The notes under the pieces were generated by a model. It did no database searches. It had not been told where the DNA came from and saw nothing but the letters and a program-made list of their open reading frames with translations. Of a DNA stretch of 64,000 nucleotides, positions 1-64,000 are shown in pieces (the first letter of the stretch is position 1; every line of letters begins with the position of its first letter). Location of the stretch: NCBI RefSeq assembly GCF_032854445.1, contig NC_088303.1:14825501-14889500 (forward strand), written 5' to 3'. Source of the DNA: Liolophura sinensis. Taxonomy: Eukaryota; Mollusca; Polyplacophora; Chitonida; Chitonidae. The position numbers were made by a program, and so were the translations under genes.

Positions 1-1072
1 TGCAGAGGATATTTTTCAGCACTTTTTCATGGTGACGGAATGATGGATTGTCCACAGTTTTTGAGCCCATATAACTATCTCATTGCCCCTCGTTCCACTT
101 CTAGCATTAATTACTTTTTGATTGGCTTTAACAGTGTAATCATGAGTATTGATCATAATTGAGGGTGGCGATATAAAGGCACATTTTTTGTAAACTTAAT
201 AAGAATGATGGGTCACACAAGCACATGACCTAAAAATGCAGCCAAATTCATGGAAATTGCATTCATGTGTATGAGAGCATTGATGAATGACCATTTGGCT
301 GTTGCGATAGCAACAGTCAGTCAGGGAGTGGCCAGAAGAGGAGATACAAGTACACTTATAATTTTAAACTTGTACTCGCCAATGCTTTGTTATGCCTTTG
401 GTCCTCCAGCAAGGATCACACATCTTAGGATTCCTCATGGTCATATATATAGTATTGAGTACGATGTAAATCCCCAAGCATACAGACATACAAACAGCAA
501 GGCTTCATGTACCATGTCATGTGGTGGAGACTAGACGCTTAAAATCTGGTTTGAATTAATGAATGAATGACAATGGCTTAACACCACACCGGCAATATTA
601 AGGCCATATTGTGGAGAGAACATGTTCAAAGCAGGAGGGAGTGAATGGTTTTTGATATGATGAACATCAAAAATAAGACAAAGAAACGAACATGTTTAAA
701 ACTGAAAATCTGGTTTGAACTACTTTTTTTTGAGTCACAAGACATTTTGCATACAAATACAGTAATTGTTTTTTCACCAATCTTTGAACTTTGCCAGAGA
801 TTTCAAATCAAAAACTAATTTCCTCGTTTGGACCAGACTGTGGTCTGGAGATTTAAATTTAGATATATTAGTAATAGTTCCAGAAAAGTTTTTGCATATT
901 AGGTTGACAATTGACATTGTACACACACTTGTCTCATAACTGTTCAGATATAATATATATAAATGTATATTGAGCTGAACACTGATTATAGACTATGAAT
1001 GTGTCCATAACGCATTATGAAAACCAGTTGTTTGTACCAGTAGCATGATGGTATTCCCTATATGTCACACAG
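1..1072. other. TCF19-like intron sequence, no gene seen
   Basis: AT-rich sequence upstream of the first recognised exon. An open frame at 250-534 has no family motif and no convincing splice pairing, so I read the stretch as intron of the TCF19-like gene. Confidence 0.5.
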
Positions 1073-1189
1073 GTAGATGGGAAGTGTTCGTTACACCTGG
1101 ATGACAGAGTCACTTTTGGACATATCAGAGGAATGAGCATCAAACCTGGATCTTTTGCACCTGAGCCCAATTCTGAATTCCAGTTTATT
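1073..1189 (+). CDS. TCF19: TCF19-like exon: C-terminal part of FHA domain
   Basis: A CACAG acceptor at 1068-1072 and a GTATGT donor at 1190 bound a 117-nt phase-0 exon (39 codons). Motifs LHLDDRVTFG and PNSEFQFI match the last beta strands of the TCF19 FHA domain. It continues in frame into the exon at 2395. No upstream FHA exon was found in positions 1-1072. Confidence 0.85.
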
Positions 1190-4100
1190 GTATGTATTTT
1201 CATCTTCTAGTGTCAGTAGTTATGTGTACTCATTTATGTGTTGGCTACCATACCATTCTTGAGTTGACCCATCCAATTTGACTAGTCAGATGAAAATAAG
1301 TGTTATTTTATGCAGTTGTAGCATTTAACTTATAGCATCTGAAGGGGGCTGACATGTATTTCTTTATTTGATTGGTGTTTTACACCGTTGTCAAGAATAT
1401 TTTATGCAACGGCGGCCAGCATAATGGTGGGTAGAAACCGGGCAGAGCCTGGGGGAAACCCAAGACCATCCACAGGTTGCTGCAGACCTTTCCACATATG
1501 GCCGGAGAGGGGGGGCTTATGACATCCATTAGTCCTTTTATTAGTCCACCTGAGGAATTTGACAAGACGATAGTTAGAAGAAATAGGGTACATGCACATG
1601 TAGAAAACTAATAACAAAGGTTGATATTTATGTGCTTTCAGAAGCACATAAAGGCCTTAAAATGATACAATTGATGCCAACACTTAAATTTGTCTGATAA
1701 AATAAATTATTCAGACTTTGTAAATCAACCGTTCATTGTCAGTGGCCTTATAAGATGGTTGTTGGTTTCCTTTGGGCTCTGCCCGGTTTCCTCCCACCAC
1801 AATTCTGGCCACCGGCTTATAAGTGAAATATTCACTTATCCTGTTATTTACATTGTAAAACACCAGTCAAATAAATAAATAAATATAAGGTGGATAAAAG
1901 AATCAGAATCAAGCAGAATTTGTCACTTTAAAAAAGCTAAACTTTAGGTGAAATAATGAAGAATGCTGGACATTGTTAGCAGGTTCCAAGCCTTTGGAGT
2001 TTGACTCAGTCACTAAAAATAACAGTTGCTGATATTACCCTAAATATTACCCCAATTCTTCAACCTTTTCACGTATGAAAGAGCAACTTTCAGGGCGTGT
2101 TGTGTACATTTATAATTTGACTTGGAAACAAAGCCACATGTATTGATTGGGCAATTTCAGGGCTTCACAAAAAGTATAATTTTATCAATCTAGACTAATG
2201 CCTTGAGAATATGCTTGAATAAACATCTTGCAAACATGTAAAAAGGTTGAAGAATTACAGTAATATGTTACCAAGATCATCTGATACTCTGAAGTTTGGC
2301 ACACACCACCAATAAATAAATACCAAGATTATACATGTATGTATTGAAATTATTCTCAATTGTCAAAAATGATATACATTATTTGTTCCTTCAGTTTGAA
2401 AGGAGTAAACCATGTAGCAAGTCTGTCAAGTCTGTTGACATTGGTGAAGAAGACAGTCTGTGTAAGATCGAGCTGAAGTTTGAACACCCAGACAAATGTG
2501 ACGATATTCCTGGACGATCAGAGTGCATCGTCAATGATAAGTTTGCCTCCAGGAGAGACAGCTATGACAAACAAGTGCCATTTTGTGAACCAGGAAATCA
2601 AACTGCCTCGCCTACGGTTTTGCTCAGGACCCCAGTGGAAGACAGTTCAGTGGAAAACATCCCAGTTCAGCTTGCTTCATCAGCAAGTAAAGATGACTCG
2701 GTCATTGTGTTGGATATTTCAGATGACTCTGATTCAGATAAGGATGACCGTCCGCACAGCCAGAGCCTGGCGCCTATTGAGAGAAATGACAGTGGGCATC
2801 CATCATGTGGCAGTGACACAGACCAACAGGCATATGTTGTCCTGACCTCATCATGTGACTTAGCCATAGCTGACCCACCAATCAGTGCTCAGGATTCTAA
2901 TTTGCTCAGTGGATCCACATCAGTGATAAACCAAGAGAGGTCTAGCAGTCCTATTATTCCTGATATGTCCAACGGATCACAGACGCCCATTCTGTATGGA
3001 AAACAGGTGATTGCTGGATGCAAAATTCAGCTGACTTTTCCAGGGGCTGCCTCTCCTGAACACCTTCAAGGGTAAGTATGATTTATGAGTGTCTGCTGTT
3101 AAGCCACTGGTGATAGAGGAACATTATGTCGAAATGTGGGTTGAATTAAGGGTAAACTTGGCAGGAGTAAAGTTCATTGGGCTTGTTCTATCTGACTTAA
3201 ACATTGGTATATCAGAAAATGTGATTACAATAATGGTGAAAGGCATAGTACACCTTTCACAGGAGGAGCATTGAATGGAAGTTTTTGGCTTCCTTCTCAA
3301 AAGTAGCAACTGTAGACATCCCCAGTTACCAACTGTTAGTGATAGTGTACACGTATTATCATAATTATAGCATTATTAGACAGGATTTAATCTAAATCTC
3401 CTCCTAAAATGCTGATGTGGAAAGCAACATGAAAGTAATGCGCTTGTACTGTACATGTAGTGAATGTATTAATCCCAGTACTAAAGTTTTAATGTCATCA
3501 CTACTGGTAATATCCTATATAGGATAGATCTATGCCAATTTCTCCATCAGCAGTGAACAACTGACAGTGATGTAAAATACAGGAATGTTATAGGACCATA
3601 AGATGGCTATTGTCTTTGCTTGTCTTTCCTTGTTTGGAAGCCCTTGTGGGGGACCTCGGTGGCCGAGTGTGTAGCATGCTGGCGGCTGTCATTTAAGTGA
3701 AATATTCTTGAGTATGGTACAGAACACCAGTGAAATAAATAAACAGAAGGCCTTGTTTGAAACAAAGAGAGCTTTTGCTACATGTATTCCATTTACATGT
3801 ATGCCTAGCAGGAACCCTTTTTGGCTGTTTTTCAGTTTTTAGGTTAAAGCTTGGCTCATTTTTCAGTTTCTTGTGGACTACCCTTAAACCTGACCTCTGT
3901 TGTATAAGTGAGGTTTTTTCAAGTACTACAGTTAAACCATAGTTGTGTCAGTCAGATTTTGTCTGATGAAATAATGCTGATGTTTATAATTTCTCACAGG
4001 TTAGATTAGCCTTGTTTTGCACAAGTTGTCTGTTTGCCATAATTGCAGTTGTTCCACAAGCCCAAGACTTCCTGGTGATGCTGGTTTTGTGTCCTGCAGT

Positions 4101-6843
4101 GCTAGTGAAGATGGTGATGATGATTCTGTAGATGGTAATTTATCCCTCAACATGGCTTCAGTATCGCAAAAACCACACAAAAGGAACTGCCAAAGGAGAG
4201 GTAATTCATATACAAGTGTACCTACCTAAAAAGGGCATTGGAAAGGAATGATATAAATTCCAAGCATGTGAAAGTGCATTATGGGCCCGTAAAGGTGAAA
4301 TACAGTGATTTCAGTCTTCAGTAAAAATTGTTGTCTGCAAACTGCTTTTTTTCTGTATAAGATTGTGGAAGTTTCTATTGTGGAAACTAATACTTTAATT
4401 ATTCTTCATGTAATTATTTATGATTATCCAACATAATATTGTAAGGAAAATGTTCACAGCTTATCTCTATGCATTTAGAATGTCGCAGTGTCATTTGTGG
4501 TGCCATCATTAAATGTTAACAGAAGTGTAATGCTTTTGTTGTAATGTTCCAAAAATCAAGGGCAACAAGCCAAGGCATTTTGAACAAATTGTAGTCTGTC
4601 TACGTTTGCATTGTTCGTTTCTGGCCATGAATAAGTTACAAATTGCAACACATCTACAAAATATTCACCACTTATTGACTGATGTCTTTCAGTTTCCTTC
4701 ACTCATTGGCTCAGTTAGATATCACTAATATAATTTATAGTACACACCCAGATGCCATGATGACAAAAAAGAGACATTTTGTTTTATGACGATCCATTCC
4801 AAGCTCTGTGGATTGAGGTCATAATACCAGTTCAGTCAACTTCAGTAACATTCCTATGTCACACAGTACGAGACAATGTCTTACAAGATGTCATGTACAA
4901 CGTCACGTTATATAAACAAGCCAAAATACATTACACAGCAAAATATATTGTTTAAACTTTTTCAAAACATAAATAATAAATACAATTTTACACAGTGAAG
5001 GTTGAATATCATAAATATTTTGTTGAGTGAGAGGATAGGACGATAACTCAAGAGACGCAAAGCTGTCACTGAGCAATAAATATTTTTCGAAAGCAGTAAA
5101 TATTTTTCAATGTTCCGCATCTCGTGAGTTATAATTCTCACCTCTCATTGGAAAAGTATTTATGATACTCAACCTTCACTCAGCAATGTCCTCTGTGTAT
5201 CTAGTGTTCAACAACAATAATATGGAAGTTTGCAGGTAACATTCTCTCAAAATTTTGAGAAGCAATTTTTCACAGTTGAACACAGTAACTTGTTGTCTGA
5301 TGATGTTACGAGATATGTATATTTTATGCAATGAAATATGAGAAAATTGATGTACAAAATAACAAAACAAGAGCATTTAAGTCAACATTCTAGAATTTGG
5401 GATATAAATTACGAAATGGTTTTCATATTGTAGGAAGGAGGAAAAAGAGATTCAAAAAAAGCACAGATAATGAAGATGAAGTGCAGTTGTATGAGGTCGC
5501 CACTTGTGCATCTCTTGATTGCCAAAAACCCAATTCCAGTAAAATAGGTTGGGTAAGTGTTACATCATGAAAATGACAAGGACACTCGAATTTATATGTA
5601 ATATGGTTTTCTCTGAAGTGGTGAGATAAAGGAGAGCCACTACAACCTCCAAGATAACCCTATTGTTAGTTTACCTAAATACAAAACAAGAGCATATGGG
5701 TATACATGTAACTCTCTTAGCAACCAAGGTGCAGAGTTGTCTAGCCTCCAGAAAGGAAGGTCGTGGACACAGTTGAAGAGTTCAAAGCTCTGTTTCTTTT
5801 CCAAATATCTTATTATGTTTTTCTTTTAAAGAAAGAAAAAACTGTGGAAAAAATAATGTTGGATGTCATTTACACAGTTGTTTTCTTATCATACCAGTCA
5901 TTGTTTGTCCTTTCGACATAAGTAGCCTTTGGCTAATGTTAATTTGTTGTAACCATTGTTAAATAAAGATTATGAGATTTGAGTTTTGAAGCTGACATGG
6001 AGACTGTTCAACATTTATCACTATTACGTTGCTCATAATGATGTTGAGCCTTTGTCCAGTTTCAGCTATGTACAGTGATTATAGCAGTACATCTGTTCTA
6101 GTCACATGTACATATATGGCAAGCATACTTTTGAAGAGTCTCCACAATTCATGCAGTGTTATTAAATGCCCATACCTTCCGCATAAAATATGATGTTGGA
6201 CTTACTTTTATTTTGCTCATAATATTAGTTATATGGTTACTCAGTAATAGGATACCCACGTACACTGTATATGGTGTCTGTAATCCTCATTATGAAGGTT
6301 AAAGACATCATATATTTCCATCACTGAGTAATCTTGTAACGAACTCATCCTGCAAAGAACCATCAATTCAGTTTAGAAGACTGATGTATAAGTTGAATCG
6401 CTTCAAAGATGTGACCATTGTATTCACAACCCAGCAAAGGGAGATAACCTATTCATCAGACATGTTTGTTGTCATCAATTTCGAGGACATATCTGTATGT
6501 GACCGTTTTGTCCAATGAAAAGGGGAGTATTTCATCTGATACGGGATAAGAGTAAATACATGTATTAGAATTTGCATTGTCTCATTTTCAGCTTCACACT
6601 GGCAAGATATCCTGGAATCTGTTTGTCATTTGCCATGGAGAAACCAGACTATATGTGTGTACCTGTAAAAATCATTTTAAATTCTTATTCAGTATAAATG
6701 TGATGAATAGTTCATTTGTCTTTTCTTTGTTATTGTAGGTGCAGTGTGATAGCTGTGACCAATGGTATCACACAACCTGTGTTGGCTGTACTTACAAACA
6801 GGTCCGAGACAAAGACATTGAGTTTCACTGTGGATGTGTATGA
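1073..6843 (+). CDS. TCF19: TCF19-like FHA/PHD chromatin protein (5' partial)
   Basis: Five exons join in frame: 1073-1189, 2395-3071, 4010-4200, 5434-5552 and 6739-6843 (TGA at 6841-6843), giving about 403 residues. The first visible exon encodes the end of an FHA domain (LHLDDRVTFG, then SEFQFI running into FERSKP across the junction). The last two exons encode a C4HC3-type PHD finger (GWVQCDSCDQWYH, then HCGCV before the stop). FHA followed by a C-terminal PHD finger is the TCF19 layout; the vertebrate protein reads H3K4me3 through the PHD tryptophan, which is kept here (GWVQCD). The middle is long, acidic and serine-rich, and a basic stretch (RRGRRKKRFKK) at the third/fourth exon join is a likely nuclear signal. 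Earlier FHA exons lie left of the window. The acceptor of the 4010 exon (TTAG|C) was chosen because nearby alternatives hit stops. Orthology is inferred from architecture and motifs. Confidence 0.85.
1363..1516 (-). mobile_element. SINE copy, mollusc-type 3' domain (family A), truncated
   Basis: Reverse-oriented copy starting at the A/T-rich tail (TTTATTTGATTGGTG) and running through the conserved core (GGCGGCCAGCATAATGG, AAACCGGGCAGAGCC) to GGCCGGAGAGG. The same core recurs at many places in the window in both orientations. Confidence 0.8.
1750..1887 (+). mobile_element. SINE family A copy, 5' truncated
   Basis: Core (CTCTGCCCGGTTTCCTCCC) followed by AAGTGAAATATTC and a tail of AAACACCAGTCAAATAAATA repeats. 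It lies about 230 bp from the opposite-strand copy at 1363-1516. Confidence 0.75.
2395..3071 (+). CDS. TCF19: TCF19-like exon: disordered acidic middle with SIM-like motif
   Basis: A large exon (677 nt) between TTCAG and GTAAGT. The protein is rich in Ser, Asp and Pro and probably disordered. Residues coded from about 2701 read VIVLDISDDSDSDKDD: a hydrophobic VIVLD core followed by acidic and serine residues, the classic form of a SUMO-interaction motif. Whether it binds SUMO is inference from motif shape. Confidence 0.8.
3644..3743 (+). mobile_element. SINE family A copy with internal deletion
   Basis: A tRNA-like head (CTCGGTGGCCGAGTGTGTAG) is joined directly to the family A tail (AAGTGAAATATTCTTGAGTA, then ACACCAGTGAAATAAATAAA), so the central domain is missing. 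Lies in a TCF19-like intron. Confidence 0.6.
4994..5180. mobile_element. Foldback MITE-like element
   Basis: About 187 bp bounded by inverted arms: the left arm AGTGAAGGTTGAATATCATA matches the reverse complement of the right arm (TATGATACTCAACCTTCACT) with one difference, and matching continues inward imperfectly (GAGTGAGAGG against CCTCTCATT). No coding capacity. Sits in a TCF19-like intron. A non-autonomous DNA transposon is the simplest reading. Confidence 0.6.
5434..6843 (+). CDS. TCF19: TCF19-like PHD finger exons
   Basis: Exons 5434-5552 and 6739-6843 form the PHD finger. Likely ligands are CASLDC, CDSC, WYH with TTC, and the final C-G-C. The junction is phase 0 between ...KIGW and VQCDSC. 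The protein stops one residue after the last cysteine, so the finger sits at the extreme C terminus as in TCF19. Confidence 0.85.
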
Positions 6844-8060
6844 AGGAATCACACTAATACTGTGTTGGCTGTACATGTACTGATGAACAGGTCCCAGACA
6901 AAGACATTGATTTTCACTGTGGATGTGTATGAAGGCATTACACAAATACTGTACTGGCTGTACAAGTACTGATAAACAGGTCCCAGACAAAGACATTGAT
7001 TTTCACTGTGGATGTGTATGAAGGAATCACACTAATACTGTGTTGGCTGTACATGTACTGATAAACAGGTCCCAGACAAAGACATTGATTTTCACTGTGG
7101 ATGTGTATGAAGGAATCACACTAATACTGTGTTGGCTGTACATGTACTGATAAACAGGTTCGAGACAAAGACATTGAGTTTCACTGTGGATGTGTATGAA
7201 GGAATCACACTAATACTGTGTTGGCTGTACATGTGCTGATAAACAGGTCCCAGACAAAGACATTGAGTTTCACTGTGGATGTGTATGAGGGAATCACACA
7301 AATACTGTACTGGCTGTCATACTGATAAACAGGTCCCAGACAAAGACATTGATTTTCACTGTGGATGTGTATGAAGGAATCACACTAATACTGTGTTGGC
7401 TGTACATGTGCTGATAAACAGGTCCCAGACAAAGACATTGAGTTTCACTGTGGATGTGTATGAAGGAATCACACTAATACTGTGTTGGCTGTACATGTAC
7501 TGATAAACAGGTCCCAGACAAAGACATTGATTTTCACTGTGGATGTGTATGAAGGAATCACACTAATACTGTGTTGGCTGTACATGTACTGATGAACAGG
7601 TCCCAGACAAAGACATTGAGTTTCACTGTGGATGTGTATGAAGGAATCACACTAATACTGTGTTGGCTGTACATGTACTGATGAACAGGTCCCAGACAAA
7701 GACATTGAGTTTCACTGTGGATGTGTATGAAGGAATCACACTAATACTGTGTTGGCTGTACATGTACTGATGAACAGGTCCCAGACAAAGACATTGAGTT
7801 TCACTGTGGATGTGTATGAAGGAATCACACTAATACTGTGTTGGCTGTATATGTACTGGTAAACAGGCCCCAGACAAAGACATTGAGTTTCACTGTGGAT
7901 GTGTATGAAGGAATCACACTAATACTGCGTTGGCTGTACATGTGCTGATAAACAGGTTCGAGACAAAGACATTGAGTTTCACTGTGGATGTGTATGAAGG
8001 AATCACACTAATACTGTGTTGGTTGTATATGTACTGATAGGTTCCAGACAAAGACATTGA
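6774..8060 (+). repeat. 89-bp tandem array derived from the TCF19-like last exon
   Basis: About 14 units of 89 bp begin inside the terminal coding exon and fill the proximal 3' UTR. Each unit repeats the second half of the PHD finger (GTTGGCTGTAC, CAGACAAAGACATTGA, TTTCACTGTGGATGTG) and the stop codon. The first, genuine copy spans 83 bp to the next; the others share a 6-bp insertion (ACATGTACTGATAAACAG in place of ACTTACAAACAG). The last units are more diverged. Confidence 0.9.
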
Positions 8061-8959
8061 GTTTCATTGTGAATGTGTTATGCTAATGCACTGTTGGATG
8101 TTACTGTATACAAGTCAGAGACAGAGACATTGACTTTCACTGTTGGCAGCATAGTTTGAAAGGTTGAAAAAAAAAAGACATGTAGTCAGTTGTACTGCAA
8201 ATGAATACATGTCCTGTTTAACTGTATGAGTGTGTCTTGATATTTGGTTAGCCGTCCATGAGAAATGAAAAAAGCCAGGGTGTATAATTTTGTACTGTTA
8301 TTCTTTGTATTGTCTCTGAACAGTCTTACGTTTGTACAGACTAAAATACAGTTGTATATTGATACTGCCAGTGTCTTATTTTGTATTCTGATTTTTACAG
8401 TATTCTGTTCATTTCATATTAAAAGTGGTACCATGTGTAATGTCTTGTGTACATCTTTGTAATCTGTCTGTCTTATGGTACATGTACATGAGTGTGTGTG
8501 TGCACATGTACAGCTATGATTTGTGTATTATCACTTGTCAGGACTGAAATCCTGTTCATCGTCTTTTATAAAACACTTCAGAATCTTGTCAGTGTGTGAG
8601 AATGTGTTGATTCTTCAGACTGCAGTTTCATAGGCATTTTTTTGAAGGAAAAAGTGAAATGAAATTACATAGATGTGGTCACTCAATAATGACCTGGTCA
8701 TCAGGAAGATAAGAATTCATTGAGAAAATAACTTATTTATATTTATTCCTTCTTCCGCTTATCTAAAGCAGTTAAATAACTTTTTTCAAGAAATTTACTT
8801 GGCCAATTTAACAATTTAAAGCCCTGAATTATTTTTATCAGATATTTTAGTTACTTTTGTGATGTACCGGGTTGCTCTCTGTAAAAGAACACAACTAACC
8901 AGGGGTCTTAAAGACACTTTATTTTCTTCTACATATTGGTTTACCTGTGTTATTTTTTG
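8060..8959. other. 3' UTR or downstream flank of TCF19-like gene
   Basis: AT-rich non-coding sequence. A possible poly(A) signal ATTAAA is at 8418-8423. Nothing else recognised. Confidence 0.35.
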
Positions 8960-9345
8960 GGGGGGTTTCATATGTATTATTCTTAGGGTTTTACGATGTA
9001 CTTTGATGACACTTTCAGTCACATGATGATGTGTCATTCAGTGTGTTTACATATACTTGTCTTCTGGTGGTAGTGTCTGTCACTAACGTCTTGCCACCAC
9101 TAAAGTATCATGCTGAAGACACCAGACATGACACCCCAAATAGATCAGTCACATTATGGTGATACCGGACAAACCAGCCTCATTTCCTTGCTCTAACCTC
9201 ATGCTGAGCACAAAGCAAGGTATCAGTTAGTACGATTTTTAGTATTTTAGTTCAGTTTTTCGTATGACCTTACCTGGGTTTGATCCCAGGTCCCCCTACA
9301 TCGAGGCAGACAGTCTAACCATTAGGCCACTAGGTTTCCTATGCA
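8960..9345 (-). mobile_element. tRNA-derived SINE (family B), near full length
   Basis: Read on the minus strand: an A-box-like head (TGGCCTAATGGTTAGA), a B-box-like GGGATCAAACCCAGG, a body with CTGAGCACAAAG and GACACCAGACATGAC features on the plus strand, then the tail CATGTGACTGAAAG and TACATCGTAAAACCCTAAG. The same order is seen at 39450-39765. Confidence 0.7.
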
Positions 9346-9882
9346 CTTAACAGTTAACACAATGTATGCACACTAGTTGACTGGTGTTCTGAAGTGTACC
9401 ATATATACTTGATTTTATTCTTGGTCAGGCTGGCTCAGTGGTTTTTGAACAAGATGTTGTGCTTGTCAAAAACCCATGGCCATTGGTGTCATATGTTCAA
9501 AAAAAAGCCAGTGCCAGTTTTTATTTAAGATGTGCTTGTCAAAAACAATAGACCATTGGTCAGTGACAAATATTACAGGTCCATCTACTGTTGTAAAACA
9601 GGAGGAGGTAGTGTTTGTTGTGTGGATAATGCAACAGTTTATGTTGCGTTGTCTAGTGTTTATGCGTGAAGATTGGGTTGACTTGTAATGGGAATTGGGT
9701 GCGTTCCATGCATGGTGTCTGCAAACACATACGTGTACGTGACTGGCAGGATGCCATATCCAGTCTCAAGAGAAAGGTGGCTGGATGTGTGGTATGCCAG
9801 GCCTCACGGTCAGTGTTGCACTATGTACATACATTGTAAGTTGGCATTTCATGTGTATAATATGGCAGGATGTGGCGTATTA

Positions 9883-10318
9883 GTGTCAGAACAACACGGC
9901 TGGATGTTGTGGCATTCAAGATGTCAGAACAACACGGCTGGATGTTGTGGCATTCAAGATGTCAGAACAACACGGCTGGATGTTGTGGCATTGAAGGTGT
10001 CAGAACAACACGGCTGGATGTTGTGGCATTCAAGATGTCAGAACAACACGGCTGGATGTTGTGGCATTCAAGATATCAGAACAACACGGTTGGATGTTGT
10101 GGCATTGAAGGTGTCAGAACAACACGGCTGGATGTTGTGGCATTCAAGATGTCAGAACAACATGGCTGGATGTTGTGGCATTGAAGGTGTCAGAACAACA
10201 CGGCTGGATGTTGTGGCATTCAAGATGTCAGAACAACACGGCTGGATGTTGTGGCATTGAAGGTGTCAGAACAACACGGCTGGATGTTGTGGCATTCAAA
10301 GTGTCAGAACAACACGGC
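9883..10318. repeat. 38-bp minisatellite, subfamily 1
   Basis: About 11 copies of a 38-bp unit containing GTCAGAACAACACGGCTGG and ATGTTGTGGCATTCAAG. Copies are nearly identical. A few diverged units precede it from about 9775. Confidence 0.9.
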
Positions 10319-10409
10319 AATGTGGGTGAATGTTGGGACATGCCAGGTGGTAAATAATGTGGCTTGAGATTTTTTTGCATTCCAGGCATCCAAATACTGT
10401 AGATATATG

Positions 10410-11295
10410 TTTTGGCATCCAAGGTGTCCATGTACTGTGGTCAATGTTGTGGTATTCTAGGTGTCTGTGTTGTGTCTTCAATGTTGTGGTATTCCAGGTG
10501 TCTGTGTACTGTGGTCGATGTTGTGGTATTCTAGGTGTCCGTGTACTGTGGTCAATGTTGTGGTATTCCAGGTGTCTGTGTACTGTGGTCGGTGTTGTGG
10601 TATTCCAGGTGTCTGTATAATCAAGCTGGATGTTGTGGTATTCCTGGTGTCTGTGTACTGTGGTCAATGTTGTGGTATTCCAGGTTTCTGTGTAACCAAG
10701 CTGGATGTTGTGGTATTATAGGTGTCTGTATAATCAAGCTGGATGTTGTGGTATTCCAGGTGTCTGTGTACTGTGGTCGATGTTGTTTTATTCCAGGTGT
10801 CTGTGTGCTGTGGCCAATGTTGTGGTATTCCAGGTGTTTGTGTACTGTGGTCAATGTTGTGGTATTCCAGGTGTCTGTATAATCAAGCTGGATGTTGTGG
10901 TATTCCAGGTGTCCGTGTACTGTGGTCAATGTTGTGGTATTCCAGGTGTTTGTGTACTGTGGTCAATGTTGTGGTTTTCCAGGTGTCTGTATAATCAATC
11001 TGGATGTTCCGGTATTTCAGGTGTCTGTGTACTGTGGTCGATTTTGTGGTATTCCAGGTGTCTGTGTACTGTGGTCGGTGTTGTGGTATTCCAGGTGTCT
11101 GTATAATCAAGCTGGATGTTGTGGTATTCCAGGTGTCTGTGTACTGTTGTCAATGTTGTGGTATTCTAGGTGTCTGTGTACGATAGCTAAATGTCTCGAC
11201 ATTCCACTTGTTCGTGTACTGTGGTCGATGATGTGCCATTCCAGGTGTCGGTATAATCAAGCTGAATGTTGTGGCATTCCAGGTGTTGGTGTAAT
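10410..11295. repeat. 37-38-bp minisatellite, subfamily 2
   Basis: About 24 copies mixing two unit types: a 37-bp unit with GTGTACTGTGGTCAATG and a 38-bp unit with GTATAATCAAGCTGGATG, both ending TTGTGGTATTCCAG. The 38-bp type clearly resembles subfamily 1 (GCTGGATGTTGTGG). Open frames across it are by-products of the period. Confidence 0.9.
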
Positions 11296-11770
11296 ATAAC
11301 ACATATCCTGACAGCATGGTACCACACAATAACATCCTTACACTTGGCATTACACCATACACAGTAACATCATCCTGACACTTAGCATGGCACCACACAC
11401 AAGAACATCATGCTGACACTTAGCATGGCACCACACACAATAACATCATCCTGACACTTGATATAAGTGTCAGGATGATGTTACTGTGTGTGATGCCATG
11501 CTAACTGTCAGGATGATGTTACTGTGTGTGATGCCATGCTAAGTGTCAGGATGATGTTAATGTGTGTGGTGAAATGCTAAGTGTCAAGATGATATTACTG
11601 CGTGTGGTGCCATGCTAAGTGTCAGGATGATGTTACTCGATGTGGCGCCATGCTAAGTGTCAGGACGATGTTACTGTGTGTGGTGCCATGCTAAGTGTCA
11701 GGACGATGTCACTGTGTGTGGCGCCATGCCAGGCGTCAGGATATTGTTATTGGGTGTGGTGCGGCGTCAC
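11296..11770. repeat. 38-bp minisatellite, subfamily 3, with inversion
   Basis: Units of 38 bp (AAGTGTCAGGATGATG with TGTGTGTGGTGCCATGCT). Those before about 11460 run in reverse orientation and those after it forward. The switch is a perfect palindrome with 16-nt arms (11444-11459 and 11465-11480) around GATAT. Confidence 0.85.
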
Positions 11771-12751
11771 GATGTTGAAATTTGCACGAACTCAACGAGA
11801 CGATAATTTAAGGCCGCTACGACCCTTGAACTTGCTATTCGATTTGTTCTTCAAGACAGCTGTTAGTTGTTAGTCAAAAATCTATGGATCATGACAGTGT
11901 CAAGTTTGAATAGTGGCGGTTAAGAACGAACGTAATTCCAGGAGGAGTAAATCAATTTCTCATCGATGCACAAGCTGAGTAAATGTTACTATCGTCATGA
12001 CTCTTGTTTTAGTTTACATTGATTGCTTACTTGGGGATTTCAGCCTCGTGCTTATCTTACAGAACAACGACGACGACAGATGTTGTTGAGGACCTCGGAC
12101 ATTCTCATACATCTGCTTGTCATCAAGTGGAAAGCTTAGTTCTGACCACAGTGCAACGCGTTTAGAATTGTCCCGGATTAGCGCATTTAACACCAATATA
12201 TAAGGGTTATACGTAATACATCAAACGTTTTATCCTAACTCGTTCTGATTTGGTGTCAAGCCATTATCAATCAAACTTGTCGGACGTTACATGCGATCAA
12301 ATCTCTCTCTGCCTGTATTTTACAAGGTCCCTTCCATGTATTTTGGTGTATGGAGAGGCTGTTAAGCTTAATCAATATAAAAAAGGATTTTTCATTTACC
12401 GTTGTATTTTTTAATTAAAGATAACAAAACATAATCAAGGAATTGCCACTTCATTAAGCAACCAAAACCATGGCCAGTTACACATGTATCCACTTGTAAT
12501 TGCAAAATTTGTTCATTGAACATAATTGAACTCATATAATGATGCAAAATCGATAATCAGTCGGTTAAAAATGTTAAGCTGACCTAGCAGCCGATATACA
12601 GAATTGCTTGGTAACTCTGAGTGCTTGATAGCCGTTGCCAAGTTGTGAGGATGTTGAAATTCTGATTTTCACGTTACACCGATGAAGCATCATTACGATT
12701 ACCACCTATCCAATAACGGTTTGATCATAGACTGATCACACGTGGCGCTGG
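11771..12751. other. Intergenic sequence upstream of the astacin gene
   Basis: No coding exon, SINE or tandem repeat recognised. Base composition is less AT-rich near 11780-12300. May hold regulatory sequence for the gene starting at 12878, but nothing specific is seen. Confidence 0.3.
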
Positions 12752-12781
12752 CACCTGATCACGGAGTCACGTGATCAGGTG
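12752..12781. promoter_or_regulatory. Palindromic promoter element with TCACGTGA box
   Basis: Perfect inverted repeat: CACCTGATCAC (12752-12762), an 8-nt spacer, then GTGATCAGGTG (12771-12781). The spacer and right arm create TCACGTGA, an E-box of the kind bound by bHLH-ZIP factors (USF, MITF/TFE). A TATA-like TTATACAAAA follows at 12784-12793, about 90 bp before the start codon at 12878. The role is inferred from position. Confidence 0.4.
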
Positions 12782-12877
12782 ACTTATACAAAATCGCCAT
12801 CGGCTTAAAGTGACTCGCACAGGTGATGAGGAAACATCACCTGAGCGTTTGTACCCATAGTGACTGACAGGGTCAAG

Positions 12878-15800
12878 ATGTTAAGGAATCAGGTACAGTG
12901 GGTGATATGGGCGATAGCCCTTTGCCAAGCGATCCCAAGTGGTGCTGTGCTCGCCAGGGCCCGCCCCAGTGGGACCAACTTCCGGGTTGCTTATACGGCC
13001 AAGGACTACCTCAAAACTCAAGGCCATGATGTGGACAAGCAGATGGGTGAGTTTAAAGTTTATAGTTTATTTTTCGCTAAATATTTATATGTATTTTAAA
13101 AGTTACTGCACTCAGAAAAATTAATCTGTTAAGTTTAACAGAAAGACTGATGTTTGTGAATACATGATAGCATCACTCAGACAACAGGCTTTCTGTTAAA
13201 ATTAACAGATTAATGTTTTGGCTGTATAAGGAGAGCGTCATTATGGCAAACAAAAGCAGGAATTGGAAATCTGTCAAAGAGGCGGAAAGATTACACAAGT
13301 GACAGGAAAGTATACATAGTTCATAAAGTCCACAGTTGTAAAGGGGACATTTCGTTGGGATATCTACGTTTAAGAGAATGCTTCGTTGGTTTAATGGCTG
13401 CTCCCCGCGCCCGCTGGGGGACGTGGGGTCAACCCGGGCTGGGATCATACCTAAGGTTGAAAATGGTACTTGTTGCTTCTCGCTTGGCCTTCAGCACAGA
13501 AAGGTTGGCGAGGAAACAGGACTGGTTGGCCCGGTGTCAGTCTAACGTGACTGGGTGCAGTATCATGTCTCATGTCTTCGACATGAATTTTCAGTGTCTG
13601 CAGCACTTTGACGACATGGGCTCGTCTTGCCACAAGAAGACACATAATAGTGTACCAATTGCCTCCCCGTTGTCATATGACTGAAATATTGTTGTTCGAC
13701 GCAAAACCCCAAGAACACATACATACGTAGATGTGATTAAGAAATGTTGAGATACGCAAAATTATTAACAGGTATTAAAGTTGACTTCCGTGAGGGAAAT
13801 CCTTTTAATTGGATTTTTACAAAGTGCGTTGCATTTTCATGAAAAAAGAGTAGCTACTGCAAGCGCAAGTTGAATGGCAGCGTAAAACTGAAAAAGTAGA
13901 ACATGCCATCGTCTTGTGTGATGGATTCGCTTTGCGATGGATGCACAAGCTTTTAGCAGGCTGGCTTCATTATATACGTAACATATGCACATCTCTGACC
14001 TTGGTCCAATCTGCTATGTCTTCTTGTTAGGATTTCGATTCACGTCACGGTCCTATTGTTTCAGAAGTTGGTATAATAAGGGTTTACACAGGGATCTGTG
14101 TCACGATAGTTCATCTCCCAGATGTTTTAATAAGCTACCTGATTATCGGGGTGTCTTTGGACGTGTTTTTTTGGGGGGGGGGGGAGGGGAGGGTGATAAA
14201 ACATCAACAAGATTCCATTGGATATTAAATTTATTTACCATCAGTCTACCTTTGAATTGCACACTGTTGGAGCATCTGTAATAGTGTACAAAAGATTTTT
14301 GTATTAAATATCACAAATTCTAGAAACCTATATAATTGGCTTTGCAGTGTATGATGACAATTTGCAATGTATATCAGTTTTTGAAAGCTTTATTAATACA
14401 TACATGTACCATGCAGGCATCATTACTGGTGCATGTATATGGTTTTTGTGATTGATTCACATTATTTATAATCTGTATATATATATTTTATTGTATAAGA
14501 ATCTGGTGGATTATTTTTCAGTGTGTAAGGAGCCGTTTTATCCCTCGGGTCGCACCTGTTATTTGGTTAGTCCGGAGAAGATGAAGTTTGAAGATGCTGA
14601 TAAGTTCTGCAGCAGTGCAGGAGCCAGCTTTGTGGAACCTTCCACATCTGAGAAAATGAACGAGGTGAAAAACTTCTTGAAATCCCGTGACGAGCAAGGT
14701 ATGATTGGGGCGTGATCAATGGGTTTAAACATGTTCTTAAAGAGAAGAGATCTCTACATAGTCCATGGATGTGCATTAGGTCAGGTTTGTGGCATTTTCA
14801 TCGAGGTTCACGTACTTCTTTCTTTGTATGAACGTATATCATGGTGTTGATATTGAATACTGAGTGATGGCTGTGACAGAAAATCACACTGAGCTTCGAT
14901 GGTGACATTTTCTGTACACTTGGTAAACCATGGTAAAACATAGAGTACCAATGCATGTTCCAGAAAATCCATAGTATTTTCAATTATTTTAAGTGTAGTA
15001 GCAAGGATCAAACGCATGTTCATTTCGAAAATTCTCCTTAATTATCAGACACCATCCCCAACACAAAGCGTATCAACAACGCCATTTCATAGAACTGCTG
15101 GCTGGATGTAAAGAGTAATAAATATATGTACAGTTTTCCCCTTGTAGTGGACGTTTGGGTGGGTGGACAGAAAAAATCTGGACACTGGATATGGACAACG
15201 TCAGGAGCACATTTGCAAACGACGTTTTGGGCTCCAAATGAACCTGCTGGAACCTGGAAATTATGGGCGCCCAAAGATTTCGTGAAACTCAGTTATCAGT
15301 CAGACTACCAATGGAAAGCTGAAAGCAACGGAAAAGAGCTTAATGTTCTTTGTGAGCAACGTAAGTAAAAATCTCCCCTGTACGTATACCCCATTGGCCA
15401 ACAGGGATAAAGACTTGGAATGAGCGGTTTCTTGCTACATAAGCCTCTTGTGTGGCTTATAGGCTTTCATAAATCCATAATGAGTACAGATATGTCGCCT
15501 AATATGCGAACAAATTACATCTAAATGTTCCACTTCGAAGGGTCTCAGTAAGTTAATATTCATCGTTTATACTATTTTACATGCTAAAGATGGCATTGTA
15601 TCTACCTGTACATGGGTATACCTGAGTGGTTTCCATGGGGCCATGGAAGGGGAATTTGCGTGTGATAAAACTGACCGCCATCGTAGGTGAAAAATAATTG
15701 AGTGCGGCGTTAAACAAGACTCAAATAAAACGAATAAATTAATAATTTAATTTCACTTAAATCGTGGATCTATTTCACAAACATTCATGGGGCAATTACC

Positions 15801-18800
15801 AATAAAACTGGAAATAAATGCCTTCTCAGATGACCCCTTGCTGGCGGCTGCTTGTCCCGATGGTACCATATTCAGAGGACAATGCTACACTATCGGTCAC
15901 GAGAAGAAAACCTGGCAAAATGCCAGAGCACACTGCGAGAAAACCAAGGGAGAAATTGTCATGGTTGACAAGAAACCAGTCTACCAATTCCTTGAGACAA
16001 AATTGTACCAGTTGTTTGGAGAGCCAATCAGGTAAGTTACAGTTTCACCACTGGTATGTTATATTGTTTGTGCATCGCAATTTTTGGCCTAGACAGATAT
16101 TACGGACTCCGTTGAGGTATCTGGTAATCATAAGGATATAAGTCAGAGGGTACCTCGCCAAGCACTAGTTGTTCATCTATAATTAACTTGGACAGGAACT
16201 CAAATTATTTATTCTGAGGATTTTTAGAATGTAAGGAAGCCTATTGGTGCCACTGTAAATCAAAAAGTTTTCTAGCATGTTTAATTTTCTAATCTAAACA
16301 TGTGGTAATTTTTGTAACAAAACGAGGGCGTTTCAGAATGAGAAGGGTTTTTTGCGTATTTTTTCCGACGTATATCTCAAGCATTGTGTTGCAAAAATCA
16401 AGCCTGGAATATAATTCTGTGTAGCAATACCATTTGGACGTTTGAGTACAAGGTTTCCAGCGGGTTCTGGATAAACATCTGGAAGGCGGTGACTCGTCTG
16501 TTTGGGGCCGGAGAGGAATGCAGCCTGTTTGATCGTGATACTGGAGAAGTCAGCATCGTGGACTGTGGCACCAAACACCCTTATGTCTGCGTGTTTGAGA
16601 ACAGAGGTTAGTTCTCATGCATACACCTGTATATTTATTGAGTACTGCAGTTGACACACATACACACACACGCGCACATACGCAAACAAGAAAATAAACA
16701 TGAAGACTCTTTATGGTTCGATGTGTCGAATATTTCTTTATCATTTTAACGTGTGATGTCTCCTGTTTATGTGCTTTTATCGATAACAAAGCAAACATGA
16801 ACAAGTTTCTTTGACGTGATAATAAATCACCGTTTCGGAACCTTAAGAGTTAATATCCGATGCGAGAGTATTTAAGGTTTCAACCGTATCCATGGAAAGG
16901 AAAGGAAATCTGAATATCGTTTAGAAGGGACTGATTGAACAATCAAGAAAGTGAAAAAAAAAATCCCGGATGGTAACACCAAGTACTGTATCATGGCGTA
17001 CTGATGTCATTATTTGAGTCATGTGCTTTATGAGATTTAAAATGAGGTAAGATGACTACAAGAAGAGCCCAATTCCTTTTCAGTATTTGTCTTTTGAGGG
17101 CTCCATGGCAAAAATACACAAGGTTTGGAACAACGTATGATACATTTGCACCTTTCACGTGCGGGCTGCACACTTTGATTCTTTCAGTAAAGCATTTCTG
17201 ATACGTGCACGTGCATACGCGGTGTGAACTTGGTCTTCGTTCATGTAGTCCGAGGTTGTGAGTTTGACACTGGATTCACCAGTGTAAGCTTGATTTACAC
17301 ACTTGAACATATTGTCTTATACTGAAAGCAAATTAGGAGATCGAGTTCAAAATAAGGCAATACCTTACAATTGTTAAGAAGATGGTTGGGACTGCTTTTC
17401 TTTGAGGGTGATCCAAGATAGCTATCGTCGGCTATCTTAATTCATTGACCAGTCTATGACTGATCTTTTCATGCTATGAACCGGATATCTTTAGATCAAA
17501 TCCAGGGTTTGCTTCGAAACTTGAGATTAGTCTTGTCATTGATGAAAATACTGGAGAGATTGCTTTTCTCTGAGCTCCATTATAAAATACGACTTCCATC
17601 GACGATTTTTGATTTCAAGTAGAGACCAATTTCACAAAAGTTACGCAGTAGCACAAAGTTACAATTCCTCTTGCTATTACGAAGACGACACCTCGTAGAT
17701 GGTAACCCTACACTGGATTTATAAATATATCCTTAAAACTTACTTATTGACAGGGGACTTATACTCGCACATGAGTATTCACCTATCATATTGTAGTGTA
17801 CAAATGAAACTGTGTGTTTTTGGTTTCCTTTAGAGAAGTTTCCGGTGAACTGTATCGAGCATGATGGAAAGTGTTATAACGTATACACTGAGCCCAAGCC
17901 TGCCCGGGACGCACAGTTAGCCTGCCAGGGTATCGGAGCCCAGAGACTGAAAATTGAGGACGAGTCTCAGGAAACCACCATACTGATAGATCTGTTCCAA
18001 GAAGGGTTAGTTGACGTTATGTATTCGGAATGGCTGTTTTCATGACAGTATTATGCCCCGTTTTTGTGGATCATGCTAGCTTAATAAGTACATTGGTCAA
18101 ATATAAGAAATGACGCATTAATCTGTTCTTACTTGCTTGCAACGCGTACATTTTTATTTAACTGCCTAACAATCTGGGACATACATGTGGTCGGGTTAAA
18201 TGTTTTTCCTATATCAAAGGTGCGGCATTCGCACGTAAAACACACAAACGATGGCTTAGAGGATAAATCTGTGATGTGTTGCCCAAGTTTTGCCTTGTCG
18301 GCTTAGACCCGAATCTGTAGCGCGCAATATGTGTAATTGAAACAGCTAGGATTCACTATAGAAAATGCCAACGTGCTATATCTTTCCGAAACTTATATAG
18401 ATTCAGTTTGCAGATGTGTATAGCGTGATGCGGATGGCGCAATTGACTTCGATGGGCTTCTAAAGACAACATGTAAAACACAATCCTTGGAGTTCCCAAT
18501 TCGGGACTAGGCCTATATGTTGGTCTACAACTTGGAAGATGTCTATTGTGGGAGATTGCTTGTTAACTCAAATAATGGATAGCCCCACTTCAAATTATTT
18601 ACGGTCAGTTTTCTTCTACAAATACATGTAGTACCCCACCTTTTCCCCGGGATGTTTACGAATCCAGTTTCTGAGGCTATGTAAATGTATTTCAACATAT
18701 GCCGACAATAGGGCCTAGATAGCCATTTTCGTCATATTCAGAAGTGAAATTGTTGATCACAAGACGGCAATGAATAAGAAGAATGCACTGCATTGGTTAT

Positions 18801-21800
18801 TCCCACAGAAATGGTACCCCGGAGAGAGGGCTGTGGTTGGACTCTCACGTTGAAGGGGGACAATCCAGAAAATTGGGATTGAGCGCGGTGAGTGGAAATT
18901 CACGTTTCCTCCCACTACAGTGCTAACCGCGTAAAACACCAATCAAATAAATAAATAAATAAATAAATAGAAAGTCCACCAATTCTTCACATTTTGTTTC
19001 ACAAAGTTATTTCATGTGTTGACAATCAAAATAACAGTCCATCTTGGCAAAAAGCCTGATCTTGTACGCCTATACTGAGTAGGCCTACCTGAATCTCCTT
19101 CCAGTCTGGCAAAAAAATGCTTTCAACGCAAAATGTGGAATATATCTCTAGGCGGCCATCCTCTCCCACAGGATTTACTTAATTTCCATTTCACGACATG
19201 TTAATTCGGTAGCCCGTGACAAAGGAGATTGAGTGTTTGAACGTACTTCCGGTGGGTTCAGTGCGACTGTACGCCCTGAAAACTCTGTTTATGTTATAGG
19301 CTGTTTGTGCGCAGACCTTTATTTCATTCCTAACGACAAGTTGTTCATAAGGATCTGTCGTCTGTTGCAGTTTTTTGACAGGTTATTTTATCTGCACATG
19401 GAGCGAGGGTCTGGACTGGCTGCCGAGTGTAATGTGTTGAACCATGATAGAGGCTCCATTGACAGCCGAGACTGTCAAGAACGCCATTTTTTTGCCTGCG
19501 AATACGGGGTCCAAGGTTAGTAGCTGTGGCAAATCACATTTGCATCTTTTAGAATATGATGCAATGGTCTTATGTGGATGGAATATACTTACTGTTATCC
19601 ATTACTGTTGCAATCGCTAGGCACTCAGCACTGACAAGATGCAGAACAGAACTAGTTAGCCCAATGTCAGTATAATGTTTCTGATGTCTTCGGCATGATA
19701 CTTCAGTGGTACTTTGAGGGCATGAACCCAAGAAGACGTGGTATATGTACACATACGTAATGAGCCCTCCTCGTCATATGACTGAAGAACTGCACGACGT
19801 AAAACCCCAAGCATACACGCATACATGTACACTCACACATACATACACAAATACTTTTGTAAAATTAAGGTGAAATGTAAAATTTAATAATACAGGTTTA
19901 ATTGACGCTATACCCCGTCCTCAAGAGCATTTCAGTTATATTATGCAGGGGGTAAGGCATTTGATGACGAACATCGAACTCCAATTTGATGGACAATTCT
20001 CCTGATCATTGACAACTGAATTTGAACTAGCGACATAATTCGTGTATTTTAACCATCAATAATTTCTTTCATGAGAATTAATGAATGATTATGCATGCAT
20101 TGAGTGATGTAGAACAATACAGCAAAGTAATGGGTTAATTGTGTTTAGATGGCCAATACGCTGTGCAAAAACTAAGTACTGTAATGGGTTAATTGTGTTT
20201 AGATGGCCAATACGCTGTGCAAAAATTAAGTACTGTAATGGGTTAATTGTGTTTAGATGGCTAATACGCGGTGCAAAAGTAAAGTACTGTAATGGGTTGA
20301 TGGTGTTTAGATGACCAGTACGCGGTGCAAAAGTAAAGTACTGTAATGGGTTGATTGTGTTTAGATGACCAGTACGCGGTAGAGAAGCTTAACCAGGAAG
20401 TGGAGGAACTAGAACGCCAACTGAAGGAATCCAGCGGAGCCTTCTTACACAAAGTACAAGAGGTGAATCAAAGAGAAGGTGAGTTGTTGTATTTTTCTTA
20501 TGTTCCAAGTTCTAAAAAACCTCGGTGATGTTAACTTGAACACACCCTTTATATGAGACTTGTTCTTCGATTGATCAAACGTAAAAACAAGAAAATATGT
20601 TCGGTTTTATGTCTAGAGTAAATACAATGTTGTTTGGTGCGCATTAAAGGTCTGCAGTTAAGTGTATGAAACTGCCGCCTTCGTACTGCAAATGAGGGAA
20701 TGTATGTTTATGGTTGGGATAGACAAAAGGATGCAAAATGCACAGGCTTTACGTTCGTAGTTAAAGTTTCTGGGTGGTAGAAAGTAACCAAGATATTGTA
20801 GTTTGGCCAGTAATTTTCCATTAAGATATGAAAACAAAAAATTGAATCTAAGGACCAAGTCCGATATTTGTATAGCACTGGTAACCCATGTACCCAAAGT
20901 TGAAGTGAAATTAGAACTCATACTTTACCTTATCTACGGGGAGGCGGGGAGGGTGAACATGTTGTTTTCTCTCAGGGGTCGCAGTGCTAGACCCTGTTGT
21001 ACTATCCCCACTCTGCATGATTTTCACTCCTCATATTATGATGTGACTTAACAGCTGTTGGTATCATTGCCTGCTTAATTGTGTTTCCAGAGTGGCTAAT
21101 TTAATAGTTTGTCAGAAATTTTAATTATGGTTTGTTATTTCATTTTTTTTTCAGGCGATAAAGACCTTTTCCAGGTAGACATAAGACTGACTCCTGAACA
21201 AGAGTTGCGCTTACACGGTAATGTGGTCACCTCAAATGGAAATGGACTCAACCAACTGGATGCTGACGTCACACCTGAACTGTACAGAGATTGGCTATCA
21301 CACCAACATAGAAGGTAAATGTGTGCATATAGGCTGCTAAATCCGACAAAATACTCAAATAGGAGGTCTTGATTTATAATGTATTATTATTATTATTATA
21401 TAATAATTAATAAATTATTTATACTTGAGGAGGAGGTGGGGGGGGATGTGGCAAGGATAGTGAACCCTTTATGTAACCCATGCTCCAAAGACTTATGGCA
21501 AATTAATCAACTGATGTCTAAATGTATGTACATTTATTTATTTATTGGATTCGTGCATACGCCGTACTCAACAATATTTCACTTAAACGACGGGGGCCAG
21601 CATTATGGTGGGAGGAAACCGGGCAGAAACCCGAGGGAAACCTAAGACCATCCGTAGGAAGTAGGACCTTCCTATTTTCCTTCCTATTTTAATACATGTA
21701 CTTGATTATTTCTAAACAGCAGTTTTATTCAATAAATCAGATTAGTACCATCGATCTTTCTGGACTTTTCAGGACTAGACGAAATGCCCTCTCCAATACA

Positions 21801-24800
21801 GTGGGCACGTGGCCATCTGGAAAAGTCCCTTATGTCATCGACCCACGCTCCTACGGTATGCAATTTGCCGAATATTCCATGACATATTTGATTATTCATA
21901 TTACACTACATGATTAATTATCTCTCATATACATGTATCTGTCTGCCTACGTTACAACGTGTCATAAGCATTAGTATTTTTCGCCATAAACTGTAAAACC
22001 TTAACTGTAAAATATATATGCATACACTTGCGCCTTCCAACATTGCTGTTTCCTTCCCCAATGGACGCAGTGCCTTGATGTGGTTGACAGTTTCACAGAG
22101 AATAACTGGATTTTAGTTATGATTACATTTTGTTCAACTTGCAGACGCTCACGAAATGGCCTTACTGAAGTCTGCATTCAGCGATATCACCGAACAAACA
22201 TGTGTGCAATTTGTTCCGAGAACAACTGAAGAGGACTACATTTATATCAACAACACACAGCAAGGGTTTGTACAATATTAGCCGTAAGTCTTGACCATAG
22301 TCCTGTATAATGAAACATTACCGCCAGTCGGCAGAAGTTACATATGTCATCGTGGTAAATGCGCCAGATGCCTGGCGTTACATACGTCAATTTGTCAGAC
22401 GCGCGAGGCGCAGCATTGGTACACCTGCCATATCATCTGAGACAGACTTACAATTGGATATTAAATGTTTAGCTACTTGGTGATCCTTTCCCAGTTGTTT
22501 TCTTCTTTTCATTGTCGGTGTTTTTACTTTTTACAAATTCACAACATGCGTTTTTTCACAAAACACTGCTGACCAGTACGCCTTAATAAAACAGTGAACG
22601 TTTTGACGCCATAAACCAGAAAAAATCAAATCCGATCTCTTGTTAAAGATAACCACAGCTCTTTGTTTTACAACGTTAGGTGCTATTCGTATGTGGGACG
22701 TATCGGTGGACAGCAGGTCTTGTCACTGTCAACGCGGTGCATTGACCAATCATCAATCGGGACAATTCAGCACGAGCTTCTGCACGCGCTGGGATTCTAT
22801 CACGAGCAGTCGCGCTACGACAGGGATGATTGGATTGAGATCAACATGGAGAATATAAGGGAAGGTAAGATATGTCATATGGCGAACATTACGAAACTCG
22901 GCTGAGAAAGCCATACATTAACTGTTACAAGCCACTGAGACAATGTATGCGAAATATACAACTCTAACGTCCTTCTTAAACATGTCACCTATACATGAAT
23001 CACTGTACACGTAAGCTTTGTTATGACGTCACCAGAAAATAGGACAGTATACGATTAGTTTTCCGCGAATTGGTCATAAGTACGATTGGTCATACAGAAC
23101 TAGTTGGAAGAATGTTAATATTATGGCCATGAACAGTATGTGGAGTGAAATCGGACCAACCTCTCATGACATAGTGATTGAAATACAAGCATGGTTGTAT
23201 AATCCCAGCCAGAGACAGAGTGCCTTGAACCTTGGACTCCTCCACTCACCATTGTTCCTTGATAACCTCTTAGATGGTCTTGCATGAAGTTTGTTCAAAT
23301 TTGCGTTCAAACAATATGGCATTGATGTTGAACTTTCTGGGGAAAATATGTGTGTCACGCAGTGGATAGATGGTCACTTACTTGTTCTTATGTCGCTGGG
23401 TAGCTCCGGGCAATCCGGTTTACTCAATTTAGAAAACAGACCGCCTTTGTACAAGTGTGTAAAATCTTCAGTATGGTTTCAAACAGCCATCAAACAAATA
23501 AATTAATAATTAAATAAATGATGTAAATAATTTTATCATAGTGAAATCATGGGTCAGATTTATGAAGAGCACTTAGTGTTAAATAACCCTTATTTGCTGG
23601 TATATCTTTACAACATCCGGAGTTAAAGGCTTACTTAGCTAAGTGTGCATCATAATACTGTCCCCAGAACTAATTATCAGTTTATAATAACAAACTGTCA
23701 GAGGTTTGTTATCTGGTGTTATTTTGTGAACACAGAAAAAGTGATCTTCATGTATATATATATATATAGTGGAATACCGTTTATTGTTCCGCAGAACACA
23801 GGATAAACTTTGAAAAGATACCGCAGGAAATGATGGAAGTTAACGGGCTGCCCTATGATTATAACAGCCTGATGCACTACCCTCTTAACGCTTTCGCCAT
23901 CGACGAATCAGTGCCCACAATTATCACCCGCCGTGAAACGAAAGCTACCATTGGTCAGCGAAGAGGCCCGAGCACCAACGATTATCTGGAAATCAACCGC
24001 CTTTACAACTGTCAACGTAAGAGCTTTATTTATTTTACAATCAAACCGTATTTTGTTATTTATAAGTACAGTTAAATACAGTAGTATCACGACACTACCA
24101 ATGATGGTTTTTGCAGCAGGGCCTCCCTAAGTCGGGTAAATCTACTTGAGTCCTACATTACAGTCTTTTCATTGCAGTACCAGTTAACGGTGGCTGGGGA
24201 TTCTGGGCAAGTTGGACACCGTGCTCAGCAACATGCGGAGGAGGACAGAGATCAAGGTCACGAGACTGCGACCGTCCTTCACCTTCTAATGGTGGAGCTG
24301 CTTGCCAGGGGTCGTCTGTGGAAACCGAGACGTGCATGCCAGAGGAATGCCCATCGCTTCTCCAGGGTATGTAACTCTGATTCGAGTGGCGCAACAACGA
24401 GAGTTGCCATGCGAAACAAGATCAAATATGTTGTAGAATATTTTGCTTCGTCTCCGTGCAGAAGACTTGTATTTTAGTGTGGGACCCTGCCTAAAATGGA
24501 AAAATGTGCAGAAGAGTCTGGGTTAAAGAACGAGAGTGAATTTTTTTCAGAAAAAGGAGAAAACACGAAAATGAGAGGTTATCGGTGAGGTTTCTCTTTG
24601 AGATTATGTATTCGAATACAATATATAACAACAAATTGGTGCAAATGTGGCTTTATTCTTAAGAATTCTTCGGCGACGCTGACTTATTGGAAAGCGTTTC
24701 GCCTTGTAACTCGCGTGGCTGTGCCACTCGAATCTGTTGTTTGTATCCACAAAGATCAACTATGAATAGATACCATTACATCAATATCTCCTCTGTTTCC

Positions 24801-27800
24801 AAGAGTTTAATAGGTTCAGTCAACCCAAATGACCACAGGGTCTTTTTCCAGTCTTTGTCACGAATCCTGCTTAGCGTTACGTGTGCCTACATGTACATGT
24901 ACCATTCCGACTAGATGCCTGTTTCATAGAGTCATTTTGGGCAAAAAGTCCAAAACTTGAATCGTCTGTACAAAACTAAATATTCCTATGCCCATTTACT
25001 GGCTCGATAACAAAAATTGCATATATAATGAGTAATGGTTCAAGAAAATAAATGCATAAATTAAGTAAATAAATAAATAACAAATAAGCCCTCCCTAAAA
25101 TTAGAGGGGAATTGAAATGAAAGTAATCTGTAGAAAATTATTAAAGTCATATTCACAGTATTTTCTTAGCCCATCGTTTTAGAGGTAAACATATTCAGTG
25201 AGTTATCTATATCAGGAAGTCGGCTATCAGGCCCTGTTTTCTAGGGGGGAAAAGACACTTTCCTTAGATTTAAGCGGTATCGTGGAATATTAACGAGATT
25301 GTCAAACCGGACAGTTAGCTGACCAACCATTCTGCAGAGTCAGCTTCTGAGTTTACGCATATATGTAAATAAGAAAGATCAGACACTTGCCGCCAAATAT
25401 ACAATGGCTGTATATCAAGCCCCATGTTCAAATTTTGCTGAAATGCTACTACTACACTGGCAGCGTAGAATCAGCGATCTATGTTTTATCTATTTGATGC
25501 ATATACTTGAGAATTTTACTTGGGTTACAAGTTTAGACTAAAGCCTGAAATTACTTTGTGAACCGGGTCCCGGAAATGCAGGCATAACGTCGTGGTGATA
25601 GTGACCTTCGTACTAGTGCCCCTCGAAACAATCGCAGTGTAATGTGGTTACCACAACTCTAGGCATAACGTCATGGTGATAGTGACCTTCGTACTAGTAC
25701 CCCTCGAAACAATCGCAGTGTAATGTGGCTACCACAACTCCATGTGTAACGTCGTGGTGATAGTTACGGTTCCGTAACGACAAGGGGCTTCGTGCAAGTG
25801 TCCAGTGGTTGCTTGCAGTTGAAACAACCCAGTACGTTGTGGTTACGCTGTATGGCTGGGTCTCTTGTGTTACAGGTCATGTGCACTTGGGTTGCTGGAT
25901 GGACCCCACACTGCCAACTTTGCTGGAAACATTGGAAGGTCAGAGCTCCTATCTGACAGGACAGTATTCGGAGAGGAGAGACAGCGTTAAGGCAAGCCTA
26001 CTCTCTGTATTATCCTAATTTACCCGGAAGTGTTGTCGGTACCCGAAGTACCCGAAGTACACAGTACGTAATAGGCGGGATTTGAATCTTACATGTACTT
26101 CAAGTTTTATACACTTGTTTGAGGCTGTTGTTATTTGTCTCATGTTGTTGGATTTGATTGTTCATCATAATATTTGTTTTTTCTTTTCTTTAGGTTTTGG
26201 CATTCTTTAGAATTCAAATGTACATGTAGCATCAGTATAGATGACTCATCATATTTGCTTATGATCTGAAATTTTAATCACTTAGTTGTATATTTTAGGA
26301 ATTAATGTGAACGCATTTTCCAAAAATGTCTTCTCGAAAAACAGCTTCGATTTTCACCATAAGTGAGCTGTGCATTAGTACGCATTTCCTTTTATGCACA
26401 TCATGTTCTGTTTTTACCCGGAATCTGTTAAGATGCTCATGATACAACGGAAAACCTTAGGAACACATCTCCAATCGCTTTTTTTCTGTTTCAGCAATGC
26501 GCTCAAGCTGCACGTGAGAAGGGCTACACTATCTTTGCACTTCGTTTTGGCGGCAAATGCTTTGTCCAGTTAGAGACGGATGATGCAGCCTTATACAAGA
26601 GTCTAGGACCCTCGGATAAATGCGAGCATGGGAAGGGAAGTTTAGGTGCCATTGATGTCTACCGACTAGGCTCCGGTAAGTCCTAACGGACATGTGAGAT
26701 ACATTTCAGAAAACATACACTTCATGAAGCATTGAGACATTTCATGATACCATGATGCATTTCGTGTACGAAGATACATTTCCCAATGCAAGATATATTT
26801 TAATAATCATTGATATATTTCATGTAGCAGTGATACATTAGATAAAATTATGACATATTTCATGAAGCCAAAATTCTTCTCCTGAAGCCATGATACTTTA
26901 CATGAAGCCGTGATACATTCACGAAGCCATAATAAATTTCATAAATCCTTGATACACTTCACGAAATAGTACATCGCTAAGACGCAACGATCCCAATTCT
27001 CTGCGGCTTTCTGGATCGATGCTTAGTTTCACAGACTAACACTTTGGTAATACTAGAAACAATTGGCAGTCTGTTTATCGCTGTTCCAACGGTTTCCTAA
27101 TGTACGTCTGTTATACATATATGTTTGTCAATTTGCCAGAAAACAGGACAGCCCGGAAGATATTATTTAACTAATATCAAGCTGTAAATACCTGTGGTAC
27201 GGTTCACTGATTTGTGGGCTGTGATGTTATTATTTTATCAGGTACACATCAAACTCTGGATTTACCTAATTCCTAGTCTACTCTTAACTTCTCTAAAATA
27301 AGATTTTTATGGTAGAGTGTTTGATTATTTGTTATTCCTGCAAAATACACCTTTTCTAGGCCAGGTGGATGGAGACTATGGCCCTTGGTCTGTTTTCGCC
27401 CCATGCACTAAATCTTGTGGCGGAGGGATTCGAGAGTTCACGCGTAGCTGTACAAATCCAGAGCCGTCCCTGTTGGGTAAGCCGTGTGAAGGTCCCGCTA
27501 AGAAAACTGAAGCTTGCAATCTAATGGAATGCCCAGGTAAGTCGGGAAACAAAATTATGGCATTTGTTTGATTTTGCTGTCCATACATACATACATAATG
27601 GATTAGTCATCCATGACTAATACATTACATATGTTGACCCATACATTTCATATCTTGATCCATACATTACATATCTTGATTCATACCTTACATATCTTGA
27701 CTCATACAGTACATATCTTGATTCATACATTAAATATCTTGATTCAAACATTACATATCTTGACTTATACCTTACATATCTTGACTCATACATTACATAT

Positions 27801-30800
27801 CTTGACTCATACATTACAGGGGTTTCTGTGACCGAGGTGGTTAGCACACCAGCACGGCACAATGACCCAGAAGCCCCTCACCAATGCCGTCGCTGTAAGG
27901 GCAGCCCATGCTGGCTTCCTCTCCGGCCATACATAGGACGGTCTTCAAACAACCTGCAGATCATGGGTGTCTCCCGGGCTCTCGCCGGTTTCCTCCCGCC
28001 ATAATGCTGGCCGCCGTTGTATAAGCGAAATACATTTTTCATGACCGACAGACTGACCGACAGACTGACCGACAGACTGACCGACAGACTGGCCGACAGA
28101 TTGACCGACAGGCTGACCGATTAACTGGCCGATTAACTGACCGACGGGCTGACCGATTGATTGACCGATTGACTGACCGATTGACCCACACACAATGTGA
28201 CTTGTACAGATATTGCCGCAGCCAAAATCAACCTCCAGTCGACAAATTATTCCTGTGTTTATTATGATTACACAAATTAACACTTTGCAGTGGATTTATT
28301 TGAGCAGAGAGCAAATTGTTAAATACAATGCGGTTAAATTGATGATGGGAATTACATGCAGTCTGAGGTTGATATACCTGTCCGAACTAAAGAGTATCCA
28401 AAATGTTACCAAAGAAGATGTTTTGTAACCTCAGATACTCAGCAAATTGCACATAAGCAGGACTTCAAAAAGCTCAGTCTCAAAAATCAACCATATTCAG
28501 GACAAGTTAGATGCTTTTTCAATAACTTACTCTGATTATTTGCAGATAGTGAACTGATTTCTTGGAATTATTCACTCTAATATACTTCATGGTAAAATGC
28601 GACAACCGTTCATTCCGTTTCATTCACTCTAATTTACATACCTGTAGCTTTGTTTAGATTATTTGCAATAGTTAATTGGTTTCTTGGATTAAAATGTGAT
28701 AACCATACATTCATTCACACATATTTACATGCTTCTAGCTCTACTTTGTAATTTATAATCCAATGGTAATTTGCAATAGTGGATGAATGTGTTTCTTGAT
28801 ATAAATTTGCGCTAAAATGTAACAGTTACATGCCTACACTCATAATGACTTTCCTTTCCGCTCAGTGGACGGTGGGTGGTCTGTGTGGGGCAACTGGAGC
28901 CTCTGTTCGAGCCCTTGTGGCACTGATGGTTTTAGCACACGCCGCCGGTTCTGTGACAACCCAACACCCATGCATGGCGGCCAAGATTGTGGGGACTCAT
29001 TGTATGACGGGGTAGAAATTCGGGAATGTAACAGGATACCCTGCTCTTCTGGGAATCGTAAGGCTGCAGTCTTACTTCGGATTAAAATGAATGTCAATTG
29101 GTTATAATCTTTACCTGTTTACTTTCTGGTGTAGAGTATTTTTTCCTTCAAATAAAACAAAGTGACATTCCACAGCATCTATACCTAGATCCAAATCTAT
29201 ATTTCATTTGAGGTTTATTCAAGTTTCTTACTCGTCCATAATTTAACAGAAATTTAATTGTTCAGATTAGTCTATGTTATATATATATTTATTTTGTGTA
29301 TATACTTTGATACATTAACCTCAACCGATGGGTTTTTGACCATTGAGGTCTAAAACTAGAATCCAGCTCCCGTTCAGGAAGTTTATCTGGTACTCAGGGT
29401 AGGACAATTGCTTGTCAGGGCTCTACCTGTTTTCACCAACCACGATACTCTACTGCGAACGTCTTTTGCATAAAAGGAAGACCGACTTCTTCGTAGGACA
29501 TATATTTCAGACAAATTTTAAGCTTTATGTATCAAATGTATCTGGAGTATTAGCGGTAAACATTAAAGATACATGTGTGTGCCAAAGGCATTAATCTGTT
29601 CAACTCCGTGTTGAAACATGTTTTGTCTAATAGAATGGTTTCATAAAATGCCATCCATGTAAATTTTTTTAAATACACTTAAGACACATCTGTTTATGTT
29701 TCATGTTAGCTGCACAGAGTCAGCAGAAGACACCTGCCATGGACTTTTCCATGGAGCAATTGCATGGTCTCAAAATTGAAGGCAACACAGGGCCTTTGAT
29801 AATTCAAGGAGAAGTTAATTTGACTGAAGACGGTCGCGTTGGACACGGTCTGAAACTACAAGGTGGTCAGGTGACATATCAAGGTATAAGACTTTGTGTA
29901 TAACTAGTCAAAATGTACAGTGAAAGAAATCCCGTGTCAAATATTTTTTTTTACATCAGATTAACGAAAACAAGACAGGGGCATTGAACAATTTATCTTG
30001 TAAATATTTCGAAGTTTGTTTAATAGAAAACTTGCACGGGCAATAGAAATTATGATTAATAGAAAAATATAAATATAAACGAATCTCATCCAGATAACTA
30101 CTTTTCACATTTTTATCTGAGGAATCTGGAAGTTAAAGACGTAGTTAGTGCAAAGCAGTTGCCAGTTGTATCTATGCTGTTGTCTGGCATATGGATATAT
30201 AACCAAACACTTTGCAAATGTAAGAGGCTATGGCGGGCTTCACAATGTTGTCCAGACCGCACTAAATATTGCTTTCTGTAGCAACGCTACAATGTTTCTG
30301 CACCTCCTGTGTGTTGTATAATCATAGCCAGCGAAAAGTATGACTTACAACAGGGAATGAACACAAGAGTACACTGATTTGAATCGCTATGTTTAAAAGA
30401 TATGGAATCGACACTGATTTTTCTTACAGTCGGGGTGGGGTTGTCTGTGTTAAGCTGTACAGCTTTGGTCACGGTTGAATAAATCTGTCAAACTTAAAAT
30501 TGAGCTGAGATTCTGTATCCCTTTAAATTTTTAAAATATATTTCATTGGAACTAATCATCCAGTACAGACTGTCTTTTTACATAAATCTGCCCGCTGCAG
30601 TTGAAGGTTGGGGTGAAACTGTATCCATAACGCAAAGCAACAAATTTGCTCAAAATTGTGTTGGGATTTTAGCCAGGAGTTTTCTGCTCAAACTTCCTTA
30701 AATGACTTCAAGCCGGGTGGATAAAACATAAATATTGCGGGAGGTTCAGACAAAAGAGTGCGAAAAGTTAGTTGCAAACATTTTTTTCGATTCATCTTTA

Positions 30801-33800
30801 AAGAGAAAGACATTTAAAAATGAATTTTTTACTGTTGGTATTTGGGACCTCCAAATCATTTTTATGTTTTAAATTCTTATGATTTTTGAGTTTTGGACAG
30901 ACTTTGGAGATATTCTAGTTATCAATATTGGAATACCGTTACTTTTAAATGATTTTGGTTTAACGCGGCTATTATTTATTACACCTTTCTATAAACCGCC
31001 TCCACTGATAGATAATATTTACTTTCAACATTCAGGTCAGTCCTGTTTGAACATACCTAGTCAGTGTGAGATGGGATTTACCTTGTCTATGTTTCTCAAG
31101 GCCGATATTGCCCATGTCAAAGAGAGAGACAGGTGTGTATTGAACCGTCTGTATGCACAACTAAACTCATTCATTTATTGATTTACTTGACTGGTTTTTA
31201 GTATCGTAGTCAAGATGTAGTCACTTATACCACGCCAGGCAGATGTATGGATAGGAGAAACAGGATAAAACTGACCTCAGTCGCAAAAGTGAAAATTTCG
31301 GGAGTATGGCGTTAAATGATAATCCGATAAATAAATAAACAATAAAACCGGAGTACCCACAGTAAGCCACCACCGTTCGCCAGGTGTACCTGATAAAACA
31401 CCTGACATCAGCCAATGAACCAGTCAGAATTCCTTATAACTTTATTAATGATTCAGGCTTAGATTGTTCATGACAGGAGAAGTAAAGAAAAGTGGAACAC
31501 TTAAATCTCATTAATAAAATACCCATGTAAGCGATACAAGCGCCATAAAATTACGTTGTCTTCTCATGGAGGGCATGTAAGTACGACATCTTGCAGAAAA
31601 GGAGAAAAATGTAAGGCAAATCACTCAAATACTTCATTCCAGATAACGTTTTGTAAACTACAACCAGTCTTCCTTTTTTAAAATTGATAATAGTTTGAGA
31701 TAATCATAAAAGTCAAGGAATTCGTTTGTCCCTCTCTTCATCACTGTCGGTCATATTGGCCATTGGTACTGAACTTTAATTTTCCTTCACTATAACCCTG
31801 ACGCTTTACCTTTGTGTTTCTGTAGGCCCACGTATGTGTTCAGTAGTGGTGTGCAGTCCGAGGAAGTGGAGACTGACGATCATCAGGGACTGGCTCTTTA
31901 CTTCAGACAAGACGGCATGCTCAAGGTACACGGGATTTGTCCTGATTAATGCATCTTGCTTCCCAGGTTGAAAGCCAATCTGTACAAAACAAAGGCCAGC
32001 TCATGCTGACTTCTCCTCTGACCGTGCGTGAGAAGGTCTGCCAGCAACTTGCCTATGGCCGTGGGTTTCCACCGGAGTCTGCCCGATTTTCTCCCACCAA
32101 GTATTCCTGGCTATGGTGTAAAACACCAATCAAATAAATGAATCAAAAACAAAAACAGAAGCTTTGAATTCCCGAAAAATGTCGGCGGCGTGTTTCACTC
32201 ATGTTAAAAAATAGGATGTCAAAAATTATGACCATATTAAAGTGTAGGATTTCAAACATTTGACCTTTCGACCGACCGACAGATAAACAGAACGATTTGT
32301 GAAACTTCTTATGGCAGCTAAATCACGTCTAGTAGTAGATATTAAAGATTCCTGATATCAAATCAATAGCAAAGGCATACGTTTTGACAAATAATTTACA
32401 GGCAATTCAATTATGACCTATATTTAGTATCCCATAATCAGATTTAACCAATGATAGTTTCAACACAGTTATAGCAGCTTTGGTATGTATTTAGAATTAT
32501 AATCAAATTTAGCAAAATGACGTCCGGGATTCTGTTGAACAAGTGTGTATGCCAATGGTTAAATGTTGTGTTAATGTCTTATGTGTTTAGTGTTTGAGTA
32601 GTTGACCTCGCACAATTTGATACTGTATTTGACAAATATTGATACTCCTCTGGATTTACAGGCTACCCTCCGCACAAATGAAGTAGAATGTACCACTGAC
32701 CTGCCACCTTCGTTATTCACGGATTCCGCGAGATTTTATCACGTGGCCGTGATCTATAGCACGGAGGTCTGCCTCACTATGTATTACCAAGGTACTGTAG
32801 TCTCACTGTGATGCCATCATTTGTTTGATACACCAGATACCTTTATGGTTATTTAATAAATATCACCCGACAGCTCAAGTCGAATGTGTGCGGCTGATAT
32901 TGCAATATTACCAGTGAAACATACAGGATTGTGGCGCATAAAGAAACTTAATTGGTTGTCATGCGACCTGCATCTTGACACTGGTCATTACCGTTTTACT
33001 GTGCACATCTTCTATCGAAGGGGAACCATTGGACAATGACGTCCACGGAAGGCCGAATGAAAACAAGGGTTCCAGAACACGGGACTCGTTCATCTTGGGG
33101 AAATCCTTTGATGTGACCGGCCACGAGCTGAGGGGTACACTTGACGAGGTGCAGTTCTGGACCGAAAGTTTGTCTGCTGCAGATGTTCAACAAGTCTTCC
33201 GATCAGGTAATGGGATTGTCACAGCAGACTTATCTCTCCCTGCGTGGCATCGACCTTAGTGTTGCATGTATGCAAGAACAGGAACGCATGACACAAGTAC
33301 TGGAGATGTTTATGCACACGTACTGGAGATAGTTGTGTGTCTGTTTTCTTTTCTTAATCCCAGACGGTTAGGTTAAACATTTGTTATGTGTAATCTTGGG
33401 AAAGAAATCGAAGCACAGGAGTAGGTTTCATTTGGTCAAAAATTGACCTGGAGCGTCTATTTTGGTTGACGGCTGGTATGCAAATGTTGGTTTCGACGCG
33501 TAGATATATTAAAAAAGAAATAAACAAACCATGAACAGCCTGACTGATTAATCTTAGAATTCACTTGACGTTATATAAACTATGCTTTTAATTAAGCGTG
33601 TACTTTTTATAAAGAGATATAACATTATGGCTGCATATTCATCTTCTGTGTTCATCAAATAACAAAGTAGTATTCTCTTGTTTTGCTTGTTTTATTCAAT
33701 CTCTTGTTCAAGTTTATTGCTGTGAAAGGAAGATGGGAAATGTCCAAGGAGAAAACGGCCAAATGGAAAAACGTCCAGTCGTTCAAGAATCAAGAATAGC

Positions 33801-36800
33801 TCGTATTTCAGGTATCATAGGGGTGTAGGGAGCAGTGGGTTATATTGTAAGCACGATTATGGGGTAATCGTGAGGCAGAAGAGATATTATACCTATGTCA
33901 CGGTTTTGTTTCAGTGCCTCTCTCTTGTAGCGATTGTGATCCAAACGCCGACTGCAGCGTGCAGGGTTGTACTTGTAAGCCAGGTTACCAAGGCGACGGC
34001 TTTACTTGTGGCAAGGAAAAAGGCAGGTTATTTTTCAATGTATTTCCTTTCACAATGAATTTCCCTTGAGTGGAAAATGGTATTACTTATCCAGTTTTTA
34101 TGCCATAATTTTATACTCATGTTGTCAGTATCTGTGGTGCGGTACTTCAATGTTCAAAACATAAAGTTAAGTTAGTATGAAGGAATAAGATTTCAGGCAG
34201 ATGGTGTGCTTACGACATACATCCAAAAGCTCACTTTAGTCAGGCCATCTTTGATTTAGTACCTCAGCAGGGAATACTGAGGAAATGTTAAATCAGTTTA
34301 TATAGATTGTTTTCTCGCTCCAATATGTCGGTAGACCTTGGCTACAATCACAGCCGGCGACACCCATGTGGCCGTGTGCCACAAGTCTTCCATGCACAAG
34401 ACTCTAACCAACGTCACACGTGGGAAATTTTATCAGTTACTTACCAAACGACGGCGGTTTACCCTGGGCACTTCCATAAACCTAAGTGTTCTTCTGAAAG
34501 GTGATAAATGTATGAGTATATCATAGTAATAAAGTCAACTTGAATTTCCCAATTTGGCCAATCAGCAGAAATTCTGGTATAATATCTCCATGGAGTCATT
34601 AATTCATTGTGCGAATTTTCACGTCGTCACGGCTTCAGCAGCAGCCGATTCGTCCACTGATTCCGCCGCGATATACCTGCCGCTGGATGAAGGGCAGGAC
34701 CCTGAACTCCAGGCCACGACCGGCATGATTGGCTCAGCTATCTCATTCGATGGACGAAGAGATTGGATTAATGCAGGTAAAGCTTTTATGGTGAACAATC
34801 TACGGCATATTTGTATATAACCTCAAAGCAGAAATCAGCCTTGTTTACATATAATATCAGCTTTGTCCACGTAAAGCGTTGAGCGCATTTTCGCTTCGTA
34901 AATTTATTTTAGTTATCCTCCTCGTTAATCATTCTGGTGTCAGCATGACCCAGTCGAAATTATTTATATAATCCCAAACTTTTTAAAATTAGCAGATTAG
35001 TACACCACTTGTCTGCCAGCATGTGTTTATACTCCAAATACTGGGATATCACTTATAGAGGAAGTTAAATAAGTAGAAATGGATGAAAATGCTCAGTTTT
35101 GTAACACACATTTTGTAAGAGTCATCGTTTTTGACGCTGTTATAGGGGAACTATCATCGTAGTCGCAACTTTGGCTACATCTGCTATACCTTTTGAGGGC
35201 AAACAAGTGACTTTTCCTGTTGTAATTAAAAAGATAAAATAATAATACACTAAATTCTAATAGGGGAATATTTTATTTACATGGCCTAGTTCTTGTAGCG
35301 GTTTTGATCTCACGGGATATTGTAGAATTGGAATCGATTCTCCGTAGGCAATTTCAGTGGAAAATGCCTAAGTAAACCAGACAATTGTGAGGACGGCTTC
35401 ACTATCGCATACTGGATGAAGTACTTTGGCCGAGGAGACCGTCCAAACTATGTCTTGTCCAGTGCCGCGCAGGTAAGACTCCATTAGACTGATAACAAAA
35501 TAATGTGTTACAATGATGCTTGACAACGGCATTAGTACCTATACCGAAACGCGCAATATATTCATATTTATCAGAAGTAAAGTAGATTTTTTCACCTTAC
35601 GATCACTGCCTAAATTGTGAAAATGCGTTGCACATGAGGTTGTGGAAAAGCACATGTGTTTCTAACGGACCGCCGTCGTAAAAGAGAAATATTCTTGAGT
35701 ACGGCATAATACAGTAAATAAAGATATGTAGACTACAATGATCTCTGCATTCATTAATAATAGGGTCGGGCCACTGGAGTTGATGTTTACATTGACGGGG
35801 ATAAGATGAATGTTTCTGTGCTGACAACAACACGGCATTTCACGGCCATCTTACCTATCTCAACCAATCAGTGGGTTCAATACTCCATCGTTTGGAACCA
35901 AACCGGTGGGCTCAAAGTCTTCGTCAATGGACAGGTAGGTGAAGTTGAAGGGATGTACCAGACGACATATGGAGTAAGCTGAAACAAATCTTAGACATGA
36001 GGAAAAGTTTGTTATCCCACTTCGGGGATACGGTCTTCCTTTTCAATCAATTTGGCCTGTTGAAAACATTACCTTGTACTCCATGGAAATCTAAAGCATT
36101 CCTTCAGTACTAACCGCATAAAGTATCATTAAATAAGGTTAAATGTTTGTCTAAGATTACACCGTGATCCCGGGTCTTATTGCCATCGTTCAAAAAAGGG
36201 CACTTTCCTTTCTTTGTTTCCCATGTTTATTTCTTTGCATAATGTACAATATCTCGTCCCTTAGTTTACTCTTGGCCTTTACACCCAAGTGTTATTTGAA
36301 GTTTTTCATGTCCGCTTTTATTTTTCAGCCAAGACAATTGGAACGACTGTATAACGTACTTTTCTGTTTACGTAAACGCAATTGCCAACGTACACACCCC
36401 AATAGGGGAGAAGACTCTTGAATAATTGGCCAGAAATCGGGAAATCAGAAATCTTGTAATACTAGCATTACAGGAATTGGCAACTATACCAGACAGTGTA
36501 CAAAGTGACACCGGAGCCAGTGTATCGTGTACATTTGTCTTTGATTTGTTACCTCACTCTTTTAACACATATTATATTTTACAGAGCAATCAACAACACT
36601 TCCAGCTAATATATTGCATAAGATCAAAGACCTGAGAATGTTCACTGAAAGTTGTGATCTACCAAAATCAAAACAAAGTTGCATTAGGTTGGTGTTTGTT
36701 CCCCGCCAGGAAAGTTTTAGAGGACACAGGAGTACTCTCCGCATGTCCGTTCTTCCGTCTGTCCATCTTTCACACCTGTCACACCTGGGCATGATTTCTT

Positions 36801-38170
36801 CAAAGGTTTTCAACGAATCAAGTCCATACATACTGGTTTGATGATGGCAAAGGGAAGATTGGGACTGATTTTTGTTAATCGACTTAAGTATGAGTAATGT
36901 TGGTCATTTTGGATCGTCATTTTGAAGAGGTTAATTAATATATGTTGAGAGTGACAACCGGTTTCATAATAACACAGTGTAAGGGAACTTGTTAGCAACT
37001 TGGCATCTCTTAAAAATGTTATCTTTCCTGGTTTTGTGCAGCTCATGGAAGATGTGACCCAACCGAAGCCTGTTACTTTATCCGAGACGGAGAACACCGA
37101 ACTGAGAATTGCACAACCAAACAACTGTTTTGTCCTGAATGGCAGATTCATTCTTGATGACGTCACGGTTTGGCTGGAATCTCTAGATGCGTCCGAGGTG
37201 AAGAATTATTATGAGTCTGGAGGTAATTTGACCGGTTAATATTCCTAAAGATTTTCATTTGGAAATACTGTAAGTTGTTAAAATTTAAATTGTTCATAAA
37301 CATATTTATTTCTACACAATATGCTAAATATTCAATGTGTTTTAATGATACAGGCCACAGCATCAACAAGTATTGAATGAGTCGAATTCGACTAGTCGAA
37401 CGAAATAGAAGACAAAACGTTATTTCATATAATTTATAGAATTCAAGATAGCACTATTTAAACGGTGGGTGAAATAGTGTTTATTATGTTTCGTTCACCA
37501 AGTCGAATACGACGAGTCTAGACGACAAATGGTATTGTGTGAACGCGCCATTACTGATAAGATGTAGAGGTAAAAGCCTGCAACGAATATGAATATGCCT
37601 GTTACACAGACGTCTTGCACGGAGATCATACGCCCATAGTTGAAAATATTGGTTGGTTTTATTCTCTCGACAACAAAGGGTTTAGGGTTCTTTTTTCAAA
37701 TTTTTTATTTGGGATTTAATGCTGTACTCATTGATATTTAACTCAAGTCCCGACTGTCAGTTTTATGGGAAGAACATCTCGGAGCGCTCGTAATTCATTC
37801 GGTCTTTGGCGTACAAGTATATTAACTGACGAACTTTACCACATGATATGCACAGATTTCTACCTGTAGTATAAGTCACAAATTCTCGAATTTGACGTTC
37901 AGTGCAAATCAGATCTATAAATTTTAAAAGATAGAAATCAACATGAACGGTTCAGGGAGCACAGACGACGGCTTATTGGCTCAAAGGGTTCGAGATCGGT
38001 TGAAGCGGAGGGATTCTTGAGGTTGGACCTGAATTAGGCTTCCTCTGGCCTCTGGTCTCGTAAATATTTTCTAGCAAATATACGCTATCAATCTTCAGAT
38101 TGAAAGGAATATATAACTATTTACTTCCATTTCAGCCAGAGCACCAGTAACTGGCGACATCTTGCAATGA
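12878..38170 (+). CDS. Secreted mosaic astacin metalloproteinase (CTLD3-astacin-TSP1-WSC-like-TSP1x2-LamG-EGF-LamG)
   Basis: A 29-exon gene of about 4464 coding nt (1487 aa). Exons: 12878-13046, 14522-14698, 15148-15360, 15830-16031, 16425-16606, 17834-18005, 19352-19515 (start uncertain), 20365-20478, 21155-21314, 21773-21855, 22145-22265, 22680-22864, 23795-24016, 24178-24366, 25876-25991, 26495-26675, 27360-27536, 28866-29057, 29710-29883, 31036-31132, 31826-31925, 32662-32791, 33021-33206, 33915-34022, 34639-34776, 35348-35472, 35764-35934, 37042-37222, 38136-38170. Each junction was chosen by splice consensus and phase, and the frame closes at TGA 38168. Exon 1 begins with a Met and a hydrophobic signal peptide (WVIWAIALCQAI). 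Expected activity is zinc-dependent extracellular proteolysis, targeted by lectin-like, TSP1 and LamG modules. Most module borders are phase-1 introns, typical of exon shuffling. Family by domain is firm; substrate and function are unknown. Confidence 0.85.
13120..13214. mobile_element. Short MITE or hairpin in intron 1 of astacin gene
   Basis: 95 bp with 26-nt terminal inverted arms: 13120-13145 (ATTAATCTGTTAAGTTTAAC...) pairs with 13189-13214 with a single mismatch. Non-coding centre. Confidence 0.6.
13375..13730 (+). mobile_element. SINE family B copy
   Basis: Head is degraded; the body (TTGGCCTTCAGCACAG, GGTTGGCGAGGAAACAGG, GTCATGTCTTCGACATG-like) and tail (GTCATATGACTGAAATATTG, GACGCAAAACCCCAAGAAC) match the copies at 39450 and 8960. 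Lies in astacin intron 1; the open frame 13355-13684 is this element. Confidence 0.7.
14168..14184. repeat. Poly-G tract
   Basis: A run of about 12 G followed by AGGGGAGGG, intronic. Confidence 0.8.
14522..15360 (+). CDS. Astacin gene: CTLD 1 (residues ~57-186)
   Basis: Exons 14522-14698 and 15148-15360 encode a C-type lectin-like domain. Seen: the opening cysteine pair (VCKEPFYPSGRTCY), helix cysteine (DKFCSS), WVGG, and the closing NVLCEQ. The usual EPN or QPD sugar motif is replaced by APNEPAG and no WND motif is seen, so calcium-dependent sugar binding is doubtful. Both outer introns are phase 1. Confidence 0.8.
15600..15742 (+). mobile_element. SINE-like copy sharing the family A tail
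   Basis: Contains AAACTGACCGCCATCGTAGG, GAAAAATAATTGAGTGCGGC and GTTAAACAAGACTC with an AATAAA-type tail, a diverged relative of family A. Confidence 0.5.
15830..16606 (+). CDS. Astacin gene: CTLD 2 (residues ~187-314)
   Basis: Exons 15830-16031 and 16425-16606. Seen: CPDGTIFRGQCY, ARAHCEK, then EECSLF, VDCGTKHPYVCVFE at the end, giving the CTLD cysteine frame. No EPN/QPD or WND, so probably not a calcium-dependent lectin. The inner intron is phase 2, matching that of CTLD 3, which suggests duplication. Confidence 0.8.
17834..19515 (+). CDS. Astacin gene: CTLD 3 (residues ~315-426), internal acceptor uncertain
   Basis: Exon 17834-18005 carries VNCIEHDGKCY and LACQG. The second exon ends at 19515 with AAECNVL, RDCQERHFFACEY. 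The strongest acceptor (CTGTTGCAG ending 19370) gives phase 0 whereas the natural donor at 18006 (GTTAGT) leaves phase 2. An acceptor at 19351 (CATAAG) restores the frame, as would a poor donor at 18016. The stretch before AAEC matches CTLDs badly, so the domain may be degenerate or the exon misdrawn. Confidence 0.6.
18895..18970 (+). mobile_element. SINE family A tail fragment
   Basis: GTTTCCTCCCACTACAG, then CGTAAAACACCAATCAAATA followed by repeated AAATA. Confidence 0.6.
19600..19850 (+). mobile_element. SINE family B copy, 5' truncated
   Basis: Body (GGCACTCAGCACTGAC, TGATGTCTTCGGCATGATAC) and tail (GTCATATGACTGAAGAACTG, GACGTAAAACCCCAAGCATA) match family B. Lies just downstream of the CTLD 3 exon. 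Confidence 0.65.
20127..20364 (+). repeat. 54-bp tandem repeat of a splice-acceptor region
   Basis: Five copies of an intron/exon boundary (GGGTTAATTGTGTTTAG|ATG) with AG at 20148, 20202, 20256, 20310 and 20364, exactly 54 bp apart. Only the last leads into an open exon; using an upstream copy gives an early in-frame stop (for example CAA AAG TAA after the fourth). Confidence 0.9.
20365..20478 (+). CDS. Astacin gene: coiled-coil linker exon (residues ~427-464)
   Basis: A 114-nt phase 1-1 exon encoding EKLNQEVEELERQLKES and KVQEVNQRE, with leucine/valine spacing typical of a short coiled coil. It could mediate oligomerisation before the protease unit; that is inference. Confidence 0.8.
21155..21785 (+). 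CDS. Astacin gene: propeptide with aspartate switch and furin site
   Basis: Exon 21155-21314 and the start of exon 21773-21855 (to about residue 521). FQVDIRLTPEQ at 21169-21201 corresponds to the astacin prosegment FxGD motif whose Asp caps the catalytic zinc: Asp is kept, Gly is Val. The join reads HRRTRR followed by NAL, a furin-type RxxR site immediately before the normal astacin N terminus, so activation by a proprotein convertase is likely. Confidence 0.8.
21530..21660 (-). mobile_element. SINE family A copy, truncated
   Basis: TTTATTTATTTATTGGATTC, then CGCCGTACTCAACAATATTT, GGGGGCCAGCATTATGG and GGAAACCGGGCAGAAACCC: the reverse orientation of the consensus. Confidence 0.75.
21773..24016 (+). 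CDS. Astacin gene: M12A catalytic domain (residues ~522-721)
   Basis: Exons 21773-21855, 22145-22265, 22680-22864 and 23795-24016 encode about 200 residues, the family norm. Seen: WPSGKVPYVID near the start; GCYSYVGRIGGQQ; the full zinc signature [20 protein letters not shown] (22771-22830; His617, His621, His627 and Glu618 in my numbering); and the Met-turn SLMHY at 23866-23880 with its tyrosine. All catalytic residues are present, so the enzyme should be active. The domain ends in the usual LYNCQ. Confidence 0.95.
24178..24366 (+). CDS. Astacin gene: TSP1 repeat 1
   Basis: One phase 1-1 exon. WGFWASWTPCSATCGGG shows the tryptophan ladder and the CSxTCG O-fucosylation site, followed by RSRDC, ETCMPEEC. 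Residues about 722-784. Confidence 0.9.
25564..25800. repeat. 81-bp tandem repeat
   Basis: Two full and one partial unit starting near 25581, 25662 and 25743 (core TAACGTCGTGGTGATAGT, CTTCGTACTAGT, CCCCTCGAAACAATCGC). Lies in the intron just before the WSC-like exon. Confidence 0.85.
25876..26675 (+). CDS. Astacin gene: four-cysteine WSC-like module (residues ~785-883)
   Basis: Exons 25876-25991 and 26495-26675. Pattern: LGCW, then GQYSERR, KQCAQAAREKGYTIFALR, GGKCF, DKCEHG, IDVYRLG. This resembles a small extracellular module common in invertebrate secreted proteins (GC-Y-D ... C--AA--GY--FA---GG-C) and the WSC carbohydrate-binding fold; I cannot assign a Pfam name with certainty. The donor is GC (AAG|GCAAGC at 25992) and phase 0 on both sides supports it. 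Confidence 0.75.
26695..26975. repeat. Degenerate ~30-bp minisatellite
   Basis: Loose repeats of TGATACATTTCATGAAGC-like units with many substitutions, inside an intron of the astacin gene. Confidence 0.5.
27360..27536 (+). CDS. Astacin gene: TSP1 repeat 2
   Basis: One phase 1-1 exon, residues about 884-942. DYGPWSVFAPCTKSCGGG retains one ladder tryptophan and the CxxSCGG O-fucose pattern; further cysteines are at RSC, KPC, EAC and MEC. Confidence 0.9.
27616..27820. repeat. 21-bp minisatellite
   Basis: About ten units of 21 bp (TCATACATTACATATCTTGAC and variants) directly before a full SINE. The open frames on both strands reflect a period divisible by three. Confidence 0.85.
27822..28040 (+). 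mobile_element. SINE family A, near full length
   Basis: A tRNA-like head (TGTGACCGAGGTGGTTAGC), then GCACAATGACCCAGAAGCC, GCTGGCTTCCTCTCCGGCC, CCGGTTTCCTCCCGCC, ATGCTGGCCGCCGTTGTATA and AAGCGAAATAC. The best reference copy of the family in this window. Its 3' end passes straight into the 12-bp array. Confidence 0.8.
28041..28190. repeat. 12-bp minisatellite at a SINE 3' end
   Basis: About twelve units of GACCGACAGACT drifting to GACCGATTGACT. It replaces the usual AAATAAATAA tail of the adjacent SINE. Confidence 0.85.
28866..29057 (+). CDS. Astacin gene: TSP1 repeat 3
   Basis: One phase 1-1 exon, residues about 943-1006. GGWSVWGNWSLCSSPCGTDG has the full tryptophan ladder, but proline replaces Ser/Thr in CSSPCG, so the O-fucose site is lost. 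Later cysteines are at RFC, QDC, REC and IPC. Confidence 0.9.
29710..33206 (+). CDS. Astacin gene: LamG/concanavalin-like domain 1 (residues ~1007-1235)
   Basis: Five exons (29710-29883, 31036-31132, 31826-31925, 32662-32791, 33021-33206). Motifs: MDFSMEQLHG, GRVGHGLKLQGG, EMGFTLSMFLKAD, LALYFRQDG, FYHVAVIYS, and the closing LRGTLDEVQFWTESLS of LamG-type jelly rolls. A disulfide pair (SCLNIPSQC) leads strand 3. Likely glycan or matrix binding, by family. Confidence 0.85.
31228..31346 (+). mobile_element. SINE-like copy, diverged
   Basis: AAACTGACCTCAGTCGCAAA, GAGTATGGCGTTAAATGATA and ATAAATAAATAAAC resemble the copy at 15600-15742. Confidence 0.45.
31968..32140 (+). mobile_element. SINE family A copy, 5' truncated
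   Basis: CAGCTCATGCTGACTTCTCC, GAAGGTCTGCCAGCAACTTG, GGTTTCCACCGGAGTCTGCC and GTAAAACACCAATCAAATAA in the right order. Confidence 0.75.
33915..34022 (+). CDS. Astacin gene: EGF-like module
   Basis: One exon of 108 nt. SCSDCDPNADCSVQGCTC then GYQGDGFTC gives the EGF-type cysteine spacing, compact version. The donor is read as GC (AAAAAG|GCAGGT at 34023): the alternative GT at 34027 would leave phase 2, while every usable acceptor near 34638 requires phase 1. Confidence 0.75.
34639..38170 (+). CDS. Astacin gene: LamG/concanavalin-like domain 2 and C terminus (residues ~1272-1487)
   Basis: Exons 34639-34776, 35348-35472, 35764-35934, 37042-37222 and 38136-38170. Motifs AAIYLPLDEG, AISFDGRRDWINA, EDGFTIAYWMKYFGR, WVQYSIVWNQTGGLKVFVNG and FILDDVTVWLESLDASEV parallel LamG 1. 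The last exon adds only ten or so residues (ARAPVTGDILQ) before TGA; no membrane anchor follows, so the protein is secreted. Confidence 0.85.
35640..35727 (+). mobile_element. SINE family A tail fragment
   Basis: ACGGACCGCCGTCGTAAAAG, GAAATATTCTTGAGTACGGC, AGTAAATAAAG. Confidence 0.5.
37381..37518. mobile_element. Foldback element in the last astacin intron
   Basis: Imperfect inverted arms: GTCGAATTCGACTAGTCGAA with CGAAAT near 37381-37407, against the reverse complement of 37487-37518 (TTTCGTTCACC, GTCGAATACGACGAGTC). About 140 bp, non-coding. Confidence 0.45.
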
Positions 38171-38263
38171 TAACCATCGGCATCATATATCATCCACGTG
38201 TTCTAATAGCCCTGATGGTGTGCACGTGGTAAAGATTAATGTTGTTAGGGATGAAACCTTCCT

Positions 38264-38269
38264 AATAAA
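38264..38269 (+). terminator. Poly(A) signal of the astacin gene
   Basis: AATAAA about 95 nt after the TGA at 38168-38170, giving a short 3' UTR. The first canonical signal in the right place. Confidence 0.7.
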
Positions 38270-38459
38270 TGCCAAAATGTGAAAATGTTCAAGTGATTGG
38301 TTTGTGAGTTGAATTCTTTTATTTTACATAATTTGTCCTATATATCATTTCAAAAAGGACCTTATGTTCACGGAAGACTCGGTCTGCAGTTATTATGGTG
38401 GGCTGATGTCAAGTTACTGATAAATGTTACATGAAACTATATTTTCATGATGCAGATGC

Positions 38460-38580
38460 ACTTAAAATGCCATGGCCGTTGGCTTCCTCCGGGCTCTTCC
38501 TGGTTTTCCCCAATCGTAATGCTGGCCGTCGTCCTGTTAGAGTACGGCGTAAAATGCCAATCAAGTAAATAAATAAATTG
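38460..38580 (+). mobile_element. SINE family A copy, 5' truncated
   Basis: GGCTTCCTCCGGGCTCTTCC, TAATGCTGGCCGTCGTCC, AGTACGGCGTAAAATGCC, CAAGTAAATAAATAAA. It starts about 190 bp after the astacin poly(A) signal. Confidence 0.7.
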
Positions 38581-38584
38581 AAAT

Positions 38585-39445
38585 TTCCTCCTTTTTTGCT
38601 AAAACAATCGCAGATTCGCAGTGGCAGCGACATTCCACTATAAATCCGTGTCGTGTTGTACTCAGCTCCCTCGTCAAATGAGTGGTAAGAGTTCAATGAT
38701 GGATGTCAAAAATTATCCACAGACTGAACAACCGACGGACGGACAGAGGGACAGAGCTTCTTGCCACAGCTAAAAGTTGATGTACATGTAGATGTGGTTG
38801 ACTACTTTACAACTTTGGACTCAAAATGTTTCGTGTTATTTTTTAAAATCTAATTTAGTTTCTGTGGATGGGACAAAAGAGAATAAATTAAAACATAAAG
38901 GGGACATGACTGTAGACTGCGTCTGAGACGACACAGCGCAGGGTGAGATTGCTACTTTCATTATGAAGTGAAGCCGCTGACAACTTAAAGGTTACATTGC
39001 TCGAAAAGCTTGCGGTAGAAGTGGTACAAGAAGACAAGGAACTGTTTTTATGAACCTCGTCATAGTTTGCGATTTTCTATCCGGAGTCCTGGAGAATGAC
39101 GCACAAAATACGTGCGCAGCTGTGGGGCTGTGTGTGTGTGTCTAGACCCAGTTACTACATACAAATGAACTTAAATTTCAGTTTCCATTTTGAACAGTTG
39201 TTGATTAGTGTTTCCGAGAAATTAATTCCGTGAATCTTTTGTGACTTTGAGTATAATATGTGTTTCTCATCTCGATGTTATTTTAATGAACTGCACTGAA
39301 GTGAAACTGACCTATATTCAGCACAGTCCTTCTTTCTAATGTGAATGAATATTTCCACCAAGCAATCATTTTAATGACATCAGTCAGTTGAGCCTTCCTC
39401 TTCTCCTTTCGAGATTAACAGTGGCTAGGCATTTACCACATCACG
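38585..39445. other. Intergenic, nothing recognised
   Basis: AT-rich sequence between the astacin gene and a SINE B pair. No exon, array or inverted repeat was seen. Confidence 0.4.
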
Positions 39446-39449
39446 AAGA

Positions 39450-39765
39450 CCGCTTTGATGGCCTAATGGTTAGAGCATCCGTCTCGAACTTGGGGAAACC
39501 CGAGATCATACCAAAGACTGTAAAATGGTGCTTGCTGCTACCCCACTTGGCGCTCAGCACCGTGAAGGTTAGACGAAGGAAACAGGATAGGTAGACACGG
39601 TGTAAGTATAATATAACTGAGTGGGGTGTCATGTCTGGTGTCTTCGTCACGATAGTGGCGGCAGCACTTTGGTGGCATGGACTTGTCCTGCCACAACAAG
39701 ACACATAATAACTCATCGTCATATGACTAAAAAATTGTTCAAACTCAAGCATACATACACACATA
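39450..39765 (+). mobile_element. tRNA-derived SINE family B, full length
   Basis: The head GATGGCCTAATGGTTAGAGC matches a Pol III A box and CCCGAGATCATACC is a degraded B box. Body: CTTGGCGCTCAGCACCGTG, AGACGAAGGAAACAGGATAG, GTCATGTCTGGTGTCTTCG; tail: CGTCATATGACTAAAAAATTG, CAAGCATACATAC. This is the reference copy of family B here; it is not a functional tRNA gene. Confidence 0.75.
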
Positions 39766-39774
39766 CCACATCAC

Positions 39775-39898
39775 GACTTCGAGCTGCTTGAGGTGGAAAT
39801 CCGTCCTGCAACAAGGAGGCACATTACGTGTACTCTAAGGACTACTTCGTCGTCATATGAATGAAAATTGTTAAGTAGGATTTAAATCCCAAGAACTC
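39775..39898 (+). mobile_element. SINE family B partial copy
   Basis: GCAACAAGGAGGCACATTAC and CGTCATATGAATGAAAATTG repeat the 3' part of the copy immediately before it, in the same orientation. Confidence 0.5.
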
Positions 39899-40623
39899 GT
39901 TCATTTGATGCTAATGAATGTACTATGTTCATTTTTTCTCATCAGAATCAATAAATTAAAAACATTTGTTGCTACCTGGTTTTATCTTTGCAACTCTGCT
40001 TTTGATATCTTGAGAGACTTCTAACGTCTCCTTCAGTTCAATTTCACAGGCCCGTTTTCTGCATGTAGTCCGAAAGGTGTTGCAACTCTCCATATGCTTT
40101 CATATCGTTGTGGTTTGTGTTAAGGGGTTAAGTGCATGGTAAACTAGACATACAGGAAGAAAGTCATGCTGAATACGAGGCACCCATAAAGTGATTCCCC
40201 ATATCAATAAGTAAATGCATTAATATTCCCCGAATTGTGATTAGTTTGACACTTACTTTAATCAATAATGTGATATCCACGTTGATCATGTTATATAAAT
40301 GTCACACAAGACTCATATTGCATATTGCAATACTGATTTACCATGCTATCCGGAAAGGCAAACACTTAATGCACCATGTAAATTGTGAAATTGTCAAGTG
40401 TTATATATATATACCACACATACGCAATTAATAACATCAAATTCTGGGTATATTGCTCTTGAATGATTGACTTGTTTGACGTATAAGATGACGGTCATTT
40501 TTATGGGTGAAGGAAACCAAGGGTAAACCACGGACCCTTAGCAAATTAATGACGAGCTGTGACGAAGAGATTTATAGATCTTAAACGTAAGTTGCAAAAT
40601 CATCGAAAAAAGTAACCTGAACT

Positions 40624-40629
40624 TTATTT
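40624..40629 (-). terminator. Possible poly(A) signal for the Cys/His-rich gene
   Basis: TTTATT on the plus strand (AATAAA on minus), 660 nt downstream of the minus-strand stop at 41289. Other signals could be used. Confidence 0.3.
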
Positions 40630-41288
40630 TGAAAAACCCATTAGTATGTTCCCATTATTATGTAGTAAGCCTGGAGACCTACCGGTACTGAAAGTGTGTT
40701 CTGTATCTCCAGTAACGAAAGCTCGTTTAAATTGAACGGTGTGTCTTATCTCCATGAGGTAACGGGCCACAGAAAGTTCTGGTTGTATAGATAATAAACC
40801 TTCTCAAACAACCCCATAAGTCTGTCAAAAACTAAATATATCCATCGATAGATATACTATTTTCATATAAAGTTTTAAAGACAGCACATCTAGAATTGTG
40901 AGGCCGGCCATCAGGGCGTCATTGTCTGGATTGTAAGATATACAGTTCCGGTACGGGAAATACAGGCTGTGACACGTATACGTCGCTTTTCGTGGATTGA
41001 TGGTGGAGAAAGTCAATAAAAGATCCTGGAACTCGTATAACTTTAACTGTTGTTACAGGGTAGCTGGTCAAATAAGCACACTGTATATGCCTTTATGCAC
41101 TGGAAATGTAGAGCAAAGTCGAGTTATCTTTACTGCCATACGATGTTCTATAATACATGTAATAGTAATGGCAAACATAATTCCTCCAACGTGCATGTAC
41201 ACATACAGCTATCTTGACTAAGCTATATCTCCTATTCACATCTGTCTTTAATTTCCAGCAAAGTTTTAAATGGCGAATGATGAAGACC

Positions 41289-41909
41289 TCATACGTAGGT
41301 CTCAATACAGCCCGTCTCCTCACAGGTCTTGGCAAGCCCGCCATATTGTACCATCCTCGGATCACTTGTGTGTTTTCCAGTATAACAAAACCCTGTGTAG
41401 TATCCATTAACATGTTCATCATAAAAAAACATTCTCGAAAGCCTGAATTCTAACATGCAGATTTTACACACGAAATTAGCCCCTTTGCCATCTTGTCTTA
41501 GTTTTTGCACATGCGCATTAGGGTGACGAATGCAGCACGGGGTATTGTCTTCCGGTCTGTATTCCTTGTGACACCGGACACAATGCGACCGCGTGGCAGG
41601 TGGACAACTGATTCTCGGGAACAAAATCCCCAAAGCTATAATGTGTTTGGAACTTTTCCTGGACAGCTTGCCGAGAATAATATCCTTTAAGACCTCCCCA
41701 TCTGTCTCGAGGACAAACTCATGCAGTCTTTGATACTCGTTGCTGAGGTGGGCACTTTTGACAGCTGAAGACTTGGAGTCGTCGAAAGGAATTGACGAAT
41801 GGATGGATGAATCGATGGATGAAGGACGTGGCCAGTCACCACTGATGCTGTCACGTGAACTGTTTGTCTGAGAATCTTCGTCACTCAATGACGTTGGAAG
41901 GTACATCAT
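41289..41909 (-). CDS. Uncharacterised Cys/His-rich, probably zinc-binding protein
   Basis: One coding exon, 206 codons, starting MMYLPTSLSD. A strong acceptor (CTCTTTTTACAG) ends at 41958 on the minus strand, and all frames between it and the ATG carry stops, so a non-coding 5' exon must lie to the right. The N-terminal half is acidic and serine-rich. The C-terminal half (from about residue 108) has ordered Cys/His pairs: HCVRCHKEY, PCCIRHPNAH, FVCKICMLEF, GFCYTGKHT, KTCEETGCIE. The spacing recalls CHORD-type zinc domains (C--C, C---HP, C--C, GC---H), but I would not place it in that family on sight. The GKHT and KTCEE..C end looks strongly constrained. Function unknown. Confidence 0.7.
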   Translation of the reverse strand: MMYLPTSLSDEDSQTNSSRDSISGDWPRPSSIDSSIHSSIPFDDSKSSAVKSAHLSNEYQRLHEFVLETDGEVLKDIILGKLSRKSSKHIIALGILFPRISCPPATRSHCVRCHKEYRPEDNTPCCIRHPNAHVQKLRQDGKGANFVCKICMLEFRLSRMFFYDEHVNGYYTGFCYTGKHTSDPRMVQYGGLAKTCEETGCIETYV

Positions 41910-42289
41910 GATTACGTCACGCGGGATATTAGCCAACTATCATGCCTCTTGTACGGTCTGTAAAAAGAGAGCATATACAGGATTATTCGTACTGCGATTG
42001 TACAGCTTAGCGTACAATTCTACATAAATCTAAGCATTTTCATGAGAGTATAGCTATTTCATGTACACTCTTAAAACGCAAATGTTATAATTTGTCAAAA
42101 CACAATTTCCATAGTGTTAACACAATATGGAATGATATAAAATGTGAATGCCAACACATTAAAATGTTACAACCGATAATGATTGCTACATGTGCTTGTA
42201 ACTGTTAAATTATAAGAGTTTTAAAAATTATAAAACAATAAACTTGGCTTACATGCAAGAAATATTGAGTATTCAGAAAATTAGAAATT

Positions 42290-42450
42290 TTTATTTATTT
42301 ATTTTGTTTTGATTGGTGTTTTACGCCGTACTCAAGCATATTTCACTTATACAACGGCGGTCAGCATTATGGTGGGAGGAAACCGGGCAGAGCCCGGGGG
42401 AAACCCCATGACCATCCGCAGGTTGTTGACAGGCCTTCCCACGTTAGAAA
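42290..42450 (-). mobile_element. SINE family A copy
   Basis: TTTTGATTGGTGTTTTACGC, CGTACTCAAGCATATTTCAC, CAACGGCGGTCAGCATTATGG, AAACCGGGCAGAGCCCGGG, GACCATCCGCAGGTTGTTG: a well preserved reverse copy. Confidence 0.8.
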
Positions 42451-42886
42451 GTTTTAATACAAATTTATAATTATATATGTGCAAATGAAGATGTATTTGT
42501 AAACAAAAGTTCCTTTTTCACCGACACTGCAGCTTTTTATTCGCTATTTGTCCAGCTATAACAGCCCCATGTTGGGTCAGCTTTACCCATCTGTTTTGTG
42601 TGTCATCACACTCACATGTTTCTCCCTGGGTTTGTGTTTTGAGACGTTATCAGTGGTGACAAACACCCCTCCGGAGAAAAGCTTTTAGATCTCCCGATAA
42701 CATACGAGACAATAAAGCCAGGGGCGTATACACATTATCTCCCGTCTCGAAAGAGATAATGATGTCAAATAAGAGGTATGCTTAGATAATGCATGTTAAT
42801 CACACGCACGACTGTGTTTATATTTACACAAAATAACTCCACCATATTTGCTCACACCCTGGAGTTATGGCAATCAAGTACCCACA

Positions 42887-42936
42887 TTGCATGTTATCTA
42901 AATGTGGTGGAAGACGTGTTTATAGATAACATGCAA
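42887..42936. repeat. Perfect 14-bp inverted repeat
   Basis: TTGCATGTTATCTA (42887-42900) and TAGATAACATGCAA (42923-42936) around a 22-nt spacer. The arms contain GATAA and ATGCAA words. Role unknown. Confidence 0.55.
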
Positions 42937-42939
42937 AAC

Positions 42940-45900
42940 AACGGATGATTGCCAAAGATACACTGGTGTACTTAATTAAAATACTCTAAACCTACAGTGG
43001 GCGAAAACTAAATGCTGCTAAAATTGTAACTGTAAATATATTGTTCCCAAGGATAATATGCTGCAATTTTCAATGCAGAACTGACTGTCCCTGATTAATC
43101 TATTCCATAACTTGTACGTCAACATACGAATAACATTGAGTATATAGCGAGACAACATCGCGGCACACAGCAAAAACAGTTAAGGACTTAACAGTTAACT
43201 GAAATCTCTCTTATACCATTAGTCATATGCCATTTCCAAAATTGCTTCTTTTACTTAATTAATACCGGTGGTCGTCGGGATTTACTTTAAGTAACCCTAG
43301 CCATTCAGTTCATTCTTATTATCAAGGATTAGGCGAAGTCGTTTAACTTCGCCTCCACCATACATACCACCACCCACAGCATTTCCGCTGCATGAGGTGG
43401 ACTAAAGTAACCAACAGTTCCGTAAAAACCCCAAATTTGAGTTTCTCATGATATACCCCATTTTTTACTATGCTGTGTGCATTTTTCCGTATTTTTAGCT
43501 GATCGAAAATTGCTTAGAAGTTTCCTCAGATTCGTTGTCGATTTTTCCCTATGAGTCAACTGGCATGCCCCTCCCATGTCTACATATGAAATGACATAGC
43601 ACAACGGCTTAATATCAACGTACATCTTTTTCCCATGAGAAGGTAAATCATTTTTCGACAAGAAAGAAGACAAGTTGATTTTTCCCCATTACATTGTAAA
43701 AACGGCATGCACCTGATCGATAGTTTGAACACATACGATATCGTGGTTTGTCCTGGAATGAACCTGATTTCGCACGTGGATTACCTGTATATTTGGACTT
43801 CGGATCAACACAAACTGTGGATGTTATTGATACAGCCGCTAACCTTGAAAGACGAAGTCATAATCCGGGTGGTTGTAAACGGGGATGAACGGCATCAACG
43901 CCAACGTAGTTGACCTCTTGAATCGTGTTACACCTGACTAGGCGTATTTATACAGGACATAGAATCGGTGTACTGAACGCTAAGATGATGTAAGCTATCC
44001 CACTACTACTTCATGTCAAGCCGCTGACAAGGCATTTTGCGAATACTCACGATGTCAATAGACTGTTCCCAGTTTTGCATGATGAACTTTTAATTGTGAG
44101 ACACACCATGAGAAACCATGCTACAAGGAAAATTCTTGTCAAAGCGGATGGATTTTAAGGAAAAATGTCGTCTTGACAGAAATTCGGGATTATATTAAAT
44201 CATGTTCTCTCTTAAAGGCCTTTGAGAGCGGAGCGTAGCTTAGTAGTTTAAATATGCATAATAGTCAACCACTATAGTCCCGTGAACCACGCTTAAACAC
44301 TGGATCACAGGTCATCCCAGGAATATACCCACTTTTTTCTACATTTATGCCAAAGTCATCTAAGTTCTAGTGAAATAAATCTTGTAATGTAAAATGAGCA
44401 TTCTTCAGCTTTTGCGAACTGATAACACGCACATGCCTAAACAACACTATGTGTGGAAATGCATCGATGCTACGAGGTTGTATAGGGATTAACTATAGTA
44501 CGTTCAACTCCTGCTAGACTGCAATAATCCACCTCAGAGTCAAAATCGTTTGAAAATGTGAACACGCAAATGGTGTTACTAAAGGATAATCCTATTTTAA
44601 GCTACTTGTTTTGCTTATTAAATACAACTACCGAACGATAAATTATATAGCTGTACCATGCTATAAACATGCTGGAGTAACCTACAGTTACGGTGTTAAG
44701 AAGTCTTCCCATATATAGGCAGTACACGCTTGTACCACATATATAGATCCACTAACAGCAATCTGCCATCAAGCACATCAATAGTCCACAGTGTGTAAGT
44801 TCTACTCACCATGGACTACAGTCATGATTACAATTGACTATGGAGGCCAACCCGATATTAACGGTTCATTTTGCAGTCACGCTGCACTAATTAAGCGATT
44901 TCGATGTAATCCCTGTGTCGGAAAAATCCCGCTGAAATCAATCGTCCTTTGTGCTTGTACTTTTGTAGCAACCATATATGTACACCACCAAAACAAGGGT
45001 ATTACGTATGAAAAGCTATACGACTGGTGTAGATTGGCAACAGAAATTAATTAGCAAGCTTGGGCCAATATACAATGGTTGTATTATACACTATTTGAGC
45101 TCATAACCAGCTCTATACTCCTGCCAAAATATTTACATACTCAATAAATTTGTTATCACGCGAACAGGCCTATTACCCTTGTAATGATCCTAAAACAATA
45201 AAATTCTGCACATGTATAGTAAAAATTGTGTTAGTCAACGCGAATAAACACGGACACATATTGATCTATACAGCCGATAACCCTGAAAGTTGTCATGTTT
45301 CTAAGACCAATTTATCTGACATTTTAAGGGTGATCACAGAGTATGCCATTACACCATGTTAAGGACTATGTATTTTTGTGAACGTGTGACTGTAAAACTG
45401 AAACACTTTGACACCCTTTATCTTGAAAGCATACAACGCAGAAAGCTGGTTGTGTTTGTTTTTATATTTATTTTTTTCTTATTTTTCTTTGTATCTAAGC
45501 CAAAATGACGAATTATATTTACATTCATTACGCTGCAGTGCTGCTTTTGTATATCTAAACATGTCTTTATTGGAAGATTTCAGCTAAAAAAAAGTCCACA
45601 CAAAACACCTAAAAGGGCTGTATTTTTACCGCATGTATGTGAGTACAAACACAGGCCTTCTAGCTACAACTCAGTTAAGCTGTTGTAGCTCGTCCAATTA
45701 CACTCACGTAAATCTTTCATGCACGTGAGGCTTTTTGTTTTGGTTTTCTTAACAAAAATAACAAGAATTATTTTTACCTCCATTATCTTCAACATCTTTT
45801 GCTCTAATGATTCTTTTGTAGATTTTTATAACACTTATTTGTTGAAAGATTTCAAGTGAAAGTAAATGCACACAAAGTCATTCTCCTTCAATATACATAT

Positions 45901-48900
45901 ATATACGTATATAGGTATATAAATGGCTGATTCGCATCTACATTGTCCTGCACAACGTTATCTCTATCCAGAAAGGTTCATTTTAAGAAGTAAAAATATT
46001 GCACCAATTGTGTAAGCAATAATTACATTAATGTACAAAAATGTGTTTGAAACTATTTTTAGTTGCTTATTCTTCTATTCATTTCATTTCACTGGGAAAT
46101 ACACTCATACAGGCTAAACACAAGACTTAGAGCCACATGCGTGCCACCCAATGGCAAAACAATGATTTACGAACCATAAAGTGATCAGTAAAAACCATTA
46201 TCTATACTTGTTAATGACCCTTTATCTGGATAGCTGTGATTTATTGGCCAGTAAGTCGTAATTACTTCGGTATTGATTAGTGGAAAATTTTGGGCCAAGC
46301 AAGTATTTAGCTGCAACCCATGTGTATGCATATTTACTACGACACAAATAATAACAAATGATGTAACCAGATTCTGATACAGTGAGTAACTAGTGCATGC
46401 CCGTGTGGCGTGGTGACCGTTGCTTTATTGCATGAGCAGTTAAATTAACACCTAGTCTAGTAATCTAACAATGCTCTGTGCATGTCGCCTAGTGAATTAC
46501 AACAATTTATAAGTGTCTCACAGTCTGCAGCCATTTCAGCTTGGTTCAGAGTGCACAGCCTCTCCAGATACAGGAAAATCTGAATGTATAACATACCGGT
46601 ACTTAAAACTGCAGCCAGGAACATTCTAGATTTCAAGGCGTGTAACTTTAAATACATGTACAGTACTGTAATAGTGTCAAACATACCAAACAATTGTTTC
46701 AACACAAGAAGTTTCGTCTATTATGCATGAAAAATCCCCATAATGACATGGTTATATCTGATGGTAAATCACTGAATAGCAATTTCGGAGAAATAAAAGT
46801 TTCCGGTGTCCAATGTCATGCACGAATACAAAGGACTTGGTTTCTCTGACCAATGCAGCCGAGAGGAAATGATAAATACTGTCTTCTCATCACTAATGGC
46901 TGTGTATAGCACGAAGCCAACTCAACTGAGACCAAATGACGCGTGCTGTGCTAACAGTTTCCTAAGCATCAGTGTTCACCTATGTGTTGAAAGGTGGAGT
47001 TCTACAGTTATCAATATGCCAATCTTCTTCTCAATGATGCAAGTTAAGGGTTGAAAATACGTCCGCAGCCATATGCATATACTAAGTGGAGACTGAACCC
47101 TTAGTACAATTAGTAACTAGGTTCACTTACTCCACTCTACTTTTAACCTATAGTTTGGTGTGTGGGCGTGTGTGTGTCTGTGTATGCGGGGGAAGGCGGT
47201 TGTTTGGACAAACTTTACCACCCTTGCACTAGGGACGCTTGTTATTTCCCTTTAATTACTGTGGTGGTTCCACAGTCATTAGCTATGATGTTTAAGTTTG
47301 TACCTTAGAAAGTGAAGGAGTCTTATCACGTAAAAGAAGAATCAGTTCATCTAGTTTTCTAAATCTACGGTACCAACTGCATTGGTCATCGAAATGATAT
47401 TTAACGGCACACACTACATGTTTAATTTAAATATTCATGATTTTCTGTCTACTGGTCCCTTATTTTAATGATCTATGCTTGTTAATAATAAATAGCTGAT
47501 ACCTAATCAGACCTTGATTAATGAGACGATAGTATCTACTTGTCTGAATAAAATAAGGATACAAATATGAAATCTCTCCATGTATATAATGCACGCAGTG
47601 TTTTGGCTTAAGCTCAGAGAGATCACAGATAAACAACAAACGGCAGGGACTATTTGATCCAGGATTGTCGGAATAGCCGCAGGATGCGGCAGGAAAAGTT
47701 CAGATTAAATTTACATGACGCGGCATTTTTCCGCTCCTCTATCAGGTTCGGGATTTCGAGTCTTCCGGCGATCTCTGCGTAAAGCCATTCCATCCCTAAT
47801 ATCGGATGTAAGCCCTAGGCGGGGGAGCGCACTGATTCCATATTTATGACATTTTTGCTTACTACTGGCATTCAGTCAATGTAGACAAATCCCTGGAGCT
47901 TTGTCAGCTACCATGCCCTCAAGCTATAGCTTGACGATATGTAAGCTTACATGACAATGCCATTTCATAAACTGCGAGAGAGCCGAAGGACGATTGCGAT
48001 GCTTAGAATTTTTAGACTTTTATCTACCGTTTATTTGGACTGGTTTAACCGATTGGTTTTGTTCTGGCGAGCATATCGTATAAGAACTGAAGGAAATTCG
48101 AGGTGGTTTAAATGGTTTAAACTAAACTTCTTTCATTAAGTTCATAAATTCTTAGCAATAAAACGTTTTGCAACTACTTAACATTTTGCATGATGCAAAC
48201 CAAAACTACACTAGTTTTCAATACTAAGAAATGGTATTGTCACTGCACCTTCTGTTAGTGTTTATATTACATCAAAATATATAAGCATAAGAAACAACAT
48301 TTCTTACAGGCATTTTACACTCCATGTCATTCATAAAGTTGTCGTATTTGCTGTCGTCGCTGTATTCGTAGAATATGTAAAGAAAAATATAGTCAACCAC
48401 TGTACTGATTTCGTATTGCAATGGATCACCAACAGTCCATTGCGATGTTATATAGGTATGAACAAAATCATGTATTACATGTTGGCTTAATCGGTTTAAT
48501 GATCTTTCACCACATTTGTTAGGCCACATGTACTTAGATGTAAAAACAATATAATGCGCAATGAAATAACTTATGATGCCGCTGTTAGCAATACACTTTC
48601 ACTTACGGTTTTTCAACCAAAACTCTATGTTGGCAAATATTTTGATTACCTAGATGTATATGTAAACAAGTATAACCGCAAGAGTGAGAACGCCTTACTT
48701 ACACGTGTTCTTTCGGTCATAATATGTCAATTATCCCACACGCATATAGCAATGTTTAAGCACGGAAATTGTAAACGAAAAAAGTACATGGACACACACA
48801 GCGAAACAACAATTATCTTCAGAAAAAATAAAGTATGTCTGATATATATTTCCTGGTACAGAGGTAGTTACACAAAGACAACAATTGCTTGTCTGGCATA

Positions 48901-49590
48901 GTACACAACACCTCGTGAAACAATAAAATACTTATTTTGCGGAAATTCTGTCACGATCCAACACAGATGACCGACAGCCGATCATTTTTTCACTATAGGC
49001 CCACACGATAGATATCATCAGCAAAAACATACATTATTCGACATGTTTTGTGTACATGGTTTCGTTCAACACATACATGCATAACTGGAGCGCTTATGAT
49101 CTAGTCAGCGACTACAAGGAGACGTTAGATCAGGGCATATTGTTAGAGTCTGTTAAATGTGCTGAAAACACAGCATTTTGAGTAATTCTAGACCAGTGAC
49201 GTTAAATGAATTAAACATAACATCAATGCATTTTTTTACCTAATTCTGCCTAAACGATGGTGCTCCCACACATAAATTACTGCTACTTTAGCCTTTACAC
49301 AAACACCTAGAATAAAACTGAGGTGACCTGACAAAGAGGTTGTAGGCCTACTTCAGCGTTTATCTGTGAGCATTTACCAAGTCTTTAGTCTTTTAGATTT
49401 AGGCCTATAATGTAATTCCTAATAATAAAGTGAAGTTACATCGAAATATAAAGTGAAAAAAGTCCATAAAAATAACAAGATCAATCTTTAAGTGACAATC
49501 TTGATCATAACATCATGGATGGTGTTCCCCACGTTTTCACAAAAGACCAAAAGATCGGTTGAGTCTAGTGCATAACTGCTCTTGCTAAAA
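42940..49590. other. Gene-poor interval; long 5' intron or intergenic
   Basis: About 6.6 kb with no convincing exon on either strand and no dense repeat. Small open frames (for example 48554-48901) have no family motif. Part may be an intron of the Cys/His-rich minus-strand gene, whose 5' exon is to the right. Confidence 0.45.
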
Positions 49591-49599
49591 GACACATAC

Positions 49600-50010
49600 C
49601 TGACTAACGCTTGATTCCAGTGTTATTACTCGAACATCATCACAAACAATGTAGGTTCCGTAAATGAATCTCGCAAGTGCGTAAACTCCGGATAAGATAT
49701 CGTCAGTTGAATTAAAGATACACAGATCAGCTAAACACCCGTGAAACCACAATGTGAGAAAACAGACCAGTATAGTCTTCGTCGTGTAGCGAGTGGACTT
49801 CTGTCAAACCTAACGCAAACAGAGCACGATCCTCTACCCAACCGCTCAGTCCGCCAGCGCAGACGACAATGACAGAGCGCGTGGCTGTGCTGTGAGCCTC
49901 GCGACGAGTGACGAGAATCGATCGTCTGCTCCAGCCAAATGCACACAGCAGCGGCTCGCTGTTCCCTGAACGTTTGTTTGCTATCGACAGGCGCACCTTT
50001 GCAAACACGG
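49600..50010 (-). promoter_or_regulatory. Candidate 5' non-coding exon and promoter of the Cys/His-rich gene
   Basis: A GC- and CpG-richer block (49790-49990) in AT-rich surroundings, followed in the minus direction by a consensus donor (GTCAG|GTATGT at 49600/49599) that could splice to the acceptor at 41958. A second candidate is a CTAG|GTAAGT donor at 53944. Position and composition only. Confidence 0.3.
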
Positions 50011-50531
50011 ATATTTCTCTGAAAGGTTCCTCTCTGTGCTTTTAACCTTAAGTGAACACTTGTCGGACAGACATGTATGTTGGGCGTAACTTAAGATGAA
50101 GTTCTACTTCGAGTACTGAAAATGCGTAATCTCAAACGAGCATTGTCCCATTCAAAGAACCCAATTTTTCTTGGTAAAAGTTTGATTATGAACCTGTGGT
50201 AACACAGACTGTTAGAGGCCCTCATCACACGACGGGGTCGCTTGTGAGTATCGCCTCAGGTAATGCAAGTCTGCATTCAATTAGGTGTTGATGGGAGACA
50301 TTATCACAGTAAGTAATGTCCTTAAAATCCCGTCCCACTGGCAGGAGCCTGATGATAAAGGAATCTGCCAGCCTCACCTGAAAAAATCCACTTGATCAGT
50401 ACACTGGGGGGTCACATGTGGTGTGAATAGGGGAATTGATTGCCGTTATTCGACAGTCTTAGAATCGCGCACTCCCTGGGGTGTAATTCTAACTCTTAAG
50501 CTACAATAAACACGCATGACTGAGTATGCAC

Positions 50532-50533
<2 letters not shown>

Positions 50534-50613
<80 letters not shown>

Positions 50614-50614
50614 C
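50534..50614. repeat. (TA)n(TG)n microsatellite
   Basis: About 62 bp of TA followed by 16-18 bp of TG. Confidence 0.95.
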
Positions 50615-51342
50615 TATATACTTGCTGTATAGCAATATTAAAAGCCTACAAATAGAGTGGAGGGGTGAAAAACTACTTATTCGTAGTACAGAGTATGAAT
50701 TATCTTAATCTGGAACAACGTGTCACGGGAAACATGCATTGCATATCGCAACTCTAACAACCTAAAATAATCCCTATGAAATTCCTAGACATAAAACACA
50801 ATGCTAAAGTCGTTCCTTTTGCAATGCTGGTGTCTTCAATGTAATTACCGTACATTGTTAAGTATTTTGATGTATTAGGCACCATGTATGTTAAATGGTA
50901 CTGGTTGTAATTTCAACAGCTCAGTATACCTGTATTATCACAACATGATTTATAGCATTGATGACAAATAGTTTTCAATATTGTAACTTATTTTTGGATT
51001 AGTTCATTAATCTTGCGGTCGATCGATCCCTTACCAATCAGGTCTCAAATAAAAAATCTGGTCACTTTAATTATTAAGGTAAAGTGCAATACAGACGCTT
51101 TGAAATCAGAATTCTTTAATAGCAGACAAAAAAGTGACCTGTTGAAAACTGATTTTCTCTCAGTTAAGAAGTGTATTAACATATAATTTGACCATAAATA
51201 TTTTAACATTGGTCTATTATTGTGTATTCCTTAATCCGTAATTGTACGCTACAATATAAACATAAACTATTCTAGCAGCATTCAGAAAACACAAGATTAT
51301 GTTAAATGTTAAAAACTGAAATGTTCGCATGCTGTTGTAAGT

Positions 51343-51981
51343 TTAATTCGTAATATTCGAGAATATTAAAGTGAAATCTGTCTCTGGAATTGTACAAGCA
51401 CGACTGGTCTCTCCGAAGAATCTGGATACTTGTACAAGTCTTTGAATCGTCTGTAAGTTCTCTCTCCCATTTACCTGGTTCAACAGATCACAAACAAACT
51501 TTGACCATGAGCAAACACTGCGCGTCTGTCCTTCTTTATTGGCCTGTACACACCTCAAAGCGTGATGTGGCTGGGGCTCAGTAAGTATCCAAACATATAA
51601 AGTTGACTTTAACACAAACCTGTGGAATTTACCAGATGGGTTTTCGAAGTTGGGTCTCATGTATGATCGATGGGAAGACCTCGAACTAAGACAGAAGACG
51701 ATACCTTCCATAAACGAAAGCGATGGTGGTGTGAGCTGTATGATATATACACTCTGTGTCATTCTACATCCCGCATTGGTGTCAGAAGTGACATTCCGGT
51801 GTATTGCCACTGGCGACAGTGATAGCCCTCCATTTCGTATCGACCACTTTTTGTCTTCCATTTGTTTTGTTATCCAGCTTTCCACCACTTCCACTTTTTG
51901 ACCCACTTCCATGCTCAACAGTATTAGCGAATTCTTCTTGTTTTCTTGTACATTTAAATGAAACCCAAATAACGTGTTCAT
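51343..51981 (-). CDS. Unrecognised 212-codon open frame
   Basis: Starts at ATG 51981 (MNTLFGFHLN) and ends at TAA 51343. The frame is open upstream only to a stop at 52000. This length is unlikely by chance in such AT-rich DNA (a rough estimate gives about 0.1 per window). Seen: EVVESWITKQMEDKKW, six to seven scattered cysteines, no signal peptide, no membrane segment, no motif I know. A donor-like GTAAAT lies within it (after NFENPSG), so it might also be a first coding exon. Could be a lineage-specific gene, a transposon remnant or chance. Confidence 0.35.
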   Translation of the reverse strand: MNTLFGFHLNVQENKKNSLILLSMEVGQKVEVVESWITKQMEDKKWSIRNGGLSLSPVAIHRNVTSDTNAGCRMTQSVYIIQLTPPSLSFMEGIVFCLSSRSSHRSYMRPNFENPSGKFHRFVLKSTLYVWILTEPQPHHALRCVQANKEGQTRSVCSWSKFVCDLLNQVNGRENLQTIQRLVQVSRFFGETSRACTIPETDFTLIFSNITN

Positions 51982-52261
51982 TACTCGTTCAAAATACACT
52001 TATTTTATTTGGAATGTGCATATAGTATAAAATTTTAGAATACATCACAGTGTCATCTAAAAAGTTGTGCTGTTTCATTTGTGTTCTTTTATAAGAACTT
52101 TTATTATACTGAAAGCAGTTCTTAACACATCACTGAATATATGAAATCAAAGAACCAAACTTTTCAAGATTAAATGGAACAGTTGGTTAAAAGCGCGTTT
52201 GGCAGATAGACGTATACAGGTATGTATATATGCGCAAACGCTTGGTATTTCACAGTTCTTG

Positions 52262-52269
52262 CCCCCCCC

Positions 52270-52300
<31 letters not shown>
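52262..52300. repeat. Poly-C tract followed by (AC)n
   Basis: About 25 consecutive C, then 7 AC units. Confidence 0.95.
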
Positions 52301-52399
52301 CAACGTCAGCCCGAAAAAAAGAGAGAACCAAGACAAACAACCCCTTGAAATTAGCAATCATATCAGATGAAACAGACAGACATAAATGATGTTTAAGTG

Positions 52400-55300
52400 A
52401 CTGAACACATGAAGAGTCGCATAACTAGATTTCATGACTTCATTAGCGGAGTGTACAAGCTTGCAGTGGTGGGCAGAAAGAGCTCATACAGTATTAGACT
52501 CCTGGCGAGTCTAGAAATTTACACTAACTTTGCCATTTACAGAAAGTCATCTGCTCCCGTGTAATGACATGTGGGCAGATGGAGACATAAATATGGCGGA
52601 CAATCCATTTCTGTCAAGTGTCACCGGCGCTCGAGTCATGCATGGTGTCACACAGAAACGATTACCTTAACCGTTGTCGTAAATAAATAGTGCTCTTAAT
52701 TTGCATACCGTGCTCTTAAAACAAAGGAATTTATTATCCGATTGTCTGTTAGCGTTTTTTTGGGGAGATTACACAATAAATTGTAAAAGAGGTTACATAT
52801 GGCGTGAAATCAGCTGCCACTGTATGCTTGTCACATTAAACTTTATGTGATATTTTCTTAAATTAGTTCATTAAAAGCCTTTATACACAATAGGCTTTAC
52901 ATCGATGATAAATTAAATTAAAGTGTTCAAAAGTTAATGTTTTTTAATATGTAATATCAAATAGCCTTTTAAACGAAAGTCATTGTTACTTTCCAAGATT
53001 ACGGTGGTGAAAAAAAACCGACGGAAAAGTTGTGGTAGTAATATAAAATGATATATGAAATAAAAATAAAATGATGAATGGCATCGAAACAAAATGGGGT
53101 TATAAAAAACGGATGCCGTATTGATGAATGTCACACTACAGCTGGTGTTGAAATGGTTTTCCACAGGTTATGTCTATATCTGGTTATGTAATCCTTAGCC
53201 TGATAAAGCAATGATATAAAATAGGACATTTTATACCCTTTGACTTTTATGGATATATAAAATACGATATCTGATAACTCCTGACACCAATGGGCTTACC
53301 ATAAAAGTAAAAAGTTATAAAACATCGTATTTTATAGGTTGCGTCGGACTATGAAATCCCATGGAAAGTTTTTCAGGATTGAAAACTCTACAAACTTTCT
53401 AACAATGATATTATCACCTTCCTCACGATCCTTACTCATCCTAAAATAAGACAGACCCAACTGCCTTCGTATATAGACCCAAGCATCACACACGGATTCG
53501 TCAAGGAGAGTGACGTCATGTACTTCAAACTTGAGTCACGAAATCATGTCAGATCCCAAAGTAAAGACAGCTTATACACTGAAGCTTACAGCGCTCCCCA
53601 TTTTCACTATGCCAAAAGAAAGATCTGTCCAGTTTTACGAAAACGGAAAGATTTTCAGCACATTTCAACTATGCATGTTTCTTGTATTAGCTTCAGTATG
53701 CTATCTCCACAAAATGTAGCGAGTGATCATCGTATAGACAGCTGTGCAGCTTTCAGCATCTATTCCACTAAAATCAAACGGCCGATCTCGTCAAGAAGGT
53801 TACCAAGCAGCACCAGCTTATGCATATCTCAGGTACAAATCGTTACACGCACAGTTAGTTCTCACAAATTGATTCTTTATGATTCTTTCGTTCCTTCAAT
53901 TCGGGCTTTCACACTGTCAGCTGCCATACATGATAAAACTTACCTAGAGCCATAAACATGACAACTGTCGCATGGACGAAACAATATTTACTACAGAGGT
54001 AAAGACTGATCAAATGTAACACATAGGACAAAACCATACTGCACACAGGAATGCGCAGACGCGGTACAACCTGCGAGTAGATCTGTCTAAAAGGGTAGAC
54101 AGACACAGAGGGTAAAGTGGACGCAAACTGTACCGCAGTAAGGCCTGCGCCACAGTAAGGCATATGCCGCAGTAAGGCCTGCTTTGGTTTACCATCTCAG
54201 CATGCAAAACTTCGCACATTTCCACTGAATAGGCTCAGAAATACAGTGGTTAACTCTTACCCATATTAAGCTGATTATCATGCAAGTTATAATGTAAGTA
54301 AAGGACCTGATATGGTCAAGGGGAATTGGGAGGTGGGGGGATCGGCCCCAGTGCAAGAAGCTGTACACCTACATAAGCGAAATTGTATATAGCTGACGGT
54401 GAAGCATTCATAAAGCTAATGTTAAAGGTGTTACGGATAGATTGTGTTCCAGGAAAGATTAAATAACAGCACAGTTTGGATCTAAATTTATTCTTATTAA
54501 AAGTTATTTGTATATGTATCGATGCACGCATGGGCGATTGTTTGCAATCATAGAAGATTAAACCATAGAGAGTAGGGAAGAAAACGATGAACACCTTTGC
54601 AGTTCAAGTAACAATCTGAAGTCACAACCGCGCGAACGAGAGTCGGGTTCAAACACATGACCTTGTCGACAGGTAAAAGGTATGGAAGCCTATTAAGGCC
54701 ATGATCTATAACGATCGTTCTATCGTGGTATCCTATAAAGAATTAGGTAAAAAAATGTTAATTGCAATTCATTAGACGTCACTGATCTAGAAATACCCAA
54801 GATACTGTGTTGTCATCACATTTAATATACAATCACATTAAAACAATGACTCAAATTTCATTTTTTTCTTAATTTTAAATTATCAGTATTTTGATAGTAA
54901 TATGCAAAAGGATCCTGCATAGTTCTTAGATCTTGTGTAGAATGTGATGATTTTAATCTTCGTCACAGTTAAGTTATTGATTGAAAAAGTAGCGTATGAC
55001 GGATACTCTATCAAACAACTTCACTGTGGGGGTGGGGGGGGGGTTCAAAAATTTTACAATGAGCATAATAAAATTAAAGCAAAACCAGAGCAACGACGAC
55101 GGTGTGATAACTGGCAAATTGTCACACATAACCGGTGAAAAGGTGTGGACAAAGCGTTCAAGACCTGTTGCAGATTGTGTCAGCTGTATCTAATACCGCG
55201 TAACCAGAAGATAGGAGTTGTATAAGCATTCGACGTGTTGATTACATCAAGACAATGCTTTTGTGAACAGTTGCAATGAAAACACGAATGAGATATACCT

Positions 55301-55440
55301 ATATTTGCATTTGACTTGGAAATTATTAATGGACTACGGATTTGAAATTTGAATTGGATTTCACGCCTATATAGGAAATCGACTTTCTTGCCTGCATTTC
55401 TGAAAATTTGTTGGCTACTTCGCTCTTACATATTGCAAGA
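52400..55440. other. Gene-poor interval
   Basis: No supported gene. Holds a splice-donor-like CTAG|GTAAGT on the minus strand at 53944, short A/T inverted repeats near 53250-53335, and open frames such as 53518-53955 of a length expected by chance. Confidence 0.4.
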
Positions 55441-55446
55441 ACTATT

Positions 55447-55555
<109 letters not shown>

Positions 55556-55559
55556 AATA

Positions 55560-57020
55560 ATAATTTATTCACGCAAATACTGTTGTGGAAAATATGAATG
55601 TATAACCATGTCCTGTGCTGTACAAAATATAAGTTCGAATGACTGACACATTTACAAAAGCGCCCACTCCCACCCTAACGTACTATTTTCAGTTTTACCG
55701 CTCGTCACACATTATTGAAGCAGACATGTCTATCAGGTTCCTGCTCTAATGACATGCACAGGTACAGTTCACAGGCAACGCGATATCTTCGCCTTTCAGT
55801 GAAACTTCTCACATTTAAAATATAATTAAGACGTACTGCATAGAGAGTCAGTGCAGCCACGACTGTGTGATAGCACTTTGTATAGGAAAACCTTTACAAT
55901 GTATTGGTGGAACCGACAAGAAGTAGGCCATGACCAAAGCGCACGTGTGTAGCCTAAGGCCAAATCATGTCTTCATGTACACATCAATGTCAGCATACTA
56001 CTTTTGCAGGAAGTCATTGATTAACTATTTGGTGTGGAAGTATAGGCCTATATTTGGCAAGCTATTTTTGACCTAATAAATAATTGTCGTTCATTACTAC
56101 AACTTGGAGATAATGGTGTTAGGATACTGGACGTGTCAATGTCGAGCGTAGGTAAAACAATAGATATGTTACCTTCATACAGGAATACACGTAGTGAATA
56201 TTTATAGTTTGTATACTGTTCTAATCGTGATATATTTATAGCGAATGATCATAGTTATGGGGCAAATCAAATATATTGCCAATTTCTTCTTTAATAGCGT
56301 AAATAGAAGAAACCGAAGAGTATTTTCTTTTAGATCCACACAATGAATGGATGAAATAATAAGTAAGATGACGAATGAGCAAAAGAATGAAGGAATATAT
56401 GAACAGATGAAAATGGATAAATGGATGAATAAATGAGTTGGAGAATGAATGAACGAAGGTATAAATGAAAGGTTGAATGAGTAAAAACAAAACATATGAA
56501 CAAACATGTTTTGAATTAACCTTAATGTCTACATAAAACAAGCTTCTCCAAGTTTACTTTAAGTCTAGAGTAGTCGGAAACATTCTACTCATTCTACTCA
56601 TTTTATAAAAGTAATTATAAAACTTTTATTAGCCGTGACTCAAGGAACCTGTATTCACGAATAACTCGCGTGACATAAATATCGTTGGTAGACCTGATTT
56701 CATGAATGCACGTGGGTAGCCGTTCTTGCCTTTATCCATGATTTCAAATTCTGACATTTATATATCAGTTAGAAATATAAATCAGAATAAAATGTGCAAA
56801 TACCTTAATGTAGTATCCATAGGTGTATGTAACGCATATTTATTTCGCGCAGTGTGCTGTGTGACCGTGGTTGGTACCTTTCTTCTGCTTTTTTCAGACA
56901 ATATTATTGATATGCCAGAGTTGTCGCCCTTTTCTGAACATGGGCTAGGGATAGCTTTGTAGGTTTGAACCCTGAAGCATAAGCTGGCACTGTTTGTGTT
57001 GTGAGCGTTGATTTTCATTG
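55560..57020. other. Gene-poor interval with GAATGA-rich patch
   Basis: At 56340-56480 a purine-rich patch repeats GAATGA/GGATGAAT words. No gene recognised. Confidence 0.4.
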
Positions 57021-57024
57021 GCTC

Positions 57025-57288
57025 TTATTTGACACTTTTATAAAACGCTTTACGTTTCACGATGGCGATCATTTTCATAGGTGGAAAAAACCATATAAAA
57101 CCTCGACCTTTGGTAACTAACTGACGAACGTTCCCACGTGAGACATACAGATAGACATAACATATTGGTGTAAGACAAGCGCTCACTAAAGAACAAAATA
57201 CTACGCCAAGCACGCGTCGTTGAACGCTGTGAAAGCGACGGAATCTACGAAGAGGGCCCAAGGTCATACAGGATTGCACAGGAACCAT
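57025..57288 (-). CDS. Weak candidate: short ORF with N-terminal membrane anchor
   Basis: 87 codons from ATG 57288 (MVPVQSCMTL). A basic stretch (RRFRRFHSVQRR) precedes a hydrophobic segment (VLGVVFCSLVSACLTP and ICYVYLYV), the pattern of a type II membrane protein start. No following exon was found, so it may be chance. Confidence 0.2.
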   Translation of the reverse strand: MVPVQSCMTLGPLRRFRRFHSVQRRVLGVVFCSLVSACLTPICYVYLYVSRGNVRQLVTKGRGFIWFFPPMKMIAIVKRKAFYKSVK

Positions 57289-57484
57289 CTTGTCTGTGCA
57301 ATGTAAAGACAAACGTTTTTAACCATTCGACCACGAGCTGCTCTCAGTTGATCAGTGTTAACAATCATACACTCTTTCAGCAGGTCACTAGACTTTGAAT
57401 ACCAGTACAGCAAGGTACTGCGTGCATGTAATCGACTCTTTGATTGCTGGATGTACACCAACATATAACGTTAATATAATCAAT

Positions 57485-57605
57485 ATTTATTGATTTGATT
57501 AGTGTTTTACGCCCTTCTCCAGAATATTTCGCTTATACGATGGCGGTCAGCATTATTGCGGAAGGAAACCTGGCAAAGCCTGGGCGAAACTATCACGCTG
57601 ACCCC
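57485..57605 (-). mobile_element. SINE family A copy, truncated
   Basis: TTATTGATTTGATTAGTGTT, CGCCCTTCTCCAGAATATTT, GATGGCGGTCAGCATTATTG, GGAAACCTGGCAAAGCCTGG. Confidence 0.7.
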
Positions 57606-57609
57606 TAGC

Positions 57610-58845
57610 CCATTATGACCCATAAATTATGAGAAAGAAGCTCATTTGATAAACAGATGAGCCTTACATGAACCCAAAGGATTTCGCTTCATATACCTTG
57701 GGATTTCATAGGCTCAATATCACATACCCCTGTCAAAACATTTATGTTCATTGTCCAATGATAGATGATGCTTGATTTTTGCCGCATGGCACCCCTATTT
57801 ATTGTTTCTTCTCCCTGAATCATGCTGGTTAATTGAAAGTTATCAGAGCATCAGATCCACGCATTTGTATTTAAACACAAAACAGAAAAACAGAGGGAAA
57901 TGAACGCAACGCCAAGAAAACAACGCATTACATGTACCTAACTATATTTTAATTGAACAACAACTGTAATAATAAATATGATGGCATTGTTTCTGTTTTC
58001 TTTGCTTAATTGTTTCATGTTATTTTCTCAATCTGTTGCAGATCCATGTCACTCCAAACAAAAACAACCTTCCGATATCTCTTGTGGATCAGCAAAACCT
58101 CACTTCGAGTCTTATAAAATCTTCCACAGATCTCGCTACGGATGACGTATAGCGTTCATGTGTTTTAGTTCTGAGTAACACAGGACTGCAGCGATGTACA
58201 AGTATATTGTGACCGAGACACAGTATACCGTACTCTTATCTGGCACATTTCATATCTGATACATTTGGAACATAATCGTCTCTACAGTAGACCCTAAGTA
58301 CGCTCTTTAGACAGTGTTACGGCTCTTATTTAATAGAGTGGTACATGTAGTTTTAAAAAGATATGGCCATACAGACTAGAAAAGATTCCAGTACAAATAC
58401 ATGCATAAAGGTAAACAATTACAGGAGCTTATACAAGTTTGTTATGGTGTCGTGTACAGGGATAACACTATATACATTTATAGCTTGAAAACATCATAAA
58501 AATAAATGCCATTTATTAAAATGCATATTTACATCTAATAATTTCAGCAAACGATATACGGGGTTGTTTCCCTTACATTCCAGAACTGTAGCGACATACT
58601 CAAGTAGGTTTATACGTACATGGAATGGGAAGCTGGCCCCGTTTAGAATATACCTGTCCCATGCAAACTGCTTTGTTAGTAAACCACACAGGTAGTGTTG
58701 AGTAAGTGTTACGCTATTTCACAATTTGGCAGCTTCCACATTGGCAGATCTTGCTGACTTCCCCTTTGTTTCATTCCTTGTGTCCATGTTACATTGACCT
58801 GTGATAAGCAAAATAACAACGGGATATAGAACGGAACTGGTTGTC
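57610..58845. other. Intergenic, nothing recognised
   Basis: AT-rich, no exon or array seen. Confidence 0.35.
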
Positions 58846-58850
58846 TTCCT

Positions 58851-58945
58851 GAATGTGTTCTCAGATCATGAATGTGTTCTCAGATCATGAATATGTTCTC
58901 AGATCATGAAGGCGTTCTCAGATCATGAATGTGTTCCCAAATCAT
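58851..58945. repeat. 19-bp tandem repeat
   Basis: Five units of GAATGTGTTCTCAGATCAT with small changes in the last two. Confidence 0.9.
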
Positions 58946-59239
58946 AAATGTGTTGGCAGCTTGAGATCTCCGTCTTATACTGTCTAAAAGCAAATGTGTA
59001 CCACAGGCACACAGGAATTGTAACTAATTTGCACAGAAATATCAATGGTACACTTTTTATGTGTAACAAATTGTGGGCCTGTGATATACATCTTGTTTAC
59101 ATCGCGGGTTACATGAAGACGTGTGCACGAAACGGTACACATTCGTTCTTTGAGAGTACAGGTGCTTCAAGTTCCCGACCTGCTCATTGGGATGTCAGCC
59201 ATTGCTGCACCCATATAATCGTGAGATTCTGACTAAACT

Positions 59240-60810
59240 GAAGAACATGCCAGATATAATCATAAAATATAATTTTCGATATATCATCAGATAGTATCAT
59301 ATACCCTAATACGTTTGAATAGACACAGTGGATATTAACAGTAAAAAGCTTTGTATAAAATAAACTTTAGATTAAATAAGGTTTTCTTAATTGTGAATAA
59401 AAACTAAATACACTAAGAAAGGGGCACAGAGAAGTATTCACATTGATATAATCTCCATAACAATTATGAGTATTGAAAAAGTCCTCATTAGTTTCACCGA
59501 ATACATATTAAGTAACTTCATGACAAAGGTTACGAAATTATATCGTTATAATCCATCTATATAAGTGGGAGATAAAAGAATGGTGGCATTAATTAGATTG
59601 CTACGGAATCATGCAATAGTTCACTTACCGCGTTACAACCGTAAATACATGACAAAAGCACGACATTATCTAACGTTCAGAAACTGTCAGTATTACACCA
59701 TGGGTGTAGATTTGTAATGGGCTACACAGCGGGTCTGGCCGATTCCAATTGTTATGTAATCGTCATGCTTGTTGGCCCTTCAGTTTGCTATGCGAGGATT
59801 TTATCTTTATGGGAAAGAACCATAAAAGTAATGTAAAAATCAATGTAACTCTACATTTAAAAATACGTTTAGTTATGTTTTTAGATTTTTTTTTCTTCAC
59901 TGAATGAAATGCTTTGGAATGTTTAGATTATCAGGCTGTTTTTATGGACCATAATAGTAATATATGACGAACATACAACTTTGTCTACAGTTTTGTGTTT
60001 AAGCCTGAAAACAATTTTTGTGAACTCTACTATGTAACGTGCATACAAAAAACACTTGTCTTGTATGAACACAAACGTGTTTTCTTTTCAACCAAGTTAT
60101 TGTGTCATATTTGAACAACTCTATCTTGTGCTGAATTAAACACTATGGGTCTTGTTTGTGTTTTACTATTTTGCAACACAACACGTGTCCTTCACATTTA
60201 TCTAACACATGTTTGTGTTGTGGTAACACACTTCTGTGTTGAATGAAAGAACACAAGTTTCAACACATGTGTTTTTGTGTGTGTACCTGGTATTAACTAC
60301 CTGTTTTAGGCCCATAGAAAAACCGACGTGACGTCAGTGGAGCCATGCGTTGTCAAAATGGTCTGTAAAGCCCACGTTATAATCCAAACAATTACTGCAT
60401 TTAATTCAGTTTAAAACCATCTAAAACAAATAACTGTGCGGTTAGATTCAGTAGTGTATGCTCTTTCTCCTGAAGGCTCACTCACGTTTGGGTTTTCCAT
60501 TCTTTTAAGGCTTTTGTAATATCAACTTTGGTCAGCATGAGATTCTAGGAGAAAAGTGGCTATTCAAGAAAAACCAGATCGGAAGTCGCGTTAATTCAAG
60601 TGGGACTCGCACGAGATGGTCTGTCCTTCATTCTCACTGGCCAAAGCCGCGGGACTTTTAGAATTTGAACGCGAATGAAACGAAACGACATTGAAAGCAG
60701 ATAACAGAATTGGCGATCCTACATTACGCATTTCCAGGCAGACGCTATATAGAAAGTGGAGAGTGCTTAGAATCAGGTAATTTTGTCGAGTGATGAGACT
60801 ATATTCGTGC
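59240..60810. other. Downstream flank of the Ly6-like gene; AACACA/TGTGTT-rich patch
   Basis: No gene seen. At 60060-60295 the words AACACA, ACACGTGT and TGTGTT recur on both strands, suggesting a degraded foldback element. Confidence 0.35.
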
Positions 60811-60815
60811 CGCTT

Positions 60816-63800
60816 TCACCAGGACAAAATGACCGCGCTCCATAGCAGCCCTAATGACGTCATAAGGACACCGGCCATACTTTGGGTTACGGCACCACTA
60901 ATGCAGTTATTGTCCGAACAAAAGCAGGTCTCTCCCTTATAAGATTTCACGTTTCTGGGTTTGATGGGGATTCTGTTAGGGTAGTAGGTCAAGGCCTGTC
61001 TCAGATATTCTCTCTGCTTTCCTCCATCGTCCTCGCAATACTCGTCATCGTTATCTTCCGGTACTTCAATACACATGCGCACTGCTATTTCTATGGGAAT
61101 AGCCGGATCTGTAAGATAAAGAAAACAATGCGACGATGATTAAAGCCTTTCTTGCACCATCTTTGTGTTATTTAGCTTATCTTTTATCTTTCCCTGATAA
61201 ACTTGTAATGTATGAAATACGCAGTAAGTCAGCAGCTTAATTACTCGTGTACATGCAGTGTTAAGAACTCTTTATTATACACGTTGGCCATTGTCTAATT
61301 TTCTAAATTTTCTCATCTAAGACAACATATAGCGAGCGTAGGTCGTTCACTCTACATGCATTTCATACATTTCAGTACTGCAAAACCATCTCGCTTTCAA
61401 TTGGCAGAAATTTCAAGATAAAAAGATAAATGTGTTTTAAATAAATTTATTCTGCGTAAATTATCGCACTGTTATTTTAAAGAACTGATCAATTGTAGAC
61501 GTAGATGTCTATTATCACTCCATATTCTCTTCTGGGCTTATACACTAGACAGCACTACATGTTATCTTTGAAACACTATAAAATTCGGCTTGCATTTTTT
61601 TTATCTGGAATGTTATACTGTATTTGACCTAGACGTTTCTGAAGAATACCCTTCTACCGCACGCCGCCTGTATCTCTATAGAAAATATGAATGTAAGGTT
61701 GCAATGTTATTACTATTTTGCCATCTTGACCAGTTTACACCAATGTGAAACTCCGATGTGTTACATGCACATGTACAAATCGCAGAAAAACAAATTGTCT
61801 TCTTCTGTAACGCTACAATGATTGGGTACTGCCCACTGACCGTTTTGTGAGCCGAAAATATGCAGTACATAAATGATGTCAGAGTGGTATTTTGTTGTTT
61901 AGGGCTTATTACGTGATTTCCAACAGGTTGTCAGGACTGTAAATTATCAAGTCAACAGAAATGCACCTAAGAATAAGCTCGACATCTGTGTTTATTTGTT
62001 TCATTGGTACCCAAGGCAGACGGTGTCTATATATGTTTAAAGAAATAGCATTAAAAATAATTTTCTTTAAACGTTCTTTAAAAGTTTTATATTCTGTTTA
62101 AAAAAGTGTATGTAAACATAAGATATCAAAAGACCAACCCACCAAAAAACTGACCGACTGACAGTCAAGACCGACCTATAAACAGACGAGCGACTTATAG
62201 AGCTGTCTCCTGCTATGTGTCAGAATGTAATCTGCATACTGTGCGTTATGGGGGATATTTCTCTACTGCAGACTACCCAAAAACAAACAAACAAAAAAAA
62301 ACCCCTACACACATGGTAAACATATGTCATTTATACAGAGGAATATATGTGCTCTCAAACGGACATAATCTATAACTTAGGCCAGGTTAGATTAATGCCC
62401 AGTCCCTACCGAGTTTATAAATACAACTGAGGATGTTAACAGTCTTCATACGTGTGCATGTATATACAGCTGGGTTCGAACGTGTCACGACAGAATGTGA
62501 TGAGCGGAAGACCAAAAGGATTACAAGTTTTAGCTACATATAGGAAAAGAAGTATAAGGTGGTTCATAAAGGATTAGCCTTAAAACGACAATACCTGGAT
62601 GTATTTTTAGCAAAATGATGTCACATCTTCAATACATATTTAACTTGGAATTAAAAAACGATCGAATAAAAAAGTACATGTATACTTTTAATCAATGTGA
62701 AAATTAAGACAGCCAAGATTGCTAGAGGAGAATGAATTCTATTGTCAATTTTGCCGTTATTTTGAATTAAATAGTCAGTAAACTATATCCTCACAAATAA
62801 AACCGGTAGTAGTCAAGGAAATTAAATATGCCTGGAGTTAACCATTTAGACATTTATATATCTAGAAGGCTGTTAATCGCAGAAAAACAAATTGTCTTCT
62901 TCTGTAACGCTACAATGATTGGGTACTGCCCACTGACCGTTTTGTGAGCCGAAAATATGCAGTACATAAATGATGTCAGAGTGGTATTTTGTTGTTTAGG
63001 GCTTATTACGTGATTTCCAACAGGTTGTCAGGACTGTAAATTATCAAGTCAACAGAAATGCACCTAAGAATAAGCTCGACATCTGTGTTTATTTATGTCG
63101 CAAGACATAAATAATTATGTAGATCGATCGTAAGACATTAATAAGCATGTATATCAATATACACGAAAAGAATTTACATGTGGGTATCTACGATTTGTTT
63201 TTTGTCAAGATGGCAAATTTTCAAAGGAACATGTTTTAAGATTTATCCGTATACTAGTTAAAAACTTTTGTAAATAGCTTAAAGTAAAAATTGACATATG
63301 ACATCGCTTAAAGGTACATTTTATGTATGCTTTATATACAATCTCTGGGAAGGCATTTGTTTGGCATAATACTGATGAAGGCACTCTTCAGCCGTATGGG
63401 CCTACGCGATTCCAATGAGGGTCGTGAGTGTCTATTCTCTTAAAACGTTATATATACTTTAAATACTGTTACATCCAACATAGTGGAAGTGATGGGAGAT
63501 AGAAAGCTATTATAATGGTTAACAGTTTCTAAAATTTAAAACTTTACAAAACGATTCTGAAAATATACACTTATACAATGTTTGGCATTATAAATGTTGA
63601 AACTATAATAATCTAACATTATATATCACAACCTGCAAACAATGATTACGTGTCAAAACAGTTTAAACTGTAGCTACTCACAGTTTACACGATGTACCAT
63701 TTTAACACTTGTAAAATGTTGATAACCTAAAATTTGCATTTTAAATGAATACTTCCGGTCTATACCTTGTTCACTCTGACCGTCGACCTTGACAGACGCC

Positions 63801-64000
63801 CGACCCCGAATCAAGCCACACTTGTACTCGGCGTTGTCTCCGGGACGTTCACACTTGGCCAGACGCGCACTGTGCTCATTAGAACCGATGGTCACATTGT
63901 TATATGGGCATCTTGGGGAGATGAGATTGTCGAGGGAACTCCGGATCAGGCCATGGTAGGAGCGATGAGTGATATGCAGGCACTGCAGGCAATCTATGGC
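60816..64000 (-). CDS. GPI-anchored Ly6/Quiver-type three-finger protein (5' partial)
   Basis: Two exons joined in phase 1: 64000-63766 (runs off the window) and 61108-60816 (TGA at 60816-60818), about 175 residues. Ten cysteines are visible (DCLQC, PRC, AKC, YKC; then RMC, EYC, CFCSDNNC), the pattern of Ly6/uPAR/Quiver domains. It ends with ISGA followed by a hydrophobic tail (MAGVLMTSLGLLWSAVILSW), a typical GPI-anchor signal. Donor AAG|GTATAG and acceptor TTTATCTTACAG are good. Proteins of this type (for example insect Quiver/Sleepless) tune ion channels or receptors at the cell surface; the role here is unknown. The signal-peptide exon must lie to the right. Confidence 0.8.
61778..61997. 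repeat. 220-bp direct repeat, copy 1
   Basis: By eye identical to 62875-63094 (offset 1097 bp). Lies in the intron of the Ly6-like gene. No coding content. Confidence 0.9.
62875..63094. repeat. 220-bp direct repeat, copy 2
   Basis: Second copy of 61778-61997 from AATCGCAG to TGTTTATTT. The 877 bp between copies show no ORF or LTR-type internal features. Confidence 0.9.

Follow-up and report, generated by a model that had tools for sequence, protein, structure and literature searches.

Does a single gene join C-type lectin-like domains (CTLDs) to an astacin protease and, if so, do these domains lie before or behind the activation site? This question is raised by a locus of the chiton Liolophura sinensis, of which a stretch of 64,000 nucleotides (C9:14825501-14889500, the window) was analysed. 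The chiton assembly was first named Liolophura japonica, and a correction renames it to Liolophura sinensis (PMC12441733). The genome used in the searches contains 609,464,459 bases in 632 contigs. As judged from the DNA and its predicted protein, the best explanation is one gene for a secreted astacin zymogen, which probably carries the CTLDs and a coiled-coil-like segment in a removable pro-region and a matrix-holding tail on the mature enzyme.

Gene model and domain order

The exons were read from the DNA and joined by script. The joined coding model consists of 29 exons (4386 bp) and encodes 1461 aa followed by TGA, with zero internal stops. The phases are compatible at 28/28 exon junctions; as the splice sites were picked with the frame in view, this compatibility is partly built in and is no independent test. 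With this proviso, the single continuous frame through 29 exons claimed in a first-pass annotation was recovered, and the ends and the exon number are equal in the rebuilt model. The introns comprise 26 GT-AG and 2 GC-AG introns, with the GC donors located after exons 15 and 24. The exact exon ends are uncertain for exon 5, exons 6-7 and both GC donors. The features are as follows.

12878-38170, + strand: gene span, exons 1-29, from exon joining on the DNA; 1461 aa, then TGA
12878-13046, + strand: exon 1, with the start codon, a probable signal peptide (MLRNQVQWVIWAIALCQAIPSG) and a linker; ends in phase 1
14522-14698 and 15148-15360, + strand: exons 2-3, CTLD1; Lectin_C 40.5 bits alone
15830-16031 and 16461-16606, + strand: exons 4-5, CTLD2; Lectin_C 32.3 bits alone, in two stretches
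17834-18005 and 19382-19515, + strand: exons 6-7, CTLD3-like module; Lectin_C 17.1 bits alone, below the cut-off
18809-18887, + strand: possible extra CTLD3 exon of 79 bp, with an acceptor and a GTGAGT donor; used with acceptor 19371, frame kept
20365-20478, + strand: exon 8, phase 1-1, coiled-coil-like linker (VEKLNQEVEELERQLKES) with V L V L L at the a/d positions of one register
21155-21314, + strand: exon 9, astacin propeptide; FQVDI replacing FXGDI
21773-21855, + strand: exon 10, with RTRR (residues 496-499) as a furin-like site and, behind it, the expected mature N terminus NALSNTVGTWPSGKVPYVI
22145-22265, 22680-22864 and 23795-24016, + strand: exons 11-13, astacin catalytic domain with HELLHALGFYHEQSRYDRD and SLMHY; Pfam 204.8 bits
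24178-24366, + strand: exon 14, TSP1 repeat 1; Pfam TSP_1 at residues 709-757
25876-25991 and 26495-26675, + strand: exons 15-16, WSC-like module; WSC 24.9 bits alone, below the cut-off
27360-27536, + strand: exon 17, TSP1 repeat 2; one of three TSP_1 stretches in the protein
28866-29057, + strand: exon 18, TSP1 repeat 3; TSP_1, and TSP1_ADAMTS at residues 928-980
29710-29883, 31036-31132, 31826-31925, 32662-32791 and 33021-33206, + strand: exons 19-23, LamG domain 1; Laminin_G_3 44.9 bits
33915-34010, + strand: exon 24, EGF-like domain with six cysteines; GC donor
34639-34776, 35348-35472, 35764-35934 and 37042-37222, + strand: exons 25-28, LamG domain 2; Laminin_G_3 50.2 bits
38136-38170, + strand: exon 29, which codes for the final 11 residues and ends in the stop codon TGA
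38264-38269, + strand: AATAAA, probable polyadenylation signal 3' of the stop codon

The most hydrophobic 19-residue stretch of the whole protein begins at residue 8, in the predicted signal peptide region. According to the Pfam scan of the joined protein, astacin, three TSP1, two Laminin_G_3 and two Lectin_C matches are above the cut-off, and CTLD3, WSC and EGF are below it. The domain order proposed earlier is thus confirmed, but its CTLD3, WSC and EGF members stay under the cut-off. Chordopox_A33R also passes in the whole protein (24.4 bits vs the cut-off of 22.5, residues 179-232), whereas CTLD2 alone gives 18.2 bits and falls below. This match is read as likeness of CTLD-like folds. Two NCBIfam rows fall below the cut-off. 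Rfam gave 0 matches at the gathering threshold.

The inter-module junctions are phase 1 in 13/13 cases, vs 6/15 inside modules (hypergeometric 7e-4); the module borders in this count were assigned by the analyst, and the exon 24-25 joint (1/13) depends on a GC donor. Exon shuffling in animals usually works with phase-1 modules. According to its exon phases, the gene appears to have been assembled by phase-1 exon shuffling.

Astacin catalytic domain

The PF01400 profile matches over its whole length (204.8 bits, positions 1-189/189). The zinc motif HEXXHXXGXXH, followed by EXXRXDRD, is intact in exon 12 (HELLHALGFYHEQSRYDRD). The Met-turn at residue 650 is SLMHY vs SIMHY, which is one conservative change, and the zinc Tyr is kept. 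The solved structure nearest to the catalytic part is 3lqb (E 4.5e-43). The full profile match, the intact zinc motif and the SLMHY Met-turn bear out the complete astacin catalytic unit of the first-pass annotation. The features of particular astacin groups were also searched for. CUB, a feature of BMP1/tolloid, is absent from the Pfam matches (E limit 1), and neither MAM and TRAF/MATH (meprin features) nor the ShK repeats of ShKT astacins were found in the same scan. By the catalytic features tested, the predicted protein is an astacin (M12A), and its propeptide motif is partly kept. It shares the switch Asp, the zinc motif, EXXRXDRD, the Met-turn and the four cysteines of the catalytic domain with the astacins described in the available part of a 2023 review (PMC9848320).

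N-terminal CTLD modules

The Pfam cut-off of Lectin_C is 22.6 bits, and the third module lies below it. In a single BLASTP comparison of CTLD3 with CTLD2, 22/97 residues are identical (E 3e-9), and a phase-2 intron is common to both modules. These two results support CTLD3 as a duplicate of CTLD2. Against solved structures, CTLD3 gives only weak matches (best E 1.8e-4), all of them to C-type lectin-like proteins. Alternative exon ends were compared for both modules. With the acceptor 16425 of exon 5, CTLD2 gives 29.6 bits of Lectin_C in one full-length stretch, and CTLD3 with the extra 79-bp exon gives 17.3 bits vs 17.1 without it. The longer CTLD2 and CTLD3 models show no clear Pfam gain, and the in-frame alternatives are not separated by Pfam.

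Sugar-binding C-type lectins carry EPN or QPD plus WND motifs. The EPN, QPD and WND motifs are absent from the whole 1461-aa protein, and CTLD1 reads EPA at residue 147, where EPN is usual. Since these motifs are absent, ordinary calcium-dependent sugar binding is not expected, and the CTLD part is probably non-canonical as a lectin. The solved structure nearest to CTLD1 is codakine (2vuv, E 4.6e-10), a 129-residue chain in which PNEPNN is aligned with PNEPAG of CTLD1.

One gene or two

The CTLD exons and the astacin exons are joined here by sequence alone. Two neighbouring genes on the same strand have to be considered, of which the first (exons 1-7, perhaps 8) would code for three CTLDs in a secreted protein, and the second would be an astacin-TSP1-WSC-TSP1-LamG-EGF-LamG gene that begins near exon 8 or 9. 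The region between the CTLDs and the propeptide exon (19516-21154) was searched for the end of one gene and the start of another. No AATAAA is present there, a point against two genes, and one ATTAAA lies at 20643, a point in their favour. Three ATG starts in this region, in two frames, pass the hydrophobicity threshold of 1.5, and none of the three has a consensus-like phase-1 donor, so that no convincing signal exon was found. An in-frame ATG at 21127, just before exon 9, would give MVCYFIFFSG, and this also favours a separate astacin gene. However, MVCYFIFFSG is what the acceptor's polypyrimidine tract reads as, and its ~9 residues before exon 9 are short for a signal peptide. Its hydrophobicity is 1.36, under the scan threshold, and a tolloid-like locus at C1:19.15 Mb has a similar hydrophobic run before FIGDI. 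In addition, read-through from exon 7 stops after one codon, and exon 8 joins both its neighbours in phase 1. The comparison with other loci speaks for two genes, because 0/7 other astacin loci (7 of ~30 loci, tblastn with the modules of the window gene) have an upstream CTLD. On balance the two-gene reading is unlikely, and the predicted exons probably belong to one gene.

That the gene is an assembly chimera, or is in decay, is hardly credible. Tandem repeats are present in the introns, which would fit such an origin, but the exons are open, the catalytic motifs are intact, and the exon matches follow one another in order along a single strand of a chromosome-size contig. At 20127-20380, a tandem repeat of 54-bp units (4.7 copies) overlaps the acceptor of exon 8, and repeats the acceptor and the first exon bases.

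As a separate observation, the polypyrimidine tracts before propeptide exons (21127-21154 in the window, and near C1:19152534) read as in-frame signal-like peptides, which is a trap for gene prediction.

Pro-region and probable activation site

According to the available part of the review, the astacin core consists of a signal, a pro-region of 34 to 486 residues and a catalytic domain, and the pro-regions of animal astacins share only FXGDI (PMC9848320). In the window gene, the pro-region would extend from about residue 23 to 499 (~477 residues, with the signal-peptide end set by the analyst). It would contain the three CTLDs, the coiled-coil-like exon and FQVDI, and would end in RTRR. In FQVDI, the Phe, Asp and Ile of FXGDI are kept and the Gly is changed to Val. 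The protein has a single R-X-[KR]-R, namely RTRR (496-499), which sits between the propeptide and the catalytic domain. Because the CTLDs are N-terminal of the propeptide and of this sole furin-like site, they are assigned to the removable pro-region, and not to the mature enzyme. The numbers of cysteines are four in CTLD1, six in CTLD2, six in CTLD3, zero in the coil and propeptide, and four in the astacin domain. As the counts are all even on both sides, no disulphide is demanded across the RTRR cut. Activation probably removes the CTLD-bearing front end, where we infer both cleavage and release. The first-pass annotation had suggested a pattern-binding protease; this suggestion is doubtful, since the CTLDs should leave with the pro-region.

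The CTLD part might instead stay with the enzyme after activation, either uncut or non-covalently held, and the product would then be a lectin-targeted mature protease. According to the available part of the review, the bond that is cut on maturation is occluded in astacin zymogens and becomes accessible only by partial unfolding or after earlier cleavages (PMC9848320), and the furin-like site may thus be used inefficiently. However, RTRR has the complete furin-type sequence and stands where activation is expected to take place, and no odd cysteine links the two halves. In the known family structures, as far as the same text covers them, the N terminus created by the cut lies buried, bound to a family-specific Glu (PMC9848320), which also speaks against retention. 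We thus consider retention of the CTLD part improbable.

In the preferred reading, with the CTLDs in a removable pro-region, the following steps would occur. The Asp of FQVDI in the propeptide would lie on the zinc and keep the enzyme latent (aspartate switch). The CTLD-coil part would be an N-terminal cap or address in the pro-region, perhaps multimerised by the coil, and the cap would dock the latent enzyme on a ligand, either protein or glycan. Cleavage after RTRR by a furin-type protease would then release the CTLD part. The mature enzyme would have 962 residues from N500 onward, and would keep only the TSP1/WSC/LamG tail. This tail would hold the mature enzyme on extracellular matrix or mucus, and the enzyme would process matrix proteins or growth-factor precursors.

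More tentatively, and with somewhat less than even confidence, we propose that a lectin array is built into the removable prodomain. The cap might address the latent astacin to a ligand and be shed at the single furin site, so that zymogen storage (CTLD-directed) would be split from mature action (TSP1/LamG-directed). A separate CTLD product would possibly be freed. If the pro-region truly carries three folded CTLDs, it would be a natural recognition module that activation removes, and the role of long astacin prodomains would become directly testable.

C-terminal matrix-type tail

Behind the astacin domain, TSP1, WSC-like, TSP1, TSP1, LamG, EGF and LamG modules follow, as the first-pass annotation had it for a long matrix-type tail, with WSC and EGF below the cut-off. 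The WSC profile (PF01822) gives 24.9 bits alone and 17.7 bits in the whole protein vs the cut-off of 27.8, and thus the module is called WSC-like only. EGF_3 gives 28.1 bits alone and 16.5 bits in the whole protein (cut-off 28.5). An RGD tripeptide is present in LamG2 at residue 1320. LamG2 has three cysteines in the model, and this number may reflect a boundary error at exons 24-25. The searches against solved structures gave a single match for the WSC-like module (E 0.57), taken as chance, and three matches for LamG2, none better than E 0.038, which are attributed to chance or to a similar fold.

Relatives in the chiton genome

PF01400 gives 45 exon matches at ~30 places in the genome. With the full protein as the query, the window's own exons score far above the others, and no close full-length paralogue was found among the best 32 of 189 candidates. 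With the propeptide and astacin domain (39/39 candidates scored), and also with CTLD1-3 (44/44 candidates scored), the window's own exons are far above all else. The flanks of seven other astacin places were searched by tblastn with the modules of the window gene. At 5/7 of these places astacin matches only were found, and a CTLD upstream of astacin was found at 0/7.

At C1:19.63 Mb (+ strand), the order is astacin-TSP1-WSC-like-TSP1, the same as in the core of the window gene. Both TSP1 repeats there exceed the Pfam cut-off of 21.6 bits, with scores of 22.9 and 61.6. The WSC-like piece matches by tblastn (38% over 50 aa, E 3.4e-6) and has no Pfam match. This locus suggests that the astacin-TSP1-WSC-like-TSP1 core is a real unit of the predicted tail. 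Unlike the window gene, it has no detected CTLD in ~18 kb upstream, and no detected LamG in ~15 kb past the last TSP1 (tblastn).

The second place, at C1:49.21 Mb (- strand), contains an apparent astacin-CTLD-kringle gene, in which the further modules lie on the same strand, downstream of HETVHALGFWHEQ. The CTLD exon gives 28.9 bits of Lectin_C over profile positions 3-73 of 107, and the kringle gives 79.5 bits. The joints are phase 1 by eye, and a stop after the kringle is followed by AATAAA. Both this gene and the window gene have astacin and CTLD modules, but at C1:49.21 Mb the CTLD is C-terminal and the kringle follows it. This CTLD is the best non-self match of the window's CTLD1, and the match is weak (29%, E 0.026). 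The Met-turn is SVTHY, and the predicted product may not be an ordinary active enzyme. As an apparent second case, the locus suggests that the chiton genome does join CTLD and astacin modules. If true, CTLD-astacin joining would have been repeated in one chiton genome, in differing orders.

In a tree of 13 astacin pieces, the window piece is grouped with those at C1:40.10, 19.63, 26.17 and 49.21 Mb (81/86). It is placed beside C1:26.17 Mb (81/80), and not beside C1:19.63 Mb, which shares the tail; 0/10 inner branches are firm.

The genome was also screened with the profiles of the accompanying modules. PF00059 gives at least 120 matches among the best 150 of 376 candidates, the nearest to any of the 30 astacin places being 91.6 kb away; the screen is insensitive, as it omits the window's own CTLDs and the CTLD at C1:49.21 Mb. 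Laminin_G_3 gives 10 matches, the nearest 2.8 Mb from an astacin place, in a screen that is likewise insensitive, as the window's own LamG exons are missing from the matches. Apart from the astacin places, Lectin_C and Laminin_G_3 matches are interleaved within ~20 kb on one strand at C1:23311206-23330537. CTLD and LamG modules may meet there in another predicted gene or cluster.

Comparison with known architectures

The first-pass annotation had listed CUB, EGF, MAM, MATH, ShK and TSP1 as the partners of known astacins, and had regarded the present arrangement as an unfamiliar one. This list is too narrow, because the 2023 review, in its available part, adds CLEC, kringle, pentraxin and LCCL (PMC9848320). 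The Figure 1 legend of the review names CLEC (C-type lectin), TSP, EGF, kringle, pentraxin, LCCL and more as astacin partners (PMC9848320). LamG and WSC, which are both present in the window gene (WSC as WSC-like), are not in this legend (PMC9848320). A CTLD and an astacin in one protein were considered as an unprecedented pair, and this was rejected, since C-type lectin is among the partners listed in that legend (PMC9848320). In helminth astacins, the extra domains are described as downstream of the catalytic domain in the available text (PMC9848320), whereas the three CTLDs of the window gene are upstream, in the pro-region.

Other reports, each as far as its text was available, give similar partial likenesses. 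In scavenger-receptor-type proteins of the sea slug Elysia, Astacin and CTLD are both named in the Figure 2 legend (PMC7663992); the legend gives them by name alone, and three CTLDs and a LamG pair are not described in that text. A snail paper reports that the modules joined to astacins, CUB most often, are N-terminal or C-terminal (PMC6409789), so that the N-terminal position alone is no novelty. Cnidarian TSR proteins with astacin domains (PMC5446238) have astacin and TSP1 like the window gene, and the text concerned mentions neither three CTLDs nor a LamG pair. In a bivalve CTL paper, WSC is among the additional domains reported for CTL proteins, and the word 'astacin' does not occur in its main text. 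No CTLD-astacin protein is mentioned in the available parts of PMC12549020, PMC4460706 and PMC7460484.

In a literature search of partial coverage, figures excluded, neither an astacin with three N-terminal CTLDs nor the tail of the window gene was found to be described. The unknown arrangement claimed earlier thus stands for the module order, which is undescribed in the literature searched, but does not stand for the CTLD-astacin pairing, which the review legend already lists (PMC9848320). Taken from its predicted modules, the window gene appears to be an unusual arrangement of familiar parts, and not a new kind of enzyme.

Surroundings in the window

Long minisatellites are located upstream of the gene at 6787-8078 (89-bp units) and 9884-11762 (~37-38 bp units). 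Among the neighbouring open reading frames, nine of the 119 long ones were scanned, and these nine contain no domain above the cut-off. The frame at 60819-61139 (- strand) has 107 residues, with CFCSDNNC and a hydrophobic C terminus, and gives no Pfam match. By eye it resembles a small GPI-anchored three-finger protein.
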